Below are positions 1 through 64,000 of a stretch of DNA of 64,000 nucleotides, piece after piece. The DNA is taken from NCBI GenBank assembly GCA_948144175.1, contig CANXME010002559.1, positions 930,001 through 994,000 of the forward strand. Direction: 5' to 3'. The number at the start of each line of letters is the position of its first letter. Position 1 is the stretch's first letter. The position numbers and the translations under genes were made by a program. Source of the stretch: Closterium sp. NIES-65 (Eukaryota > Streptophyta > Zygnematophyceae > Desmidiales > Closteriaceae). The notes under the pieces were generated by a model. That model ran no database searches, was not told the DNA's origin, and saw only the letters and a list, made by a program, of their open reading frames with translations.

Positions 1-347
1 ACCTTCCGTTGGCCCGTCGTGTCCAACCTGGCAGACCTAGGTGGCCCCGCCATCCAGGGGACTATCTCGGGCGTCCCTTTGTGGCCGCGTGGCGATCATC
101 GCGGCCCGACTTGCCGAGCTGGTATTCTGACACGCGGCTGAGACGTCCTTCTCGGGATTGTCTCAGCGGAACTCTAGGTCGACAGGTCGTCGACCATCCC
201 GAGGGCTCACCAGCACCGGGCCCAGCCAGATAGGCTGGGCTTTCCACGCGGAGGTCGTCGTGGGGTCGTCAACCACGAGGAAGGGGGTTGTCCGTTCTGA
301 ACCGCGAAAATGGGCGGCAGTTTTCGTCGGCTGAGCTATACTATGCT
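1..347 (-). mobile_element. 5' end of Crypton-type element, copy 0 (inverted, cut by window edge)
   Basis: The reverse complement of 1-347 matches 609-955 and 11586-11932 almost base for base, so this is the left end of a third copy of the 11-kb element, running leftwards out of the window. Its border on the minus strand starts AGCATAGTATAGCTCAGCC, the same border as copy 2. Only non-coding left-end sequence of the element is present, so short open frames here are not genes. Confidence 0.85.
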
Positions 348-608
348 GTCCCCATCCCCATGTCGCGAAATTGACGAGCCGCGCTCGCCAAACCACTTGT
401 CCAGGGGGTCTGTAAGATGAGGGCAACTGCCCGTCCCTACCTGCAAAAGGGCAAGCGATCGGGATTGGGCAGACCAGATGCGCGGGCATTGGCTGCGCAT
501 CACGTGTATGTACTGTTGACTGACAAGCAACGGCACAAATAATTTTCGTACGGTACCTACCTACCGACCGACCTAAAGAATGCTTTCTTTCCCTTCCTCT
601 CTGCAGTT
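348..608. other. spacer between two head-to-head element copies
   Basis: This 261-bp stretch separates the left borders of the inverted copy 0 and copy 1. No gene is visible. Around 366-400 it has a loose match to the short junction between copies 1 and 2 (around 11541-11575), with the shared core AATTGAC followed by CCGCGCT, so it may be remnant target DNA. Confidence 0.6.
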
Positions 609-1666
609 TAGCATAATATAGCTCAGCCGACGAAAACTGCCGCCCATTTTCGCGGTTCAGAACGGACAACCCCCCTCCTCGGGGTCGACGACCCCACGAC
701 GACCTCCGCGTGGAAAGCCCAGGCTATCTGGCTGGGCCAGGTGCTGGTGAGCCCTCGGGATGGTCGACCACCTGTCGACCTAGAGTTCCGCTGAGACAAT
801 TCCGAGAAGGACGTCTCAGCCGCGTGTCAGAATACCAGCTCGGCAAGTCGGGCCGCGATGATCGCCACGCGGCCACAAAGGGACGCCCGAGATAGTCCCC
901 TGGATGGCGGGGCCACCTAGGTCTGCCAGGTTGGACACGACGGGCCAACGGAAGGTCGGGGTGCTTCGCTTGGGAGAATCTCGCGCATGAACGTGGCAAT
1001 GTCGGTGCATACCACACGGCATTCATCCAACGGTTGCTCACATGCGCAAGGAGAAATCCGGCCGTCCACTATCTATGGCTACGTGCAGTGGACACTGATG
1101 ATGCGGGACCTGTCGGCGTCGACCAGAAGAGCATCATCGTGGTGCCACACGGCAGTGTCTCCCGACCTCGACCTACCGAGGTGCACCTAATTCGGGACCA
1201 CGCCACGTTGCCGCACGAAAGAGCCAGCGTGTAGCAGCCACGAAAAGAGCATGATGAGCGAAGCGCTTCAAGCAAGCAGCCATGCACGCCTGGTGGCACG
1301 TCGGACACGGCGCCGCCGCACGAGCGTACATGCATGGCGGCGTCGTGCACTGGGGTTTGCGTGGAGCGCCAAGTGGTGCGGAGTCGCTCACGACCATCCC
1401 CATCCGTGGTCCCCGAAATGGTCGCTCATTCCGCCTGCCATTGTGTGTGCCATTGCTTTTTTTTTTTACCACTGACTTGACGGCCGGCACTTGGAATTTC
1501 TCTAGAGGCGTAACGTCGGCGTCGTGATAGTAGGCAGACGTGGTCGCCGACCTCTCGTAGGATTGTCTGCTGTCCCGACCTGCCAGATACCGCCGACATA
1601 GAATACGCATTAAGTAGTTTATCGACCTCACCACGCCGACTTCCCATCGCCCTAGGTCGCGGTATC

Positions 1667-4600
1667 ATGGCCAGAGGACAGCCTCGTTCGACACCGCCGC
1701 AAACCAACCCACCCCCCGCCGATGTCGACATGACGGACGTCATGAACCCCGCTAGCCAGGATGAGGACGTCCGCCCGGTAGACCGTACACCGACCAGTAA
1801 CCCCTCGTCGACTTTGCCGCTGCTTTACGATCTCGACGCCCTGGCCCAAATCCCGCAGGGAGAGTTCACCAAGGACGTTCCGCCCGCGCCGATAGGGGAG
1901 TTCACGAAACCACGCAAAACGTCGACGCCGACGGATGCAGGGGAGGCCGGGCCGTCGTCTGTGCCGGACGGATCGGGCGACCAGGATGAGGACGATTATT
2001 CATCGGCGAGCGACGAGGACGACGAAGACGACCCGCGGCCCCGACGTGGTGCAGGTCCGCGCACGTTGGAAGAAAAACTCAGGGGGGAACGTGCGTTCAT
2101 AGAGGAACTGTTGGACGAGAACGAGCTTGAGGATCTGCTGCACACGTCGGTCCCTCGAGAAATGTGGAAGGCGGCCGACTTCGTAGAGGAAGATATGGTG
2201 TACGCGTGCGTCGACGTGCTCGTGATGGAGGGAATGCGCCACCTGAAAACCATAGAGGCCAAGAGCACGCTCAAGTCCTACACCTCATGGATATACGACT
2301 ACAAAAGGTGGACGGCGAAGATGCTTAAAAAAATTGGCGACAAACTGCCGACAGCAGAACAAATGAGGCACGTCGACGAGATAGGGCACTGGACACACAA
2401 CAACAAGAGCAAGGATTGGGACAACGAGAAGGTGGTCAAGCGGAAGCACATATGGCTGCACGGCCCCCGGGTCACTAGTACGCGACTGCGCGCCTACATC
2501 AAGTTCATGAGGCGGGAGTACAAGATCGACGCCGACACGAACGAGCCAGTGCGAGCCTACACGGTGCACATGATCCTCGGCCGCATCAAGGCCTGCCAGA
2601 TGGCGGCGAGGGTGGAGGCGACGCTCTTCAAGGAGAAGGAGTTGGGCATCATGCGGGAAATCTCGGTGGTCCGGTCGGAGGTGCGGGTCATGGTCCGCAC
2701 GAAAAATCAGAGGGACCTCGAGTAAGTTGGCATGCATCGCCGTGTTATGTCGCCATCGATTTGTTTCCTCGCCCTAATATTCATATCCATATATTGTTAT
2801 GTCGACAGTAAATGCGCCGACCGTCGACGCGGCACCATCGGCGACACATACACCGCCGAACAGTTCCGCCAGATAATGACGAGGTGCTGCCGGCTTGGGC
2901 GGCGTCGGCATGGAGCCCGCATTTCACCACACCTTCGCAGACGCTGTGGAGGTTTCTTCTCATCAAGGTGCTCACGCTGCTCTCCCACCACAGCCTCATG
3001 CGCGGTGCAAGCATACGCGAGATAACGCTCCCCGACATCTTCCTGTACCGACTGGCGAGCACCTCGTCGGTGAACCCGGATAACCAGCCGGTCGTCATGG
3101 TGGTCGCCGCGCGGAACTCGAAGACGTCGAAGGATGCGCGTCTTCAACAGAGCTACGCGGCGCGGCACCTAGAAGCGGAGTTGTGCGCCGTCGGCGAGAC
3201 CGGGCTGTGGTTACACTTCGTCCTCGACCAGATCGGCCAGTTTCACGGAGTCGACCTCATTCCGCCGGTCGACACCAGCACACGCGAGCTCTGGTACAAG
3301 AAGCACCTGTTCTTCGCCCGCAACGACCCCGAGCAGGGCGAACTCTCAGCTCCCAGCCACCAGCGATGGACGAGGCAGATGTGGAAGACGAACGGGGTGT
3401 TCTGCAAGCGGAACGTCCATGCCGCTCGGGCGGGCGGGGCGCAGGAGTTGGCCATCCAAGGTACGCCTCGCGCCGAGATAGCCGAGCTGGGTCACTGGGC
3501 TCTCGACAAGATGACTCGAGCCTACATCACGTCCATTCCCGTCGGCGTGGTGATGAAGAAGGCCGGCTATTCGGGATTCACGCAGGACTACTTCTTGGGT
3601 CGCAGTAGGGTGGAACCGGGAGACGAACTCCTCGCTCTCATCGCCGAGCACATCTTCCCCGACGTCGACGACCTCCTCAACAAGGTTTGTTTATCGGTGC
3701 CGACCAATCTTGCATGGTACTGTCCTATCCACCATGGAAATAACCCCCGTCTGATGTCTAACTGCAGGCAGAAGAACTCGCGAAGAAGGGGTCCGACGCC
3801 GACGTTGCGGCCGTGCATTTCTGGCGCACCCTTCTGATGTTCCGCCGCATTGTCGCCGAGGACCTCGCGTTGAAACTCGTCCGCACCCCTTGGCACCCGT
3901 ACATCCAGTATTCCAAGCTCTGCCGGATTCCCCTCTTCCAGCACTGGGCGAAGAGGGTCGAGAATACCGACACCGACACCATAAAAAAGCGGCAAGATCC
4001 AACCCTCATCCAGCCAGAGGTAGGTCATCTTTTATGCCGACGTCGTGATGTTATCTATGACCGCTACAACCCCTCATCTGCACCGTTATTCGCCTACCAT
4101 TGCAGGAGATATCGGTCCGCCATGACGCCCAGTTCGCGGTCGTCTCCCTCACGGAGACGCTTAAGCTCGAGAGGGAGCGGTCAACGGTCCAGAAGCTCGA
4201 CCTCGAGGAGAAGATCGAGAATCGCAACGCAACCATCGCGTCGCTCGCGGCCGAGATAACACGCCTCACCGAGGCTCTCCGCGTTTCAGAAGCTCGAAGG
4301 ATGCCGGAGGCGCCGCCAGCTGCTAACGACCAGTCGCCGAGCGACGGTGGCTCCGCGGAGTCGGCAAGCAGGGGTGGAGGAGCCAACAAACCCAATAAAC
4401 CCCCACAGACGGTCGAGGAGGCTACCTACGAGCTGAACGTAGTGCAGCCTTGGCGGACTGCAACGACCGTCAAGGACGCGTGGCGCCTCTGGACCTCGTG
4501 CACCAGCGCCGACACCCGTCGTCTATGCGACAGGTTCAGGGAGCCGGGATTCGTCGACCGCCACACCCTCCTCGACGGAGCCTCGCAGGGAGCGCACGGG

Positions 4601-5005
4601 AAGAGGGTGCGCCGCATGATGAAGGTCATCGATGCGGTGCGCCAGCTTCGCAGGAGCGACGGCGAAGCCGACACGGAAGCCACCGTCGACGCGCTTAACA
4701 AGATAGCGGCGCCTGGCATTGGGACCTTCGCGGATGCCCTCACGGTGCTCAACGCGGACGCCGTAGCGACCTATGCTGGGCAGGGTAAGGGCGTCAAAGG
4801 GCTCGGCAAGACGGAATTTTCCAAGCTTCGTGTCGCCTGTGCGTTCGTGGCGCGCGGGCTCAAGCCCGAAACGTGGGTCGCCGACCTGTTCCCGGACACC
4901 TGGGTTGAGCAGATGAAGAAGACGTTGGCCGACCTGGCCCGCGAAAACGACGCCGGGCAGCTGCCTCCGACCAATAAGACGACCAAGCGGAAGAAAACCG
5001 CTTGA
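1667..5005 (+). pseudogene. Crypton-type tyrosine recombinase, copy 1 (frameshifted)
   Basis: Four exons with matching phases: 1667-2721, 2809-3684, 3768-4019 and 4106-5005, about 1027 residues before damage. Exon 1 has an acidic N-terminus and a helical core-binding domain (TLKSYTSWIYDYKRW). Exon 2 is the catalytic domain in DUF3504/Crypton style: Arg in LMRGASIR (codon 3001), Lys in NSKTSKD (3121), His and Arg in VHAAR (3418, 3427), GHW, and Tyr in TRAYITSIP (3523). Exon 4 has a coiled coil and then a GCR1_C-like block (TVKDAWRLW), a pairing known from fungal Cryptons. The family cuts and rejoins DNA through a covalent 3'-phosphotyrosine. Exon 2 lacks one base near 2884-2890 compared with copy 2 (876 against 877 nt), which breaks the frame before the catalytic residues. 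Family assignment is strong; activity of this copy is unlikely. Confidence 0.85.
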
Positions 5006-5329
5006 ATGTTCCCAGGCCTCCTGCTACTGTGGCCTGTTGCATGTTGTAGATGTTGATGCAGCATGCCTATGTTTCATACTGATACTGATGTCGACTTTTT
5101 GTTTCTCTCAATGATCCTGTTGTTCTCGGCCTAGCGGGGCATTCACGTGTCGTTCAAACTGAAGTAGACAATCATTACTAGCTAATGTGTTCATTACTCA
5201 TCCTACGTAAAGTAGACAGGCACGCACAAAGAAAGAGCATCAAAGGGATCCGACAGCCAAAACAAGGAAAATGGTATCGACCATTTCATCATCGAGTCCA
5301 CGCAGCACTGAATCTTAGCATGCCGTCGA

Positions 5330-8300
5330 CTAGGCCGTCGTGCTGTCCTTCTTCGACTTCTTGACCTTCTCCGTGCCGCCCTTGGTCTTCGTCCCCTTCT
5401 TGCCCCTCAGACCCTTCCTCCCCCTGTTGTCAAGATCGGCCTTCATCTGCGCGTCAATCGGCACCGCGATGTCCCTCGCTCTTAGTTTCGGCCCGGCGAC
5501 GGGGCACATTCCCCAAAACGCCATCGTCTCAACCGTCGCTCTAGCGATAACGTCGGCATCTACTCCAGCATTCCCCCCCGGATATACCGTATCAAGGGCG
5601 GTCCTCTGGAGTGCTGGCGCGACGTTGTAGGCAACCTCTCCCAAGGGGCGGTCCCTGTTCATCTCGGCTTTCAGCACCGCCTCCATGACTTTTCCGAATA
5701 CATCGGCGGTCGCCTGGCTCGCTCCGCCGATGATCGCCGCCGACTTCCCTTCTTCCACAGCATCCGCCAGCTGGGCATCGCCGTTCTCGACGAAGCACCA
5801 CACAGCGCATGCGGATGCTGCTAACGCCCATGCCGCCATATCCGTCTTCTCCTCCTTGTCTCCCTCCTTCTTCGCCGCTGCCGTAGCGGTCTTCCCATAT
5901 GCAGCGCACATTCACACGCGGCCTATCATCGCCGACATCATGGACGCCGACTTCTCCCGGCCTTCCTCGGTGCTAGCATCGACTGGGTACCATATCGCTG
6001 GCAGGAGCGCGGCGTGGAGACAATCGCCTGTGGACTTGTAATGGCGATACGCGTCGAGGATCTCCGTCAGCCTGTCACGCCACCACAAACAGGGCGAACA
6101 TGAGTGACAACGACAACGACATCGACTTTGAATCGGAGGATTGCCGACTTACCGTGTCTTTGGAAGGAGCGTACCCCGGGCCCACATCACCGTCCACATC
6201 CCTGTCGGCAAGATCCTGACCTCCTCCCACACCTCCTTCCACCTCTCCAATTCGGCGCTGTCCAAGCCGGTGAGCTCGGTCATGAGCACCTTGCTCACGA
6301 AACCGTCGTAGACGACGTACGCGATGGAGTGAACGTACGCGAGCTCCATCTTGTCCCGCGACTTGCCGATGTATCGATTGATGCCGTGCACCTTAATCTC
6401 GCCGACCCACCCTTGCTTGTCGCCCGAGGTATCGTGTCGGATGCCATGACCCCTCCTCTCCTTGCCCTTCCCCTCCTCCTCCTCCTCCTCCTCCTCCTCC
6501 TCCTCCTCTTCCTCCTGCTCGACCTCCTCCACCTCCTCGACATCCTCATCCTCCTCCTCCGCCTTCCTCTTTCCCTTTCTCCCCTTCGAGGAACCCTCGC
6601 CGACCGCCTTCTCCTTCCCCTTTCTCCCGGTCGACGCACCTTCTCCGACCGACTTGTCCTTCCCCTTCCTCCCCGTCGACGTACCCTCGCCGGGCGACTT
6701 CTCCTGATTCTCCCCTTTCCCTTCAACCTCCCCAATGCCGCCTCGATCTTTGTCCGCCGCCATCTCCGCCGCCATCCCCTTCTGTTTATCCGCCGCCTTC
6801 ACCTCCGACTTCTCCCGCGTCTTCCTCTGTGAGCCCGCCTTCCCCTTCCGTTTCGACTTTCCCTCACCGACCGCATCACCGGTCGCACTAGGCTCTGCCG
6901 CGATGCCGACGAGTCCCGCCGAAGGCTCCACATGTTCCGTGTCGGAGATGGCCAGGGTTCGGGGATTGGCTGCATCCAGATGGGCCTGTATGGCAGCGAT
7001 ATCAGCGTCTGCGGGGACCTCCTCAACGGCGCCGCCGCCGGTGGCAAGCGCGGCACGAACGCCCTTCTCCGCCGCCTTCTCCACATCAGCTGCCCCATGG
7101 GTGGGTGGTGCGACATTCGCCGACGACGGCTTAGAGCCAGAGCCAGAAGCCTGCTGAGTCCTCTCAAACGACGCTAGTGCGCCCAGCTGGGCGCGCAACA
7201 ACGCGGACTTTGGGTCTGCAGGAGTACGGGCGGCGACGACCGGCACTACACGTGGCCCACTGGCCGATGGGACGTCGACAGCAGGGGGGGCCTGTTGAAC
7301 AGCCCTGTGGCCGGCTAGGAGCCTGAGCTGCTCCTTGAGCGCGTCCGCAACTGCCGCCCCTTTTCCCGCGCGGCCAACCTTGTCGGCAGACGGTACGTCG
7401 GCATGGCGCGGGACGTCGGTAGGTCGCCCGGCAGACGGTCCGGTCGGATGGCGTGCACCCGCGGGAGACTGGTGAGGAACCGCTGACGCCTCCTCAACCC
7501 CTGTCTTCGGGCCCTGGCCAGCTTTCGCGGACCCGCCTGGGGCCGTTTTGGCGGCGGCCTTCTCCTTGTCGCGCAGGCCTTTCACACCGCTACCCTGTCG
7601 TGGTGGCTTAACGCCGACCGAAGGCGGAGCCATTGGCAGTGCGTCATCAGTGGCATGCTCGTCGGCGGGACCCCCACCACCATGGCCCGTGCTGGCCGCT
7701 CCAACCTGAGCCCAGTGCTTCCTGAGGATGTCGACCACGCTCTTCCCCGACTGCTTCAACGAACTGCCGTCGCCGGCTCCCATGCTCCCATCGCCGGCGA
7801 CGCGAGAACCAGCCGCTCCCTTGGTCCGCCTCGCGCCCGCCGAATCGTCTCCGTCCCCCCCCCCCGCCGCCAGACCCCCCGCCTCCCTTGCTCCGCTTCG
7901 TGTTCGCCGAATTGTCCCCGTCGCCCCCCCCGCCGCCTCCCCGCCTCTTGTGACCCAGCTTCAAGCCCTCCGTAGGTTGCGCTTGGCCGGCGTCGTTTGC
8001 CGACGGCGACGACCCACGCCGAGCATACGCCACCGTGCCGACGACCTCGGCCATTATCTTCAGTCCGGAGGCAAGGAAGGACTGCTGCGTGGTCTCCGTC
8101 ACCGCCTTCAGCACGTCCTCCTTGAAAGACTTCAGGAAATCTTCCGGCAAGGCCTGCGCTGGGCCGGTAGGCGGCGGCGGCTGGACTAGGCGGGGCGCGA
8201 CGGCGGCGGCAATGTTGGTCTGCGCGGCGCCGATGTATTTGATGAACGACTCCTCCAACCCCTTCCTCGCCTCGCCCACCTCCGCCGTCACGTGCTCGGT

Positions 8301-10680
8301 CACTGTCTTCACCGCGGTCGCGCGTGCGACCGCCGCTCGTCCCTTGGGGTCGTCAAGATCCAGCAGCGTCTGCCTCGCTAGCTCGGCGAAGGACTTGGCC
8401 GATTGAATGGCGCTGTCCATGTTGTCGGTGAGGCCCTCGGTGATTGTGGTCGCCATGGTCGACGTGGCCTCTTTGAGGCGCTCCTCCGATTTCCGGTCGG
8501 TGTCGGCGACCTGGGCGGTCAAACCCTTCACCTTCTCGAGGAGCCCAGCTAATGCCGCCGCCAAGCTGTCGACCCGCCCCGTCTGCTCACCGAGCCGCCG
8601 TTCAAGGAGTGCATTGTCTGCACGCAATCGCCTGTTCTCCGCCCTCAGCTGATCGACGACGTCCAGCCGCGCCTGCCGCCCAGCCGCGGTGGAACCGGGA
8701 TGACCGCTCGCCGCCTTCTTCCTCCTAGACCGCTCCCCGCCGGCCTTCTCCGCGGTGGCATCGGTATGCACATCCACGCCCCTCTGCTCCGGGACCGCGG
8801 CGTTATCCCCTTCACCGACCTCGACCATGCCACCACCTCCGTGAGCCGCCTCCACGCCGACCTCGCCGATATTCGCTGTCGCACCCTTCCCCTCCCCTTC
8901 GTCGTTCTCGACATCCGCCGATCTCCCACCCGTTTCCTCCGCTCCTCCGACAACGTACCCCTCCGCTCCTCCGACAACGTACCCCTCCGCCATTTCCACG
9001 TCCTCCACCTCTACCAACTGCTCCTCCTGGTGCTGCCTCTCGTGCTCCTGCGTCTCCTGCTCCTGCTCCTCCTCCGACTCCGACTCCGAGCCCGATCCCG
9101 ACCCCGACCTCGACCCCGACATCGACCCCGACGACTCCTCCGAGCCCCCCTCACCCTCACGTTCCTCCTCGCGATCCTGGACCCCATCATCCCCGTGAAC
9201 AACCTCGGTCCCGGTCACCCCCTTTCCTGCGGCCGCATCGGCCTCGTCGACGCCGACTCCCGACTTGCCACGCGCATCAGCGACGTTCGGGGCGACCCCT
9301 ACTGGCACGGATGCAGAATGGACTTCCTCGCCGTCGTCGTCACAGGCGTCGGCAGCAACAACGGTTTTCCCCGACCGTATGAGCGGGACTTGCTTCTTGA
9401 TGAGGGCTACCATCTCGTTCCGCAGCGCCTTCAACCCCGAGACGGTGGGCTTGTCCATGCTGGTGGCAATGCGACGGAGGTCGCCGGTCAGGCGCTGGAA
9501 CCGCCTCACAACCCAGATCAACGCGCTCATTGCTAGCAGGCCGGAGCTCGCGTCCGAGTCCCGGACGGTATCGGGAATTTTCTGCATACAACAGTGCAGA
9601 GAGCAAGGATGAGGGCGGCGTAGATGTGACACCATATGACGGCGAATCGTCCGGAACTCACATCTCGAAGGGGTTCGTCGCAGTCGGCGAGCCTCTCCTG
9701 CACCTCGTCTTCGGACGGCTTCGCCCACTCCCATTTCCTACCCTCGCGCCGCAGCTCGGCCACAACAGCGGTCCGGAAAAACCTGCAAAAGCACGGCAAG
9801 GACGGTCGGTTAGCACGGTGCATGCGTCGTGTCGACAATGTATGCGATGTCGACTAAACTATCGAGCTCACTTCAGCACGCGGATCGCCTCGTCGCGGTG
9901 CCACTCCTTCACTGTCTGCGGGTCGGCGTGCCGGATCGAGGTCCTGACCTCCTGCCCCGAGGCATTGAACAAATCGCCGGGGCACAGGATGAGAACGACG
10001 CTGCAATGTGCTCCCGGAAGCGGTGCGATGCTGCACAGACAAGGCACGTCGATGGCGCTCAGAACAAATCACCGACACAGGTTGCAGCACACAGCAGGAC
10101 CTCGAACCTGCTCACCTCGATATCAGTGGGATAACCGCCACGTCGGCGTCGAAAATCGTCGCAAAGCATGTGTGGTCGTCCTGACCCATTGCCTCCCGAA
10201 GCCGGCCGACTCCTATCGACCACAATCGCTCGCCTGCATCCGTTGAGCGGATCCATGCGTGCCTGCACGCATGCATGATTACAACAGATTAGAGAGGTAT
10301 AGGTGCGCGGCACGACGGTGGAATGACGGGAGCCGAACGACTTCGGCACAACTCAGCGTCGTCGACGACCTAACGCATTACGTCGGCATCACCGATGTGA
10401 TGTGCCTGAACTCTAAGCCCGTCGACATATACTACTGGACGCATTGAAACCCCGCCATGGCCGACCAGCATGGAATAGGCCCGTCGACGACGACATCTCC
10501 ATAAGACACTCACTTGAGACCGAGTCCCAAGCAACGGGCGTTAAACTCTAGCATAGGGTTTGTCAGAACGGCGTAGTCGTGCTCTTCGAACTTGGCCGTG
10601 TGTCCTCTACCGATGTCTAGATGCAGGGGGAAATCTAGCGAGGTCGGCGCCGCTTCGGCGGCTTTCTGGCCGGCTGCCAT
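5330..10680 (-). pseudogene. element-borne large protein of unknown function, copy 1 (broken)
   Basis: Six exons on the minus strand with phase-consistent GT-AG junctions: 10680-10514, 10262-10116, 10030-9872, 9782-9662, 9581-6153 and 6071-5330. The start is an ATG in context GCCATGG at 10680; the first exon was found by tracing splice phases upstream. In order the product has a globular start, an acidic Ser/Glu region, a long coiled coil (DQLRAENRRLRADN), a Gly-rich stretch, a Lys/Gly-rich repeat, poly-Glu, a conserved-looking block before exon 6, and a Lys-rich tail after a hydrophobic segment (AAWALAASACAVW). A deletion near 7870 shifts the frame of exon 5, and a TGA at 5914-5912 interrupts exon 6. 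I recognise no family. It meets the recombinase gene tail to tail, 324 bp apart, so it is part of the element. Coiled coils suggest a structural or binding role (inference). Confidence 0.65.
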
Positions 10681-11542
10681 GGCGGGAGAGCGAGGATGCT
10701 ATGCTACAGGCTAAGGGAAGAAGCGGTGGGAGTATGGAAGGCGCCGAGGTGGGAGGAAAAATGAAAGAGAAACGAGAACGCGAAAATGAGGGGCCAGTCC
10801 ACCTCCAACGAAGAAAAGCCAGGCGGAGCCACGCAGGCCCGGTTGAGCGTCGCCCAGGGGGCCGTGATGCCTGGCTCGGCAGGGCTCGTGCACAAGTTGC
10901 GTGGCACAAGTGCACCCTCACCGCCGAGCCAACAGGTCGACGTCACGTGCCCCGGCCTCGGTCGGCCAGGGGACGCAACTTCGCGTGGGCGCGGTGCGAC
11001 GTTTCGGCACCACGTGTCGATTTCGCAGAGGGTCGCGAAAGCCGTGCGCCCCGTGGCGAAGGACCCAGGTTTTCGCTCGAGTTTCGGGGGGTACGAAATG
11101 TCTCATGCACGCGATGCGAAATGATGGGCGACCACGTGGCGTCACCGCAACGGGTCGCGAAATAGTCGAGCGACCCGAGGGGAGCCCCCGATTTTCGCGT
11201 GGACCTCGCCTGCCCGTACGGGCAGGCCGCGATGGGTTACTAGGGCCTCGCGGGCACGAGGGAGGGGTGGGCTGCCTTCGCGGCAGGGTTACTTCCCCTC
11301 GCCCGAGGTCTCGCCAGCTCGCCGCCCCCACCCGGTAACGTTGGTCGCTGTTCACTCTCGGGGGGGTGGTTGCGGGGCGGCGGTCGTGCGCCCGGCCCAG
11401 CCCAGGGCCAGGCTGGCGGGCCCGCACGCGCGTCACTCGCCCGCCTCGTCAGACCCCTGTCCGTCGACCCCCCTCGTCGACCCTGGCAACTCGGGTCCGT
11501 CGACCTGATTCCGCTGGGATCTTCAGCATTTGTTGCTCCCAA
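10681..11542. other. right non-coding end of element copy 1
   Basis: About 860 bp between the ATG of the minus-strand gene and the right border, well conserved with 21751-22625. It should contain that gene's promoter. I see GC-rich sequence with recurring short GGTCGCGAAA-like motifs and no convincing gene. Open frames on both strands are by-products of the base composition. Confidence 0.5.
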
Positions 11543-11585
11543 GAATTGACAAACCGCGCTGTATAAACCACCCTGGCGAAGCCCT
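11543..11585. other. junction between tandem element copies 1 and 2
   Basis: About 40-60 bp of sequence absent from the right end of copy 2 lie between the last shared bases of copy 1 and the left border of copy 2 at 11586. The copies are in the same orientation and almost abut. Confidence 0.6.
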
Positions 11586-12664
11586 TAGCATAGTATAGCT
11601 CAGCCGACGAAAACTGCCGCCCATTTTCGCAGTTCAGAACGGACAACCCCCCTCCTCGGGGTCGACAACCCCACGACGACCTCCGCGTGGAAAGCCCAGC
11701 CTATTTGGCTGGGCCAGGTGCTGGTGAGCCCTCGGGATGGTCGACCACCTGTCGACCTAGGGTTCCGCTGAGACAATCCCGAGAAGGACATCTCAGCCGC
11801 GTGTCAGAATCCCAGACGGGCAAGTCGGGCCGCGATGATTGCCACGCGGTCACAAAGGGACGCCCGAGATAGTCCCCTGGATGGCGGGGCCACCGAGGTC
11901 TGCCAGGTTGGACACGACGGGCCAACGGAAGGTCGGGGTGCTTTGCGTGGGAGATTTTCGCGCGGGAACGTGGCAAGGTCGGTGCATACCACACGGCATT
12001 CTTCCAACGGTTGCCCATATGCGCAAGGCGAAATCCGGCCGTCCACTATCAATGGCTAAGTGCAGTGGACACTGAGGCTGTGGGAATGTCGGCGTCGACC
12101 AGAAGAGCATCAGCGTGGTGCCACTCGGCAGTGTCTCCCGCCCTCGAGCTACCGCGCTGCACCTAATTCGGGACCACGCCACGTCCCGCACGAAAGAGCC
12201 ACCGTGTAGCAGCCACGAAAAGAGCACGATGAGCGAAGAGCGTCAAGCAAGCAGCCATGCACGCCTGGTCGCACGTTGGACACGGCGCCGCAGAACGAGC
12301 GTACATGCATGGCGGCGTCCTGCACTGGGGTTTGCGTGGAGCGCCAAGTGGTGCGGAGTCGCTCACGACCATACCCATCCGTGGTCCCCGTAATGGTCGC
12401 TCATTCTGCATGCAATTCTGTGTGCGTTCCATCCGTAAGCTGGCACTTAGCTTTTTTTTTACCATTGACTTGACGGCTGGCACTTAGATTTTTCCTGGAC
12501 GCGTAACGTCGGCGTCGTCAGAGTAGCCAGACGTGGTCGCCGACGTCTCGTAGGATTGTCTGCTGTGCCGACCTGCCTCATACCGCCGACGTAGATTAAG
12601 CAACTAGTAGTTTATCGACCTCACCACGCCGACTTCCCATCGCCAGACCCTAGGTCGCCGTATC

Positions 12665-15600
12665 ATGGCCAGAGGACAGCCTCGATCGACACCGCCGCAA
12701 ATCAACCCACCGCCCGCCGATGTCGACATGACGGACGTTCCGAACCCCGCTAGCCAGGGTGAGGATGTCCGCCCGGTAGACCATACACCGACCAGTAACC
12801 CCTCGTCGACTTTGCCGCTGCTTTACGATCTCGACGCCCTGGCCCAAATCCCGCAGGGAGAGTTCACCAAAGACGTTCCGCCCGCGCCCATAGGGGAGTT
12901 CACGAAACCACGCAAAACGTCGACGCCGACGGATGCAGGGGAGGCCGGGCCGTCGCATGTGCCGGACGGATCAGGCGACCAGGATGAGGAAGATTATTCA
13001 TCGGCGAGCGACGAGGACGACGAAGACGACCCGCGGCCCCGACGAGGCACTGGTCCGCGCACGTTGGAAGAAAAACTCAGGGGGGAACGTGCGTTCATAG
13101 AGGAACTTCTGGACGAGGACGAGCTTGAGGATCTGCTGCACACGTCGGTCCCTCGAGAAATGTGGAAGGCGGCCGACTTCGTAGAGGAAGATATGGTGTA
13201 CGCGTGCGTCGACGTGCTAGTGATGGAGGCAATGCGCCACCTGAAAACCATAGAGGCCAAGAGCACGCTCAAGTCCTACACCTCATGGATATATGACTAC
13301 AAAAGGTGGGCGGCAGAGATGCTTAAAAAAATAGGCGACAAACTGCCGACAGCAGAACAAACGAGGCACGTCGACGAGATAGGGCACTGGACACACAACA
13401 ACAAGAGCAAGGATTGGGACAACGAGAAGGTGGTCAAGCGGAAGCACATATGGCTGCACGGCCCTCGGGTCACTAGTACGCGGCTGCGCGCCTACATCAA
13501 GTTCATGAGGCGGGAGTACAAGATCGACGCCGAAACGAACGCGCCAGTGCAAGCCTACACGGTGCACATGATCCTCGGCCGCATCAAGGCCTGCCAGATG
13601 GCGGCGAGGGTGGAGGCGACGATCTACAAGGAGAGGGAGTTGGGCATCATGCGGGAAATCTCGGTGGTCCGGTCGGAGGTGCGGGTCATGGTCCGCACCA
13701 AAAATCAGAGGGACATCAAGTAAGTTGGCATGCATCGCCGTGTTATGTCGCCATTGTGTTCCTCGCCCTAATATTAAGGTCCCTATATTGTTATGTCGAC
13801 AGTAATTGCGCCGACCGTCGACGCGGCACCATCGGCGACACATACACCGCCGAACAGTTCCGCCATATCATGACGAGGGTGGTGCCGGCTTGGGCGGCGT
13901 CGACATGGAGCCCGCATTTCACCACACCTTCGCAGACGCTGTGGAGGTTTCTTCTCGTCAAGGTGCTCACGCTGCTCTCCCACCACAGCCTCATGCGCGG
14001 TGCAAGCATCCGCGAGATAATGCTCCCCGACATCTTCCTGTACCGACTGGCGAGCACCTCGTCGGTGAACCCTGATAACCAGCCGGTCGTCATGGTGGTC
14101 GCCGCGCGTAACTCGAAGACGTCGAAGGATGCGCGTCTTCAACAGAGCTACGCGGCGAGGCACCTCGAAGCGGAGTTGTGCGCCGTCGGCGAGACCGGGC
14201 TGTGGTTACACTTCGTCCTCGACCAGATCGGCCAGTTTCACGGCGTCGACCTCATTCCGCCGGTCGACACCAGCACACGCGAGCTCTGGTACAAGAAGCA
14301 CCTGTTCTTCGCCCGCAACGACCCCGAGCAGGGCGAACTCTCAGCTCCCAGCCACCAGCGATGGACGAGGCAGATGTGGAAGACGAACGGGGTGTTCTGC
14401 AAGCGGAACGTCCATGCCGCTCGGGCAGGCGGGGCGCAGGAGCTGGCCATCCACGGTACGCCTCGCGCCGAGATAGCCGAGCTGGGTCTCTGGGCTCTCG
14501 ACAAGATGACTCGAGCCTGCATCACATCCATTCCCGTCCGCGTGGTGATGAAGAAGGCTGGCTATTCGGGATTCACGCAAGACTACTTCTTGGGTCGCAG
14601 CAGGGTGGAACCGGGAGACGAACTCCTCGCTCTCATCGCCGAGCACATCTTCCCCGGCGTCGACGACCTTCTCAAGAAGGTATGTTTATCGGTGCCGACC
14701 AATCTTGCATGGTACTGTCCTATCCACCACGGCAATAACCCACGTCTGATGTCTAACTGCAGGCAGAAAAACTCGCGAAGAAGGGGTCCAACGCCGACAT
14801 TGCGGCCGTGCATTTTTGGCGCACCCTTGTGATGTTCCGCCGCATTGTCGCCGAGGACCTCGCGGTGAAACTCGTCCGCACCCCTTGGCACACGTACATC
14901 CAGTATTCCAAGCTCTGCTGGATTCCCCTCTTCCAGCACTGGGCGAAGAGGGTCGAGAAGACCGACACCGACACCATCAAAAGGCGGCAAGATCCAACCC
15001 TCATCCAGCCAGAGGTAGGTCATCCTTTATGTCGACGTCGCGATGTGCTCTATGACCGCTACAACCCCTCATCTGCACCGTTATTCGCCTACCATTGCAG
15101 GAGATATCGGTCCGCCATGACGCCCAGTACGCGGTCGTCTCCCTCACGGAGACGCTTAAGCTCGAGAGGGAGCGGTCAACGGTCCAGAAGCTCGACCTCG
15201 AGGAGAGGATCGAGAATCGCGACGCAACCATCGCGTCGCTCGGGGCCGAGATAACCCGCCTCACCGAGGCTCTCCGCGTTTCAGAAGCTCGAAGGATGCC
15301 GGAGGCGCCGCCAGCTGCGAACGACCAGTCGCCGAGCGACGGTGGCTCCGCGGAGTCAGCAAGCAGGGGTGGAGCCAACAAACCCAATAAATCCCCACAG
15401 ACGGTCGAGGAGGCTAGCTACGAGCTGAACGTAGTGCAGCCTTGGCGGACTGCAACGACCGTCAAGGACGCATGGCGCCTCTGGACCTCGTGCACCAGCG
15501 CCGACACTCGTCGTCTGTGCGACAGGTTCAGGGAGCCGGGATTCGTCGACCGCCACACCTCCTCGACGGGGCCTCGCAGGGAGCACACGGGAAGAGGGTG

Positions 15601-15995
15601 CGCCGCATGATGAAGGTCATCGATGCGGTGCGCCAGCTTCGCAGGAGCGACGGCGAAGCCGACACGGAAGCCACCGTCAACGCGCTTAACAAGATAGCGG
15701 CGCCTGGCATTGGGACCTTCACGGATGCCCTCACGGTGCTCAACGCGGACGCCGTAGCGACCTATGCCGGGCAGGGTAAGGGCGTCAAAGGCTGGGCAAG
15801 ACGGAAGTCTCCAAGCTTCGTGTCGCCTGTGCGTTCGTGGCGCGCGGGTTCAAGCCCGAAACGTGGGTCGCCGACCTATTCCCGGACACCTGGATTGAGC
15901 AGATGAAGAAGACGTTGGCCGACCTGGCACGCGAAAACGACGCCGGGCAGCTGCCTCCGACCAATCAGTCGACCAAGAGCAAGAAGACCGCGTGA
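12665..15995 (+). pseudogene. Crypton-type tyrosine recombinase, copy 2 (catalytic Tyr lost)
   Basis: Same four-exon layout as copy 1: 12665-13717, 13803-14679, 14763-15014, 15101-15995. Exon 2 is uninterrupted here, but the catalytic tyrosine codon is TGC (Cys, 14518-14520; TRACITSIP) and the preceding GHW is GLW. Exon 4 has a one-base deletion near 15559 and another near 15791, which break the GCR1_C-like region. This copy should be inactive for strand cleavage even where its frame is open. Its damage does not overlap that of copy 1, so both descend from an intact ancestor. Confidence 0.85.
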
Positions 15996-16331
15996 ATGTT
16001 CCTACGCCTCCTGCTACTGTGGGTTGTTGCATGTTGTAGATGTTGATGCAGCATGCCTATGTTTCATACTGATACTGATGTCGACTTTTTGTTTTTCGCA
16101 ATGATCCTGTTGTTCTTGGCCTAGCGGCGCATTCACGTGTCGTTCTAACTGAAGTAGACAATCATTACCAGCTAATGTGTTCATTACTCATCCTACGTAA
16201 AGTAGACAGGCACGCACACAAAGAAACACAAACAGCGAGCATCAAATGGATCCAACAGCCGAAACAAACAAAACGATATCGACCATAGCAGCACCGAGTC
16301 CACGCAGCACTCAATCTTAGCAAGCCGTTGA

Positions 16332-19300
16332 CTAGGCCGTCGTGCTGTCCTTCTTCGCCTTCTTGCCCTTCTTCCCCGTGCCGCCCTTGGCCTTCGTCCC
16401 CTTCTTGCCCCTCAGACCCTTCCTCCCCCTGTTGTCAAGATCGGCCTTCATCTGCGCGTCAATCGGCACCGCGATGTCCCTCGCTCTTAGTTTCGGCCCG
16501 GCGACGGGGCACATTCCCCAAAACGCCATCGTCTCAACCGTCGCTCTAGCGATAACGTCGGCATCTACTCCAGCATTCCCCCCCGGATAGACCCTATCAA
16601 GGGCGGTCCTCTGGAGCGCTGGCGCGACGTTGTAAGCAACCTCTCCCAGGGGGCGGTCCCTGTTCATCTCGGCGTTCAGCACCGCCTCCATGACTTTTCC
16701 AAATACATCGGCGGTCGCCTGGCTCGCTCCGCCGATGATCGCCGCCGACTTCCCTTCTTCCACAGCATCCGCCAGCTGGGCATCGCCGTTCTCGACGAAG
16801 CACCACACAGCGCATGCGGATGCTGCTAACACCCATGCCGCCATATCCGTCCTCTCCTCCTTGTCTCCCTCCTTCTTCGCCGCTGCCGCAGCGGTCTTCC
16901 CATACGCAGCGCACATTGACACCCGGCCTATCATCGCCGACAGCATGGACGCCGACTTCTCCTAGCCTTCCTCGGTGCTAGCATCGACTGGGTACCATAT
17001 CGCTGGCATGAGCGCGGCGTGGAGACCATCGCCTGTGGACTTGTAATGGCGATACGCGTCGAGGATCTCAGTCAGCCTGTCACGCCACCACAAACAGGGC
17101 AAACATTAGTGACAACGACAACGACATCGACTTTGGATCGGAGGATTGCCGACTTACCGTGTCTTTGGAAGGAGCGTACCCCGGGCCCACATCACCGTCC
17201 ACATCCCTGTCGGCAAGATCTTGACCTCCTCCCACACCTCCTTCCACCTCTCCAATTCGGCGTTGTCCAAGCCAGTGAGCTCGGTCATGAGCACCTTGCT
17301 CACGAAACCGTCGTAGATGACGTACGCGATGGAGTGAACGTACGCGAGCTCCATCTTGTCCCACGACTTGCCGATGTATCGATTGATGCCGTGCACCTTA
17401 ATCTCGCCGACCCACCCTTGCTTGTCGCTCGAGGTATCGTGTCGGATGCCATGACCCCTCCTCTCCTTGCCCTTCCCCTCCTCCTCCTCCTCCTCCTCCT
17501 CCTCCTCCTCCTCCTCCTCCTCCTCCTCCTCCTCCTCCTCCTCCTCCTCCTCCTCTTCCTCCTGCTCGACCTCCTCCACCTCCTCGACATCCTCATCCTC
17601 CTCCTCTGCCTTCCTCTTTCCCTTTCTCCCCTTCGAGGAACCCTCGCCGACCGCCTTCTCCTTCCCCTTTCTCCCGGTCGACCCACCTTCTCCGACCGAC
17701 TTGTCCTTCCCCTTCCTCCCCGTCGATGTACCCTCGCCGGGCAACTTCTCCTGATTCTCCCCTTTCCCTTCAACCTCCGCAATGCCGCCTCCATCTTTGT
17801 CCGCCGCCGTCTCTGCCGCCATCCCCTTCTGTTTATCCGCCGCCTTCACCTCCGACTTCTCCCGCGTCTTCCTCTGTGAGCCCGCCATCCCCTTCCGTTT
17901 CGACTTTCCTTCACCGACCGCATCACCGGTCACACTAGGCTCTGCCGCGATGCCGACGAGTCCCGCCGAAGGCTCCACATGTGCCGTGTCGGAGATGGCC
18001 AGGGTTCGGGGATTGGCTGCATCCAGATGGGCCTGTATGGCAGCGATATAAGCGTCTGCGGGGACCTCCTCAACGGCGCCGCCGCCGGTGGCAAGCGCGG
18101 CACGAACGCCCTTCTCCGCCGTCTTCTCCACATCAGCTGCCACATGGGTGGGTGGTGCGACATTCGCCGACGACGGCTTAGCGCCAGAGCCAGAAGCCTG
18201 CTGAGTCCTCGCAGTCAACGCTAGTGCGCCCAGCTGGGCGCGCAGCAACGCGGACTTTGGGTCTGCAGGAGTACGGGCGGCGACGACCGGCACTACACGT
18301 GGCACACTCGCCGATGGGACGTCGACAGCAGGGGGGGGTAGTTGAACAGCCCTGTGGCCGGCTAGGAGCATGAGGTGCTCCTTGAGCGCGTCCGCAACTG
18401 CCGCCCCTTTTCCCGCGCGGCCAACCTTGTCGGCAGACGGTACGTCGGCATGGCGCGGGACGTCGGCAGGTCGCCCCGCAGACGGTCCGGTCGGATGGCG
18501 TGCACCCGCGGGAGACTGGTGAGGAACCGCTGACGCCTCCGCAACCCCTGTCTTCGGGCCCTGGCCAGCTTTCCCGGACCCGCCTGGGGCCGTTTTGGCG
18601 GCGGCCTTCTCCTTCTCCTTGTCACCGCTACCCTGTCGTGGTGGCTTAACGCCGACCGAAGGCGGAGCCATTGGCAGTGCGTCATCAGTGGCATGCTCGT
18701 CGGCGGGACCCCCACCACCATGGCACGTGCTGGCCGCTCCAACCTGAGCCCAGTGCTTCCTGAGGATGTCGACCACGCTCTTCCCCGACTGCTTCCCCGA
18801 ACTGACGTCGCCGGCTCCCATGCTCCCATCGCCTGCGATGCGAGAACCAACCGCTCCCTTGGTCCGCCTCGCGCCCGCCGAATCGTCTACGTCCCCCCCC
18901 CCCCCGCCGCCTCCTTCTCCGCCCCCCTTGCTCCCGTCGCCGGTGACGCGAGACCCCCCGCCTCCCTTGCTCCGCTTCGTGTTCGCCGAATTGTCCCCGT
19001 CGCCCCCCCCGCCGCCTCCCCCCCTCTTGTGACCCAGCTTCAAGCCCTCCATAGGTTGCGCTTGGCCGGCGTCGTTTGCCGACGGCGACGACCCACGCCG
19101 AGCAGTCGCCACTGTGCCGACTACCTCGGTCATTATCTTCAGTCGGGAGGCGAGAAAGGACTGCTGCGTGGTCTCCGTCACCACCTTCAGCACGTCCTCC
19201 TTGAAAGACTTCAGGAAATCTTCCGGCAAGGCCTGCGCTGGGGCGGTCGGCGGCGGCGGCTGGACTAGGAGGGGCGAGACGGCGGCGGCAATGTTGGTTT

Positions 19301-21750
19301 GCGCGGCGCTGATGTATTTTATGAACGACTCCTCCAACCCCTTCCTCGCCTCGCCCACCTCAGCCGTCACGTGCTCGGTCAATGTCTTCACCGCGGTCGC
19401 GCGTGCGACCGCCGCTCGTCCCTTGGGGTCGTCAAGATCCAGCAGCATCTGCCTCGCTAGCTCGGCGAAGGACTTGGCCGATTGAATTGCGTTGTCCATG
19501 TTGTCGGTCAGGCCCTTGGTGATTGTGGTCGCCATGGTCGACGTGGCCTCTTTGAGGCGCTCCTCCGATTTCCGGTCGGTGTCGGCGACCTGGGCGGTCA
19601 AACCCTTCACCTTCTCGAGGAGCCCAGCTAAAGCCGCCGCCAAGCTGTCGACACGCCCCGTCTGCTCACCGAGCCGCCGTTCAAGGCGTGCATTGTCTGC
19701 ACGCAATCGCCTGTTCTCCGCTCTCAGCTGATCGACGACGTCCAGCCGCGCCTGCCGCCCAGCCGCGGTGGAACCGGGATGACCGCTCGCCGCCTTCTTC
19801 CTCCTAGACCGCTCCCCCCCGGCCTTCTCCGCGGTGGCATCGGTATGCACATCCACGTCCCTCTGCTTCGGGACCGCGGCGTTATCCCCTTCACCGACCT
19901 CGACCATGCCACCATCTCCGTGAGCCGCCTCCACGCCGACCTCGCCGAGATCCGCTGTCGCACCCTTCCCCTCCCCTTCGTCGTTCTCGACATCCGCCGA
20001 TCTCCCACCCGTTTCCTCCGCTCCTCCAACAACGTACCCCTCCGCCATTTCCACGTCCTCCACCTCTACCAGCTGCTCCTCCTCGTGCTGCCTCTCGTGC
20101 TCCTGCGTCTCCTGCTCCTGCTCCTGCTCCTCCTCCGACTCCGACCCCGACCCCGACCCTGACCCCGACCCCGACCTCGACCCCGACATCGACCCCGACG
20201 ACTCCTCCGAGCCCCCCTCACCCTCACGTTCCTCCTCGCGATCCTGGACCCCATCATCATCCCCGTGAACAACCTCGGTCCCGGTCACCCCCTTTCCTGC
20301 GGCCGCATCGGCCTCGTCGACGCCGACTCCCGACTTGCCACGCGCATCAGCGACGTTCGGGGCGACCCCTACTGGTGCGGATGCAGAATGGACTTCCTCG
20401 CCGTCGTCGTCACAGGCGTCGGCAGCAACAACGGTTTTCCCCGACCGTATGAGCGGGACTTGCTTCTTGATGAGGGCTACCATCTCGTTCCGCAGCGCCT
20501 TCAACCCCGAGACGGTGGGCTTGTCCATGCTTGTGGCAATGCGACGGAGGTCGCCGGTCAGGCGCTGGAACCGCCTCACAACCCAGATCAACGCGCTCAT
20601 TGCTAGCAGGCCGGAGCCCGCGTCCGAGCCCCGGATGGTATCGGGAACTTTCTGGATACAACAGTGCAGAGCGCAAGGATTAGGGCGGCGTAGATGTGAC
20701 ACCATATGACGGCGAATCGTCCGGAACTCACATCTCGAAGGGTTTCGTCGCAGTCGGCGAGCCTCGCCTGCACCTCGTCTTCGGACGGCTTCGCCCACTC
20801 CCATTTCCTACCCTTGGGCCGCAGCTCGGCAAGAACAGCGGTCCGGAAAAACCTGCAAAAGCACGGCAAGGACGGTCGGTTAGCACGGTGCACGCTCCGT
20901 GTCGACAATGTATGTGATGTCGACTAAACTATCGAGCTCACTTCCGCACGCGGATCGCCTCGTCGCGGTGCCACTCCTTCACTGTCTGCGAGTCGGCGTG
21001 CCGGATCGAGGTCCTGACCTCCTGCCCCGAGGCATTGAACAAATTGCCGGGGCACATGATGAGAACGATGCTGCAATGTGCTCCCGGAAGCGGTGCGATG
21101 CTGCACAGACAAGGCACGTCGATGGCGCTCAGAACAAATCACCGACACAGTTTGCAGCACACAACAGGACCTCGAACCTGCTCACCTCGATATCAGCGGG
21201 ATAACCGCCACGTCGGCATCGAAAACCGTCGCAAAGCATGTGTGGTCGTCCTGACCCATCGCCGCCCGAAGCCGGCCGACTCCTTTCGACCACAATCGCT
21301 CGCCTGCATCCGTTGAGCGGATCCATGCGTGCCTGCACGCATGCATGGTTACAACAAGTTAGAGAGGTATAGGTGCGCGGCACGACGGTGGAATGACAGG
21401 AGCCGAACGATTTCGGCACAACTCAGCGTCGACGACGACCTAACGCATTACGTCGGCGTCACCGATGTGATCTACCTGAACTCTAAGCCCGTCGACATAA
21501 ACTACTGGACGAATTGAATCCCCGCTAGGGCCGACCAGCATGGAATAGGCCCGTCGACGACGACATCTCCATAAGACACTCACTTGAGACCGAGACCCAA
21601 GCAACGGGCGTTAAACGCTAGCATAGGGTTTGTCAGAACGGCGTAGTCGTGCTCTTCGAACTTGGCCGTGTGTCCTCTACCGATGTCTAGATGCAGGGGG
21701 AAATCTAGCGAGGTCGGCGTCGCTTCGGCGGCTTTCTGGCCAGCCGCCAT
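16332..21750 (-). pseudogene. element-borne large protein of unknown function, copy 2 (one stop codon)
   Basis: Exons 21750-21584, 21332-21186, 21100-20942, 20852-20732, 20651-17158 and 17076-16332; the first four have the same lengths as in copy 1 (167, 147, 159, 121). The 3494-bp exon 5 is fully open, unlike copy 1, and covers the acidic, coiled-coil, Gly-rich and Lys/Gly repeat regions and a long poly-Glu run. A TAG at about 16964-16962 in exon 6 (CGG in copy 1) would end the protein early, leaving about 200 downstream residues in frame. Expected intact length is about 1609 residues. Function unknown; co-mobility with the recombinase is inferred from its presence in both copies. Confidence 0.65.
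17477..17556. repeat. expanded (TCC)n / poly-Glu tract
   Basis: About 27 TCC triplets, read as GAG/GAA (Glu) on the minus strand, inside exon 5 of the element's large gene. The same tract in copy 1 (about 6473-6509) has roughly half as many, so it changed length after the copies diverged, in whole codons. Confidence 0.9.
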
Positions 21751-22625
21751 GGCGGGAGAGCGAGGGTGCTATGCTACAGGCTAAGGGAAGAAACGGTGGG
21801 AGTATGGAAGGCGCCAAGCTGGGTGGAAAAATGAAAGAGAAACGAGAACGCGAAAATGAGGGGCCAGTCCACCTCCAACGAAGAAAAGCCAGGCGGAGCC
21901 ACGCAGGCCCGGTTGAGCGTCGCCTAGGGGGCCGTGATGCCTGGCTCGGCAGGGCTCATGCACAAGTGGCGTGGCACTAGTGCACCCTCGCCGCCGAGCC
22001 AACAGGTCGACGTCACGTCCCCTGGCCTCGGTCGGCCAGGGGACGCAACTTCACATGCGCGCGGTGCGACGTTTCGGCACCACGTGTCGATTTCGCAGCG
22101 GGTCGCGAAAACCGTGCGCCCCGGGGCGAACGACCCAGTTTTCGCTCGAATTTCGGCTGGTACGAAATGTCGCATGCATGCGATGCGAAATGATGGGCGA
22201 CCACGTGGCGTCACCGCAACGGGTCGCGAAATAGTCGAGCGACCCGAGGGGAGCCCCCGATTTTCGCGTGGACCTCGCCTGCCCGTACGGGCAGGCCGCG
22301 ATGGGTTACTAGGACCTCGCGGGCACGAGAGAGGGGTGGGCTGCCTTCGCGGCATGGTTACTTTCCCTCGCCCGAGGTCTCGCCAGCTCGCCGCCCCCAC
22401 CCGGTAACGTGGGTCGCTGTTCACTTTCGGGGGGGGGGGGTTGCGGGGCGGCGGTCGTGCGCCCGGCCCAGCCCTGGGCAAGGCTGGCGGGCCCGCACGC
22501 GCGTCACTTGCCCGCCTCGTCAGACCCCTGTCCGTCGACCCCCCTCGTTGACCCTGGCAATTCGGGTCCGTCGACCGAATTCCGCTGGGATCTTCAGCGA
22601 AGAGCATTTGCTCCTCGCCATGCTT

Positions 22626-22971
22626 TTGCCCTTGCTCGTATGCCACGTAGCTCAGGCAAGGTGTTTCAAACGCGCTGTGCAGCGGCAGCAATGTGCCACG
22701 CTGTCGAAAGTTGACGGTGTCGCATTGTTCGATTTCAGCCCCAAATGTCACACCCTCCTTTCACGAACACAGCACGCCTGCAACCAACCTTTGTTACATG
22801 CTGTCACCAAGGCGTAACCACGCTCAGGTTCATTGGCAGGGAGTGACACCATGAACACACACCACAGCACGAAACAAGCCCCAGGACTAGTGTATCACAT
22901 CCCCTGCCACAATATAAACCCGACGAATTTCCCACTCTAATCATCCTCTCTCACACCAACATTTGCCTAGC
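22626..22971. other. sequence between the Crypton-type element and the transposase relic
   Basis: About 345 bp without a supported gene. It probably includes the 5' flank of the transposase remnant that starts at 22972. I looked for inverted repeats matching the far side of that remnant (24.9-25.3 kb) and found none I trust. Confidence 0.4.
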
Positions 22972-24858
22972 ATGCCTCGTTTACTCAAGCGCTCACAGCT
23001 TCCTCTGTATGTTAAGCGCGCAGTATGTAGCTACCACACCAACCACCCTCAACTGCGCCAGGAAGACATCGCCCGATGGTGCTTTATGCGGAACGGTGTC
23101 CGTTCCGATCGCTCGACGATCGGGCACGTGCTTCGTAACGAGGCCCGTTGGAGCTGCACGGCTGAGAGCACCAATACCACTCGAGTGCGTGGTGGGGCTC
23201 ACCCGCAGCTCGAGCAACGCATCATTCGTTGGATTCACCACGCGGGGGAGGACGGCGTTCCTGTGACATTGGCGACCATCCGCCATCACGCTGACGGAAT
23301 CGCCCGCGACGTGGGCATTCCCGCGTCCTTCCGGTGCTCGGTCGGGTGGGTGCGCCGCACACTGCAGCGCCATGGCGTGCGGTGAGGCTGCCGACCAAGA
23401 TCTCGCGGCGGTTACAACATGCCGGACGCAGCTGCCGTAGCTTCTCATGCATCTCGCGGTGGTGCCGACTGATGTTTTCAACTTCGATGAAACCGTCCTT
23501 TACATCTCGGTGCTCCCTCGCAAGACGTATGGCACGGCGCGCGTGGCTGGCCGCAAGATCCCCAAGGAAAGGCTCACGGTGGGCTTCCTTCCTTATCAAC
23601 GCGGACGGCACCCACCCGTTTCGTCCCCTTGTTATCTCGAAGTCAAAGCGCCTGCACGACTTCCGCCCGGACCACGACCCCCAGATGTTGTGCTGCTGGA
23701 GGTCCAACAAGAAAGGGTGGATGACGTCAAAGGTGTGTGAATTGTTTCTGTTTTTTCTAGATTGCTTATGTGCATCAACATCTTTAACGTCGTCATTTCA
23801 TCTAATTCTCTCCCTCCAACTCCCCACCCGCCCGTCACCTTCAGCTCTTCACCGCTTTCACGGAGCACCTCAACGCTGCGATGTATGCCGAGAAGCGGCA
23901 CATCATCATCCTGCTCGACAACGCGAGCACTCACGTGCTAAAGACAAAGACAGCGACGGCCGAGGACTTGTTCAGGTTCGCACCCGCTCGCTATCCAATA
24001 TCCGGCTCGTTTACCTCCCCCCGAACACCACGTGTTTCACGCAGCCCCTTGATCAGGGGTTGATCGCTATGGCTAAGGCGCGGTACCGGGCGTACTGGCT
24101 TCGCGCTTTCACGGCCGACTGGAGCGCGGGGGGCGATGACGCGCTATCGTCCCAACCTCCGCGACTCGCTCTCGTGGCTCAGCGATGCGTGGATCACCAT
24201 CAGCCCGAAGACGATTCAGCGGTGCTGGTGGCGGACCGACTGCCTCCCGGCTGCGTGGGAGATGCAGCTAGAGCATGTAGGGGCCGCTGCTGATGTCGAC
24301 GAGGAGGCCGGGGACGAGCTCGAGGAGGAGCTTGGCGACGTCGGCGCGTTGATCCGCCACCTCAACCTCGGGCCGAGCACCATGGCGGCGGCGGAGTTTG
24401 TCGCCTTGGACGACATGGAGCCGACTTGCGAAGAGCCGGGGGAGGATTCGCTGGCGGCAGAGCCTGCCACCGAGGCAACGGCATCTTCTTGGGACCAGCC
24501 AATCCCGTTTGCTAGTGTCTATGATGACACCGACCTGGTGACGCGCGAGGCAAGGCGCAACGCGAGGTCGGCCTGCGAAATGCTTATCGGCTACTCGCGC
24601 GCCATCAGGATCGAGCCGCGTGACATTAGCCACCTTTTCGACATCCGCAACCCGATCATTGTGGAGCGGCTCGAGAGGGCAAGCCCTCGTCTTGATCTGA
24701 ACGAGCCCGCTGCCGCACCAACTCTGGAGCCTGCTCGTCGTGGTCGCGTCCTCCCGGCGTGGATGACGACGCCGTCGCGCCGTCAGCAGCTGATCAACGG
24801 CGGCATAACCGCGGCCATGGGAGGCTACCCTAAGTCGGCCGAATGGTTCCGCATCTAA
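22972..24858 (+). pseudogene. pogo/Tigger-like DDE transposase remnant
   Basis: From the ATG at 22972 the first frame gives an N-terminal helix-turn-helix region, with a second one up to the stop at 23385. The DDE_1 core follows in shifted frames: FNFDET (first Asp, about 23480), LLDNASTH (second Asp, about 23920) and PLDQGLIAMAKARY (third Asp, about 24055). A block like the Tigger C-terminus follows (SPKTIQRCWWRTDCLPAAW, about 24210). An intron fits at about 23732-23845. The correct reading moves between frames near 23380, 23450, 23590, 23980 and 24130, so the gene is decayed. The C-terminal ~200 residues to 24858 are open and acidic. No terminal inverted repeats were found. Confidence 0.75.
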
Positions 24859-26121
24859 GTGATGCGATGACGAGCACGAACAGCTGAGTGAAAATGTGAC
24901 ACCTTGTGCACATTTCACGAAGCCATGTGGAGTTGTAACTGGCTTCCAACTGGGCTTCGTGCAATGGGCTGTTGGATTTCACAGCCCTGTTTGTTATGAA
25001 TTGCGTCACTTGATGTATGCGTTGTTGATGTATTCATAATGGCGCGTGGTAACACGCAACGAGAACCAACAACAAAGTTTGCACTGTTTGGAAAAAAAAA
25101 AAAAAACGTTACAACTCTTGTTTTTTTAAGACCCATTTGCCTTTTGGCGAAATGAGCGAACCTGGACGAAGGGCATTGCTCATTACATACCCATATGATG
25201 CAAACCTTGTGGGACTCAAACGGGCATCTGGTGTACTGCGACAACGGCATTCCCTTGGACCTGCCTCGAGTTTGTCGCAAATGTTCCTCCGCGCGTCACC
25301 ATTGGTGGAAAACATCGCACCAACCATTGGTGAGGCGATGCCTCGAGGCCTCACGTCGACCAGAAAAATGTGGGGCACATCGATGTTGTCGACTAGTTAC
25401 TGTTCTGTAGCGATGCGCAAAAATATAGGGGTACCAATGACTACACTCTGAATTACTAGCATAGCATAAGTTGGCTAGCTGCTCTTCTAATAAGTCCTAG
25501 CATTTTAACTACGCCAAAAACCTCACACCTTCTAATTCATAAAATCCTCATTCTTTTCATGCATGACAAATACTTCAACCAAACTATCTGATTGCCTGAT
25601 AAGTATCATTGTAATCCCTTTCCTGTTTCCATAGAAAATGTTTGAGACATACTAGGCCCGCATCCATAATTGTAGCCTAACTCGTTTGCCATCTACAATG
25701 ACTGCTTACTCCTTTGGCTTACGCATGTGCCCAGTTGAGTTTCTGTACATGCATTGTCCTTCGAATCAAAACACTATGTACAATGCTGCAAGACCAATAA
25801 CAGGGTCTAAAAACCCCTACCGAAATTCAACGGACAAAATGTACACAGTAAACTAGCAAGCACATGCAACTCACCGCCATCTGATTGTAATACCCGTTCG
25901 TACCTGCATCCATCCACCCGTATCACACATGTCCAAGATACGTCGCACAAACCAAGCTCCTGAAACCTCTCAATGGTGTGGTCAAAACCCGGTATGGGGC
26001 CTCTTATCAGTTACAACTCTGGGCCGCGGCTCAACCTCCCACAGCATCGCCCATCAACAGTACACACATGTCTAACACTCTTCTCCACCAATCAAGCTCC
26101 GCAAACCTCACACTGGTGTGG
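24859..26121. other. region with no supported gene
   Basis: This holds a run of A near 25092, AT-richer sequence than the flanks, and at 25960-26121 a degraded copy of the PSMD5 3' end (see the exon 14 entry). I see no other coding signal on either strand. Confidence 0.5.
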
Positions 26122-26400
26122 TCAAAACCCAGAGGGTGGCCTCTCATCAGTAACAACAATGGGCCGCGGCTCGATTTCCCGTGGCCTCAGGTAGGGTCCC
26201 CTGCGGACCGCCTCAGCCAGCTGGTGTGATGCAAGAAGGGAGAGAAGGGGGGGAAAGAGGGGGACTAGGGTGATGGCGTTGGTGGTTGGCAGAAAGGGAG
26301 ACTAGGAATGTGGCCTCAGGTAGGGTCCCCTGCGCACCGCCTCGGCCAGCTGACGTGATGCAAGGAGGGAGGCCAGGGAGGGAGGGACAACGAGAGAGGA
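25960..26400 (-). repeat. PSMD5 exon 14 with flanking partial copies
   Basis: The true last exon (26220-26122) has an upstream copy of its acceptor and first codons (about 26358-26318; LAEAVRRGPYLRP again) and a downstream copy of its 3' half including the stop region (about 26040-25975). The flanking copies are partial and diverged. Confidence 0.7.
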
Positions 26401-29400
26401 CAGGGAATGGTGACTATAGGGATTGACTAGAGGGAGTGACTACCTCCAGTCACTACCCTTGGTTCTTTGTGCAAAAGCCAAGTTACTAGAGGGAGTGACT
26501 GACAGGAGCAGACTGACTGAGTGACAGGTGGCAGTGGCTGACAGGTGGCAGTGGCTGACGGGTGGCAGTGGCTGACCTGCGCAGTGCAGTTGAAGGAGAT
26601 GGATGCGTGTTGTGCCTCTGCTGCTGTTGACATGGCCACACAGCACGAATGCCTCCAATCCATGGCTGCCACGTGGCAGGGGAGGGTGAAGTGGGGAGGG
26701 ATGGGTAGCTTGGATACACGAAGGGCGTTGCATGTGGATCGTCAATGCCCCCCCAATGTCTCCAGTGCCCCCTCAATAGCCCCCCAACCGTCCAACAATG
26801 CACGCCCCGTCACCTGTTGTGCCACTCACCTGCTTTGTGCCTCTCCGCCCGAGCGTCTGTCACCATTTGCACCAGACCCCAGTCCCCACACAGCTCCACT
26901 GCTGCCCACTCTGTTGCCCACTCGCCTTAGCAACTTATCTGCTGTCTAGCCAAGGCACGGACCACCTCTGCTGCCACAAGCACACAGCACTCACGCTGCC
27001 TTCGTGCCCCTCACCTGCTTTGTGCCTCTCCGTCTGTGCGTCTGCAACCATCTGCACCAGACCCCAATCCCCACACAGCTCCACTGGCGCCCCATCTGTT
27101 GACCAGCCACTGCGCTGATCATCCCAGGAGAACGGCACACAGCACACACACCCCCATCCTGCCCCGCACATGTCGTGCCCCTCACCTGCTTTGTGCCTCT
27201 CTGCCTGAGCGTCTGTCACCATCTGCACCAGGCCCCAGTCCCCACACAGCTCAACTGCCGCCCACTCCCTCTCCACCACTGCTGCCAGCAGACGGTACAC
27301 CTGCAGGGGAAGAAGCACCAGCAGCAACGGCACAGACTCAAACACCACAGATAGATAGCACAGATAGGAACCACTGAGCTCCATTGCGGCCCATTCCCTC
27401 TCCACCACTGCTGCCAGCAAACGGTACACCTGCAGGGGAAGGGGTGGGACAGACGAACAGGCAGCAAATGCACAGCCAGACAGCCATGGTGAGAGGAACT
27501 AACGAAATCCACTGCCGCCCACTCTCTCTACACCACTGCTGCCAGCAAACGGTACACCTGCAGGGGAAGGAAAGCAGAGTTGCACTTAGCCACGCGAAAT
27601 AAGAGTGACAAAAGAGACGTCTCAAAAAACACTCTTTATTTCATGCTGCTGCCAGCAGATGGTACACCTGCAGGCAGTGACGCAGAGAAAAAGCAGAGAT
27701 GCACTTAGCAGAGAGGCGAACATGGCCCGACAAGCGCCCTGCTATAAATGGCATGAAGGTGTGTGTGCTACAGCAAGTGAGTGTGACTGTGGGACTCACA
27801 GCAACGCGAATCTCCTCAGAGCGCTTGAGCAGAGAGACGAACACGCCCTGCCAGGTGCAAGGCACAATCCCACGTGCCATGCAGCACCATGCCATACACC
27901 CACAACATGCCATACGATGCCATACCATGCCATGCCATGCCATGCCATGCCATGCCATGCCATGCCATGCCATGCCATGCCATGCCATGCCATGCTATGC
28001 CATGCCATGCCATGCCATGCCATGCCATACCATGCCATGCCACAGAGGAACCCAAAAACGAAACCATAACACATGGGTTATGTTCATTAGAACAAACAGA
28101 GGACACAATTGACGCCCTGGTGTCAACCAAGAGTTACTGAAGACATTAACCCGCCAATGACCGGGTAAAGCCCACAAAAATAACTTCAACAAACAACGAG
28201 TGAAATCCTGCAGGTGGAAAATGTTCTTTTGAGGGTCGTCATCAACAGAGGCTACTCACTCACCGCCAAGGTGGGTCCGCCTGGTGCTTTAGCTGCAGCA
28301 GCAAACGTCTCTTCCTTGAGCTTCGTCTCCCCATCGTCCCCCACCTCTAGATCCATCCCTCCCCCCTCTCCTCCCCCCTCATCCACCCCGCTGATCCCCG
28401 AGTGGGTGGCATGCACTGGCACAATCTGCACCGGCTCGCTCCCTTCCACCCTGTCTGCTCCGAAAACGGAAGCCAACGCGTGTAGAGAGGCCTGAGTGTG
28501 GGAAAGGGTGTGCAGGAATGTGGGGTGGGGTGGAGATGGTATGAAGAGTGGGTGGCATGCACTGGCACCATCTGCACCGGCTCGCTCCCCTCCACCCTGT
28601 CTGCTCCAAATACCGATGCAGATGCGCTCGCAGAAGAGAGGCCTGCAGAATAGGGGTGGCAGAAGGAGCAGAGGAGTGCAGTGCAGAGACGTGAAGGTTA
28701 AGAGTAGAGTAGGTGTGGTGTGGGTGGCATGCACTGGCACCATCTGCACCGGCTCGCTCCCCTCCACGCAATCTGCTCCAAAGATGGACGCCAGTGCAGA
28801 TGCGTGGAGGGGAGCGAGCCGGTGCAGCGAGGCCTGGAAGAATGGGGTGACAAAAACCACAGGGGAGCGCAGAGAATGGGGGAGCGCAGAGAATGGGGGA
28901 GCGCAGAGAATGGGGGAGCGCAGAGAATGGGGGAGCGCAGAGAATGGGGGAGCGCAGAGAATGGGGGAGTGCAGAGAATGGGGGAGCGCAGAGAATGGGG
29001 GAGCGCAGAGAATGGGGGAGTGCAGAGAATGGGGGAGCACAGAGAATGGGGGAGCGCAGAGAATGGGGGAGCGCAGAGAATGGGGGAGCGCAGAGAATGG
29101 GGGAGTGCAGAGAATGGGGGAGCGCAGAGAATGGGGGAGCGCAGAGAATGGGGGAGCGCAGAGATTTGAAGGTTAAGAGAAAGCATAGGTACATGCGCAG
29201 GCACCACCTGCAGGGGTGCGGAGCACTTGAGTGTGCAGGAGCAACGGGCACACAAGATGACTCACAGTGTGCAGGAGCAACGGGCACACAAGATGACTCA
29301 CAGTGTGCAGGAGCAACTGGCACACAAGATGACTCACAGTGTGCAGGAGCAACGGGCACACAAGATGACTCACAGTGTGCAGGAGCAACGGGCACACAAG

Positions 29401-30831
29401 ATGACTCACAGTGTGCAGGAGCAACGGGCACACAAGATGACTCACAGTGTGCAGGAGCAACGGGCACACAAGATGACTCACAGTGTGCAGGAGCAACGGG
29501 CACACAAGATGACTCACAGTGTGCAGCGAGGTGTGGGGACCGCAACCCCCAAAGGCACGCTTGAGAACAAAACTGATGATGTGGCGACGGGGGTTGAGCA
29601 GCAGCCGAGTGCCGTGTGTGGCTGGAGAATGAAAAGTGTTGGAGGGGGAGGGGAGGACGGGAGAGAGGCAGGCGGGGTGAGGGTTAAGGGGGAAAGGAAC
29701 AAGGTGTTAATTGTGGGAGAAGAGACAGGCAGGAGGAAAGGTAAGAGGGAGGCTTCGAAGTAGGCAGCTCCAAATCATAAGCAGCAACTCACAGCGTGCG
29801 TAGGTAGCGAGGGCATCGAAGAAACCTTCAACTGTCTCAGCCGGTACGTGCTGCTCACTGCGCCCCCATGCCTCACATAGGCTATTAAAGAGTGCTGCCA
29901 CCTCGTCCGCCTCTGAATCACAGGACGGGGGATGTAAGAGAAAAAGAGAGGGTAAAAGGTCTGAGGACGCAGCATCGAGAGGTACACCTTTACGTGCTGC
30001 TCACTGCGCCCCCATGCCTCACATAGGCTATTGAAGAGTGCTGCCACCTCGTCCGCCTCTGAAGGACTGTGAGAAAAAGGAGGAGAGAAAGAGAGGCAAC
30101 GGCATGAGGATGCGGCCTTGAGAGGTACCCCTCCCTCCCCGCGCTCCTCACTGCGACCGCGTGCTGCTCACTGCGCCCCCATGCCTCACATAGGCTATTG
30201 AAGAGTGCTGCCACCTCGTCCGCCTCTGAAGGACAGCACAGGGAAAGGGAGGAAAGGGGAGTGGAGTGAACCAACAAGAGAGGGGTGTGAGCTGAGTGCA
30301 GTTGACCCACAAAACAGATCCTCACTGCGAATTAATGCCTTACATAGGCTATTAAAGAGTGCTGCCACCTCGTCCGCCTCTGAAGCACAGGGGAGGGAAA
30401 GGGCAAGAAATGCAAGGAAGGCTGGTAATCCAACTTCAAACCATCCTTCAACTCGCATCTCACTGCGCCCCCAGCGGAAGAGCTGGCATGGCTGTTCGAT
30501 AGCCATGCCCCACACACATGCTATCGAACAGCACTGCCCCCTCTTCCGCCTCTGAGGCACAGGGGAGGGAGGGAGGGAGCAACGAACAGGGAAAGACCGA
30601 CAGGGAAAGAGAGGTGGGCATATAAATGAGATGAGAGTACAAGGGGCGTGCAGATCAAGGTGTGGGAACAGTGCATACAAGTCAAGGTCAGAGGAGGCAC
30701 GTACGGATTAAGGTGAGGGGAGCCATGACTCCTGGTGTGGCAGGCGAGGTGAGGCGCGCGGCACACTTGAGAGCAGCCGGCAGGAGCAGATCCAGGCCCA
30801 AATGCAACGATGATTCTGCTGGTCGTGCTGC

Positions 30832-30868
<37 letters not shown>

Positions 30869-33861
30869 TCTCCTTCTGTTGTTGCCAGTGCTGGCGTGGA
30901 TGCCTTGGTGCAGATCTGAACGAGTGCCTCGTGAATCTCGTCGATGCGAGGCTCTAGCAGCTCCACACCCACCCTGCTGCTCGTGAACTGGCAGGCACAT
31001 AAGGAACGCAGCAGAATGCAACGTAAGGGGGATGAGAAGGAGGGCTCGCCCAGTGATTGGTCTAGATGCTGTCTGCGTGTGAGGGTCAAGCAGCTTTTCA
31101 CGCCTGCTCGTGAACTGGCAGGCAGGCACGTGTGGAGTGGGGGAAGGAAGCAGAATGCAATCAGGTTTGCACAGACGACAAAGAAATATCAGGTTTGCAC
31201 GGACGACAAAGAAATAAGCAGGAAAGCTTGTTTCCAGAAAAAATCTGGAACGATGCCCAGAGGTGGAAACTGTACCTCTGAGACGAGTTCACATGCTGCA
31301 AGAGCCGCCAGTGCATCTCCCCCCTCCTCACTTGCACCTGCCCTAGTACCACCTCCCCCTTCCGTTCCACTGACTCCCATCCCTGCCACTCCTTGCAGCT
31401 CTGCGACCAATGGTTGCAGCAGATCCAGCTTCTCAACTGCTGACATGGCGTGCTGCGACTGGTTGGCCAGACGCAGTGCTGCTTCCACCACTCGTTGCTG
31501 CACCTGGCGAGGAGAAGCCAATGTGAGCAAGGATAGAAACAGGGGGGATTGGTAAAAGCACCTGCGAATAAGAACAGTGTGCAAGTGAGTGATGGACAAG
31601 AGCAGTTGTCCCTTTGAAAAAGAGAAGAACTTAATCGAAGGGACAATGAAAGGCAACGATAGTGGCCAGAAAGGTCAGAGAGAAACTGGTGGACAAAGAA
31701 GGAACAAAACAAGTCGACAATCTGGTTAGTAATAAGGTTCTGCTCAAGAAACTAAGGCAGCACAACCAAAGATGGAAGCCCCCGGATATACCTGTGAGTG
31801 CGACGAGCGTGTGAGCTTGTACAGGTGATCACTGCTGAAAATGAGGCTCTGAAAGGAATTGCAGGATGGGAGCACCGCGAGACAGAGGGATTGTGAAGAG
31901 TGAGGAATTTAAAGGTGGTGTGAAATTGAGGGGAATGTGTTAACCTATCCGAAATTTGGACAGATTCAAATGTGCACTTTCACACAAGCTCACACAACAC
32001 ACAGGCTCCACACACCCCGCCCAATCGTCACACACCCCATACATGGCAATCATAGCAGAAGGGTGATCAGCAGAAGGCAGCGAAGGCGTCAGTGGCAGCA
32101 GCAGCCACTGGCAGGTGCTCGTCGCCCAAGCACCGCATTGCAACGCACCAAACCATGTCACACGCTTCTAAACCACAAACTCACATGCCCAGAATCCAAC
32201 GTACCACTCCCAAGGCCGATCGGCAGAAGGCAGCAAGTGCGTCAGTGGCAGCAGCAGCCACTGGCAGGTGCTCGTCGCCCAAGCACCGCACCAAACCCTC
32301 CCCCACCACTCGCCGAGCCACTTCCCCTTGACTCCCAAGCTCCTGCAGCTCCTCCTCTCCCCCCTCAGCCATGCGTTGAAGCTGAGGGGGGGAAGGCAGG
32401 GGCACAGGGACAAATGGAGGGAAAATCAAGGGGGATGCATTGTTTTCTGGGCTATATTGACAGAAAGTATATAAATAAATTAATTAATAAATACATAAGG
32501 ACAGAAATACAGTCAATGGTAAGACTGAGCGGCGCATGGATGTGGTGTGTTTTGAGCTTACCGCAAAGCAGCAGAGACGGCGCATGTCCGGGGCGGGCGA
32601 GAGCATCCCTTTCTCCGCGTATGGCTGCACATGCATACCGCAGCAGAGGCACAGGAAACGACTAATGGCACATGTCTGGAGAGTGAGAGAAACAAAAAGG
32701 ACGGGAGAGAAAACACACAAACGCCGCCTGCACACTCAGAAATTGGCTTATGATGCAACGTGCATGAAGAAAGAGCTTGCATGTGAACGGTTCTGATGTG
32801 TGAACAGCAGTAGAACCCACCACAAGGCTTGGAAGGACGGGAAGAACGACATTGGACTTGAAAACCCTAAAGAGTGCCTGCACGGCTGCCTGCTGTAGCC
32901 TCACTGCAGCCTCTGACTCCTCTAATACCCCCCTCTCCTTCTCGCCCTCCTCCTCCAATCCCTCCATGCCACGTGTCTGGGATGGTGGCCCAGAGTCTAA
33001 TGCCCTGAAAGGTAGAGAGCAGTGGACTTGAAAAGCTGCTAATGAACGGAATTCAGTGTGCAGGTGCGCAGGGCATTGCAGTGTGCTGTGCAGTGGTCGG
33101 AAATGGGAGATCTGAAGTGTACAGTAGACGACAAATTGCACATTACAGAATACTTCGCACCATGTACATGATAGTATGAATGTGCAGTGTACCTGAGGAT
33201 GAGCGGCAGGGGGAAGCTGCTCAAGAAGGCAGTGACTGACCCATCATCCGATGCTGAGAGACGGGGAAGATGAAAGAAAGGAGCAGCGTAAATAATGTCG
33301 TAAAAAAAGAAGTCGGACGTAAGAACAAGCGAATCTGACGAATCAGGGAGGGTTCTGGGACGTCTCAAACTCGTCCTAACAGAAGTAGGGAGCGCTCCGA
33401 GCCCTGAAAATCACTCTGTCCAGAAATTCACACGAAATGAAAAGGCTCACCATGAGTTCATACGGCTCAACATGAGTTCATACGACTCACCATGAGTTTA
33501 TACGGCTCACTATGAGTTTATACGGCTCACCATGAGTTCATACACGTCTCTGATGAAAAGATGTTGATCGAACCATCAGCATATAGAAGGTGAAAGTTCA
33601 GAGAAGCTCTCGACGGAATCAAGCGCGCAATAGCTCTTCCAATAAACATTCTTCCAAAAAAAACACGCTGTAGGTGCGTGGATGATGGTGGTGGCTTACT
33701 CAGGTTGCTGACCAGGTCTACTGAAGCCTCAACGACGACATCTAAAAACCAGCTAGGTGCGTGGATGATGGTGGCTTACTCGGGGTGCTGACCAGGTCTG
33801 CTGAAGCCGCAACGAAGGCGTCTACATCGAGCGGTCGCTCCTCCGATGCCAACGGTCCCAT
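26122..33861 (-). CDS. PSMD5: 26S proteasome assembly chaperone PSMD5 (S5b) homologue
   Basis: Fourteen exons (minus strand): 33861-33780, 33253-33193, 33004-32821, 32675-32562, 32381-32205, 31848-31792, 31503-31276, 30987-30705, 29912-29793, 29621-29518, 28491-28264, 27300-27186, 26665-26577, 26220-26122. Phases agree throughout, giving 646 residues. PSMD5 is a HEAT/ARM-repeat chaperone that binds the Rpt1-Rpt2 base during 26S proteasome assembly and is not in the mature particle. Recognisable blocks in family order: FLSSFPLPLIL at the N-terminus; EKGMLSPAPDMRRL and RCLGDEHLPVAAAATDAL; YRLLAAVVEREWAAVELCG near the end; and EAVRRGPYLRPREIE at the C-terminus, as in plant members. It is longer than the ~500-residue relatives, mainly from low-complexity inserts (poly-Ala in exon 8, Gly/Glu-rich in exon 11). 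Introns are crowded with partial exon copies. Exon choice among echoes is inferred from phase and completeness. Confidence 0.85.
26525..26577. repeat. 18-bp tandem repeat at the exon 13 donor of PSMD5
   Basis: Three copies of an 18-bp unit built on GGTGGCAGTGGCTGAC directly follow the end of exon 13 in its transcription direction. The unit resembles the donor junction (CAG/gtcagcc on the minus strand). Confidence 0.7.
26826..27680 (-). repeat. partial copies of PSMD5 exon 12 on both sides of the true exon
   Basis: The complete exon is 27300-27186. Upstream in transcription are three acceptor-side copies (starting near 27437, 27560 and 27674) that keep CCTGCAG plus the first codons (VYRLLAA) and then diverge; the one at 27560 has an early TAG. 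Downstream are two donor-side copies (ending near 27006 and 26826) that keep the ELCGDWGLVQMV part and the GTGAG donor. Confidence 0.85.
27920..28042. repeat. (CATGC)n pentanucleotide microsatellite
   Basis: About 20 near-perfect copies of a CATGC pentamer in PSMD5 intron 11. Open frames across it, such as runs of HAMPC or AWHGM, are products of the repeat. Confidence 0.95.
28400..28860 (-). repeat. partial copies of PSMD5 exon 11 acceptor side
   Basis: Three versions of the exon start (GCCTC...GTGGAGGGGAGCGAGCC...) occur, starting on the minus strand near 28835, 28640 and 28491. Only the last continues into the long Gly/Glu-rich exon ending at a GTGAG donor at 28264. The first two keep an acceptor and the SEPVQMVPVHATH segment before diverging. 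Confidence 0.85.
28866..29164. repeat. 17-bp minisatellite in PSMD5 intron 10
   Basis: About 17 copies of GCGCAGAGAATGGGGGA with rare single-base variants. The 17-bp period cycles the frame, which explains the long repetitive open frames on both strands; they are not genes. Confidence 0.95.
29231..29518. repeat. 36-bp x 8 repeat containing the PSMD5 exon 10 splice donor
   Basis: Eight nearly identical 36-bp units directly follow exon 10 (29621-29518) in transcription direction. Each repeats the exon's last bases and donor (CTGCACACT/gtgagtc on the minus strand). There are no spacers, so it is not a CRISPR array. Confidence 0.95.
29985..30553 (-). repeat. four acceptor-side copies of PSMD5 exon 9
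   Basis: Besides the full exon at 29912-29793, four upstream copies start near 30551, 30380, 30226 and 30059. Each keeps a pyrimidine tract, CAG and the first ~60-75 bp (ADEVAALFNSLCEAWG), then diverges. The three nearest the true exon are almost identical over the shared part. Confidence 0.9.
30475..30548. repeat. imperfect inverted repeat inside the most distal exon 9 copy
   Basis: Two ~30-bp arms read GCGGAAGAG...GCTGTTCGATAGC on the plus strand and on the minus strand, separated by a short CA-rich loop. The distal exon 9 copy was thus partly rebuilt as a hairpin. Confidence 0.75.
32060..32160 (-). repeat. donor-side partial copy of PSMD5 exon 5
   Basis: Repeats the RCLGDEHLPVAAAATDA part of exon 5 (32381-32205) downstream of it, then diverges into a stop. 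It lies in intron 5. Confidence 0.8.
33440..33545. repeat. ~22-bp tandem repeat in PSMD5 intron 1
   Basis: Five copies of a unit close to CTCACCATGAGTTCATACGG. No coding role. Confidence 0.85.
33680..33735 (-). repeat. donor-side partial copy of PSMD5 exon 1
   Basis: Repeats the end of exon 1 and its donor (GCTGACCAGGTCT... in plus-strand reading; true version at 33755-33810), placed downstream of the exon in transcription direction. Confidence 0.8.
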
Positions 33862-35158
33862 GGGTGTCCGAGGAAATATTGTAAATTCGCAAAACCCGAC
33901 TGCTTGTTCGACTTTAAGTATTTCAAATGTAAACCTTGAGCCGAAATACAAGGACAATTAAAATCTCTTTTCGCGTGAAGAGCAGTAAGTAGTTATGGTA
34001 GCTATGCGGTGTCAGGAACAAGAGGCGTCGTGGTCACGGTTCTTGAAATGGAAAATGTGAATTTGCTTGGCCCGCTGCTGAGGTGTGTGTTATTGACAGC
34101 TTCTTCAATGCGGCTTGCGCTGCAGAACGGTGCTTTAAGGTAACAAAACGGTCGGTAAGGATTTCGATATGTCCTCCTGACCTGAATGCAACGCGCATCT
34201 CTCGCGAGTTGGTTGAAGCGGAAGCGGACTACACTGTGACAGGAAATTTAGTGCAATAACAGAGTCTGAAATTCTGGATTCCGTTCATGACGAACCTTTT
34301 TATAACGAGTTGACTTCCAATTTGTCAGGCGGTTGAGCCTGGAACCAGCGTGGGTTACCGCAATCAACGACATGCAGGTCTGGCTCCAACGATTCCCTGG
34401 TGCATTCTTCTGCTTGCCACGTCACCTCTGAGGAGCGTGATGGCTGACTAGAGCCCCGTACTGTGTGACGTGACGAAGCGCCATGCAATCACCAAGCACC
34501 ATATGCATTCTCGCATTCAGAATTTTGTGTCGCACATGGGGTTTCGCGAAAGATCTGCAAGATTCTTACGACGAGATCCTTGCGAATCAGCGCTGCGCGA
34601 CTCAAAACTCGGTCTCTCGCGTCGTCTAACGACACCGACATTGAAGTTCGGTAATCCGCTCTGGCTTGATCAACAAGCCTACCTTTGGCACGTCCGTTCC
34701 GAACCTTACAATGCGAACCGAGGCTGGTTGCATGAGCAGATAAAAGGCGAATGCATTCGACGGCGAAACACAGACCGCCCAAACCAAACCCAATGGATTT
34801 CAAAATGACAGACCCAAAAACCACCAGGGCACGGTAATCAGGTGCGTGATTTCCGTTGGCTCTCTAGGCCCACCCCTTGAGCTCAAACGAGCACCAAGCA
34901 ATTCCAGTGGAGAAATCTGCGAACTTTGACAACTCCAAGGCGAGCGAAGCCACCTCTGGGACTCCAAAGGCTCCGCCTGGCGGAAGTGGATCGCGTCACA
35001 ATGAGCCCAGTCCAATCAGAGAAGCCTGACGGGCACACAGCAACAATAACAGCCCATTTCAGTTTTCACTTTCACCGTACTCAATCGCTTATTAGCGCAT
35101 AAAAACCACATAGATTTGCAATAAACCACCGCAAAACTAGACATTAGGCTCCCTCTAG
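33862..35158. other. intergenic region between divergent PSMD5 and DUF639 genes
   Basis: About 1.3 kb upstream of both genes, which point away from each other. It should contain both promoters. I see no convincing TATA box, repeat or gene; the ~110-codon open frame at 34470-34808 has no recognisable features. Confidence 0.5.
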
Positions 35159-35575
35159 CTCCCTGCAACCTCCATCCAAAACAAATACCCTTCAGCACCT
35201 GTAACTCTGGCTACTGTCAGCCTTAGTTTTCCATCTTGCCGTGTGCATCTCCATGTTGCTCCAGCCTCGATACGCGCTGCTGCGGTCCTTGCTGCCAAGC
35301 CGACAGATGCTCCCGTGCTGGATGGAGTAGTTTCGGTTTCAGCTCGTCTTCGCGCTCGATTTAAATGGTTCAGCAAGGAAAATAGCCATACACGAAAGGA
35401 GTATAAAGCTCCAACGATACGCATCCCTAGTAGCAACTCGAGCAAGGTAGTACCACCAGACGAATCGCTCTTGTGTGCCGGAGCTTTTTCCTCGAACGAA
35501 GTAGCCGAACCGAAGAATTGGATTTGTGTACCTTTGTTGTCACGCTCGTCAGGCTCGGCGCGTTCGTCAGGCTCC

Positions 35576-38500
35576 ATGACCGAACCTCGCCTTGTGAAAT
35601 CCGCTTCCGCGATGAGCTTAGAAGCCGAGCCTTTACGTTCGGAACATGTAAGATCACCATCTTCACCGTACGACACGCCTCGGAAGCCAGAAAAAGAGCC
35701 ATGGCGACCGCATCGCGCGTTTCGTCAAGCCGTTCAGGACATTTCCAACATCAAACAGCAGGCGTCGCAAGTCATCGACAGAATCAGCGGCGCTGCCGGA
35801 ATCGGACCCAGACAAGGTTCATCTGGGGGTGGAGGTCAGGGTTTCTTCGGTTCTGGGTCCTCCCCTCCTCGAAATTCCTCAGACGCTTTTTCATCCATGG
35901 CAGGTTACATGAGCGAATCTGAGCTCCTGGGGTGGGAGACTATTATACGCAGTCCTAGAGATGGAGCTGCTGCGACCGGCGGCGCAGGGCAGCTGAGCGC
36001 TAGTTTAAGTACGCAGGAGCGCGCTGGCGGGAAGTGGATTAAGGAGCTCTCGTCGATGGCTAACGTGGTTGTTGGCCGATGCGCGAGGTATGCACCGTGC
36101 AGCTCGTTTCTATTGATTCGTAGAAATCCGTTGCATGTCGTAAGCTGTTCACGCGACGCTGCTGCTCTTTATCCGAATTTCTTCCCATCTAACCGTATTA
36201 AGCATCGTCACTTCAGACTAATTCATCACGTAATTCACCTGGTAGCGTCCGCGCTATATCCCACCTTCCGTTTTTCCCGTTCCAGAGTCCTGATGCTCAA
36301 ACCGGAGGAGCTAAAAGCGAATTTCGAGGAGGAGGCGCCCGCGAGCGCGCGAGAGCCCGCGCGGTACGCGCGCAATTTCCTCGAGTACTGCTGCTTCCGC
36401 GCGCTGGCCGTGGCGACGCAGGTGACTGAGCACCTCAAGGACAAAGACTTCCGGCGCTGGACGTTCGACATGATGCTCGCGTGGGAGGCGCCGGGAGCGT
36501 CGAATCAGCCCACAGGACAGGTAGGGTATGGTTCGGGTTCGAATGTTGTAAGGACCAGCGTTTTCCCTCTGGAAATTTTTTTCTCTGGTGGGCCTGTGAG
36601 AGCTGCTGGTGTTTGGTGGACCGTGATGCTCGCGTGAGGGGTTGCAGGCGCAGCCAATCAGCTGCCTGGACAGGTAGGGGTCTGAGGTGCCTTGGGATCT
36701 CCTGGGGCCTTGGGGATTTCCGCGCGCTGGCCGTGGCGACGCAGGTGATGGAGCACCTCAAGGACAAAGACTTCCGGCGCTGGACGTTCGACATGATGCT
36801 CGCGTGGGAGGCGAGACTCGCCAGGTGGCCACGATGGCCAGGTGGCCGTCATGGAATCAGCCCACGGGACAGGTAGGAAGTGATGGATAGCAATTTGTGC
36901 ACGAACATGGATAACAGTGTGTGCATGAACATGGATAGGGTTTGTGCACGAACATGGATAGCGGTTTGTGCAAGAAGATGGATAACGGTGTGTGCATGAA
37001 CATGGATAGCGGTGTGTGCATGAACATGGATAGCGGTGTGTGCATGAACATGGATAGCGGTGTGTGCATGAACATGGATAGCGGTGTGTGCATGAACATG
37101 GATAGCGGTGTGTGCATGAACATGGATAGCGGTGTGTGCATGGATAGCGGTGTGTGCATGAACATGGATAGCGGTGTGTGCATGAACATGGATAGCGGTG
37201 TGTGCATGAACATGGATAGCGGTGTGTGCATGAACATGGATAGCGGTGTGTGCATGAACATGGATAGCGGTGTGTGCATGAACATGGATAGCGGTGTGTG
37301 CATGAACATGGATAGCGGTGTGTGCATGAACATGGATAGCGGTGTGTGCATGAACATGGATAGCGGTGTGTGCATGAACATGGATAGCGGTGTGTGCATG
37401 AACATGGATAGCGGTGTGTACATGAACATGGATAGCGGTGTGTGCATGAACATGGATAGCGGTGTGTGCATGAACATGGATAGCGGTGTGTGCATGAACA
37501 TGGATAGCGGTGTGTGCATGAACATGGATAGCGGTGTGTGCATGAACATGGATAGCTGTGTGTGCATGAACATGGATAGCAGTGTGTGCATGAACATGGA
37601 TAGCAGTGTGTGCATGAACATGGATAGCAGTTTGTGCATGGTCGTGGAGAACCGTGTGTGCATGAACATGGATAGCAGTTTGTGCATGGTCGTGGAGAAC
37701 CGTGTGTGCATGAACATGGATAGCAGTTTGTGCATGGTCGTGGAGAACCGTGTGTGCATGAACATGGATAGCAGTTTGTGCATGGTCGCGGACAACCGTG
37801 TGGGCATGAACATGGATAGCAGTTTGTGCATGGTCGTGGAGAACCGTGTGTGCATGAACATGGATAGCAGTTTGTGCATGGTCGTGGAGAACCGTGTGTG
37901 CATGAACATGGATAGCAGTTTGTGCATGGTCGTGGAGAACCGTGTGTGCATGAACATGGATAGCAGTGTGTGCATGGTCGTGGAGAACCGTGTGTGCATG
38001 AACATGGATAGCAGTTTGTGCATGGTCGTGGAGAACCGTGTGTGCATGAACATGGATAGCAGTTTGTGCATGGTCGTGGAGAACCGTGTGTGCATGAACA
38101 TGGATAGCAGTGTGTGCATGGTCGTGGAGAACCGTGTGTGCATGAACATGGATTAGCAGTTTGTGCATGGTCGTGGAGAACCGTGTGTGCATGAACATGG
38201 ATAGCAGTGTGTGCATGGTCGTGGAGAACCGTGTGTGCATGGACATGGATAGCAGTGTGTGCATGGTCGTGGAGAACCGTGTGTGCATGGACATGGATAG
38301 CAGTGTGTGCATGGTCGTGGAGAACCGTGTGTGCATGGACATGGATAGCAGTGTGTGCATGAACATGGATAGCAGTGTGTGCATGAACATGGATAGCAGT
38401 GTGTGCACGAACATGGATAGCGGTGTGTGCATGAACATGGATAGCGGTGTGTGCATGAACATGGATAGCGGTGTGTGCATGAACATGGATAGCGGTGTGT

Positions 38501-41500
38501 GCATGAACATGGATAGCGGTGTGTGCATGAACATGGATAGCTGTGTGTGCATGAACATGGATAGCAGTGTGTGCATGAACATGGATAGCAGTTTGTGCAT
38601 GGTCGTGGAGAACCATGTGTGCATGAACATGGATAGCAGTTTGTGCATAGTCGTGGAGAACCGTGTGTGCATGAACATGGATAGCAGTTTGTGCATGGTC
38701 GTGGATAGCGGTGTGTGCATGAACATGGATAGCAGTGTGTGCATGGTCGTGGAGAACCGTGTGTGCATGAACATGGATAGCAGTTTGTGCATGGTCGTGG
38801 AGAACTGTGTGTGCATGAACATGGATAGCAGTTTGTGCATGGTTGTGGAGAACCGTGTGTGCATGAACATGGATAGCAGTTTGTGCATGGTCGTGGAGAA
38901 CCGTGTGTGCATGAACATGGATAGCAGTTTGTGCATGGTCGTGGAGAACCGTGTGTGCATGAACATGGATAGCAGTGTGTGCATGGTCGTGGAGAACCGT
39001 GTGTGCATGGACATGGATAGCAGTGTGTGCATGGTCGTGGAGAACCGTGTGTGCATGGACATGGATAGCAGTGTGTGCATGGTCGTGGAGAACCGTGTGT
39101 GCATGGACATGGATAGCAGTGTGTGCATGAACATGGATAGCGGTGTGTGCATGAACATGGATAGCGGTGTGTGCATGAACATGAATAGCGGTGTGTGCAT
39201 GAACATGGATAGCGGTGTGTGCATGAACATGGATAGCTGTGTGTGTATGAACATGGATAGCAGTGTGTGCATGAACATGGAGAGCAGTTTGTGCATGGTC
39301 GTGGAGAACCGTGTGTGCATGGACGCGGATGCCCGCCTGGTCCCACCATCCCACTGATGGCTCACATTCACGGCCGTCTCGAAGTTCCTCCATACTTTCC
39401 CCTCACTCTCCTCACATTTCACTCCTCGCCATCTCCACCCCTACTCAGATGGACGTGGAGAGCAGTGTGTGCATGGACGCGTTTGGCCACCTGCCTCCAA
39501 CCAGTTTTTTAAGAAACAGACACCGCTCCCCGTCTGCCTGTCCCTTCCTCCCCCCTTTCCTTCTCAGATGGACGTGGAGAGCAGTGTGTGCATGGACGCG
39601 TTCGCCCGGCTAGCTCCAGCTATCCCGCTGGTGGCGGACAGTGTGACGGTGCACGCACTCTTTGAGCTGCTCACCGACGAGTGCCAGGGCGGCCGCCTTC
39701 CCTTCGCCATCTACAATAACTACCTCAGCGAGCTCGAAAAGTGAGCAAACTCGAAAAGTGAGCAAACTGCTTGATTTTGAGGAACACGAGTGTTTCTGTT
39801 GTGAAACGTATGATACTAGGTCTTCAAGTAGTGAGGGATGACAAATAACTGATCAAGAGTGAGCATTATCTGGTTAAAATCGTATTTGTCGTCTCCCCCT
39901 CCCCCTTCCCCTTCCTTTTCGAACAGAACTGTGAAGACAATAAAGAACTCCACCACTGGAGCGTTGGCATCGGCTCTAGGGATAGTGAGGGGCGAGGAGG
40001 CAGTGATAGAGACGGACGGACAGGCGACACAGCCGGTGCTGCAGCACATAGGCGTCAGTGCCTGGCCAGGTGGGAGCTCAATTCGACCTCTGTATTAGAT
40101 TTTAGGGTTTGGTCATCAGGGTTTCGTTGGGCCTTGGGATGGTGAGGGGCAAGGAGGCCAATGGTAGGGATGGATGGGCAACGACGCAGCCAGTGCTGCA
40201 GCACATAGGCGTCAGTGCCTGGCCAGGTGGGAGCTCAATTCGACCTCTGTATTAGATTTTAGGGTTTGGTCATCAGGGTTTCGTTGGGCCTTGGGATGGT
40301 GAGGGGCAAGGAGGCCAATGGTAGGGATGGATGGGCAACGACGCAGCCAGTGCTGCAGCACATAGGCGTCAGTGCCTTGCATTGCCGGCTCGTACAACGC
40401 AGCAAAGAAGTTTTACCTGATGCCACGCCATCTCACTCCTCCCCACCCTACCAACTCTTTCTGCAATTTCTCTTCCAATTAGGTCGGTTGACCCTCACGG
40501 ACTGCGCCCTATACTTCGAGCCCAGTGGTGTCGTCTCGTACGACGCAGCAAAGAAGTTTGATTTGGCCGCAGACCTCCATCAGACAGTCAAGCCGGACCT
40601 CACTGGCCCGTGGGGGGCGAAGCTGTTCGACAAGGCCATCATGTACAAAAGCCATGCCATGTAAGTCAACCCTCAATCCCTGAACCTCTGAACCTCTGAA
40701 CCTCTGAACCTCTGAACCTCTGAACCTCTGAACCTCTGAACCTCTGAACCTCGAAACTCGAGATGCTGAGCCCTAGGCAGTGGTTAGGACTGAGTGTGCC
40801 GTAAAGAAGATTGATCTCACAGCACAGCATACATCCACCAGACGGTTCTGGAGTTCTTGGGGCTGCCAACACACATTTACTCGCAGCTTCACTAACCACT
40901 GCCCCCCTTTTGCCCTTCCACATTCCAACCTTCCCACCCATCCCACCGATGGCACCCTTCTCTCTGCTGGTCTGTCACCTTTTCAGATCCGAGCCTGTCG
41001 TTCTGGAGTTTCCAGAGCTAACCGCACACGTTTACTCTGATCGTCACCAACATTTCCCCTTTGCTCTTTCACGTCCCTCCCACCCATGGCACCCTTCTGT
41101 CTGTTGGTCTGGCGCCTTCTCAGATCCGAGCCTGTGGTCCTAGAGTTCCCAGAGCTAACAGCACACATGCGGAGAGACTATTGGCTGTCCATCATCCGCG
41201 AAATCATAGCCGTCCATTCCTTTGTCCGGACCTACAAGCTAGAAGGTCCGGCTCGCAGGCAGGCTATAGCCAAAGCCGTGAGGGGTATAGCGCGACTTAA
41301 AGCCGTGTGGAGCTTACAAAAAGCCCTCCCTACCACCCCTGAGAGCCTCCTAACTTTCATTGCAGCAGACGAGCTCCCGAGCGGGGATAAAATCTTGCGG
41401 GCCATGGCGGGCGTGCTTAAGGCGGACTCGGGCAGCCCGAAAAAGGAACGAGAGCAGCTGGAGAAGCTAGGGGAGTTGGCTGCCGCTGCTGTGAGAAATG

Positions 41501-43163
41501 CTGGGTTTGGGGGGGGAGGGGGAGGAGGCGGAGGCGGGGGAGGAGGGGGAGGTGGAGGGAGAGGTGGAGGGGGCGGGGGAGAGGAGGAGGGTGGGGGAGC
41601 AGCAGCAGGAGGTACTGGCGGAACAGCAGGAGCAGCAGGAGAAGCAGGAGGAGCAGCAGCAGGAGCAGGAGCAGCAGCAGCAGGAGGGAGCAGATGGCAG
41701 CAAGGAGGCAGTGCAGCCGCAGCAGCAGTAGCAGCATTTCTCCCCGGCACAGCAGGGCTGATGGGCGGAGGAGGAGCAGGGGCGCTGGGAGTGGGTTCAT
41801 CCCCGTCTATGCCTGTAGGGGATGTGCTTGTAGGGGAGATGACGGCTCTTGAACGGGCAGTAAAGAACTCGAGAGACAAGTCGAGTAAAGTGGCCAAGGC
41901 GAAGCGGTCGGTGGAGGAGGTGAAGGTGGAGGGCATCGGGACAAACGTGGCTCTCATGAAGGTACGGTGTGTGGAGGAAAGCAAGAGTATGCTTCTATGG
42001 TGCTTGTGCCAGCTACGCTGCAAGACCAATGGTTCCAGTTGTTAGCCTCATGGGAGTGCTCAAGTCGCCAGTCTTTTTTAAACATGCCCCTCCTCATCAC
42101 TCCTATCCACTCTTCTCTCCCCATCACAGGAGCTTCTAGTGCCAGCGATGCTGCTAGGGCAGTGGTTCCAGTCGCTAGCCTCGTGGGAGGAGCCTATCAA
42201 GACCATGGTCTTTCTAGCCTTTGCACTCTATATCATCTACAAGTAAGACCTATTGTAAACGTTCTGCTGTTTTCCACGTTGCAATCCGTGTGCATCACCC
42301 AAGGTTGCAATCTTTGCCCCCCTCCCTCCCCCCACACACACTCCCCCCCCTCCCTCCAAAAAAAAGAAGCTGTTTTCGTATGAGTCGTCTGGATTTGCTT
42401 ATTGCTCACACTCCCTTCCATCTGCTGTCATCCGAACCTCAGGGACTGGCTCGGGTATGTCATCCCGTTCCTCCTCCTGACCAACGCGGTCATCATGATG
42501 TGGCTCCGATTCGTGCAACAGTCCGACAGACGCCGCCCGCCGAATCGGCGGAACGAGGTGGTGGTGATCACGCCGCCCAATCAGAGCGCTGTGGAGCAGC
42601 TGGTCGTGCTGCAGGCTGCTCTAGCTCAGGTGAGGCCTCTGTTGCTTCAGGTGAGGCCTCTGTTGTTTTCAGGTGAGGCTTTTCTGGTTCAGGTGAGCCT
42701 TTGTTGTTTTCAGGTGAGGTATCTGCTGTGCTTCCAAACTCCTCGCAGGGCCATGGACAAGTCCACTTCCACGCACATCTTACCCATCCTCTTTGTAGCT
42801 GTGATATCCTCTCCTGATAACTCCTCTCATTCCTTACTCTCCACTGGGCTCTCTCGACAGGTGGAAGCGGCTATCCAAGCACTCAACATCGCACTCCTCA
42901 AAGCACGAGCGCTAGCCCTCTCCGAGCTCCCAACAGCCACAGACGAGCTTATTGCCGTCCACATAGTCCTGGCCATCCTTCTCGCCATCCTCCCGGTGCG
43001 GGTCGTGGTGCTGCTGGTGCTAGGCGACGTTTTCACACGAGAAATGGAGTTCCGGAGAGACCAAACGCGACGGCTTGTAAGGAGGTTGCGGGAATGGTGG
43101 CATCATATTCCGGTGGTTCCCGTGCGGTTTATTGAGAGGGAGAATGATGCCGATTTCTACTAG
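35576..43163 (+). CDS. DUF639-family plant membrane protein
   Basis: Exons: 1 up to 36087, then 36286-36520, 39568-39740, 39927-40069, 40483-40660, 41124-41961, 42130-42242, 42443-42629, 42861-43163, with consistent phases. The first in-frame ATG is 35576, but the frame is open back to a stop at 35156 and reads like coding sequence, so an upstream exon carrying the start is possible. Conserved blocks in plant DUF639 order: YARNFLEYCCFRALAVATQV and MLAWEAP (exon 2), FARLAPAIPLVAD (3), QPVLQHIGVSAWPG (4), GRLTLTDCALYFE (5), SEPVVLEFPE and RRDYWLSII (6), FQSLASWEEPIKT followed by a membrane-like helix (7), another in exon 8 (WLGYVIPFLLLTNAVIMMWL) and a pair in exon 9 ending REWWHHIP. Function unknown; likely an integral membrane protein. 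Exon 6 carries a lineage-specific Gly/Ala-rich insert (41507-41760). Confidence 0.85.
36716..36872 (+). repeat. partial copy of DUF639 exon 2
   Basis: Repeats the RALAVATQV to MLAWEA part of exon 2 and the CAG/gtagg donor, downstream of the true exon. A short insertion replaces the bases before the Gln-Pro end. Lies in intron 2. Confidence 0.9.
36885..39330. repeat. ~2.4-kb, 24-bp minisatellite in DUF639 intron 2
   Basis: Around 100 copies of a 24-bp unit in two main versions: ATGGATAGCGGTGTGTGCAT plus GAAC, and one containing GTCGTGGAGAACCGTGTG. The period is a multiple of three, so long repetitive frames stay open on both strands; these are not genes. The unit resembles the first codons of exon 3 (ATGGACGTGGAGAGCAGTG), just downstream. 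Confidence 0.95.
39305..39505 (+). repeat. two acceptor-side copies of DUF639 exon 3
   Basis: The first codons of exon 3 (MDVESSVCMDAF) occur at about 39452-39490 with a preceding CAG, and in decayed form at about 39309-39345, before the complete exon at 39568. The spacers also resemble each other. Confidence 0.9.
40125..40425 (+). repeat. two donor-side copies of DUF639 exon 4 with a fragment of exon 5
   Basis: A ~160-bp block holding the 3' half of exon 4 (VLQHIGVSA and the CCAG/gtgg donor) and following intron sequence occurs at 39980-40130, 40132-40290 and 40291-40390. The last ends in a fragment like the middle of exon 5 (GACGCAGCAAAGAAGTT). Confidence 0.9.
40675..40753. repeat. 8-bp tandem repeat after DUF639 exon 5
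   Basis: About nine copies of TGAACCTC, starting about 15 bases after the exon 5 donor. Confidence 0.95.
40840..41045 (+). repeat. two acceptor-side copies of DUF639 exon 6
   Basis: The exon 6 start (CAG then ATCCGAGCCTGT...GAGTTTCC) appears near 40986-41040 with its acceptor, and in more decayed form at 40840-40885, upstream of the complete exon at 41124. Confidence 0.9.
41990..42055 (+). repeat. partial copy of DUF639 exon 7
   Basis: Repeats the segment coding LGQWFQSLASWE (here with ACCAATGGTTCCAGTTGTTAG) upstream of the true exon at 42130-42242. Confidence 0.85.
42621..42722 (+). repeat. five tandem copies of the DUF639 exon 8 donor
   Basis: CAG/gtgagg is repeated about every 20-22 bp (near 42629, 42650, 42672, 42694, 42715), separated by CTCTGTTG-like bases. 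Confidence 0.9.
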
Positions 43164-43169
43164 CCATCC

Positions 43170-43560
43170 GCCTTGCTTTTCTCCCAGTGAGGGACGTTGT
43201 GCTGGTCGTTCTCCCGGTGAGATTGGTGGTGCTTCTTGTTCTAGGCAACGTGTTCACACGAGAGACCAATCGAGGCGGAGGCTGCGGGAATGGTGGCAGG
43301 CGCCATATCCATGTGGTTCCCTTGCAGTTCATTGGAAGGGAGAACGACGCCAACGCCTTTTACTAGCTGCAAAAATCTACCAAGTTTTTGAGGCGCCTTG
43401 AAGGATGAGGCACGGGGAGTGGTGGCACCATATCCCGTGGCACCTGTGCGTTTCATCGAGGGGGAAAACGACACCAGCGACCTCTAGTATGGTAGCAAGT
43501 CCAGTTTTTTTAGGCGCCTTGAATGGGGAGTTGGTAGGAGTGGTGGCGCAGCGTTTCGAT
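43170..43560 (+). repeat. decayed 3' copies of DUF639 exon 9
   Basis: After the stop at 43163, the REWW...FIERENDA coding end recurs at about 43200-43365 and about 43405-43490, and weakly to about 43560, each ending near TAG. They lie downstream of the gene, so they are echoes of the 3' end. Confidence 0.85.
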
Positions 43561-44235
43561 TCCGGTGTATCCTCGCATGGTCCTTCAAGAGGGAGGATGG
43601 TCTCAACAGTACTGGAAACGGACGTGAAGCGTTCCATCAGACCCTCAAATGATCAACCACCACCAACCCATTCTCTTTATTTTTTAGGATGCTGCATAGC
43701 TGTAGGGATGCCCGTGAGATATCGGGACTACACTTGTCCAGTGATACAAAATCTGGCTGCATGCTTGTAGCCTCTTGTACAAATTTTGACACTAGAAATT
43801 TGTAGGATTTTTTTTAATAGGAAGAGTACGCAGTGCTGTTTATCTTTAGCATTGTTACACCGAACGGCTCTGTATCGCGTGAGTGGCTCGAGCAGAGGGA
43901 ATGTACTGCTTAGAGGACAGGAATAACCCGCGAGAAATAGTTACCATTGCGATCACAAACAGTTTTTTGCCACAGAGATTGTACGACCGTCGTGAGCTTC
44001 GCCTACAGGAAATCGAGCATTCTGGAGTGTACGGTTGTATAAAGAAGTCACCGTGTAACGAGTATGTTGGTTCTGAGATCCTTGTTGCTCTCTCAACAGG
44101 AAATTCTACAGGAAGGAAATCGGCAAAGGGAATTCGGGAACGAGGTTTCTCTCGCGATCAAGTGAGCACAACTGTGAGGTAATTTGCAGGTCTTGGGCCT
44201 CTCGTGATTTTCCAAGGTTTCTAGATTCGCGGCAG
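43561..44235. other. intergenic region; probable original 5' region of TTC1
   Basis: No supported gene; an open frame at 43883-44182 has no recognisable feature. The last five bases (GGCAG, 44231-44235) are the target-site duplication of the copia stack, so this sequence used to be continuous with 58194 and should be the promoter and leader of TTC1. Confidence 0.6.
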
Positions 44236-44348
44236 TCTTAGGATCGTAAGCACCTTAGTCGGCAATAGTCTACTTGCTATCGCCTATCGTGTTCTCCACG
44301 ATCTCCCGAATCCAATGATATGCGCAGCTCTGCTTGAAGTTGTCAATA

Positions 44349-47300
44349 CCGTCATACCCCGGATAAACCCCCATGGGGGGCACTAATAAAACATGTTTTT
44401 TTTAGGGGGTGGGCTTATAATATAGTAAAATTATAAGCGCCGGCGTTTATGTTATGTCAAAAATGAAATTTGTTTTTAAATATATCAAATCGAAGCATTC
44501 TCAAAGGCGAATTCACCTGAGTCGAGAACGTTCGAAATTGTGCATGCTTTGCGCGTGAAACGGCCAACAAGGCGTGGCATGACGCCTTCCACGCCTTGTT
44601 GGTCAGGCCAGGTTCATCGAACGTGAACCTGGCCCATGCCAGCGCACACGTACTTCGCATCACAGCGGCCCAATCATGGTTGCATGCGATCTTGGGCACG
44701 TCGTGGTTCAGCCACGACGTGCCCATCAACATCAAGATTCCCTACCACTGTGGCAAAGAGCTTCCCAGCTCAGCTCCTCTGCGGGGAATCTTGACTGTGG
44801 CTGGACTTTCCCCGTAGAGGAAGCCGGGCCGCAAAACTGAAGGGGTCTCGGGCGAGGGCTTCATACGGCCCTCATTCTCAGCTTTTGATTCAGTTTTCTT
44901 TGTTCGCTTGGCCTGCCGTGGCCATGGCGGACCTTCCAGGCACGCATTTCTTGTTCCGCCGCCGACCTGCTGCTAGAGAAAGTACCTGCAGAGACACCCG
45001 TGACTACTCTCAATGGCAGTCGCGCCCTGCGCCCGTCCCTCCATCACAACCAGTAGTGCCTCCCATTCCTCCCACTCCTCCTATGCCTCCTACCCCTCCC
45101 GCTCCCCCGGCGCCTCCTATTCCTCCCGTTCCTCCGGCCCCTCCTGTCCCGCCTGCTGTTTGTGTTCCGGGACAGGGGGTTCTGCGGCTTCTCCTCCCGC
45201 CTGGCTACTCGGCGTTCGACGCCTTCCTGTCCGAGCCTGACTGCAGCGGCGGCGAAGGATCTTCCTCCGCACCGGAGCAACGGTGGGGAGCGCCGGCTGC
45301 TTGCCCGTTGGACGAATCCGCAACCGGTGCAGACGACGACGTGGAGTTCTGGGCTGCTGACGGTCTCCCCGAGCACCTTCCAATTCCCTCCTTCCCCCCT
45401 CCGAATAAAAAAAGGCCCCACCCATCTCGCGATAATCGTGATGCCCGTCCTCCCTCCCCCAGGCACAAGCCAACAAAGCACAGGCGCAATTCCTACACCT
45501 CGCATGAGAAGCTGCAATGGATTCTGAAGCTCGAAAACGGAGAGATGAGTGTGCGGCGCATGTCTCGCGAATCCGGCATCTCCCGAAGGTGTCTCACGGA
45601 GTGGAAGAGCCGGAAGGCTGAGCTTGAGGGCGCGCACGGTGCACGCTGTCGCCTGCACGGCCGCGGAAGGAGCTCGTGGTATCGCGACATGGAAGCGGAG
45701 GTGTACCGGAGGTTTCTTGCCCACCGCAAGAAGTGCCTCGCCGTCTCGATCGCACGACTGCAGAAGTGGTCGCACGAGGTGATGAAAGAGTTACACCCAG
45801 GTGAAAAGTGGGCCGGCTCTCAGCGGTGGACTCAGCGCTTTCGCCGCCGCTGGAACCTGACGACCAGAGCGAAGACCTGGGTCGGCCAGAAGCTTTCGTC
45901 AAGTGAGTTATTTGGTGGTGTTGTTGTTTGTATGAACCGTCTATTCACGGCTCTCACTCTGTGTTTGTCCTTTCTGTTCCTCCCATCCCGTGTCCCAGAC
46001 TGCGAGAGTGATGTCAAGAGCTTCTGGACGTACGTGCGTCACTCCCGCCGCCAGTACAAGATCGACCTGCCGTGGATCTTAAACGCGGACCAGACGCCCC
46101 TCTGGCTTGAGATGCCATCCGAACGCACCGTTGAAGAGGTTGGCTTGCGCTCCGTGCCCGTCCGCAGCGGCGGCTACCAGAAAGAGCGGGTTACCGTGAT
46201 GCTCGCCTGCACCGCTAGCGGGGAGAAGTTGAAGCTGTGGGTCTTCTTCAAAAGGAAGACCGTCCCCAAAGGAGATTTTCCTTCAGGTATGAAGCACACG
46301 TCGATTACGCGGTGGCATGTTCATGTCAGGTGATAAACGTACGGTAACTAACATCGTGGTTTTTATGTTGTGCAGATATCCACGTGGGGGTCCATCCCAA
46401 CGGTTGGATGGACGCGGACGGGGTCATCGAGTGGTTGGACAGGGCGGTGAAGCCGTACATCAACCCCAAGTTCGGAGTCCGTCCCCGCAAGGCTCTGCTC
46501 GTCCTCGATTCCTACCGCGGGCACCTGACCCCGGAGGTGAAGAAGAAGTTTGGCGAGCTCAACCTGGTCCCTGCGGTTATCCCTGCTGGCTGCACCTCGG
46601 AGATTCAACCCCTCGATGTCGCGGTTAACCACTCCTTCAAGGCCGCCGTTCGCCAGCTCTACCAGGAGTGGTTTGAGCGTGAGGGGGTCGACACCTTGAC
46701 GAAGAAAGGTGAGAGGTGCAGCACTGATTACGTTTGTATTTCTTTAACCCGTGCTGACCCGGTTTGTGGATTTGCGTGGCAGGCAACATCAAGAAGCCTC
46801 CTGTCGAGCTGACACTCAAGTGGATCTCGGCGGCCTGGAAGTCCGTGCCCAAGGAGCTCATTCAACGAGCGTTCCTCACCTGCGGCATCAGCAACGCCCT
46901 GGATGGGTCCCAGGACAAGCTCTGCCTGCAACACAGGCGAGACGAGCTCGAGGGCGAGGAGGTTGACATGGATGATGAAATTGCAGCAGACGGTTTCTTC
47001 TGCAACAACGTAGAGGAACCTGAGTCGGACTCTGAGGCAGACCCAGATGACCCCACTGTACCTGATGATTAGAGTGGGGTAGAATTCTAGAAAATGGTGA
47101 AGCCAGTGTGAGGCTCGTAGGTAGAATTAGATTAACTAGAAGTAGATAAACTAGTTGTAGATTAACTAACATGATATGCTAGTGGATAAAATGTATAAAA
47201 TGACTTCAAATTATAAAACCAACAAAAAACCAGGGTGGCGGTTATAATGTGTTCGGTATAGGTATTCGGTTATAATCTGTAAGCCTTTTAGGTATGCGCT

Positions 47301-47390
47301 TATAATCGAGCACCGGATATAAGCGCCACACGCCAATTAAAAGCGCCAGGCGCTTATCCGCGGGTGGCGCTTCTATCCGGGGTATGACGG
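44349..47390 (+). mobile_element. complete pogo-like DNA transposon
   Basis: A 3042-bp element with 17-bp perfect terminal inverted repeats (CCGTCATACCCCGGATA at 44349, inverted to 47390) and a TA target-site duplication (44347-44348, 47391-47392), typical of the Tc1/mariner-pogo superfamily. The empty site is present in the partner LTR at 57744-57745. It carries one intact four-exon transposase gene. Further inverted copies of GGCGCTTATA-like motifs lie in the terminal 150 bp on both sides and may bind the transposase (inference). Confidence 0.95.
44924..47072 (+). CDS. pogo-like (DDE_1) transposase
   Basis: Exons 44924-45902, 45999-46286, 46376-46708 and 46783-47072 with consistent phases, 629 residues and no stops. 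Start ATG at 44924 in context GCCATGG. The N-terminus is Pro-rich (residues ~45-85). A Psq-type helix-turn-helix (SRESGISRRCLTEWKSRKAE, ~205-230) and a CENP-B-like second DNA-binding domain (~240-320) follow. Then comes the DDE_1 catalytic core: first Asp in NADQTPLW, second in LVLDSYRGH, third in IQPLDVAVNHSFK. This is the DDD form usual for pogo. The C-terminus is acidic. With intact inverted repeats around it the gene could still be active, though nothing here shows expression. Confidence 0.9.
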
Positions 47391-47841
47391 TACACACTTC
47401 AGCAATTTTCAGAATCTTATTGGTACGATTTTCAGAATGAGTACAAGCAGTTTTCTAGTCAGGCAAGACACAAAATGCGATTCGTAACTTCACTTGTTTC
47501 CCAAGTAACCGCGTGCGTCTCGTTTCACCCCGAGTCGCACACGCAACCGAACCGAATTCAGTGAATACTCCGCAAGTCCGAATCCCGAACTTTCTCGAAC
47601 GCGCCTTGGTCTCGAAGCATATTTTTCCCCTCGTCAATCTCATTCTCGATGCTTCTCCTTCTCTCTCCCTCCTTCTAGCACGTTTCTTCTGGATTTCTCT
47701 CCCGCTTCTCATGCCGTAGCCTCTATTCCCCACCGTAGGCCGATTTCCACCGTTTCACACACGCGCTTCCATTTCGCCGTCATTCCGCCGTCGTAGATGC
47801 TTTCGCCTTAGGTTCCGTGGTTGGGCGAACCAATCCTAACA

Positions 47842-47852
47842 ATCTCCCCTGT
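47842..47852 (-). other. polypurine tract of outer copia element
   Basis: Minus-strand ACAGGGGAGAT directly before the 3' LTR start TGTTAGG; this is the plus-strand primer site for reverse transcription. Confidence 0.8.
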
Positions 47853-48928
47853 GGTTTGTCAACCACGAACACCTCTCGCACTGCTCCCCTTCTCCTTGTA
47901 GCCTTCATAGGGTCTAAGTTGGCTTCATGCTCCCCTGCAGCTCCTGCACCTTGAACCTCTGCTTACGTGTCTTGTAGTTGAGCGCCTTGACATCCAAACC
48001 TTGAGAGTTTTTCTTATGCCTCTCGCTTCTCCTCGGCATCTTTACACCCAACACCTCTCGGGTCTCGTACCCCTCAATGCATTCTTCTTTCGTAAACACT
48101 CGTGCCTTTGCAGTTGCATTCACCTTTGATCCCTTCATCATGATGTCCCCTTTAACAGCGACTCCCACACACTTGCATTTACTGCTTCGTCGATCGCTGC
48201 TGCAAAGGTGTTGAAACCAACTCCATCTCCATCGTTTACTTCTGCTGCTTCCGTGATCACTATCTCCTCTTCCTGCTTCACTGCTGCCTCCACACTCGCT
48301 CCCGTATCATCCGTGTCCTCGCTCTTATCAACCTTAGTCAATAACTCCTCCAGTTCTCCCATCTCACCATACTCAGGATCCTCATAGATCTCATCCATAT
48401 CATTCGTCGCGACCAAGCTCATCTCATAGAACCCGTCACTGAAGTGACCATCAGCATACTTCTCCCACTCAGGACCAAACACAGTCACCTCACCACTGTC
48501 ATAGAATATCTTGCACCCCAAGTCATCAAGCTGTGACTGACTGACCAAGTACACCTTCAAATCCGCAACCAGCAACACACTCTCCAGTTTCACTACTCCA
48601 TATGGACTCCGCAGCACCACATCACCCTCTCCTGTCACTGGTAACTTTCCACTGTTACCTTGCAGTATATAATCCTCACTCGACTCCCTCACATTCTCCA
48701 TCCAATCTGACCTGAATGTCATGTGACGCGTGCATCCGCTGTCCATGAACCATCTCAAGCGACTGTAGAATCTCCTGCAGCTTCATCAAACTCTCCGACG
48801 GTTGGTACGTAAACATACCGATGTGGGATTCCCACTCTTTAGGAAGTCCTTGGATGATATAGTCAATCATCTCGTGCTCCGTCTCCGCGGCTCCCATCAC
48901 CCGCAAATCGTCGTTGTAGCTTTTCGCC

Positions 48929-49608
48929 AGGCCCCCAGAAGTTAGAGAAATTTCTCTGATTTGCATGAAAAACTCTGAGAATTCAGATTTTTTTTAAGTG
49001 AGGTCTGTTAAAATCAGAGATTTTTGGGCCCCAACTCTGTAATTTTCAGAGAAATTTTAGAGCTCACTCTGACTTTTCAAAGTTTTCCGGGAGTGTGCTC
49101 TGATCACTCAGAGTACAAACGCGTACCGATTCTATTTTCTGCGTGTGTTCTTGACTGGTGATTCGGTTCGAACTTCACAGGTCAATGCAAAATCGGCTTG
49201 AAACGGCAAATCCGCGCCTTACAGCACAAGATTTTCGCCCAATCACATCAAAATCGCTCTGACACATCGGATTTGCGCTGTCAGAGCACAATGATTTCGA
49301 CCAATCACCAAGAAATTTCACCTGACGTTGCAGATTCGCCCTTTCACACCACAAGATTCGCCCTGACACAGAAATTCGCCTTGTCAGAGAATGTCTCCCG
49401 AAAATCCCCTTAGTATAGTATGTTTCTGTATCAGATGAAGCATTGAATACATTTCTGATGAAACATTAGATACATTAATGTTTCAGACTTTTTTATTAAG
49501 GAACTCTGAAATTTCAGCCTTTTTTTTTATACCAACTCTGAGGGTTTTAGACTAAAATTGTGTACTAGTCTGATGAATCAGACAGGCAAAAAACGAATAT
49601 GAGGGCTT
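48929..49608. mobile_element. 680-bp Mutator-like MITE
   Basis: This inserts between two exact copies of the 10-bp GCTTTTCGCC (48919-48928 and 49609-49618), splitting the outer copia gag after its INRAKS codons. A 9-11-bp duplication is typical of Mutator-like elements. The ends match only weakly as inverted repeats (AGGCCCC against AAGCCCT), and there is no coding potential. Inside are many short repeats of CTCTGA/TCAGAG-type sequence. Confidence 0.75.
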
Positions 49609-49715
49609 GCTTTTCGCCCTGTTGATGTAGGTGATGATTTTCTCGCCTTTCTCCATGCTCAGCATCAGCAGTTGCTTCCTAATCGCCTTCTTGTTGACAT
49701 CGTTCGTACCCATAT

Positions 49716-49847
49716 TGTCAGAACTATATAGCTTATACTATTGTGTAGGCTATAGTGGGGTATCCCATAGGGGGTACAACCCAATTAGGGTTTCCTATTT
49801 GTACTCACTTCTTTCATAGTCATTCCATTCTCGTTCTCTTTTTCACA
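49716..49847 (+). repeat. 5' LTR of young copia element
   Basis: Starts TGTCAGAACTATATAGC and ends TTTTTCACA; identical by eye to 56998-57129. It is very short for a copia LTR. The TATATAG near its start could be a promoter element (inference). Confidence 0.95.
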
Positions 49848-49860
49848 TGGAATCAGAGCA
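49848..49860 (+). other. primer-binding site of young copia element
   Basis: TGGAATCAGAGC directly follows the 5' LTR. It is one base from the usual plant copia site TGGTATCAGAGC, complementary to the 3' end of initiator tRNA-Met. Confidence 0.85.
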
Positions 49861-50774
49861 GGTCCCCTACTAGGGACTGTTTCTTGGGCCCACCGAAGCG
49901 CGCCCCGAGGCGCGCGTCCTTTTTTTTAGCGACCCGTCGTGTCGCCCTCCCTAGCGGCCTGTCGAGCCGCCCTACCTTGCGGCCCCGCCGCCCTATCGCG
50001 CGGCCTCGCCGCCCTAAGTCGCGGCCTGCCCGCCGCCCTACTTCGACGGCCCCGCCGCCCTACGTCGTGGCCCGCCGCCCTACTTCGACGGCCCGCCCGC
50101 CGCCCTACGTCGCGGCCCCGCCGCCCTACGTCCCGGCCCGCCCGCCGCCCTACTTCGACGGCCCGCCCGCCGCCCTACGTCGCGGCCCCGCCGCCCTACG
50201 TCCCGGCCCGCCCGCCGCCCTACTTCGAAGGCCCGCCCGCCGCCCTACGTCGCGGCCCTGCCGCCCTCAGCTACGCGGCCCCGCCGCCTTCTGCTACGCG
50301 GCCCTGCCGCCCCTCGATCGCGGCCCCGCCGCCCTCTGCTACGCGGCTCCGCCGCCCTCTGCTACGCGGCCCCGCCGCCCTCTGCTACGCGGCCCCGCCG
50401 CCCTCTCCTACGCGGCACCGCCGCCCTCTGCTCCGCGGCCCCGCCGAGCCGCCCAGCAGCAGCCGAGCCGCCGCCGAGCCGCCGCCGCCTGAGCCGCCGC
50501 CCGGGCCGCCGCCGAGCCGCCGCCGCCTGCGCCGCCGAGCCGGAGCCGCCCGGGCCGCCGCCCAGCCGCCCAGCAGCAGCCGAGCCGCCGCCGAGCCGCC
50601 GCCGCCCGAGCCGCCGCTGAGCTGCGACCGAGCCGCCGCCCGAGCCGCCCGAACCGCCCGAGCCGCCCGAGCCGCCCGAGCCGCCCGAGCCGCCGTGCTG
50701 CTGTTCCTGAGCTGTGTTCTTCTGCTGCTGACCTACCCGACTCTCCCAGCCCGGTGAGACTTCCAGCTGCTGCC
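49861..50774 (+). other. long GC-rich repetitive leader of young copia element
   Basis: About 0.9 kb between the primer-binding site and the polyprotein start, built from imperfect repeats of CGGCCCCGCCGCCCTACGTC-like units and then GAGCCGCCGCC-like units. Frames on both strands stay open because of composition (Pro/Ala/Arg-rich, no domain). One such frame (49939-50757) ends just before the polyprotein ATG. I treat it as untranslated leader. Confidence 0.6.
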
Positions 50775-53700
50775 ATGGCCACCCCCAATGTTCTTACTTT
50801 TGACGCTGAGGGGAGGGCCATTGACTTTGCCGTCTGGATTGAAGACCTGCAGCTGTACTTACTGTGTGATGCGATAGATGAGGTCTCTCTTTTTGACTTT
50901 GTCTCTGGCGCTGTTCCTGCCCCACCTGCTGATGCTGACTCTGCCGTTCGCTCCAAGTGGGCGACCCGCGATGCTGCTGCACGTCTTGCTGTGCGTCGCC
51001 ACCTCCCTTCCTCTGAGCGTGCCCACTTTAGTCAGTGCAAGTCCGCTCAGGCCTTGTACGACGCTGTAGTTGCACGCTACTCCTCCCCTTCCTCCGCTAC
51101 CCTTAGCCGCCTCATGCTACCGTTTCTCTTCCCTGACCTCGCTTCCTTTCCCACTGTCGCTGACCTCGTTACCCACCTCCGTGCTAGTGACACCCGCTAC
51201 CGCGCTGCCCTTCCTGCTGAGTTCCGCGCTGCGAACCCTCCTCCCATGTACATCACCCTCTACTTTCTCGTCACCCGTCTCCCTGAGTCCCTTCGTGTCG
51301 TTAGGGACCAGTTTCTCTCTGTCTGTCCCACCACTCTCACTGTCGACCTCCTTGAGGAGTCCCTGCTAGCGGCTGAGAAGAGTATTGTCGCTGTAGGGGC
51401 CTCTCGGGGTGACCCTCGCACCCCCATCTTTGAGGGGTGTGGTCCTTCCCCCCTGCTGCCCTCTGTCGCCTCTGCCGCTGCGGCCGACCTCACTGGTTTT
51501 GAGTCGGTCGGCGCGGCGTCTGCCCCCAGCGGCAGACGCCGCTCTGGCAAGAGCAAGGGGGGCAGGGGAGCGGGTGGAGCTCGAGGGGGCGGTGGAGGAG
51601 GCGGTGGGGGTGGCGGGGGGAGTGGGGGTGGCGGTGGGGGTGGTGGCGGGAGTGGAGGTACTGGTGGCGGCGGTGGAGGCGGAGGTGGCGGCGGAGGTGG
51701 TAGCGGAGGAGGCGGTGGGAGCGGTGGGAGCGACGGTCCTGGTGGGGGAGGTGGCGGTGGAGACGGGGGTGGCGGTGGAGGCGGGGGTGGCGGTGGAGGC
51801 GGGGGTCGGAGTGGCTCGTCCCAGCGGAGCAGCTCTGGGGGTGGTCAGCGCCAGCAGCAGCAGCAGCAACAGCAGCAGCCGCAGCAGCAGCCACAGCAGC
51901 AGCAGCGCTCTCGCACCGTCCCCGGCCCTCAGCAGCTCCGTGAGTGGTACTTGCAGCGTCAGCGTGGTGGTGCGCTTGGTCCCTGCCCCTACGTTCTTCG
52001 CACAGGTGACCGTGCAGGGGAGAGGTGTGGAGGCGCCCACACAGCCCGCCGCTGCTTTGGCCGCCTGACCGACGCCTGGCGTCAGCAGTTTCCGGAGGCC
52101 GCTGAGATCCCCCGCTGGGGAGAGCTGTCTAGGGCTGGTGTAGCTATTTATGATCTTGATTTTGATGCTATTCTCTCTGCTATGTATGCTGTGACTGGTA
52201 GTGATGAGGATGACTGTTACCGGTGTTTCCCGCCCGACCCGGGCATTGGTACTGCCGCGTCAGGTACTAGTGAGGCTGCTGCTCTAGGTGCCAGTGCGTC
52301 TGTGCTCTCAGGTGCTGGTGAGTCTGCCCTCTCAGGTACTGTGTCGGCTTCGGCCTCTCACACCTTCACCCTTGACTCTGGAGCGTCTCGCTCCTTCTTT
52401 AGGGACCGCACCACTCTCACGCCGCTGAGTCGGCCGGTTGCGGTGTCCCTGGCTGACCCCTCTGGGGGGCCTGTCCTGTCTCGCTTCTCCACTGTCCTCC
52501 CGTGTCCGGCGGCCCCCTCTGGCACCCTGACTGGTCTCTACCTCCCCTCGTTCTCGACGAACTTGGTGAGTGGTGCTGACCTCCAGGATGCGGGTGTCCA
52601 CCAGTTCACCCCTGCTCGTCAGCGGGTGACCCACTGCACGGAGGCGGATACAGGTCGCCACCTGGCTACGTTTACACGTCGGCCAGGGTCGAGCCTGTAC
52701 ACACTGACCACTGCTTCTCCTCCAGGTGCTGAGTCTGGTAGGGTCCCTTCGTCTGGTCAGGTGTTTGCTGCAGCGTCCAGGTCTGGTCCTGAGTCTGCCC
52801 CTTGCTCGTGTCGTCGTCTGTCTCACGAGACCCTCCTCTGGCACCACCGCCTTGGCCACCCCTCTCTGCTTCGGCTCAGAGGCATGGCCTCGCGAGTCCT
52901 TGTGTCTGGTCTTCCCCGGTCTCTCCCTCCCCTTCCTCCGGGCCCTGGCCCTACCTGTGTCCCCTGTGTCGAGGGGCGCCAGCGTGCTGCCCCTCACTCC
53001 TCCCAGTTTCCTCCGACAGAGGCCCCGTTGCAGACGCTTCACATGGACGTGTGGGGCCCAGCCCGCGTCCGTGGACAGGGTCAGGAGCGCTACTTCCTGC
53101 TGGTGGTTGACGACTACTCGCGTTACACCACAGTCTTCCCCTTGCGCAGCAAGGGTGAGGTCACTGCGGTGTTGATCGACTGGATCCGCGCAGCTCGTCT
53201 CCAGCTTCGGAGGAGCTTTGGCTCTGACTTCCCTGTTTTGCGTCTGCACTCGGACAGAGGCGGAGAGTTCTCCTCTGGCCTCCTGAGTGCCTACTGTCGT
53301 GCACGAGGCATCCGTCAGACCTTCACGCTTCCGGACTCACCACAGCAGAATGGGATTGCTGAGCGCCGCATTGGCATGGTCATGGACGTCGCTCGTACGT
53401 CCATGATGCATGCGGCTGCTCCCCATTTTCTGTGGCCGTTTGCGGTCAGGTACGCTGCGCACCAGATCAACCTCCACCCCAGGGTCTCTCGACCGGAGAC
53501 CTCCCCAGCCCTGCTGTGGACGGGGAAGGTTGGCGATGCGTCGGCGTTCCGGGTCTGGGGATCTCGGGCGTTTGTTCGCGACCTGTCTGCGGACAAGCTG
53601 TCCCCTCGTGCTTCTCCCTGCGTCTTCCTGGGGTTCCCCCCCGACGCCCCTGGGTGGCAGTTTTACCACCCCACCTCTCGACGTGTTCTGTCCTCCCAGG

Positions 53701-56700
53701 ACGTCACGTTCGACGAGTCGGTACCCTACTACCGCCTCTTCCCCTACCGCACTCCGTCCCTCCCCCCACCCCCGCTCTTCCTGGTACCAGGTCCCCCCCC
53801 GGTAGTCCCCCTCCCCCCTCAGGGTCCTGCCCCTTCAGGTGTGTCCCAGGTAGACGCGGTCGAGCCTTTCGAGGTCACTGGTGACTCTGGTGCTGCTGCG
53901 GGAGCTGAGCCTGGGGGTGCGGAGTCTGGGGGTGCTGAGCCTGGGGGTGCTGAGCCTGGGGGTGCTGAGCCTGGGGGTGCTGAGCCTGGGGGTGCTGAGC
54001 CTGGGGGTGCTGAGCCTGGGGGTGCTGAGCCTGGGGGTGCTGAGCCTTGGGGTGCTGTGCCTAGGGGTGCTGAGCCTGGGGGTGCTGCGTCTGGGGGTGC
54101 TGAGCCTGGAGGTGCCGAGCCTGGGGGTGCTGTGCCTGGGGGTGCTGAGCCTGGGGGTGCTGTGCCTGGGGGTGCTTCGTCTCGCCGGGAGCCACTCTCC
54201 CCGCAGGAGCTGCGTGAGTGGTTTGCCAGGCGCTGGAGGTGTGCTGCTGGTGCTGGTGGTTCTTCGGCTGCAGAGGGTACTGCTGCCTCGCGTCCCGCCG
54301 GTGCTCGTACTGTGGGTGCTGGAGCTGCTGGGTCTGAGAGTTCTCCTGGAGCTGGTGCTACTGAGGGTGTTGGCGCTGAGCCTGCCGTTGGCGGTCCGAC
54401 TGACAGTGCTCCTGGTGCTGCTGCTGGAGGTTCTGGAGCTTCTGGTGGTGCTGCTGGAGGTGCTGCTGGAGTGGGTACTCCTGCCGGGGCTGCTGGTACT
54501 GTTCCTGCTGTTTCTGGTGTCGCCGCGCGGCCCCGACCTTACTTCGTTCCGCTCCTGCAGCAGGTTCTTGGTCTTCCGCCTCCTCCTCCTCCTCCCTTAG
54601 AGGGTCCGCAGCCTGTCCGGTCACAGCCACAGCTACAGCCTGCCTCCCCTTTGCCTGCTCCGTCTCCCTACACTGGTCCGACTGGAGGTCTTACTGAGCG
54701 TCGTGAGCCTGCGTCTCGTCCTGTGTCGCCTGTTCGTACTGAGCGCGCTAGTGGTCGCGGGTCGCGTCAGCGTCCTCCTCCTGTTCCTGGCACGCACCGG
54801 ATGTCACTGCGTCCGTCCACTGCTCCTCTGCGTGCCCCTTTGCCTTCTCCTCCTGCTTCCTCTCTTCCTGCTCTTGCCGACCCGGAGTCGGACTCTCTTC
54901 GTGCTGCCAGTCCTACTGTCACGCGTCTCCTTGCTACAGCTGTCACTGACCCTTCCTTCGAGTCGTCTGCTGCGTCTGCCCTTGTCACTGAGCTTGTCGA
55001 CTTTGCTGCGCGCTGTCGTCTAGACTACGCTGCCCGTCTTGTCACTGAGTCTGAGTCCGCCTGTCCTCCGTCCGTCGGGGGTGAGTGTGCCCTTGGCACG
55101 GACGTCCTTGAGGACAGGCAGGAGGAGTTCCAGTGTCTAGCCGCCGCTTCACCTCGTCTCGCGTCTGTACTGCTAGCCCCTGAGGGAGACCCGGATGCAC
55201 CAGACATCCCGACTCCGCGCTCTTACGCGGAGGCGATAGAGGGTCCCTACTCCTCTCAGTGGCAGGCAGCTATGGATGCAGAGATGGCTTCCTGGAAGTC
55301 CACAGGCACCTACGTTGACGCTGTTCCCCCCCCTGGGGCGAACATCGTCAGTGGCATGTGGATTTTCAGGGTGAAGCGGCCGCCGGGTTCTCCGCCTGTC
55401 TTCAAGGCGCGTTACGTGGCTCGTGGCTTCAGTCAGCGGCAGGGGGTTGACTACTTTCAGACCTTCTCCCCCACCCCGAAGATGACCACTCTTCGGGTCC
55501 TGCTGCACGTTGCTGCTCACCGTGACTACGAGCTGCACTCTCTCGACTTCAGCACAGCTTTCTTGCAGGGCAGCCTGCACGAGGAGATCTGGCTGCGTCG
55601 CCCACCTGGCTTCACTGGGTCTTTCCCTCCTGGTACCCAGTGGAGTCTCCGGCGTCCAGTCTACGGTCTCCGCCAGGCGCCACGTGAGTGGCACGACACA
55701 CTGAGGACTACGCTCGCGGCACTTGGGTTTGCTCCTTCTACTGCCGACCCGTCGCTGTTTCTGCGCACCGACACCTCTCTGCCGCCGTTCTACATCCTCG
55801 TGTACGTCGACGACTTGGTCTTTGCCACAGCTGACACTGCTGGACTCGCCTACGTGAAGTCCGAGCTGCAGAAGAGACACACGTGCACTGACCTGGGTGA
55901 ACTGCGCAGCTATCTTGGCTTGCAGATCACCCGGGACAGAGCACGCCGCACCATTACCCTGACTCAGTCACACATGGTGCAGCAGGTCCTTCAGCGCTTC
56001 GGCTTCACGTACTCCTCGCCTCAGGCCACTCCTCTGCCTACTCGCCACTCGCTCTCAGCTCTGCCTTCGGATGAGTCCGTAGAGTCGAGTGGCCCATATG
56101 CAGAGCTTGTTGGCTGCCTCATGTACCTGATGACCTGCACACGACCTGACCTTGCATACCCTCTTAGCATTCTCGCACGCTATGTTGCTCCTGGGAGACA
56201 CCGACCAGAGCACATGGCTGCAGCGAAGAGGGTGTTGCGCTACTTGTGCAGTACGTCGGGCATGGGGCTAGTGCTTGGAGGGCGCAGTCCAGTGGTCCTC
56301 ACTGGGCACGCGGACGCTTCTTGGGCTGACGACCAGGCTACGCAGCGGTCGTCACAGGGTTACACCTTCAGCCTTGGTTCCGGCTCTGTTTCGTGGCGGG
56401 CTACCCGCTCGTCTTCTGTTCTCGGCTCCAGTTGTGAGGCTGAGATCTACGCCGGGGCTATGGCTGCACAGGAGTTACGCTGGCTCACCTACCTGTTGAC
56501 CGACCTTGGAGAGCAGCCTCGTTCTCCTCCAGTCCTGTACGTAGACAACAAGGCCATGCTGGCCTTGTGTCGAGAGCAGAGACTGGAGCACAGAACGAAG
56601 CACATTGCTCTCCGCTACTTTCTTGCTCGTGAGCTACAGCAGCGTGGACAGTTGCGACTTGCGTACGTGGCCTCTGAGGCCAACACTGCTGATGTCTTCA

Positions 56701-56786
56701 CCAAGGCACTTGCGCCTTGTGATCATCAGCGTTGTTGCACGCAGTTGGGTCTTGTGCCTGTCTTGCCTCACTTGCTCTCCTCTTGA
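50775..56786 (+). CDS. copia Gag-Pol polyprotein
   Basis: One frame of 2003 residues from the ATG at 50775. Order: Gag (1-~240); Gly-rich stretch (~270-345) and Gln run; an unusual zinc-knuckle-like Cys/His cluster near 410 (spacing C-13-C-3-H-4-C); protease with LDSGASRSFF (~533); GAG-pre-integrase HHCC zinc finger (LWHHRLGHP, ~688, with CVPC); integrase core (MDVWGPA, VVDDYSRY, LHSDRGGEFSSG, NGIAERR; ~755-880); a Pro/Gly-rich linker with a GGAEP 5-residue repeat (~1045-1140); reverse transcriptase (LDFSTAFLQGSLHEE, YILVYVDDLVF; ~1500-1740); RNase H (HADASWADD, SSCEAEIYA, ~1847-1960). Integrase before reverse transcriptase defines Ty1/copia. All catalytic motifs I checked are present, so the element looks autonomous. 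Confidence 0.97.
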   Translation: MATPNVLTFDAEGRAIDFAVWIEDLQLYLLCDAIDEVSLFDFVSGAVPAPPADADSAVRSKWATRDAAARLAVRRHLPSSERAHFSQCKSAQALYDAVVARYSSPSSATLSRLMLPFLFPDLASFPTVADLVTHLRASDTRYRAALPAEFRAANPPPMYITLYFLVTRLPESLRVVRDQFLSVCPTTLTVDLLEESLLAAEKSIVAVGASRGDPRTPIFEGCGPSPLLPSVASAAAADLTGFESVGAASAPSGRRRSGKSKGGRGAGGARGGGGGGGGGGGGSGGGGGGGGGSGGTGGGGGGGGGGGGGSGGGGGSGGSDGPGGGGGGGDGGGGGGGGGGGGGGRSGSSQRSSSGGGQRQQQQQQQQQPQQQPQQQQRSRTVPGPQQLREWYLQRQRGGALGPCPYVLRTGDRAGERCGGAHTARRCFGRLTDAWRQQFPEAAEIPRWGELSRAGVAIYDLDFDAILSAMYAVTGSDEDDCYRCFPPDPGIGTAASGTSEAAALGASASVLSGAGESALSGTVSASASHTFTLDSGASRSFFRDRTTLTPLSRPVAVSLADPSGGPVLSRFSTVLPCPAAPSGTLTGLYLPSFSTNLVSGADLQDAGVHQFTPARQRVTHCTEADTGRHLATFTRRPGSSLYTLTTASPPGAESGRVPSSGQVFAAASRSGPESAPCSCRRLSHETLLWHHRLGHPSLLRLRGMASRVLVSGLPRSLPPLPPGPGPTCVPCVEGRQRAAPHSSQFPPTEAPLQTLHMDVWGPARVRGQGQERYFLLVVDDYSRYTTVFPLRSKGEVTAVLIDWIRAARLQLRRSFGSDFPVLRLHSDRGGEFSSGLLSAYCRARGIRQTFTLPDSPQQNGIAERRIGMVMDVARTSMMHAAAPHFLWPFAVRYAAHQINLHPRVSRPETSPALLWTGKVGDASAFRVWGSRAFVRDLSADKLSPRASPCVFLGFPPDAPGWQFYHPTSRRVLSSQDVTFDESVPYYRLFPYRTPSLPPPPLFLVPGPPPVVPLPPQGPAPSGVSQVDAVEPFEVTGDSGAAAGAEPGGAESGGAEPGGAEPGGAEPGGAEPGGAEPGGAEPGGAEPGGAEPWGAVPRGAEPGGAASGGAEPGGAEPGGAVPGGAEPGGAVPGGASSRREPLSPQELREWFARRWRCAAGAGGSSAAEGTAASRPAGARTVGAGAAGSESSPGAGATEGVGAEPAVGGPTDSAPGAAAGGSGASGGAAGGAAGVGTPAGAAGTVPAVSGVAARPRPYFVPLLQQVLGLPPPPPPPLEGPQPVRSQPQLQPASPLPAPSPYTGPTGGLTERREPASRPVSPVRTERASGRGSRQRPPPVPGTHRMSLRPSTAPLRAPLPSPPASSLPALADPESDSLRAASPTVTRLLATAVTDPSFESSAASALVTELVDFAARCRLDYAARLVTESESACPPSVGGECALGTDVLEDRQEEFQCLAAASPRLASVLLAPEGDPDAPDIPTPRSYAEAIEGPYSSQWQAAMDAEMASWKSTGTYVDAVPPPGANIVSGMWIFRVKRPPGSPPVFKARYVARGFSQRQGVDYFQTFSPTPKMTTLRVLLHVAAHRDYELHSLDFSTAFLQGSLHEEIWLRRPPGFTGSFPPGTQWSLRRPVYGLRQAPREWHDTLRTTLAALGFAPSTADPSLFLRTDTSLPPFYILVYVDDLVFATADTAGLAYVKSELQKRHTCTDLGELRSYLGLQITRDRARRTITLTQSHMVQQVLQRFGFTYSSPQATPLPTRHSLSALPSDESVESSGPYAELVGCLMYLMTCTRPDLAYPLSILARYVAPGRHRPEHMAAAKRVLRYLCSTSGMGLVLGGRSPVVLTGHADASWADDQATQRSSQGYTFSLGSGSVSWRATRSSSVLGSSCEAEIYAGAMAAQELRWLTYLLTDLGEQPRSPPVLYVDNKAMLALCREQRLEHRTKHIALRYFLARELQQRGQLRLAYVASEANTADVFTKALAPCDHQRCCTQLGLVPVLPHLLSS
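53911..54180 (+). repeat. 15-bp coding repeat (Gly-Gly-Ala-Glu-Pro)
   Basis: About 16 copies of a GCTGAGCCTGGGGGT unit in frame in the integrase-RT linker of the young copia polyprotein. Confidence 0.95.
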
Positions 56787-56997
56787 CCTTGCTTGTACCT
56801 TCGCCTATATATACTCTTGCTCTTGCTTACTTGACTCTTGTATATCTCTATATATGATCTTGCATGTGAACTGGCCATGTGGCCTTGAACTTGTGCTCGG
56901 AATGTGTGGTGACTTTGTGATCCACCCTGAGCTTTGCTTTGCTTTGCTTGACTGGTCTTGTGACCCCTTGTTCTCCCCCACTTTGCCTATGGGGGTG

Positions 56998-57129
56998 TGT
57001 CAGAACTATATAGCTTATACTATTGTGTAGGCTATAGTGGGGTATCCCATAGGGGGTACAACCCAATTAGGGTTTCCTATTTGTACTCACTTCTTTCATA
57101 GTCATTCCATTCTCGTTCTCTTTTTCACA
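56998..57129 (+). repeat. 3' LTR of young copia element
   Basis: Identical by eye to the 5' LTR over 132 bp and preceded by TATGGGGGTG as a polypurine-like tract. Confidence 0.95.
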
Positions 57130-57617
57130 CATATATGTGTCCACACTCGTTGTTTAGGGTTCAGCTCCCCTGCAAACTGGTCCAAATCCACCGCGATTCC
57201 ATCGGCAACTGAATGACAAAGCTGAAAGAAAGCTTGCTTACTTTGCTTTTTAAACGCCGCTATTTTCTCCTTGGTGTCCGTCGTGGAAGGCGCAACTCCC
57301 TCCATCGTCTCCTCGTCGGGACGGCAGTACGGCAAGAGGTCCACCTCCTCTGCCCTTCGAATGAACTTCTTTCGCCACGCGTTGTAGTTGCTTCCATTGA
57401 AGCGCTGTGCTTCACTGAGCCCGATCGTCGGTTTCGCCACCAATCGGCCACTCGCAAGGGCCTCGAGAAGAGCCTTCAACTGCGGGTCTCCAAGACTCAC
57501 ACTGGAACCCGAACTCGCCTTGTCTCCCATAGCGTAGGCGTGAACGACTCCTCTTCTCCACTAATTTCACTTAGCGCACCAAGTGAATTCGCGACGATCA
57601 ACGCGCCTGTTCGCCAA

Positions 57618-57629
57618 GCTCTGATACCA
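57618..57629 (-). other. primer-binding site of outer copia element
   Basis: Minus-strand TGGTATCAGAGC, two bases after the end of the 5' LTR; the standard copia initiator-tRNA-Met site. It fixes the minus orientation of the element. Confidence 0.9.
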
Positions 57630-57631
57630 GT

Positions 57632-58193
57632 TCTTAGGATCGTAAGCACCTTAGTCGGCAATAGTCTACTTGCTATCGCCTATCGTGTTCTCCACGATCT
57701 CCCGAATCCAATGTTATGCGTAGCTCTGCTTGAAGTTGTCAATACACACTTCAACAATTTTCAAAATCTGATTGGTATGATTTCCAGAATGAGTACAAGC
57801 AGTTTTCTAGTCAGGCAAGACACAAAATGCGATTCGTAACTTCACTTGTTTCCCAAGTAACCGCGTGCGCCTCGTTTCACCCCGAGTCGCACACGCAACC
57901 GAACCGAATTCAGTGAATACTCCGCAAGTCCGAAACCCGAACTTTCTCGAACGCGCCTTGGTCTCGAAGCACATTTTTCCCCTCGTCAATCTCATTCTCG
58001 ATGCTTCTCCTTCTCTCTCCCTCCTTCTAGCACATTTCTTCTCGATTTCTCTCCCGCTTCTCACGCCGTAGCCTCTATTCCCCACCGTAGGCCGATTTCC
58101 ACCGTTTCACAGACGCGCTTCCATTTCGCCGTCATTCCGCCGTCGTAGATGCTTTCGCCTTAGGTTCCGTGGTTGGGCGAACCAACCCTAACA
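57632..58193 (-). repeat. 5' LTR of outer copia element
   Basis: 562 bp, uninterrupted. Shows the empty site of the pogo-like insertion (TCAATACACACTTC, near 57740). Followed by the GGCAG duplication, then the TTC1 start codon. Confidence 0.93.
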
Positions 58194-58199
58194 GGCAGG

Positions 58200-61100
58200 A
58201 TGGTTGAAATTGAGGAAATTGAGGATACACGGGTCGAGAATAGTTACCTTCAAAGTACAGCCGCTCAGAATACAACGTCGGCGGCCAGGATCGCAACTGG
58301 GGATGCGGGAACCGTTGGGTCAAGATCAGGAAGTGGATCTGACGGAGCCAAGGTTGCCGGAGAACCGTCGGATTTAGGAGGCGATGGACGGCTATCCTCG
58401 GCTGCGGGTTTCGAGGCGAGTCAAAACGGCGCTGCTGGGAGTGGGTCGGGGGCGGGAGGCGTGAAGGCGGGGGAGAAGGAGGAGGAAGGAAGAGGGGAGT
58501 CCGCGGGGGGAGGGGGGGCAGAGCGGGAAGGAGTGAAGGCGAGGGGAAAGGACTCCGCGGGGGAAGGGGAGGCGGAACGGGGAGGGGAAGACCTTCCTGG
58601 GGAGCAGGGTGGATTCAAAGATGCGCTCAGCGACTTGGCGGGGACTGGCGGAGAGGCGGCAGCGGGTGAAGAGGCGGAAGAGGTGTTCGAGGATGCGCTG
58701 ACAGAAGAAGAGCTGCGCAAGGTGAGCGGAAGTGAGGTGGGGGGAAAGGGGAATGGAGGGGGGAGGGGGAAGGTGGAAGGGGGAAGGTGGAAGGGGGAAG
58801 GTGGAAGGGGTAGACCCTAAAGGTGAACCGTGAGAGGGCGGAAGAGGTGTTGGAAGATGCGCTTACAGAAGAGGAGCTGCGCAAGGTGAGCGAAGGGAGG
58901 GGTGGGGGAAGGGGAAATGGGGAGAGGGGACGTGGAAAAGGGAACCAGGAGAGGGCGGAAGAGGAGTTTGAAGATGCGCTTACAGAAGAGGGGCAGCGCA
59001 AGGTGAGCGGATAGCGGGGGGGAGAGCGGAAGGGAAAAAGGGGAAGGTTGAAGGGGTAAGGGGGAACGGGAACCTGGAGGGGGAGGAAGGGGGAAGGAGA
59101 AGCGGATCAGGGGGAATCGGGAAGAGGTGGAGAATTCCGCTCAGAATGCCGCTTCTCCTTCCCGCTTCTCCATGCCTCGAGTTCAGGTTGACTCGACAGA
59201 AGTTCCGCAAGGTTAGCGGAATGGAAAATTCTGATTTGAGGCAGTTGCGTCTTCATAAAACTCCGTAATTCTGCACTCACAACTTGTTGTTCCCCTCCTT
59301 TCCCCTCTGCCCCCCATCCCACCCCTCCTCTTTCCTCACGCCTCCCCTCTTCTCCCCCGCCCCGCCTTTCTCCTTGGGTGTATCTTTTTCCAAACGTTTT
59401 CATCGCGCATCCCGGCCGTTCAGAAAGCTCTGGCGGAAGCAGAGGTGATTAAAGCGAGGGGGAACGAGGAGTACAAGCGGGGTGACTATAACGCAGCCCT
59501 GGAGAGCTACAGCAACGCGCTGGCAGCGGCGCCTGGGGCGGAACATGCAGAGGCGAAGGAGTCACGAGCGATTTACCATGCCAACAGAGCCATGTGCCAC
59601 CTGCAGCTGGTGAGTTTTTGGAATTTCCAGTTGGTGGGATCTCGGGCTGGTGGGGTGGGGGCTCCCGAGGAAAGCTGGCAGCAGCGCCTGGGGCGGAGCA
59701 CGCAGAGGCGAAGGAGTCACGGGCGATTTACCATGCCAACAGAGCCGTGTGCCACCTGCAGCTGGTGAGCTTTCGAAGTTCCCCACTTGCAGGGTCTTGT
59801 CTTGCAATCTGGCAGCAGCGCCTGGAGCAGAGCTTGCAGAGGCGAAGGAGTCAGGGGCGATTTACGATGCCAACAGAGCCATGTGCCACCTGCAGCTGGT
59901 GAGAGAGCGAGAGAGCTGTTAGTTTGGCCACTTATAAGGCTTTGAGAAATTTCTATAAGTCACGTGCAGTTGGAGAGAGGAGTTGATTGGGGCTTGAAAA
60001 GTCACACCCATCACCAGAAGCTGGCCTTTTCCTCCTGCTCCTCACACTCCCTTTCGCCCTTGGTTTTTGCAGAAGGATTATGATGCGTGTGTTACAGAGA
60101 GCACAGCAGCCATTGATCTGAAGCCGGACTATGTGAAAGCGATCATGCGACGAGCACAGGCATGGGAGAAGCTGGACAAGCTTGAAGAGGCGCTGGGAGG
60201 TGAGTGGGACATCAATGTTTTGTGTTTCTGGAAGGAGAAAAGTGCATGTGTGGATGGAAGGGGTATGGAAGCTGGACTGTGTGAAGGCGATCATGTGGCG
60301 TGCACAGGCATGGGAGAAGCTGGACAAGCTTGAAGAGGCGCTGGGAGGTGAGTGGGGCTCTTACTGAAGCCTTTGAGTTTCTGCGAGGAAAGAAGCGCAT
60401 GTGTGGATGGAGGGAGTGTGGATGCTGGGCTATGAGAAGGCAATCATGCGGCGTGCACAGGCGTGGGAGAAGCTCGAGAAGCCAGACGAGGCGCTGGGAG
60501 GTGAGTCGGGGGCTAGGAGCCAACCAACCAGGATCATGGATTCGTGAGTTTTACGTGAGTTTTACGGAAGGAGACAGATGCATGTGACTTCATGGGTTTT
60601 CTTGAAAATGCTCCAAGTACGCCTGTTTTATTTTGGAAGGGGACTGATGCATGTGTTTCCACATGCATGGGAGGGGAGGGAGTGAGCCAGTTAGGCTGTG
60701 TGAAGGTGATCATGCGGCGTGCACAGGCGTGGGAGAAACTGGACAAGCTTGAAGAGGCGCTGGGAGGTGAGTGAGTGCGGCTTGAAGCCAATCAACGAAC
60801 CTTGAAACATATTGTGGAAGGAGAGGGATGCATGTGTGGAGAAAGGGAGTATGGCAGTTGGGTGTGTGTGGCGGCAGTTTTTCTGGGCTCTGGATTGCCG
60901 TGGTTCTGTAGCGGAGCTATGTGAAGTGAAAGCCATTATGCAACGGGTCCAGGTGTGGGAGAAGCTGGAGAAGCTGGAAGAGGCGCTGGGAGAGAGTGAT
61001 GTGTGGTATGTGGAGCGTGGTAGCTGGGTTATGTGAAGTGAAGGCAATGATGCGCTTGTATGTCATGTTTGTCTTTCTCCTTTGCACTCTTTTACTACCT

Positions 61101-61602
61101 ACCTCCACCACCCATCCTAGATTATAAGAGAGCGTTGGAAGTGGACAAAACCAACGCACTAGCGAGAACCACACATTCCTTTGCACCTTTTTACTGCCTA
61201 CCTCCACCACACATCCCAGATTATAAGAAAGTGTTGGAGGTGGACAAAACCAACGCACAAGCCAGATCATCTGCCAGGCGATTGGAGCCCATTGTCGAAG
61301 AGAGGAGGGAAAAGCTTAAAGAGGAAATGTTGGGTAAGTGTTGTGGTTTTTCACTGGACCTTGTTTCCTCGCTACGGTACCTCTATGTCGAGTAAAATTT
61401 TTTTCCTCGCTACGGTACCTCTATGTCGAGTAAAATGCGTGATTCGGTTTTTTGTGGTTTCTGTCTTTCGTTTGTGTGCGATTCAGGCAAATTGAAGGAC
61501 CTTGGGAACTCCGTTTTGGGCCACTTTGGAATGAGTGTTGACAACTTCAAGGCTGTGAAGGACCCTAAAACCGGCTCCTATTCCATTTCTTACCAAAGCT
61601 AA
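58200..61602 (+). CDS. TTC1: TTC1-like tetratricopeptide repeat co-chaperone
   Basis: Exons 58200-58721, 59424-59609, 60073-60199, 61220-61333 and 61487-61602, phases consistent, 354 residues. The N-terminal ~170 residues are acidic and low complexity, ending EEVFEDALTEEELRK. TPR motifs follow (KARGNEEYKRGDYNAALESY; TAAIDLKPDYVKAIMRRAQA; DYKKVLEVDKTNAQARSSA), then the hallmark C-terminus RRLEPIVEERREKLKEEM and FGMSVDNFKAVKDPKTGSYS, as in TTC1 and its plant homologue. TTC1-family proteins bind the tails of Hsp70/Hsp90. An in-frame TAG five codons upstream in the pre-insertion sequence (44222-44224) supports this ATG. The copia stack inserted 7 bases before the ATG, so the original leader is 14 kb away. 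Introns carry many partial exon copies. Confidence 0.88.
58832..59003 (+). repeat. two donor-side copies of TTC1 exon 1
   Basis: The exon 1 end (GCGGAAGAGGTGTT...GAGCTGCGCAAG/gtgag) is repeated at about 58837-58887 and 58955-59001, each with a donor and about 110 bp apart. Purine-rich filler separates them. Confidence 0.9.
59680..59900 (+). repeat. two donor-side copies of TTC1 exon 2
   Basis: The exon 2 end (GCAGCGCCTGG...CACCTGCAGCTG/gtgag) recurs at about 59681-59764 and 59814-59899 after the true exon end at 59609. Confidence 0.92.
60270..60995 (+). repeat. four donor-side copies of TTC1 exon 3
   Basis: The exon 3 end (GCATGGGAGAAGCTGGACAA...GCGCTGGGAG/gtgag) recurs at about 60288-60349, 60440-60501, 60705-60767 and 60935-60990, each with intron sequence resembling the first. 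The last is most diverged and ends GGGAGAGAG. Confidence 0.92.
61110..61170 (+). repeat. acceptor-side copy of TTC1 exon 4
   Basis: CCTAG/ATTATAAG...ACCAACGCACTAGC repeats the acceptor and first ~45 bases of exon 4 (true start 61220), with the upstream CTACCTCCACCA tract duplicated too. Confidence 0.9.
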
Positions 61603-61986
61603 AATGTATTTCCTAGCTAAAGCTGCTAGCAAATTAACTCTTGTGAAGGGATATTGTGGAGTACAACTTGTGGAAAAGAGTACTCAACTATTAGAGCCCT
61701 GATAACACAAGCGTGATGTTAGATCTTGAAAACCAGTCCAATGCTCGTACCGCGTATACCTGATCACGAAATCCTTCTCCCCTGAACCACCTGGCTTTTA
61801 GGGTGAGCTTTGGCCATTGTCAAAATACCGCCCATCCAATCAAGGAGCTCTTCTAGCTCTATCTAGACTGATACAGCGGCTCGGCCAGCAGCATTAGGCT
61901 TCCGCGGTTCGGCCTGCAAGTCAGCCGTTCACTGGCGTCCGCGTTTTTTTCGCCAATCTGCCATTCGCTAGGGTTTCGCGAGCATC
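61603..61986. other. intergenic region between TTC1 and the YbaK-domain gene
   Basis: About 380 bp holding the TTC1 3' end and the promoter of the next gene. I see no distinct signal beyond ordinary sequence. Confidence 0.5.
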
Positions 61987-63946
61987 ATGGTGTCCCTAGA
62001 AGCCGCTCACGCGAACCAGGACGCGCTCCTGAAACGATTCACTGTAAGCACTGCCGTCGGCATTATCAAGGTCTGCATGGTCAATATCGGAACGTCTCGC
62101 GCGAAACTGTGAGCTCTTTTTTCGGCAATATCAAGGTCATCATTGCCGTCAAGAGGATGATGTCGTAGGAATCGCTTATGCGACGCAAAACGCCTGTGAA
62201 AGCCTTTTTAGGGCAATGCCGATTCAAGTTTTAGTTCGTCGTCGCCAGGGTTTCGCGAGAGCGTCGTTGTGTCGTTAGAACCGGCTCACGCGAAGCAGGA
62301 CGTTCTCCTAAAACGATCCAATGTGATTCCATGATTACCGATTTTTATGCGTTTGTTGCGGGATCCGGCATTATAGTCTGTCTGTCATTAGAGTTTGTTA
62401 CAACTCTTCAGTTGGTCGCACCCAGTCCTCCTTTTCACGGGGATTTTCATTCATTCATGGGGGTTTGAGGTGACTTTTGAGTCGACTCAAAAGTCACCTC
62501 GGGATTTTCTTTCATTTATGGGGGTTTGTTGTCACATCCGACGGTCCTTGCAGTGAATTTGATTTAATTTGATTTGGTTTGATTTGGTTTGATTGGATTT
62601 GTTGCTTCCCGCGTGGCTGGCAGGAGCTGGGTATCACGTACCAACTCTACTCGCATCCACCGGTGCTTACAGTAGAGGAGCAGGCTGCACAGGTGACAGG
62701 AGCTACAGGGGAGACTCTTGAGTCGACTCAAAAGTCCTTTGCTTTGTTGCTTCCCTCGTGGCCTGCAGGAGCTGGGTATCACCTACCAACTCTATTCGCA
62801 TCCACCGGTGCTTACAGTAGAGGAGCAGGCTGCACAGGTGACAGGAGCTACAGGGGAGACTCTTGAGTCGACTCAAAAGTCCTTTGATTTGTTGCTTCCC
62901 GCGTGGCTGACAGGAGCTGGGTTTCACCTACCAACTCTATTCGCATCCGCCGGTGCTTACAGTGGAGGAGCAGGCTGCACAGGTGACAGGAGCTACAGGG
63001 GAGACTCTTGAGTCGACTCAAAAGTCCTTTGCTTTGTTGCTTCCCTCGTGGCCTGCAGGAGCTGGGTATCACCTACCAACTCTATTCGCATCCACCGGTG
63101 CTTACAGTGGAGGAGCAGGCTGCACAAGTGACAGGAGCTACAGGGGAGTTTACCAAGAACCTTCTACTTAAGGTAAGATGTATTTCTCTTTCATCCCCCC
63201 TCTTGAGTGAATCATGGCTCTGCTTTCTCCCCTGGTCTATGTTCATTTTCTCAATCCTCGACCTTGCACCGGATTCGGCACCGTCACCTGAGTGCATTTC
63301 CTCAATCCGTTTGTGAATGCGTTGTGGCAGGACAAGAAGGGTCGGCTGATTCTCATCTCTGCACTCACCAAGACCAAGATTGATCTCAAGTGTAAGGATG
63401 CTTCGTCACTGCTCTATACCTGACCCATGCAAACTGTACACCCCACTTTTGTGTCGTCGAAAGTGTACACCTGACCACAGTGCTGCAGGGGCTTTCACAG
63501 AGGCTGGGACTGGCCTTCGATTCACGGACACCCCTGTTTTGAGTCGACTCAAAACAAGGCTGGGACTGGCCTTCGATTCACGGACACCCCTGTGCTGTTT
63601 CTGTCTGTTCGTCTTGTGCTTTCTCCCTTCCTCCATCCCAGTCCTGTCACAGATGCTGGGACTAGGCAAGGGCGGGGGGCCAGGCGAGAGCCTGACTCAA
63701 GAAGGACTGTGCTGCGCTGCGCATAGTCCTCTCATAGTCTCTCAAGAAGGGAAATGCTGCTTTGATTCAGTCAGGGGCACCCGTGTATTGTTTCTCTGTG
63801 TCCTCTGCCGATTCCTCAGTGCTGTCGCAGAGGCTGGGGCTGGGCAAGGGAGGATTGCGCATGGCACCAGACGAGAATTTGGCTGCGGTGCTGCAGGTGC
63901 CTGCTGGCTGCGTGACTCCTCTGGCGCTCTTCAACGATTCTGCCAA
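61987..63946 (+). CDS. YbaK-domain prolyl-tRNA deacylase (ProXp/PRORSD1 type), 3' end beyond window
   Basis: Exons found: 61987-62043 (MVSLEAAHANQDALLKRFT), 63059-63172, 63331-63391 and 63820-63946, phases consistent; the last donor (GCCAA/gtgag) shows the gene continues. Conserved family blocks: LGITYQLYSHPPVLTVEEQA, GEFTKNLLLK joined to DKKGRLILISAL, Leu-rich LSQRLGLGKGGLRMA, and GCVTPLALFNDSA. The motifs TKNLLL and GCVTPLAL belong to the YbaK editing fold, which hydrolyses mischarged tRNA (typically Ala-tRNA-Pro) as a free-standing proofreading enzyme. Three upstream copies of exon 2's acceptor side and two of exon 4's lie in the introns, so exon choice rests on completeness and phase. Confidence 0.87.
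62235..62325 (+). repeat. decayed copy of YbaK-gene exon 1
   Basis: Repeats the CTAGGGTTTCGCGAG...GCTCACGCGAA..CAGGACG..CTCCT.AAACGAT sequence around exon 1 (61970-62045) with substitutions; its ATG is lost. Confidence 0.85.
62467..62500. repeat. 34-bp perfect palindrome
   Basis: Perfectly self-complementary, with core TTTTGAGTCGACTCAAAA and arms extending to GAGGTGAC/GTCACCTC. The 12-bp core TGAGTCGACTCA recurs near 62719, 62864, 63009 and 63539. Confidence 0.97.
62600..63058 (+). repeat. three acceptor-side copies of YbaK-gene exon 2
   Basis: Units of ~145 bp start near 62626, 62769 and 62914, each with a GCAG acceptor, the ELGITYQLYSHPPVLTVEE coding start, then a GAGACTCTTGAGTCGACTC linker in place of the exon end. 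The complete exon is the fourth, at 63059. Confidence 0.95.
63470..63730 (+). repeat. two acceptor-side copies of YbaK-gene exon 4
   Basis: The exon 4 start (CAG/TGCTG...CACAGAGGCTGGGACTGG) recurs near 63478-63520 and 63635-63680 before the true exon at 63820. Between them GGCTGGGACTGGCCTTCGAT is itself duplicated around the GAGTCGACTC core. Confidence 0.88.
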
Positions 63947-64000
63947 GTGAGCATTGGCTTTGTAGGTTGGTTGGACTTCACTTGTGGTGCGTGCAATGAG

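Follow-up and report, generated by a model that had tools for sequence, protein, structure and literature searches.

In plants, tandem duplications can arise from paired nicks. Exon stuttering on avian dot chromosomes, described by Hron et al. in 2026 as novel and of unknown mechanism (PMC12954441), is the closest described counterpart of the arrangement reported here, nothing closer having been found in a search of the open-licence literature. In birds, 190 of the 236 affected introns lie on dot chromosomes, where 3.4% of introns are affected; the exon parts of the stutters have a median length of 36 bp and the expansions a median of 4 copies, and stuttering has been reported in birds and, as unpublished data, in gerbils (PMC12954441). 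In the potato RdRp gene, a duplication across an acceptor generated a new spliced intron, as confirmed by RNA-seq (PMC4974935).

The window analysed here, a stretch of 64,000 nucleotides from Closterium sp. NIES-65, is part of contig C2261 in an assembly of 874,075,685 bases and 2,400 contigs. Its exon-edge copies, and those found elsewhere in the same genome, are of the same kind as the stutters of birds, as set out in the parts of the avian account drawn on here: lateral parts of exons are copied tandemly, together with their donor or acceptor, into the adjacent intron as local imperfect repeats of tens to hundreds of bases, alleles differ in length (here, two haplotypes of one assembly), and the coding exon stays intact (PMC12954441). 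The first-pass annotation, which knew of no description of such a process, was therefore wrong on this point. The two cases differ in that the host here is a non-vertebrate, 46 of the 82 tested edges are affected, the exonic parts are longer and the copies, as a rule single or few, lie about 150 bp away (PMC12954441). Homology that ends at the splice site and runs of synonymous changes near the edge are seen here and are not described in those parts of the bird account (PMC12954441). As in the present copies, the potato duplication is a tandem one that crosses an acceptor, with splice signals inherited from the parental copy; it concerns a single gene and a new intron, whereas the copies here appear to stay inside existing introns (PMC4974935, in the parts drawn on). 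Here stuttering is seen outside the vertebrates, in several gene families that are unrelated to one another, and there are signs of recombination between copy and exon.

The window, its second haplotype and its exon-edge copies

Contig C1757 is taken as the other haplotype of the window on the strength of its alignment: it is colinear with C2261 at 99.4% identity across 57127-84000 (window plus flank) and 98.8% identical to window 40133-49715, with lower, patchy identity (67-97%) from 26 to 37 kb. The stretch at 49.7-57.1 kb is absent from this colinear alignment, so that the Copia-type retrotransposon, whose open frame of 2097 codons occupies 50493-56786, may be a polymorphic insertion. A frame at 44795-46333 gave weak helix-turn-helix and DDE transposase matches, and a 48-bp minisatellite (36896-39322; about 51 copies, 94% matches) shares its stretch with two long open frames (36939-38156 and 38146-39357) in the period-48 repeat. 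GC content per 2 kb ranges from 0.47 to 0.72, and a scan of the window for known RNA families returned none at gathering score. The exon models are predictions, guided by domain matches together with splice consensus and an open frame. Among the gene names proposed earlier, Pfam matches bore out DUF639 (PF04842, a family that Pfam labels plant protein), the YbaK-type tRNA-editing domain (PF04073) and the TPR repeats of the TTC1-like gene; the name PSMD5, one exon of which was without a Pfam match, was not borne out, a 181-residue stretch of the gene so labelled giving weak armadillo/HEAT-like repeat matches and nothing more.

Self-comparison of the window showed local copies to be abundant at 25.9-33.8 kb and 58.6-63.2 kb (Table 1). 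Fifteen segments lying wholly in the window were picked from the self-comparison matches and probed, some of them unproven as exons (e.g. 36395), and 14 of the 15 had further copies, 27 beyond the first, which agrees with the earlier count of more than 25. Copy numbers in C1757 equalled those of the window except at segments 28402 (3 copies in the window vs 6), 27254 (3 vs 2) and 63820 (1 vs 2). The array at 29795..30563 has in C1757 an extra donor-side copy that is absent from the window. In the YbaK array the units are 94-96% identical and their homology runs across the splice site.

Table 1. Coordinates of exon-edge copies, palindromes and inverted copies (positions are those of the window unless a contig is named)
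Feature	Position	Strand	Basis
Two copies, offset 129, gene labelled PSMD5	26181..26383	-	Self-comparison, probe counts
Three copies in each of two overlapping families (probes 26819 and 27254)	26804..27576	-	Self-comparison, probe counts
Three copies; six in allele C1757, mostly 144 bp apart	28400..28793	-	Self-comparison, probe counts
Full exon, about 29795-29917 (by eye), with four acceptor-side copies	29795..30563	-	
Acceptor-side copies of exon 29795-29917	30000-30063, 30167-30236, 30321-30391, 30503-30563	-	
Two copies, offset 153	32059..32290	-	Self-comparison, probe counts
Exon end with donor, two copies	33660..33824	-	Self-comparison, probe counts
Two copies, offset 137, adjoining and inside an open frame whose later part matches DUF639	40938..41166	+	
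Exon end plus GTGAG donor, three times, upstream of the TTC1-like TPR exons	58673..59011	+	
TTC1-like exon 59424-59609 with donor-side copies 59675-59769 and 59809-59903	59424..59903	+	
TTC1-like exon 60073-60199 with four donor-side copies	60073..60992	+	
Donor-side copies of TTC1-like exon 60073-60199	60277-60354, 60430-60506, 60696-60773, 60926-60992	+	
TTC1-like exon 61220-61333 with acceptor-side copy 61078-61167 upstream, offset 99	61078..61333	+	
Perfect palindrome of 34 bp, abutted on each side by a 27-bp direct repeat	62467..62500	+	
Array of period 145 in the YbaK-type gene: complete exon start plus three acceptor-side copies	62598..63148	+	
Core TTGAGTCGACTCAA, one per YbaK array junction	62718-62731, 62863-62876, 63008-63021	+	
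Perfect palindrome of 22 bp, abutted on each side by one of two identical 34-bp repeats	63535..63556	+	
Inverted copies of kinesin exons	C511:712945-713361, C1725:169179-169595, C1052:556971-557362		

Edge copies in other genes and their excess over random placement

A search of the genome for the chaperonin family gave 93 matches. For three chaperonin genes these included a further, incomplete match on the side expected, and did so in each haplotype (C43/C1794, C1626/C1647 and C1052/C1420). Nine loci were fetched, and exon models were set by hand for eight chaperonin loci and the TTC1-like gene of the window. Each edge was probed within 1 kb with 60 exonic and 40 intronic bases at a score threshold of 50, the maximum among 656 alignments of probes against unrelated loci being 44; edges less than 45 bases from a locus end were left unprobed, and locus L056 contributed no edge. 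In these nine gene models an upstream copy was found at 26 of the 42 acceptor edges and a downstream copy at 20 of the 40 donor edges, and copies on the wrong side at 2/42 and 2/40, respectively. The layout claimed in the first-pass annotation, acceptor-side copies upstream and donor-side copies downstream, thus holds, and its value as a sign of targeting does not, because a tandem duplication across one splice site necessarily places the copies on these sides.

The nearest copy lies 117-190 bp away at 37 of the 46 edges, with a median offset of 152 bp, and the exonic part averages 81 bp (37 measured cases). Across these 37 cases, with offsets up to 200 only and the eight-copy array L052 A5883 left out, the length of the exonic part is negatively correlated with that of the spacer (r -0.57), the sum of the two having a standard deviation of 20 vs 31 expected under independence; the correlation arises partly from truncation, since offsets were limited to 200 or less.

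In six gene models, 42 of the 68 edges had a copy, and their introns, 21,705 bases in all, held 11 duplication clusters confined to intron sequence; the ratio is 3.8 where random placement of 120-175 bp units predicts 0.40-0.64. Edge-spanning copies therefore exceed random placement six- to ninefold, and the claim that copies are commoner at exon edges than random tandem duplication would make them is upheld. Two of the three intron-only clusters of locus L050 sit where the model probably misses exons. Copies are also common away from known edges, which counts against targeting: local copies were found for 149/305 intron probes (many of these being the edge copies themselves), for 109/226 probes from 36 kb of C1757 that lack annotation and for 32/146 in window 34-58 kb, with 3/153 in the transposon-rich window 1-25000. 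They were found also for 34 of 55 fully exonic probes, because the copies extend far into exons.

At the level of protein profiles, the same layout appears at the HSP70 loci C2039/C957, with at least three and at least two donor-side copies, at C501/C1682, with one acceptor-side copy among the matches listed, and at kinesin loci (C1673; C1440 and C2165); most other HSP70 and kinesin matches among those listed were without it. Of the genome-wide duplication process proposed in the first pass, its spread over many exons, several gene families and further loci stands; targeting to edges may still play a part but finds no support in the geometry and the copies away from edges. That the copies enlarge introns and multiply splice sites is supported. 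Smaller repeats occur as well, units of about 19-20 bp that hold an exon end with its donor and recur right after the exon (L055 3347-3500; L049 about 280-340), and some kinesin exons have partial copies in inverted orientation, on the opposite strand and within about 90 bases.

Where homology ends and how copies differ from exons

In copies whose exonic identity is under 96% (28 at acceptors, 26 at donors), identity stays at about 0.85 right to the edge and falls to near background beyond it, with 0.46 vs 0.35 shuffled at acceptor flank -10 to -6 and 0.43 vs 0.30 shuffled at donor flank +6 to +10. The same was found for most copies of at least 0.94 identity outside L052 A5883 (n=13): 10 of the 12 with a measurable flank lie within the null 95%, the two above it being L052 D333+173 and L055 A1338. 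Over all pairs compared, exon-copy flank identity was not above the null 95% in 46 of 58 (a count by strict inequality puts 13/58 above), and intron flanks of copy-copy pairs were above it in 5 of 21. The young arrays L052 A5883 (eight copies counted), L052 D333 (one) and YbaK are homologous on both sides of the splice edge; the first of these was omitted from the spacer, substitution, run, clustering and flank-pair (58, 21) comparisons. Spacers match only their own array among the sequences compared. The majority of copies match the exon at 80-97% identity, short of a perfect match. Splice dinucleotides are retained in 34/38 acceptor copies and 27/30 donor copies, the total of 30 including a copy that runs off its locus. 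Plain neutral decay of a duplicated intron and exon was rejected for many copies, in which an exonic identity of 0.94-0.98 stands beside null-level flanks, and is further disfavoured by the few exonic indels (20 vs 495 substitutions). Skipped mini-exons were likewise rejected, since acceptor-side spacers do not start with GT (by eye); one donor-side spacer ends in AG (by eye).

The differences are concentrated at third codon positions. In 60 pairs they amount to 84/1623, 76/1614 and 334/1611 at positions 1, 2 and 3, or 328 synonymous, 163 nonsynonymous and 3 stop changes, where neutral expectation is 0.283, 0.692 and 0.025. Base composition was rejected as the cause, as the excess persists for each base (for A, 41/893 at positions 1+2 and 73/168 at position 3), and copy-copy pairs behave likewise (70/1026 vs 130/505). 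Read-through or coding use of the copies was rejected too, because 18 of the 20 indels in exonic parts are not multiples of three and shift the frame. The synonymous excess is strong within 60 nt of the edge, where divergence is 0.041-0.053 at positions 1+2 and 0.181-0.247 at position 3, and is gone past 80-100 nt; at 100-130 nt the values are 0.161 and 0.146, and the inner differences look neutral. The edge itself is not the highest point, position-3 divergence being 0.211 at 0-15 nt vs 0.247 at 15-30. At 11 multi-copy edges, with only the two copies closest to the exon counted per edge, changes unique to the youngest copy number 14/525 at positions 1+2 and 10/259 at position 3, those of the next copy 18 and 39, and those of the exon 3 and 16. 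Copies therefore decay neutrally from birth, as the near-neutral changes of the youngest show, and the excess of synonymous changes belongs to older splits between edges that once coded. Runs of altered third positions are found at L055 D513 (-26 to -8) and L054 D2961 (-60 to -3), and a synonymous run at 44-56 nt in L055 A3171 -299; differences are clustered at p<0.05 in 8 of 48 pairs, with a pooled Fisher p of 0.0004 over pairs that are non-independent.

Comparison of haplotypes gave direct signs of copy-exon recombination, one case being clear and one probable. In the clear case, a CCT1-like gene, L027 has a 136-bp acceptor-side copy and L026 is without it; the L026 exon matches the L027 copy in its edge and flank (GCA ACC) and, further inward, the L027 exon (AAT, CGC, CTT), and the L026 haplotype looks like a contraction chimera. 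The L027 copy differs from its exon at 6 of the first 66 bases and the flank upstream differs between the haplotypes by 4 substitutions in about 600 aligned bases (by eye), so that the copy is older than the haplotype split; a new duplication in L027 is therefore less likely than recombinational loss in L026. In the probable case, the gene labelled PSMD5, the intron flank of the donor-side copy in C1757 resembles the flank of the window exon, and the C1757 exon itself is then followed by a sequence different from the flank of the window exon (both by eye). This would fit a contraction in the window haplotype, the alternative being an insertion in C1757. Length thus varies between two haplotypes of one assembly by 3 vs 6 copies, by presence or absence of the 136-bp copy and by presence or absence of the donor-side copy.

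Explanations of the copies and the palindrome family

With a probability of roughly 0.5, the copies are exon stuttering that arises when tandem duplications of about 150 bp happen to cross splice sites, followed by unequal recombination between copy and exon. Such a duplication would be tolerated since normal splicing can still proceed from the copy that adjoins the remainder of the exon, and the other copy would turn into intron. Exon and copies would go on recombining in their shared exonic stretch, by contraction, expansion or conversion, with the splice edge and its intron flank acting as modules that move between a working and a silent position. Exonic parts would remain alike, intron flanks would drift irreversibly to zero homology and the outermost codons would gather synonymous changes with the amino acids kept; no function of the copies would be required. 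Duplication and exchange of this kind would account for the neutral young copies, the alike exonic parts, the lost flank homology, the synonymous runs near edges and the haplotype pair. The excess at edges may reflect survivorship, the sole account that this reading has for it, with the constrained exon and recombination keeping the exonic part recognisable, and a tie between the unit of about 150 bp and the size of a nucleosome is only a suggestion. Against duplication with recombination, the flanks of copy-copy pairs are mostly non-homologous, unlike simple array copying, pairwise clustering is weak, and position-3 divergence does not peak at the edge; exchange with the exon should also show directly, yet it does so in the one clear and one probable case.

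More tentatively, the stutter copies may form a standing reserve of splice edges, from which unequal recombination would swap splice site, outer codons and flank with their counterparts at the functioning exon. Turnover of splice sites and of intron ends would then proceed through module exchange with the protein unchanged, and the expected footprint is edge divergence that is synonymous only, beside intron flanks without homology.

It is doubtful that the duplication itself is anchored at the splice site, one end of the copy being fixed there and 45-130 bp of new sequence lying between copy and exon, in a process linked, for example, to transcription, R-loops or splicing. The end of homology at the splice site is what such anchoring would produce, both in the copies of at least 0.94 identity and in the exon-copy flanks at large, and the six- to ninefold edge excess and the array-specific spacers are in line with it. 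However, young arrays are homologous across the edge, the trade-off between exonic part and spacer points to the unit of about 150 bp as primary, and the resemblance of the C1757 donor-side flank to that of the window exon argues that flanks are not fast-mutating by themselves.

Retention of the copies by selection, as alternative or decoy splice sites or as an edge reserve, is unlikely: the near-neutral changes of the youngest copies and the frame-shifting indels speak against function, and the retained splice dinucleotides, which might seem to favour it, are about what a divergence of 9% allows (our own estimate, from 495 substitutions in 5,296 bp). The synonymous excess, strongest near the edge, remains in its favour.

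An insertion of a palindromic mini-element with a long target-site duplication, making the copies, is improbable. Such a palindrome family does exist, with the perfect form TTTTGAG-N4-CTCAAAA; TTTTGAGNNNNCTCAAAA has 30,327 exact genomic sites, vs 4 for the reversed control. In a sample of 231 kb that includes allelic copies and arrays, 38 of the 41 perfect palindromes with arms of at least 9 share TTTGAG-N4-CTCAAA (Markov controls 0, 0 and 1); N4 is mostly TCGA, ACGT, AATT or GCGC, and the arms past the core vary by site. The family is seen also in C1757, L051, L053, L054 and L058-L065, and at L049 4343-5384 the palindrome GTTTTGAGACGTCTCAAAAC occurs 14 times, in most cases 52 bases apart. Direct repeats of 18-196 bp abut the palindrome on both sides at 13 of 29 clusters, compared with 119 of 2000 random positions, and in 13 locus pairs 2 of the 16 listed length differences consist of repeat-palindrome-repeat vs a single repeat (L022/L023 and L033/L034). 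As in a transposable element, there are thus many sites, direct-repeat flanks and, at two loci, an empty (single-repeat) allele. These repeats and alleles, and the core in all three YbaK array junctions, are what an insertion origin of the copies has in its favour; against it, the core is present in just 5 of 34 spacers of 92%-identical two-copy duplications, and the exon-edge spacers inspected are without it (by eye). As a general cause it was rejected, the exon-edge spacers lacking the palindrome except for YbaK and a secondary insertion in L054. A string search of the literature returned no 18-mer of the palindrome among the matches listed. The palindromic repeats of Volvox organelles are likewise short, abundant and apparently selfish, in a green alga; they are organellar, whereas those here are found in multi-gene contigs that carry spliceosomal genes, and direct repeats often flank them (PMC2670323, in the parts drawn on). 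Template switching in rad27 yeast makes perfect palindromes (PMC5677150, as far as drawn on), a lead for the palindrome only.

An assembly artefact, to which tandem repeats are prone, is highly improbable, as the agreement of C1757 with the window in copy number argues, and as two separate contigs per locus have the same copies with the same divergence, most of them short of identity with the exon.

The palindrome with its surrounding direct repeats is a second system worth a study of its own. A genome with stuttering at about half of the tested edges and with two assembled haplotypes would give a much better chance than the bird case of observing births, contractions and exchanges of the copies, and it would also suit the study of intron growth and of splice-site turnover that leaves proteins unchanged. 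If edge modules really swap places, this would be a route of intron-end evolution beyond point mutation.
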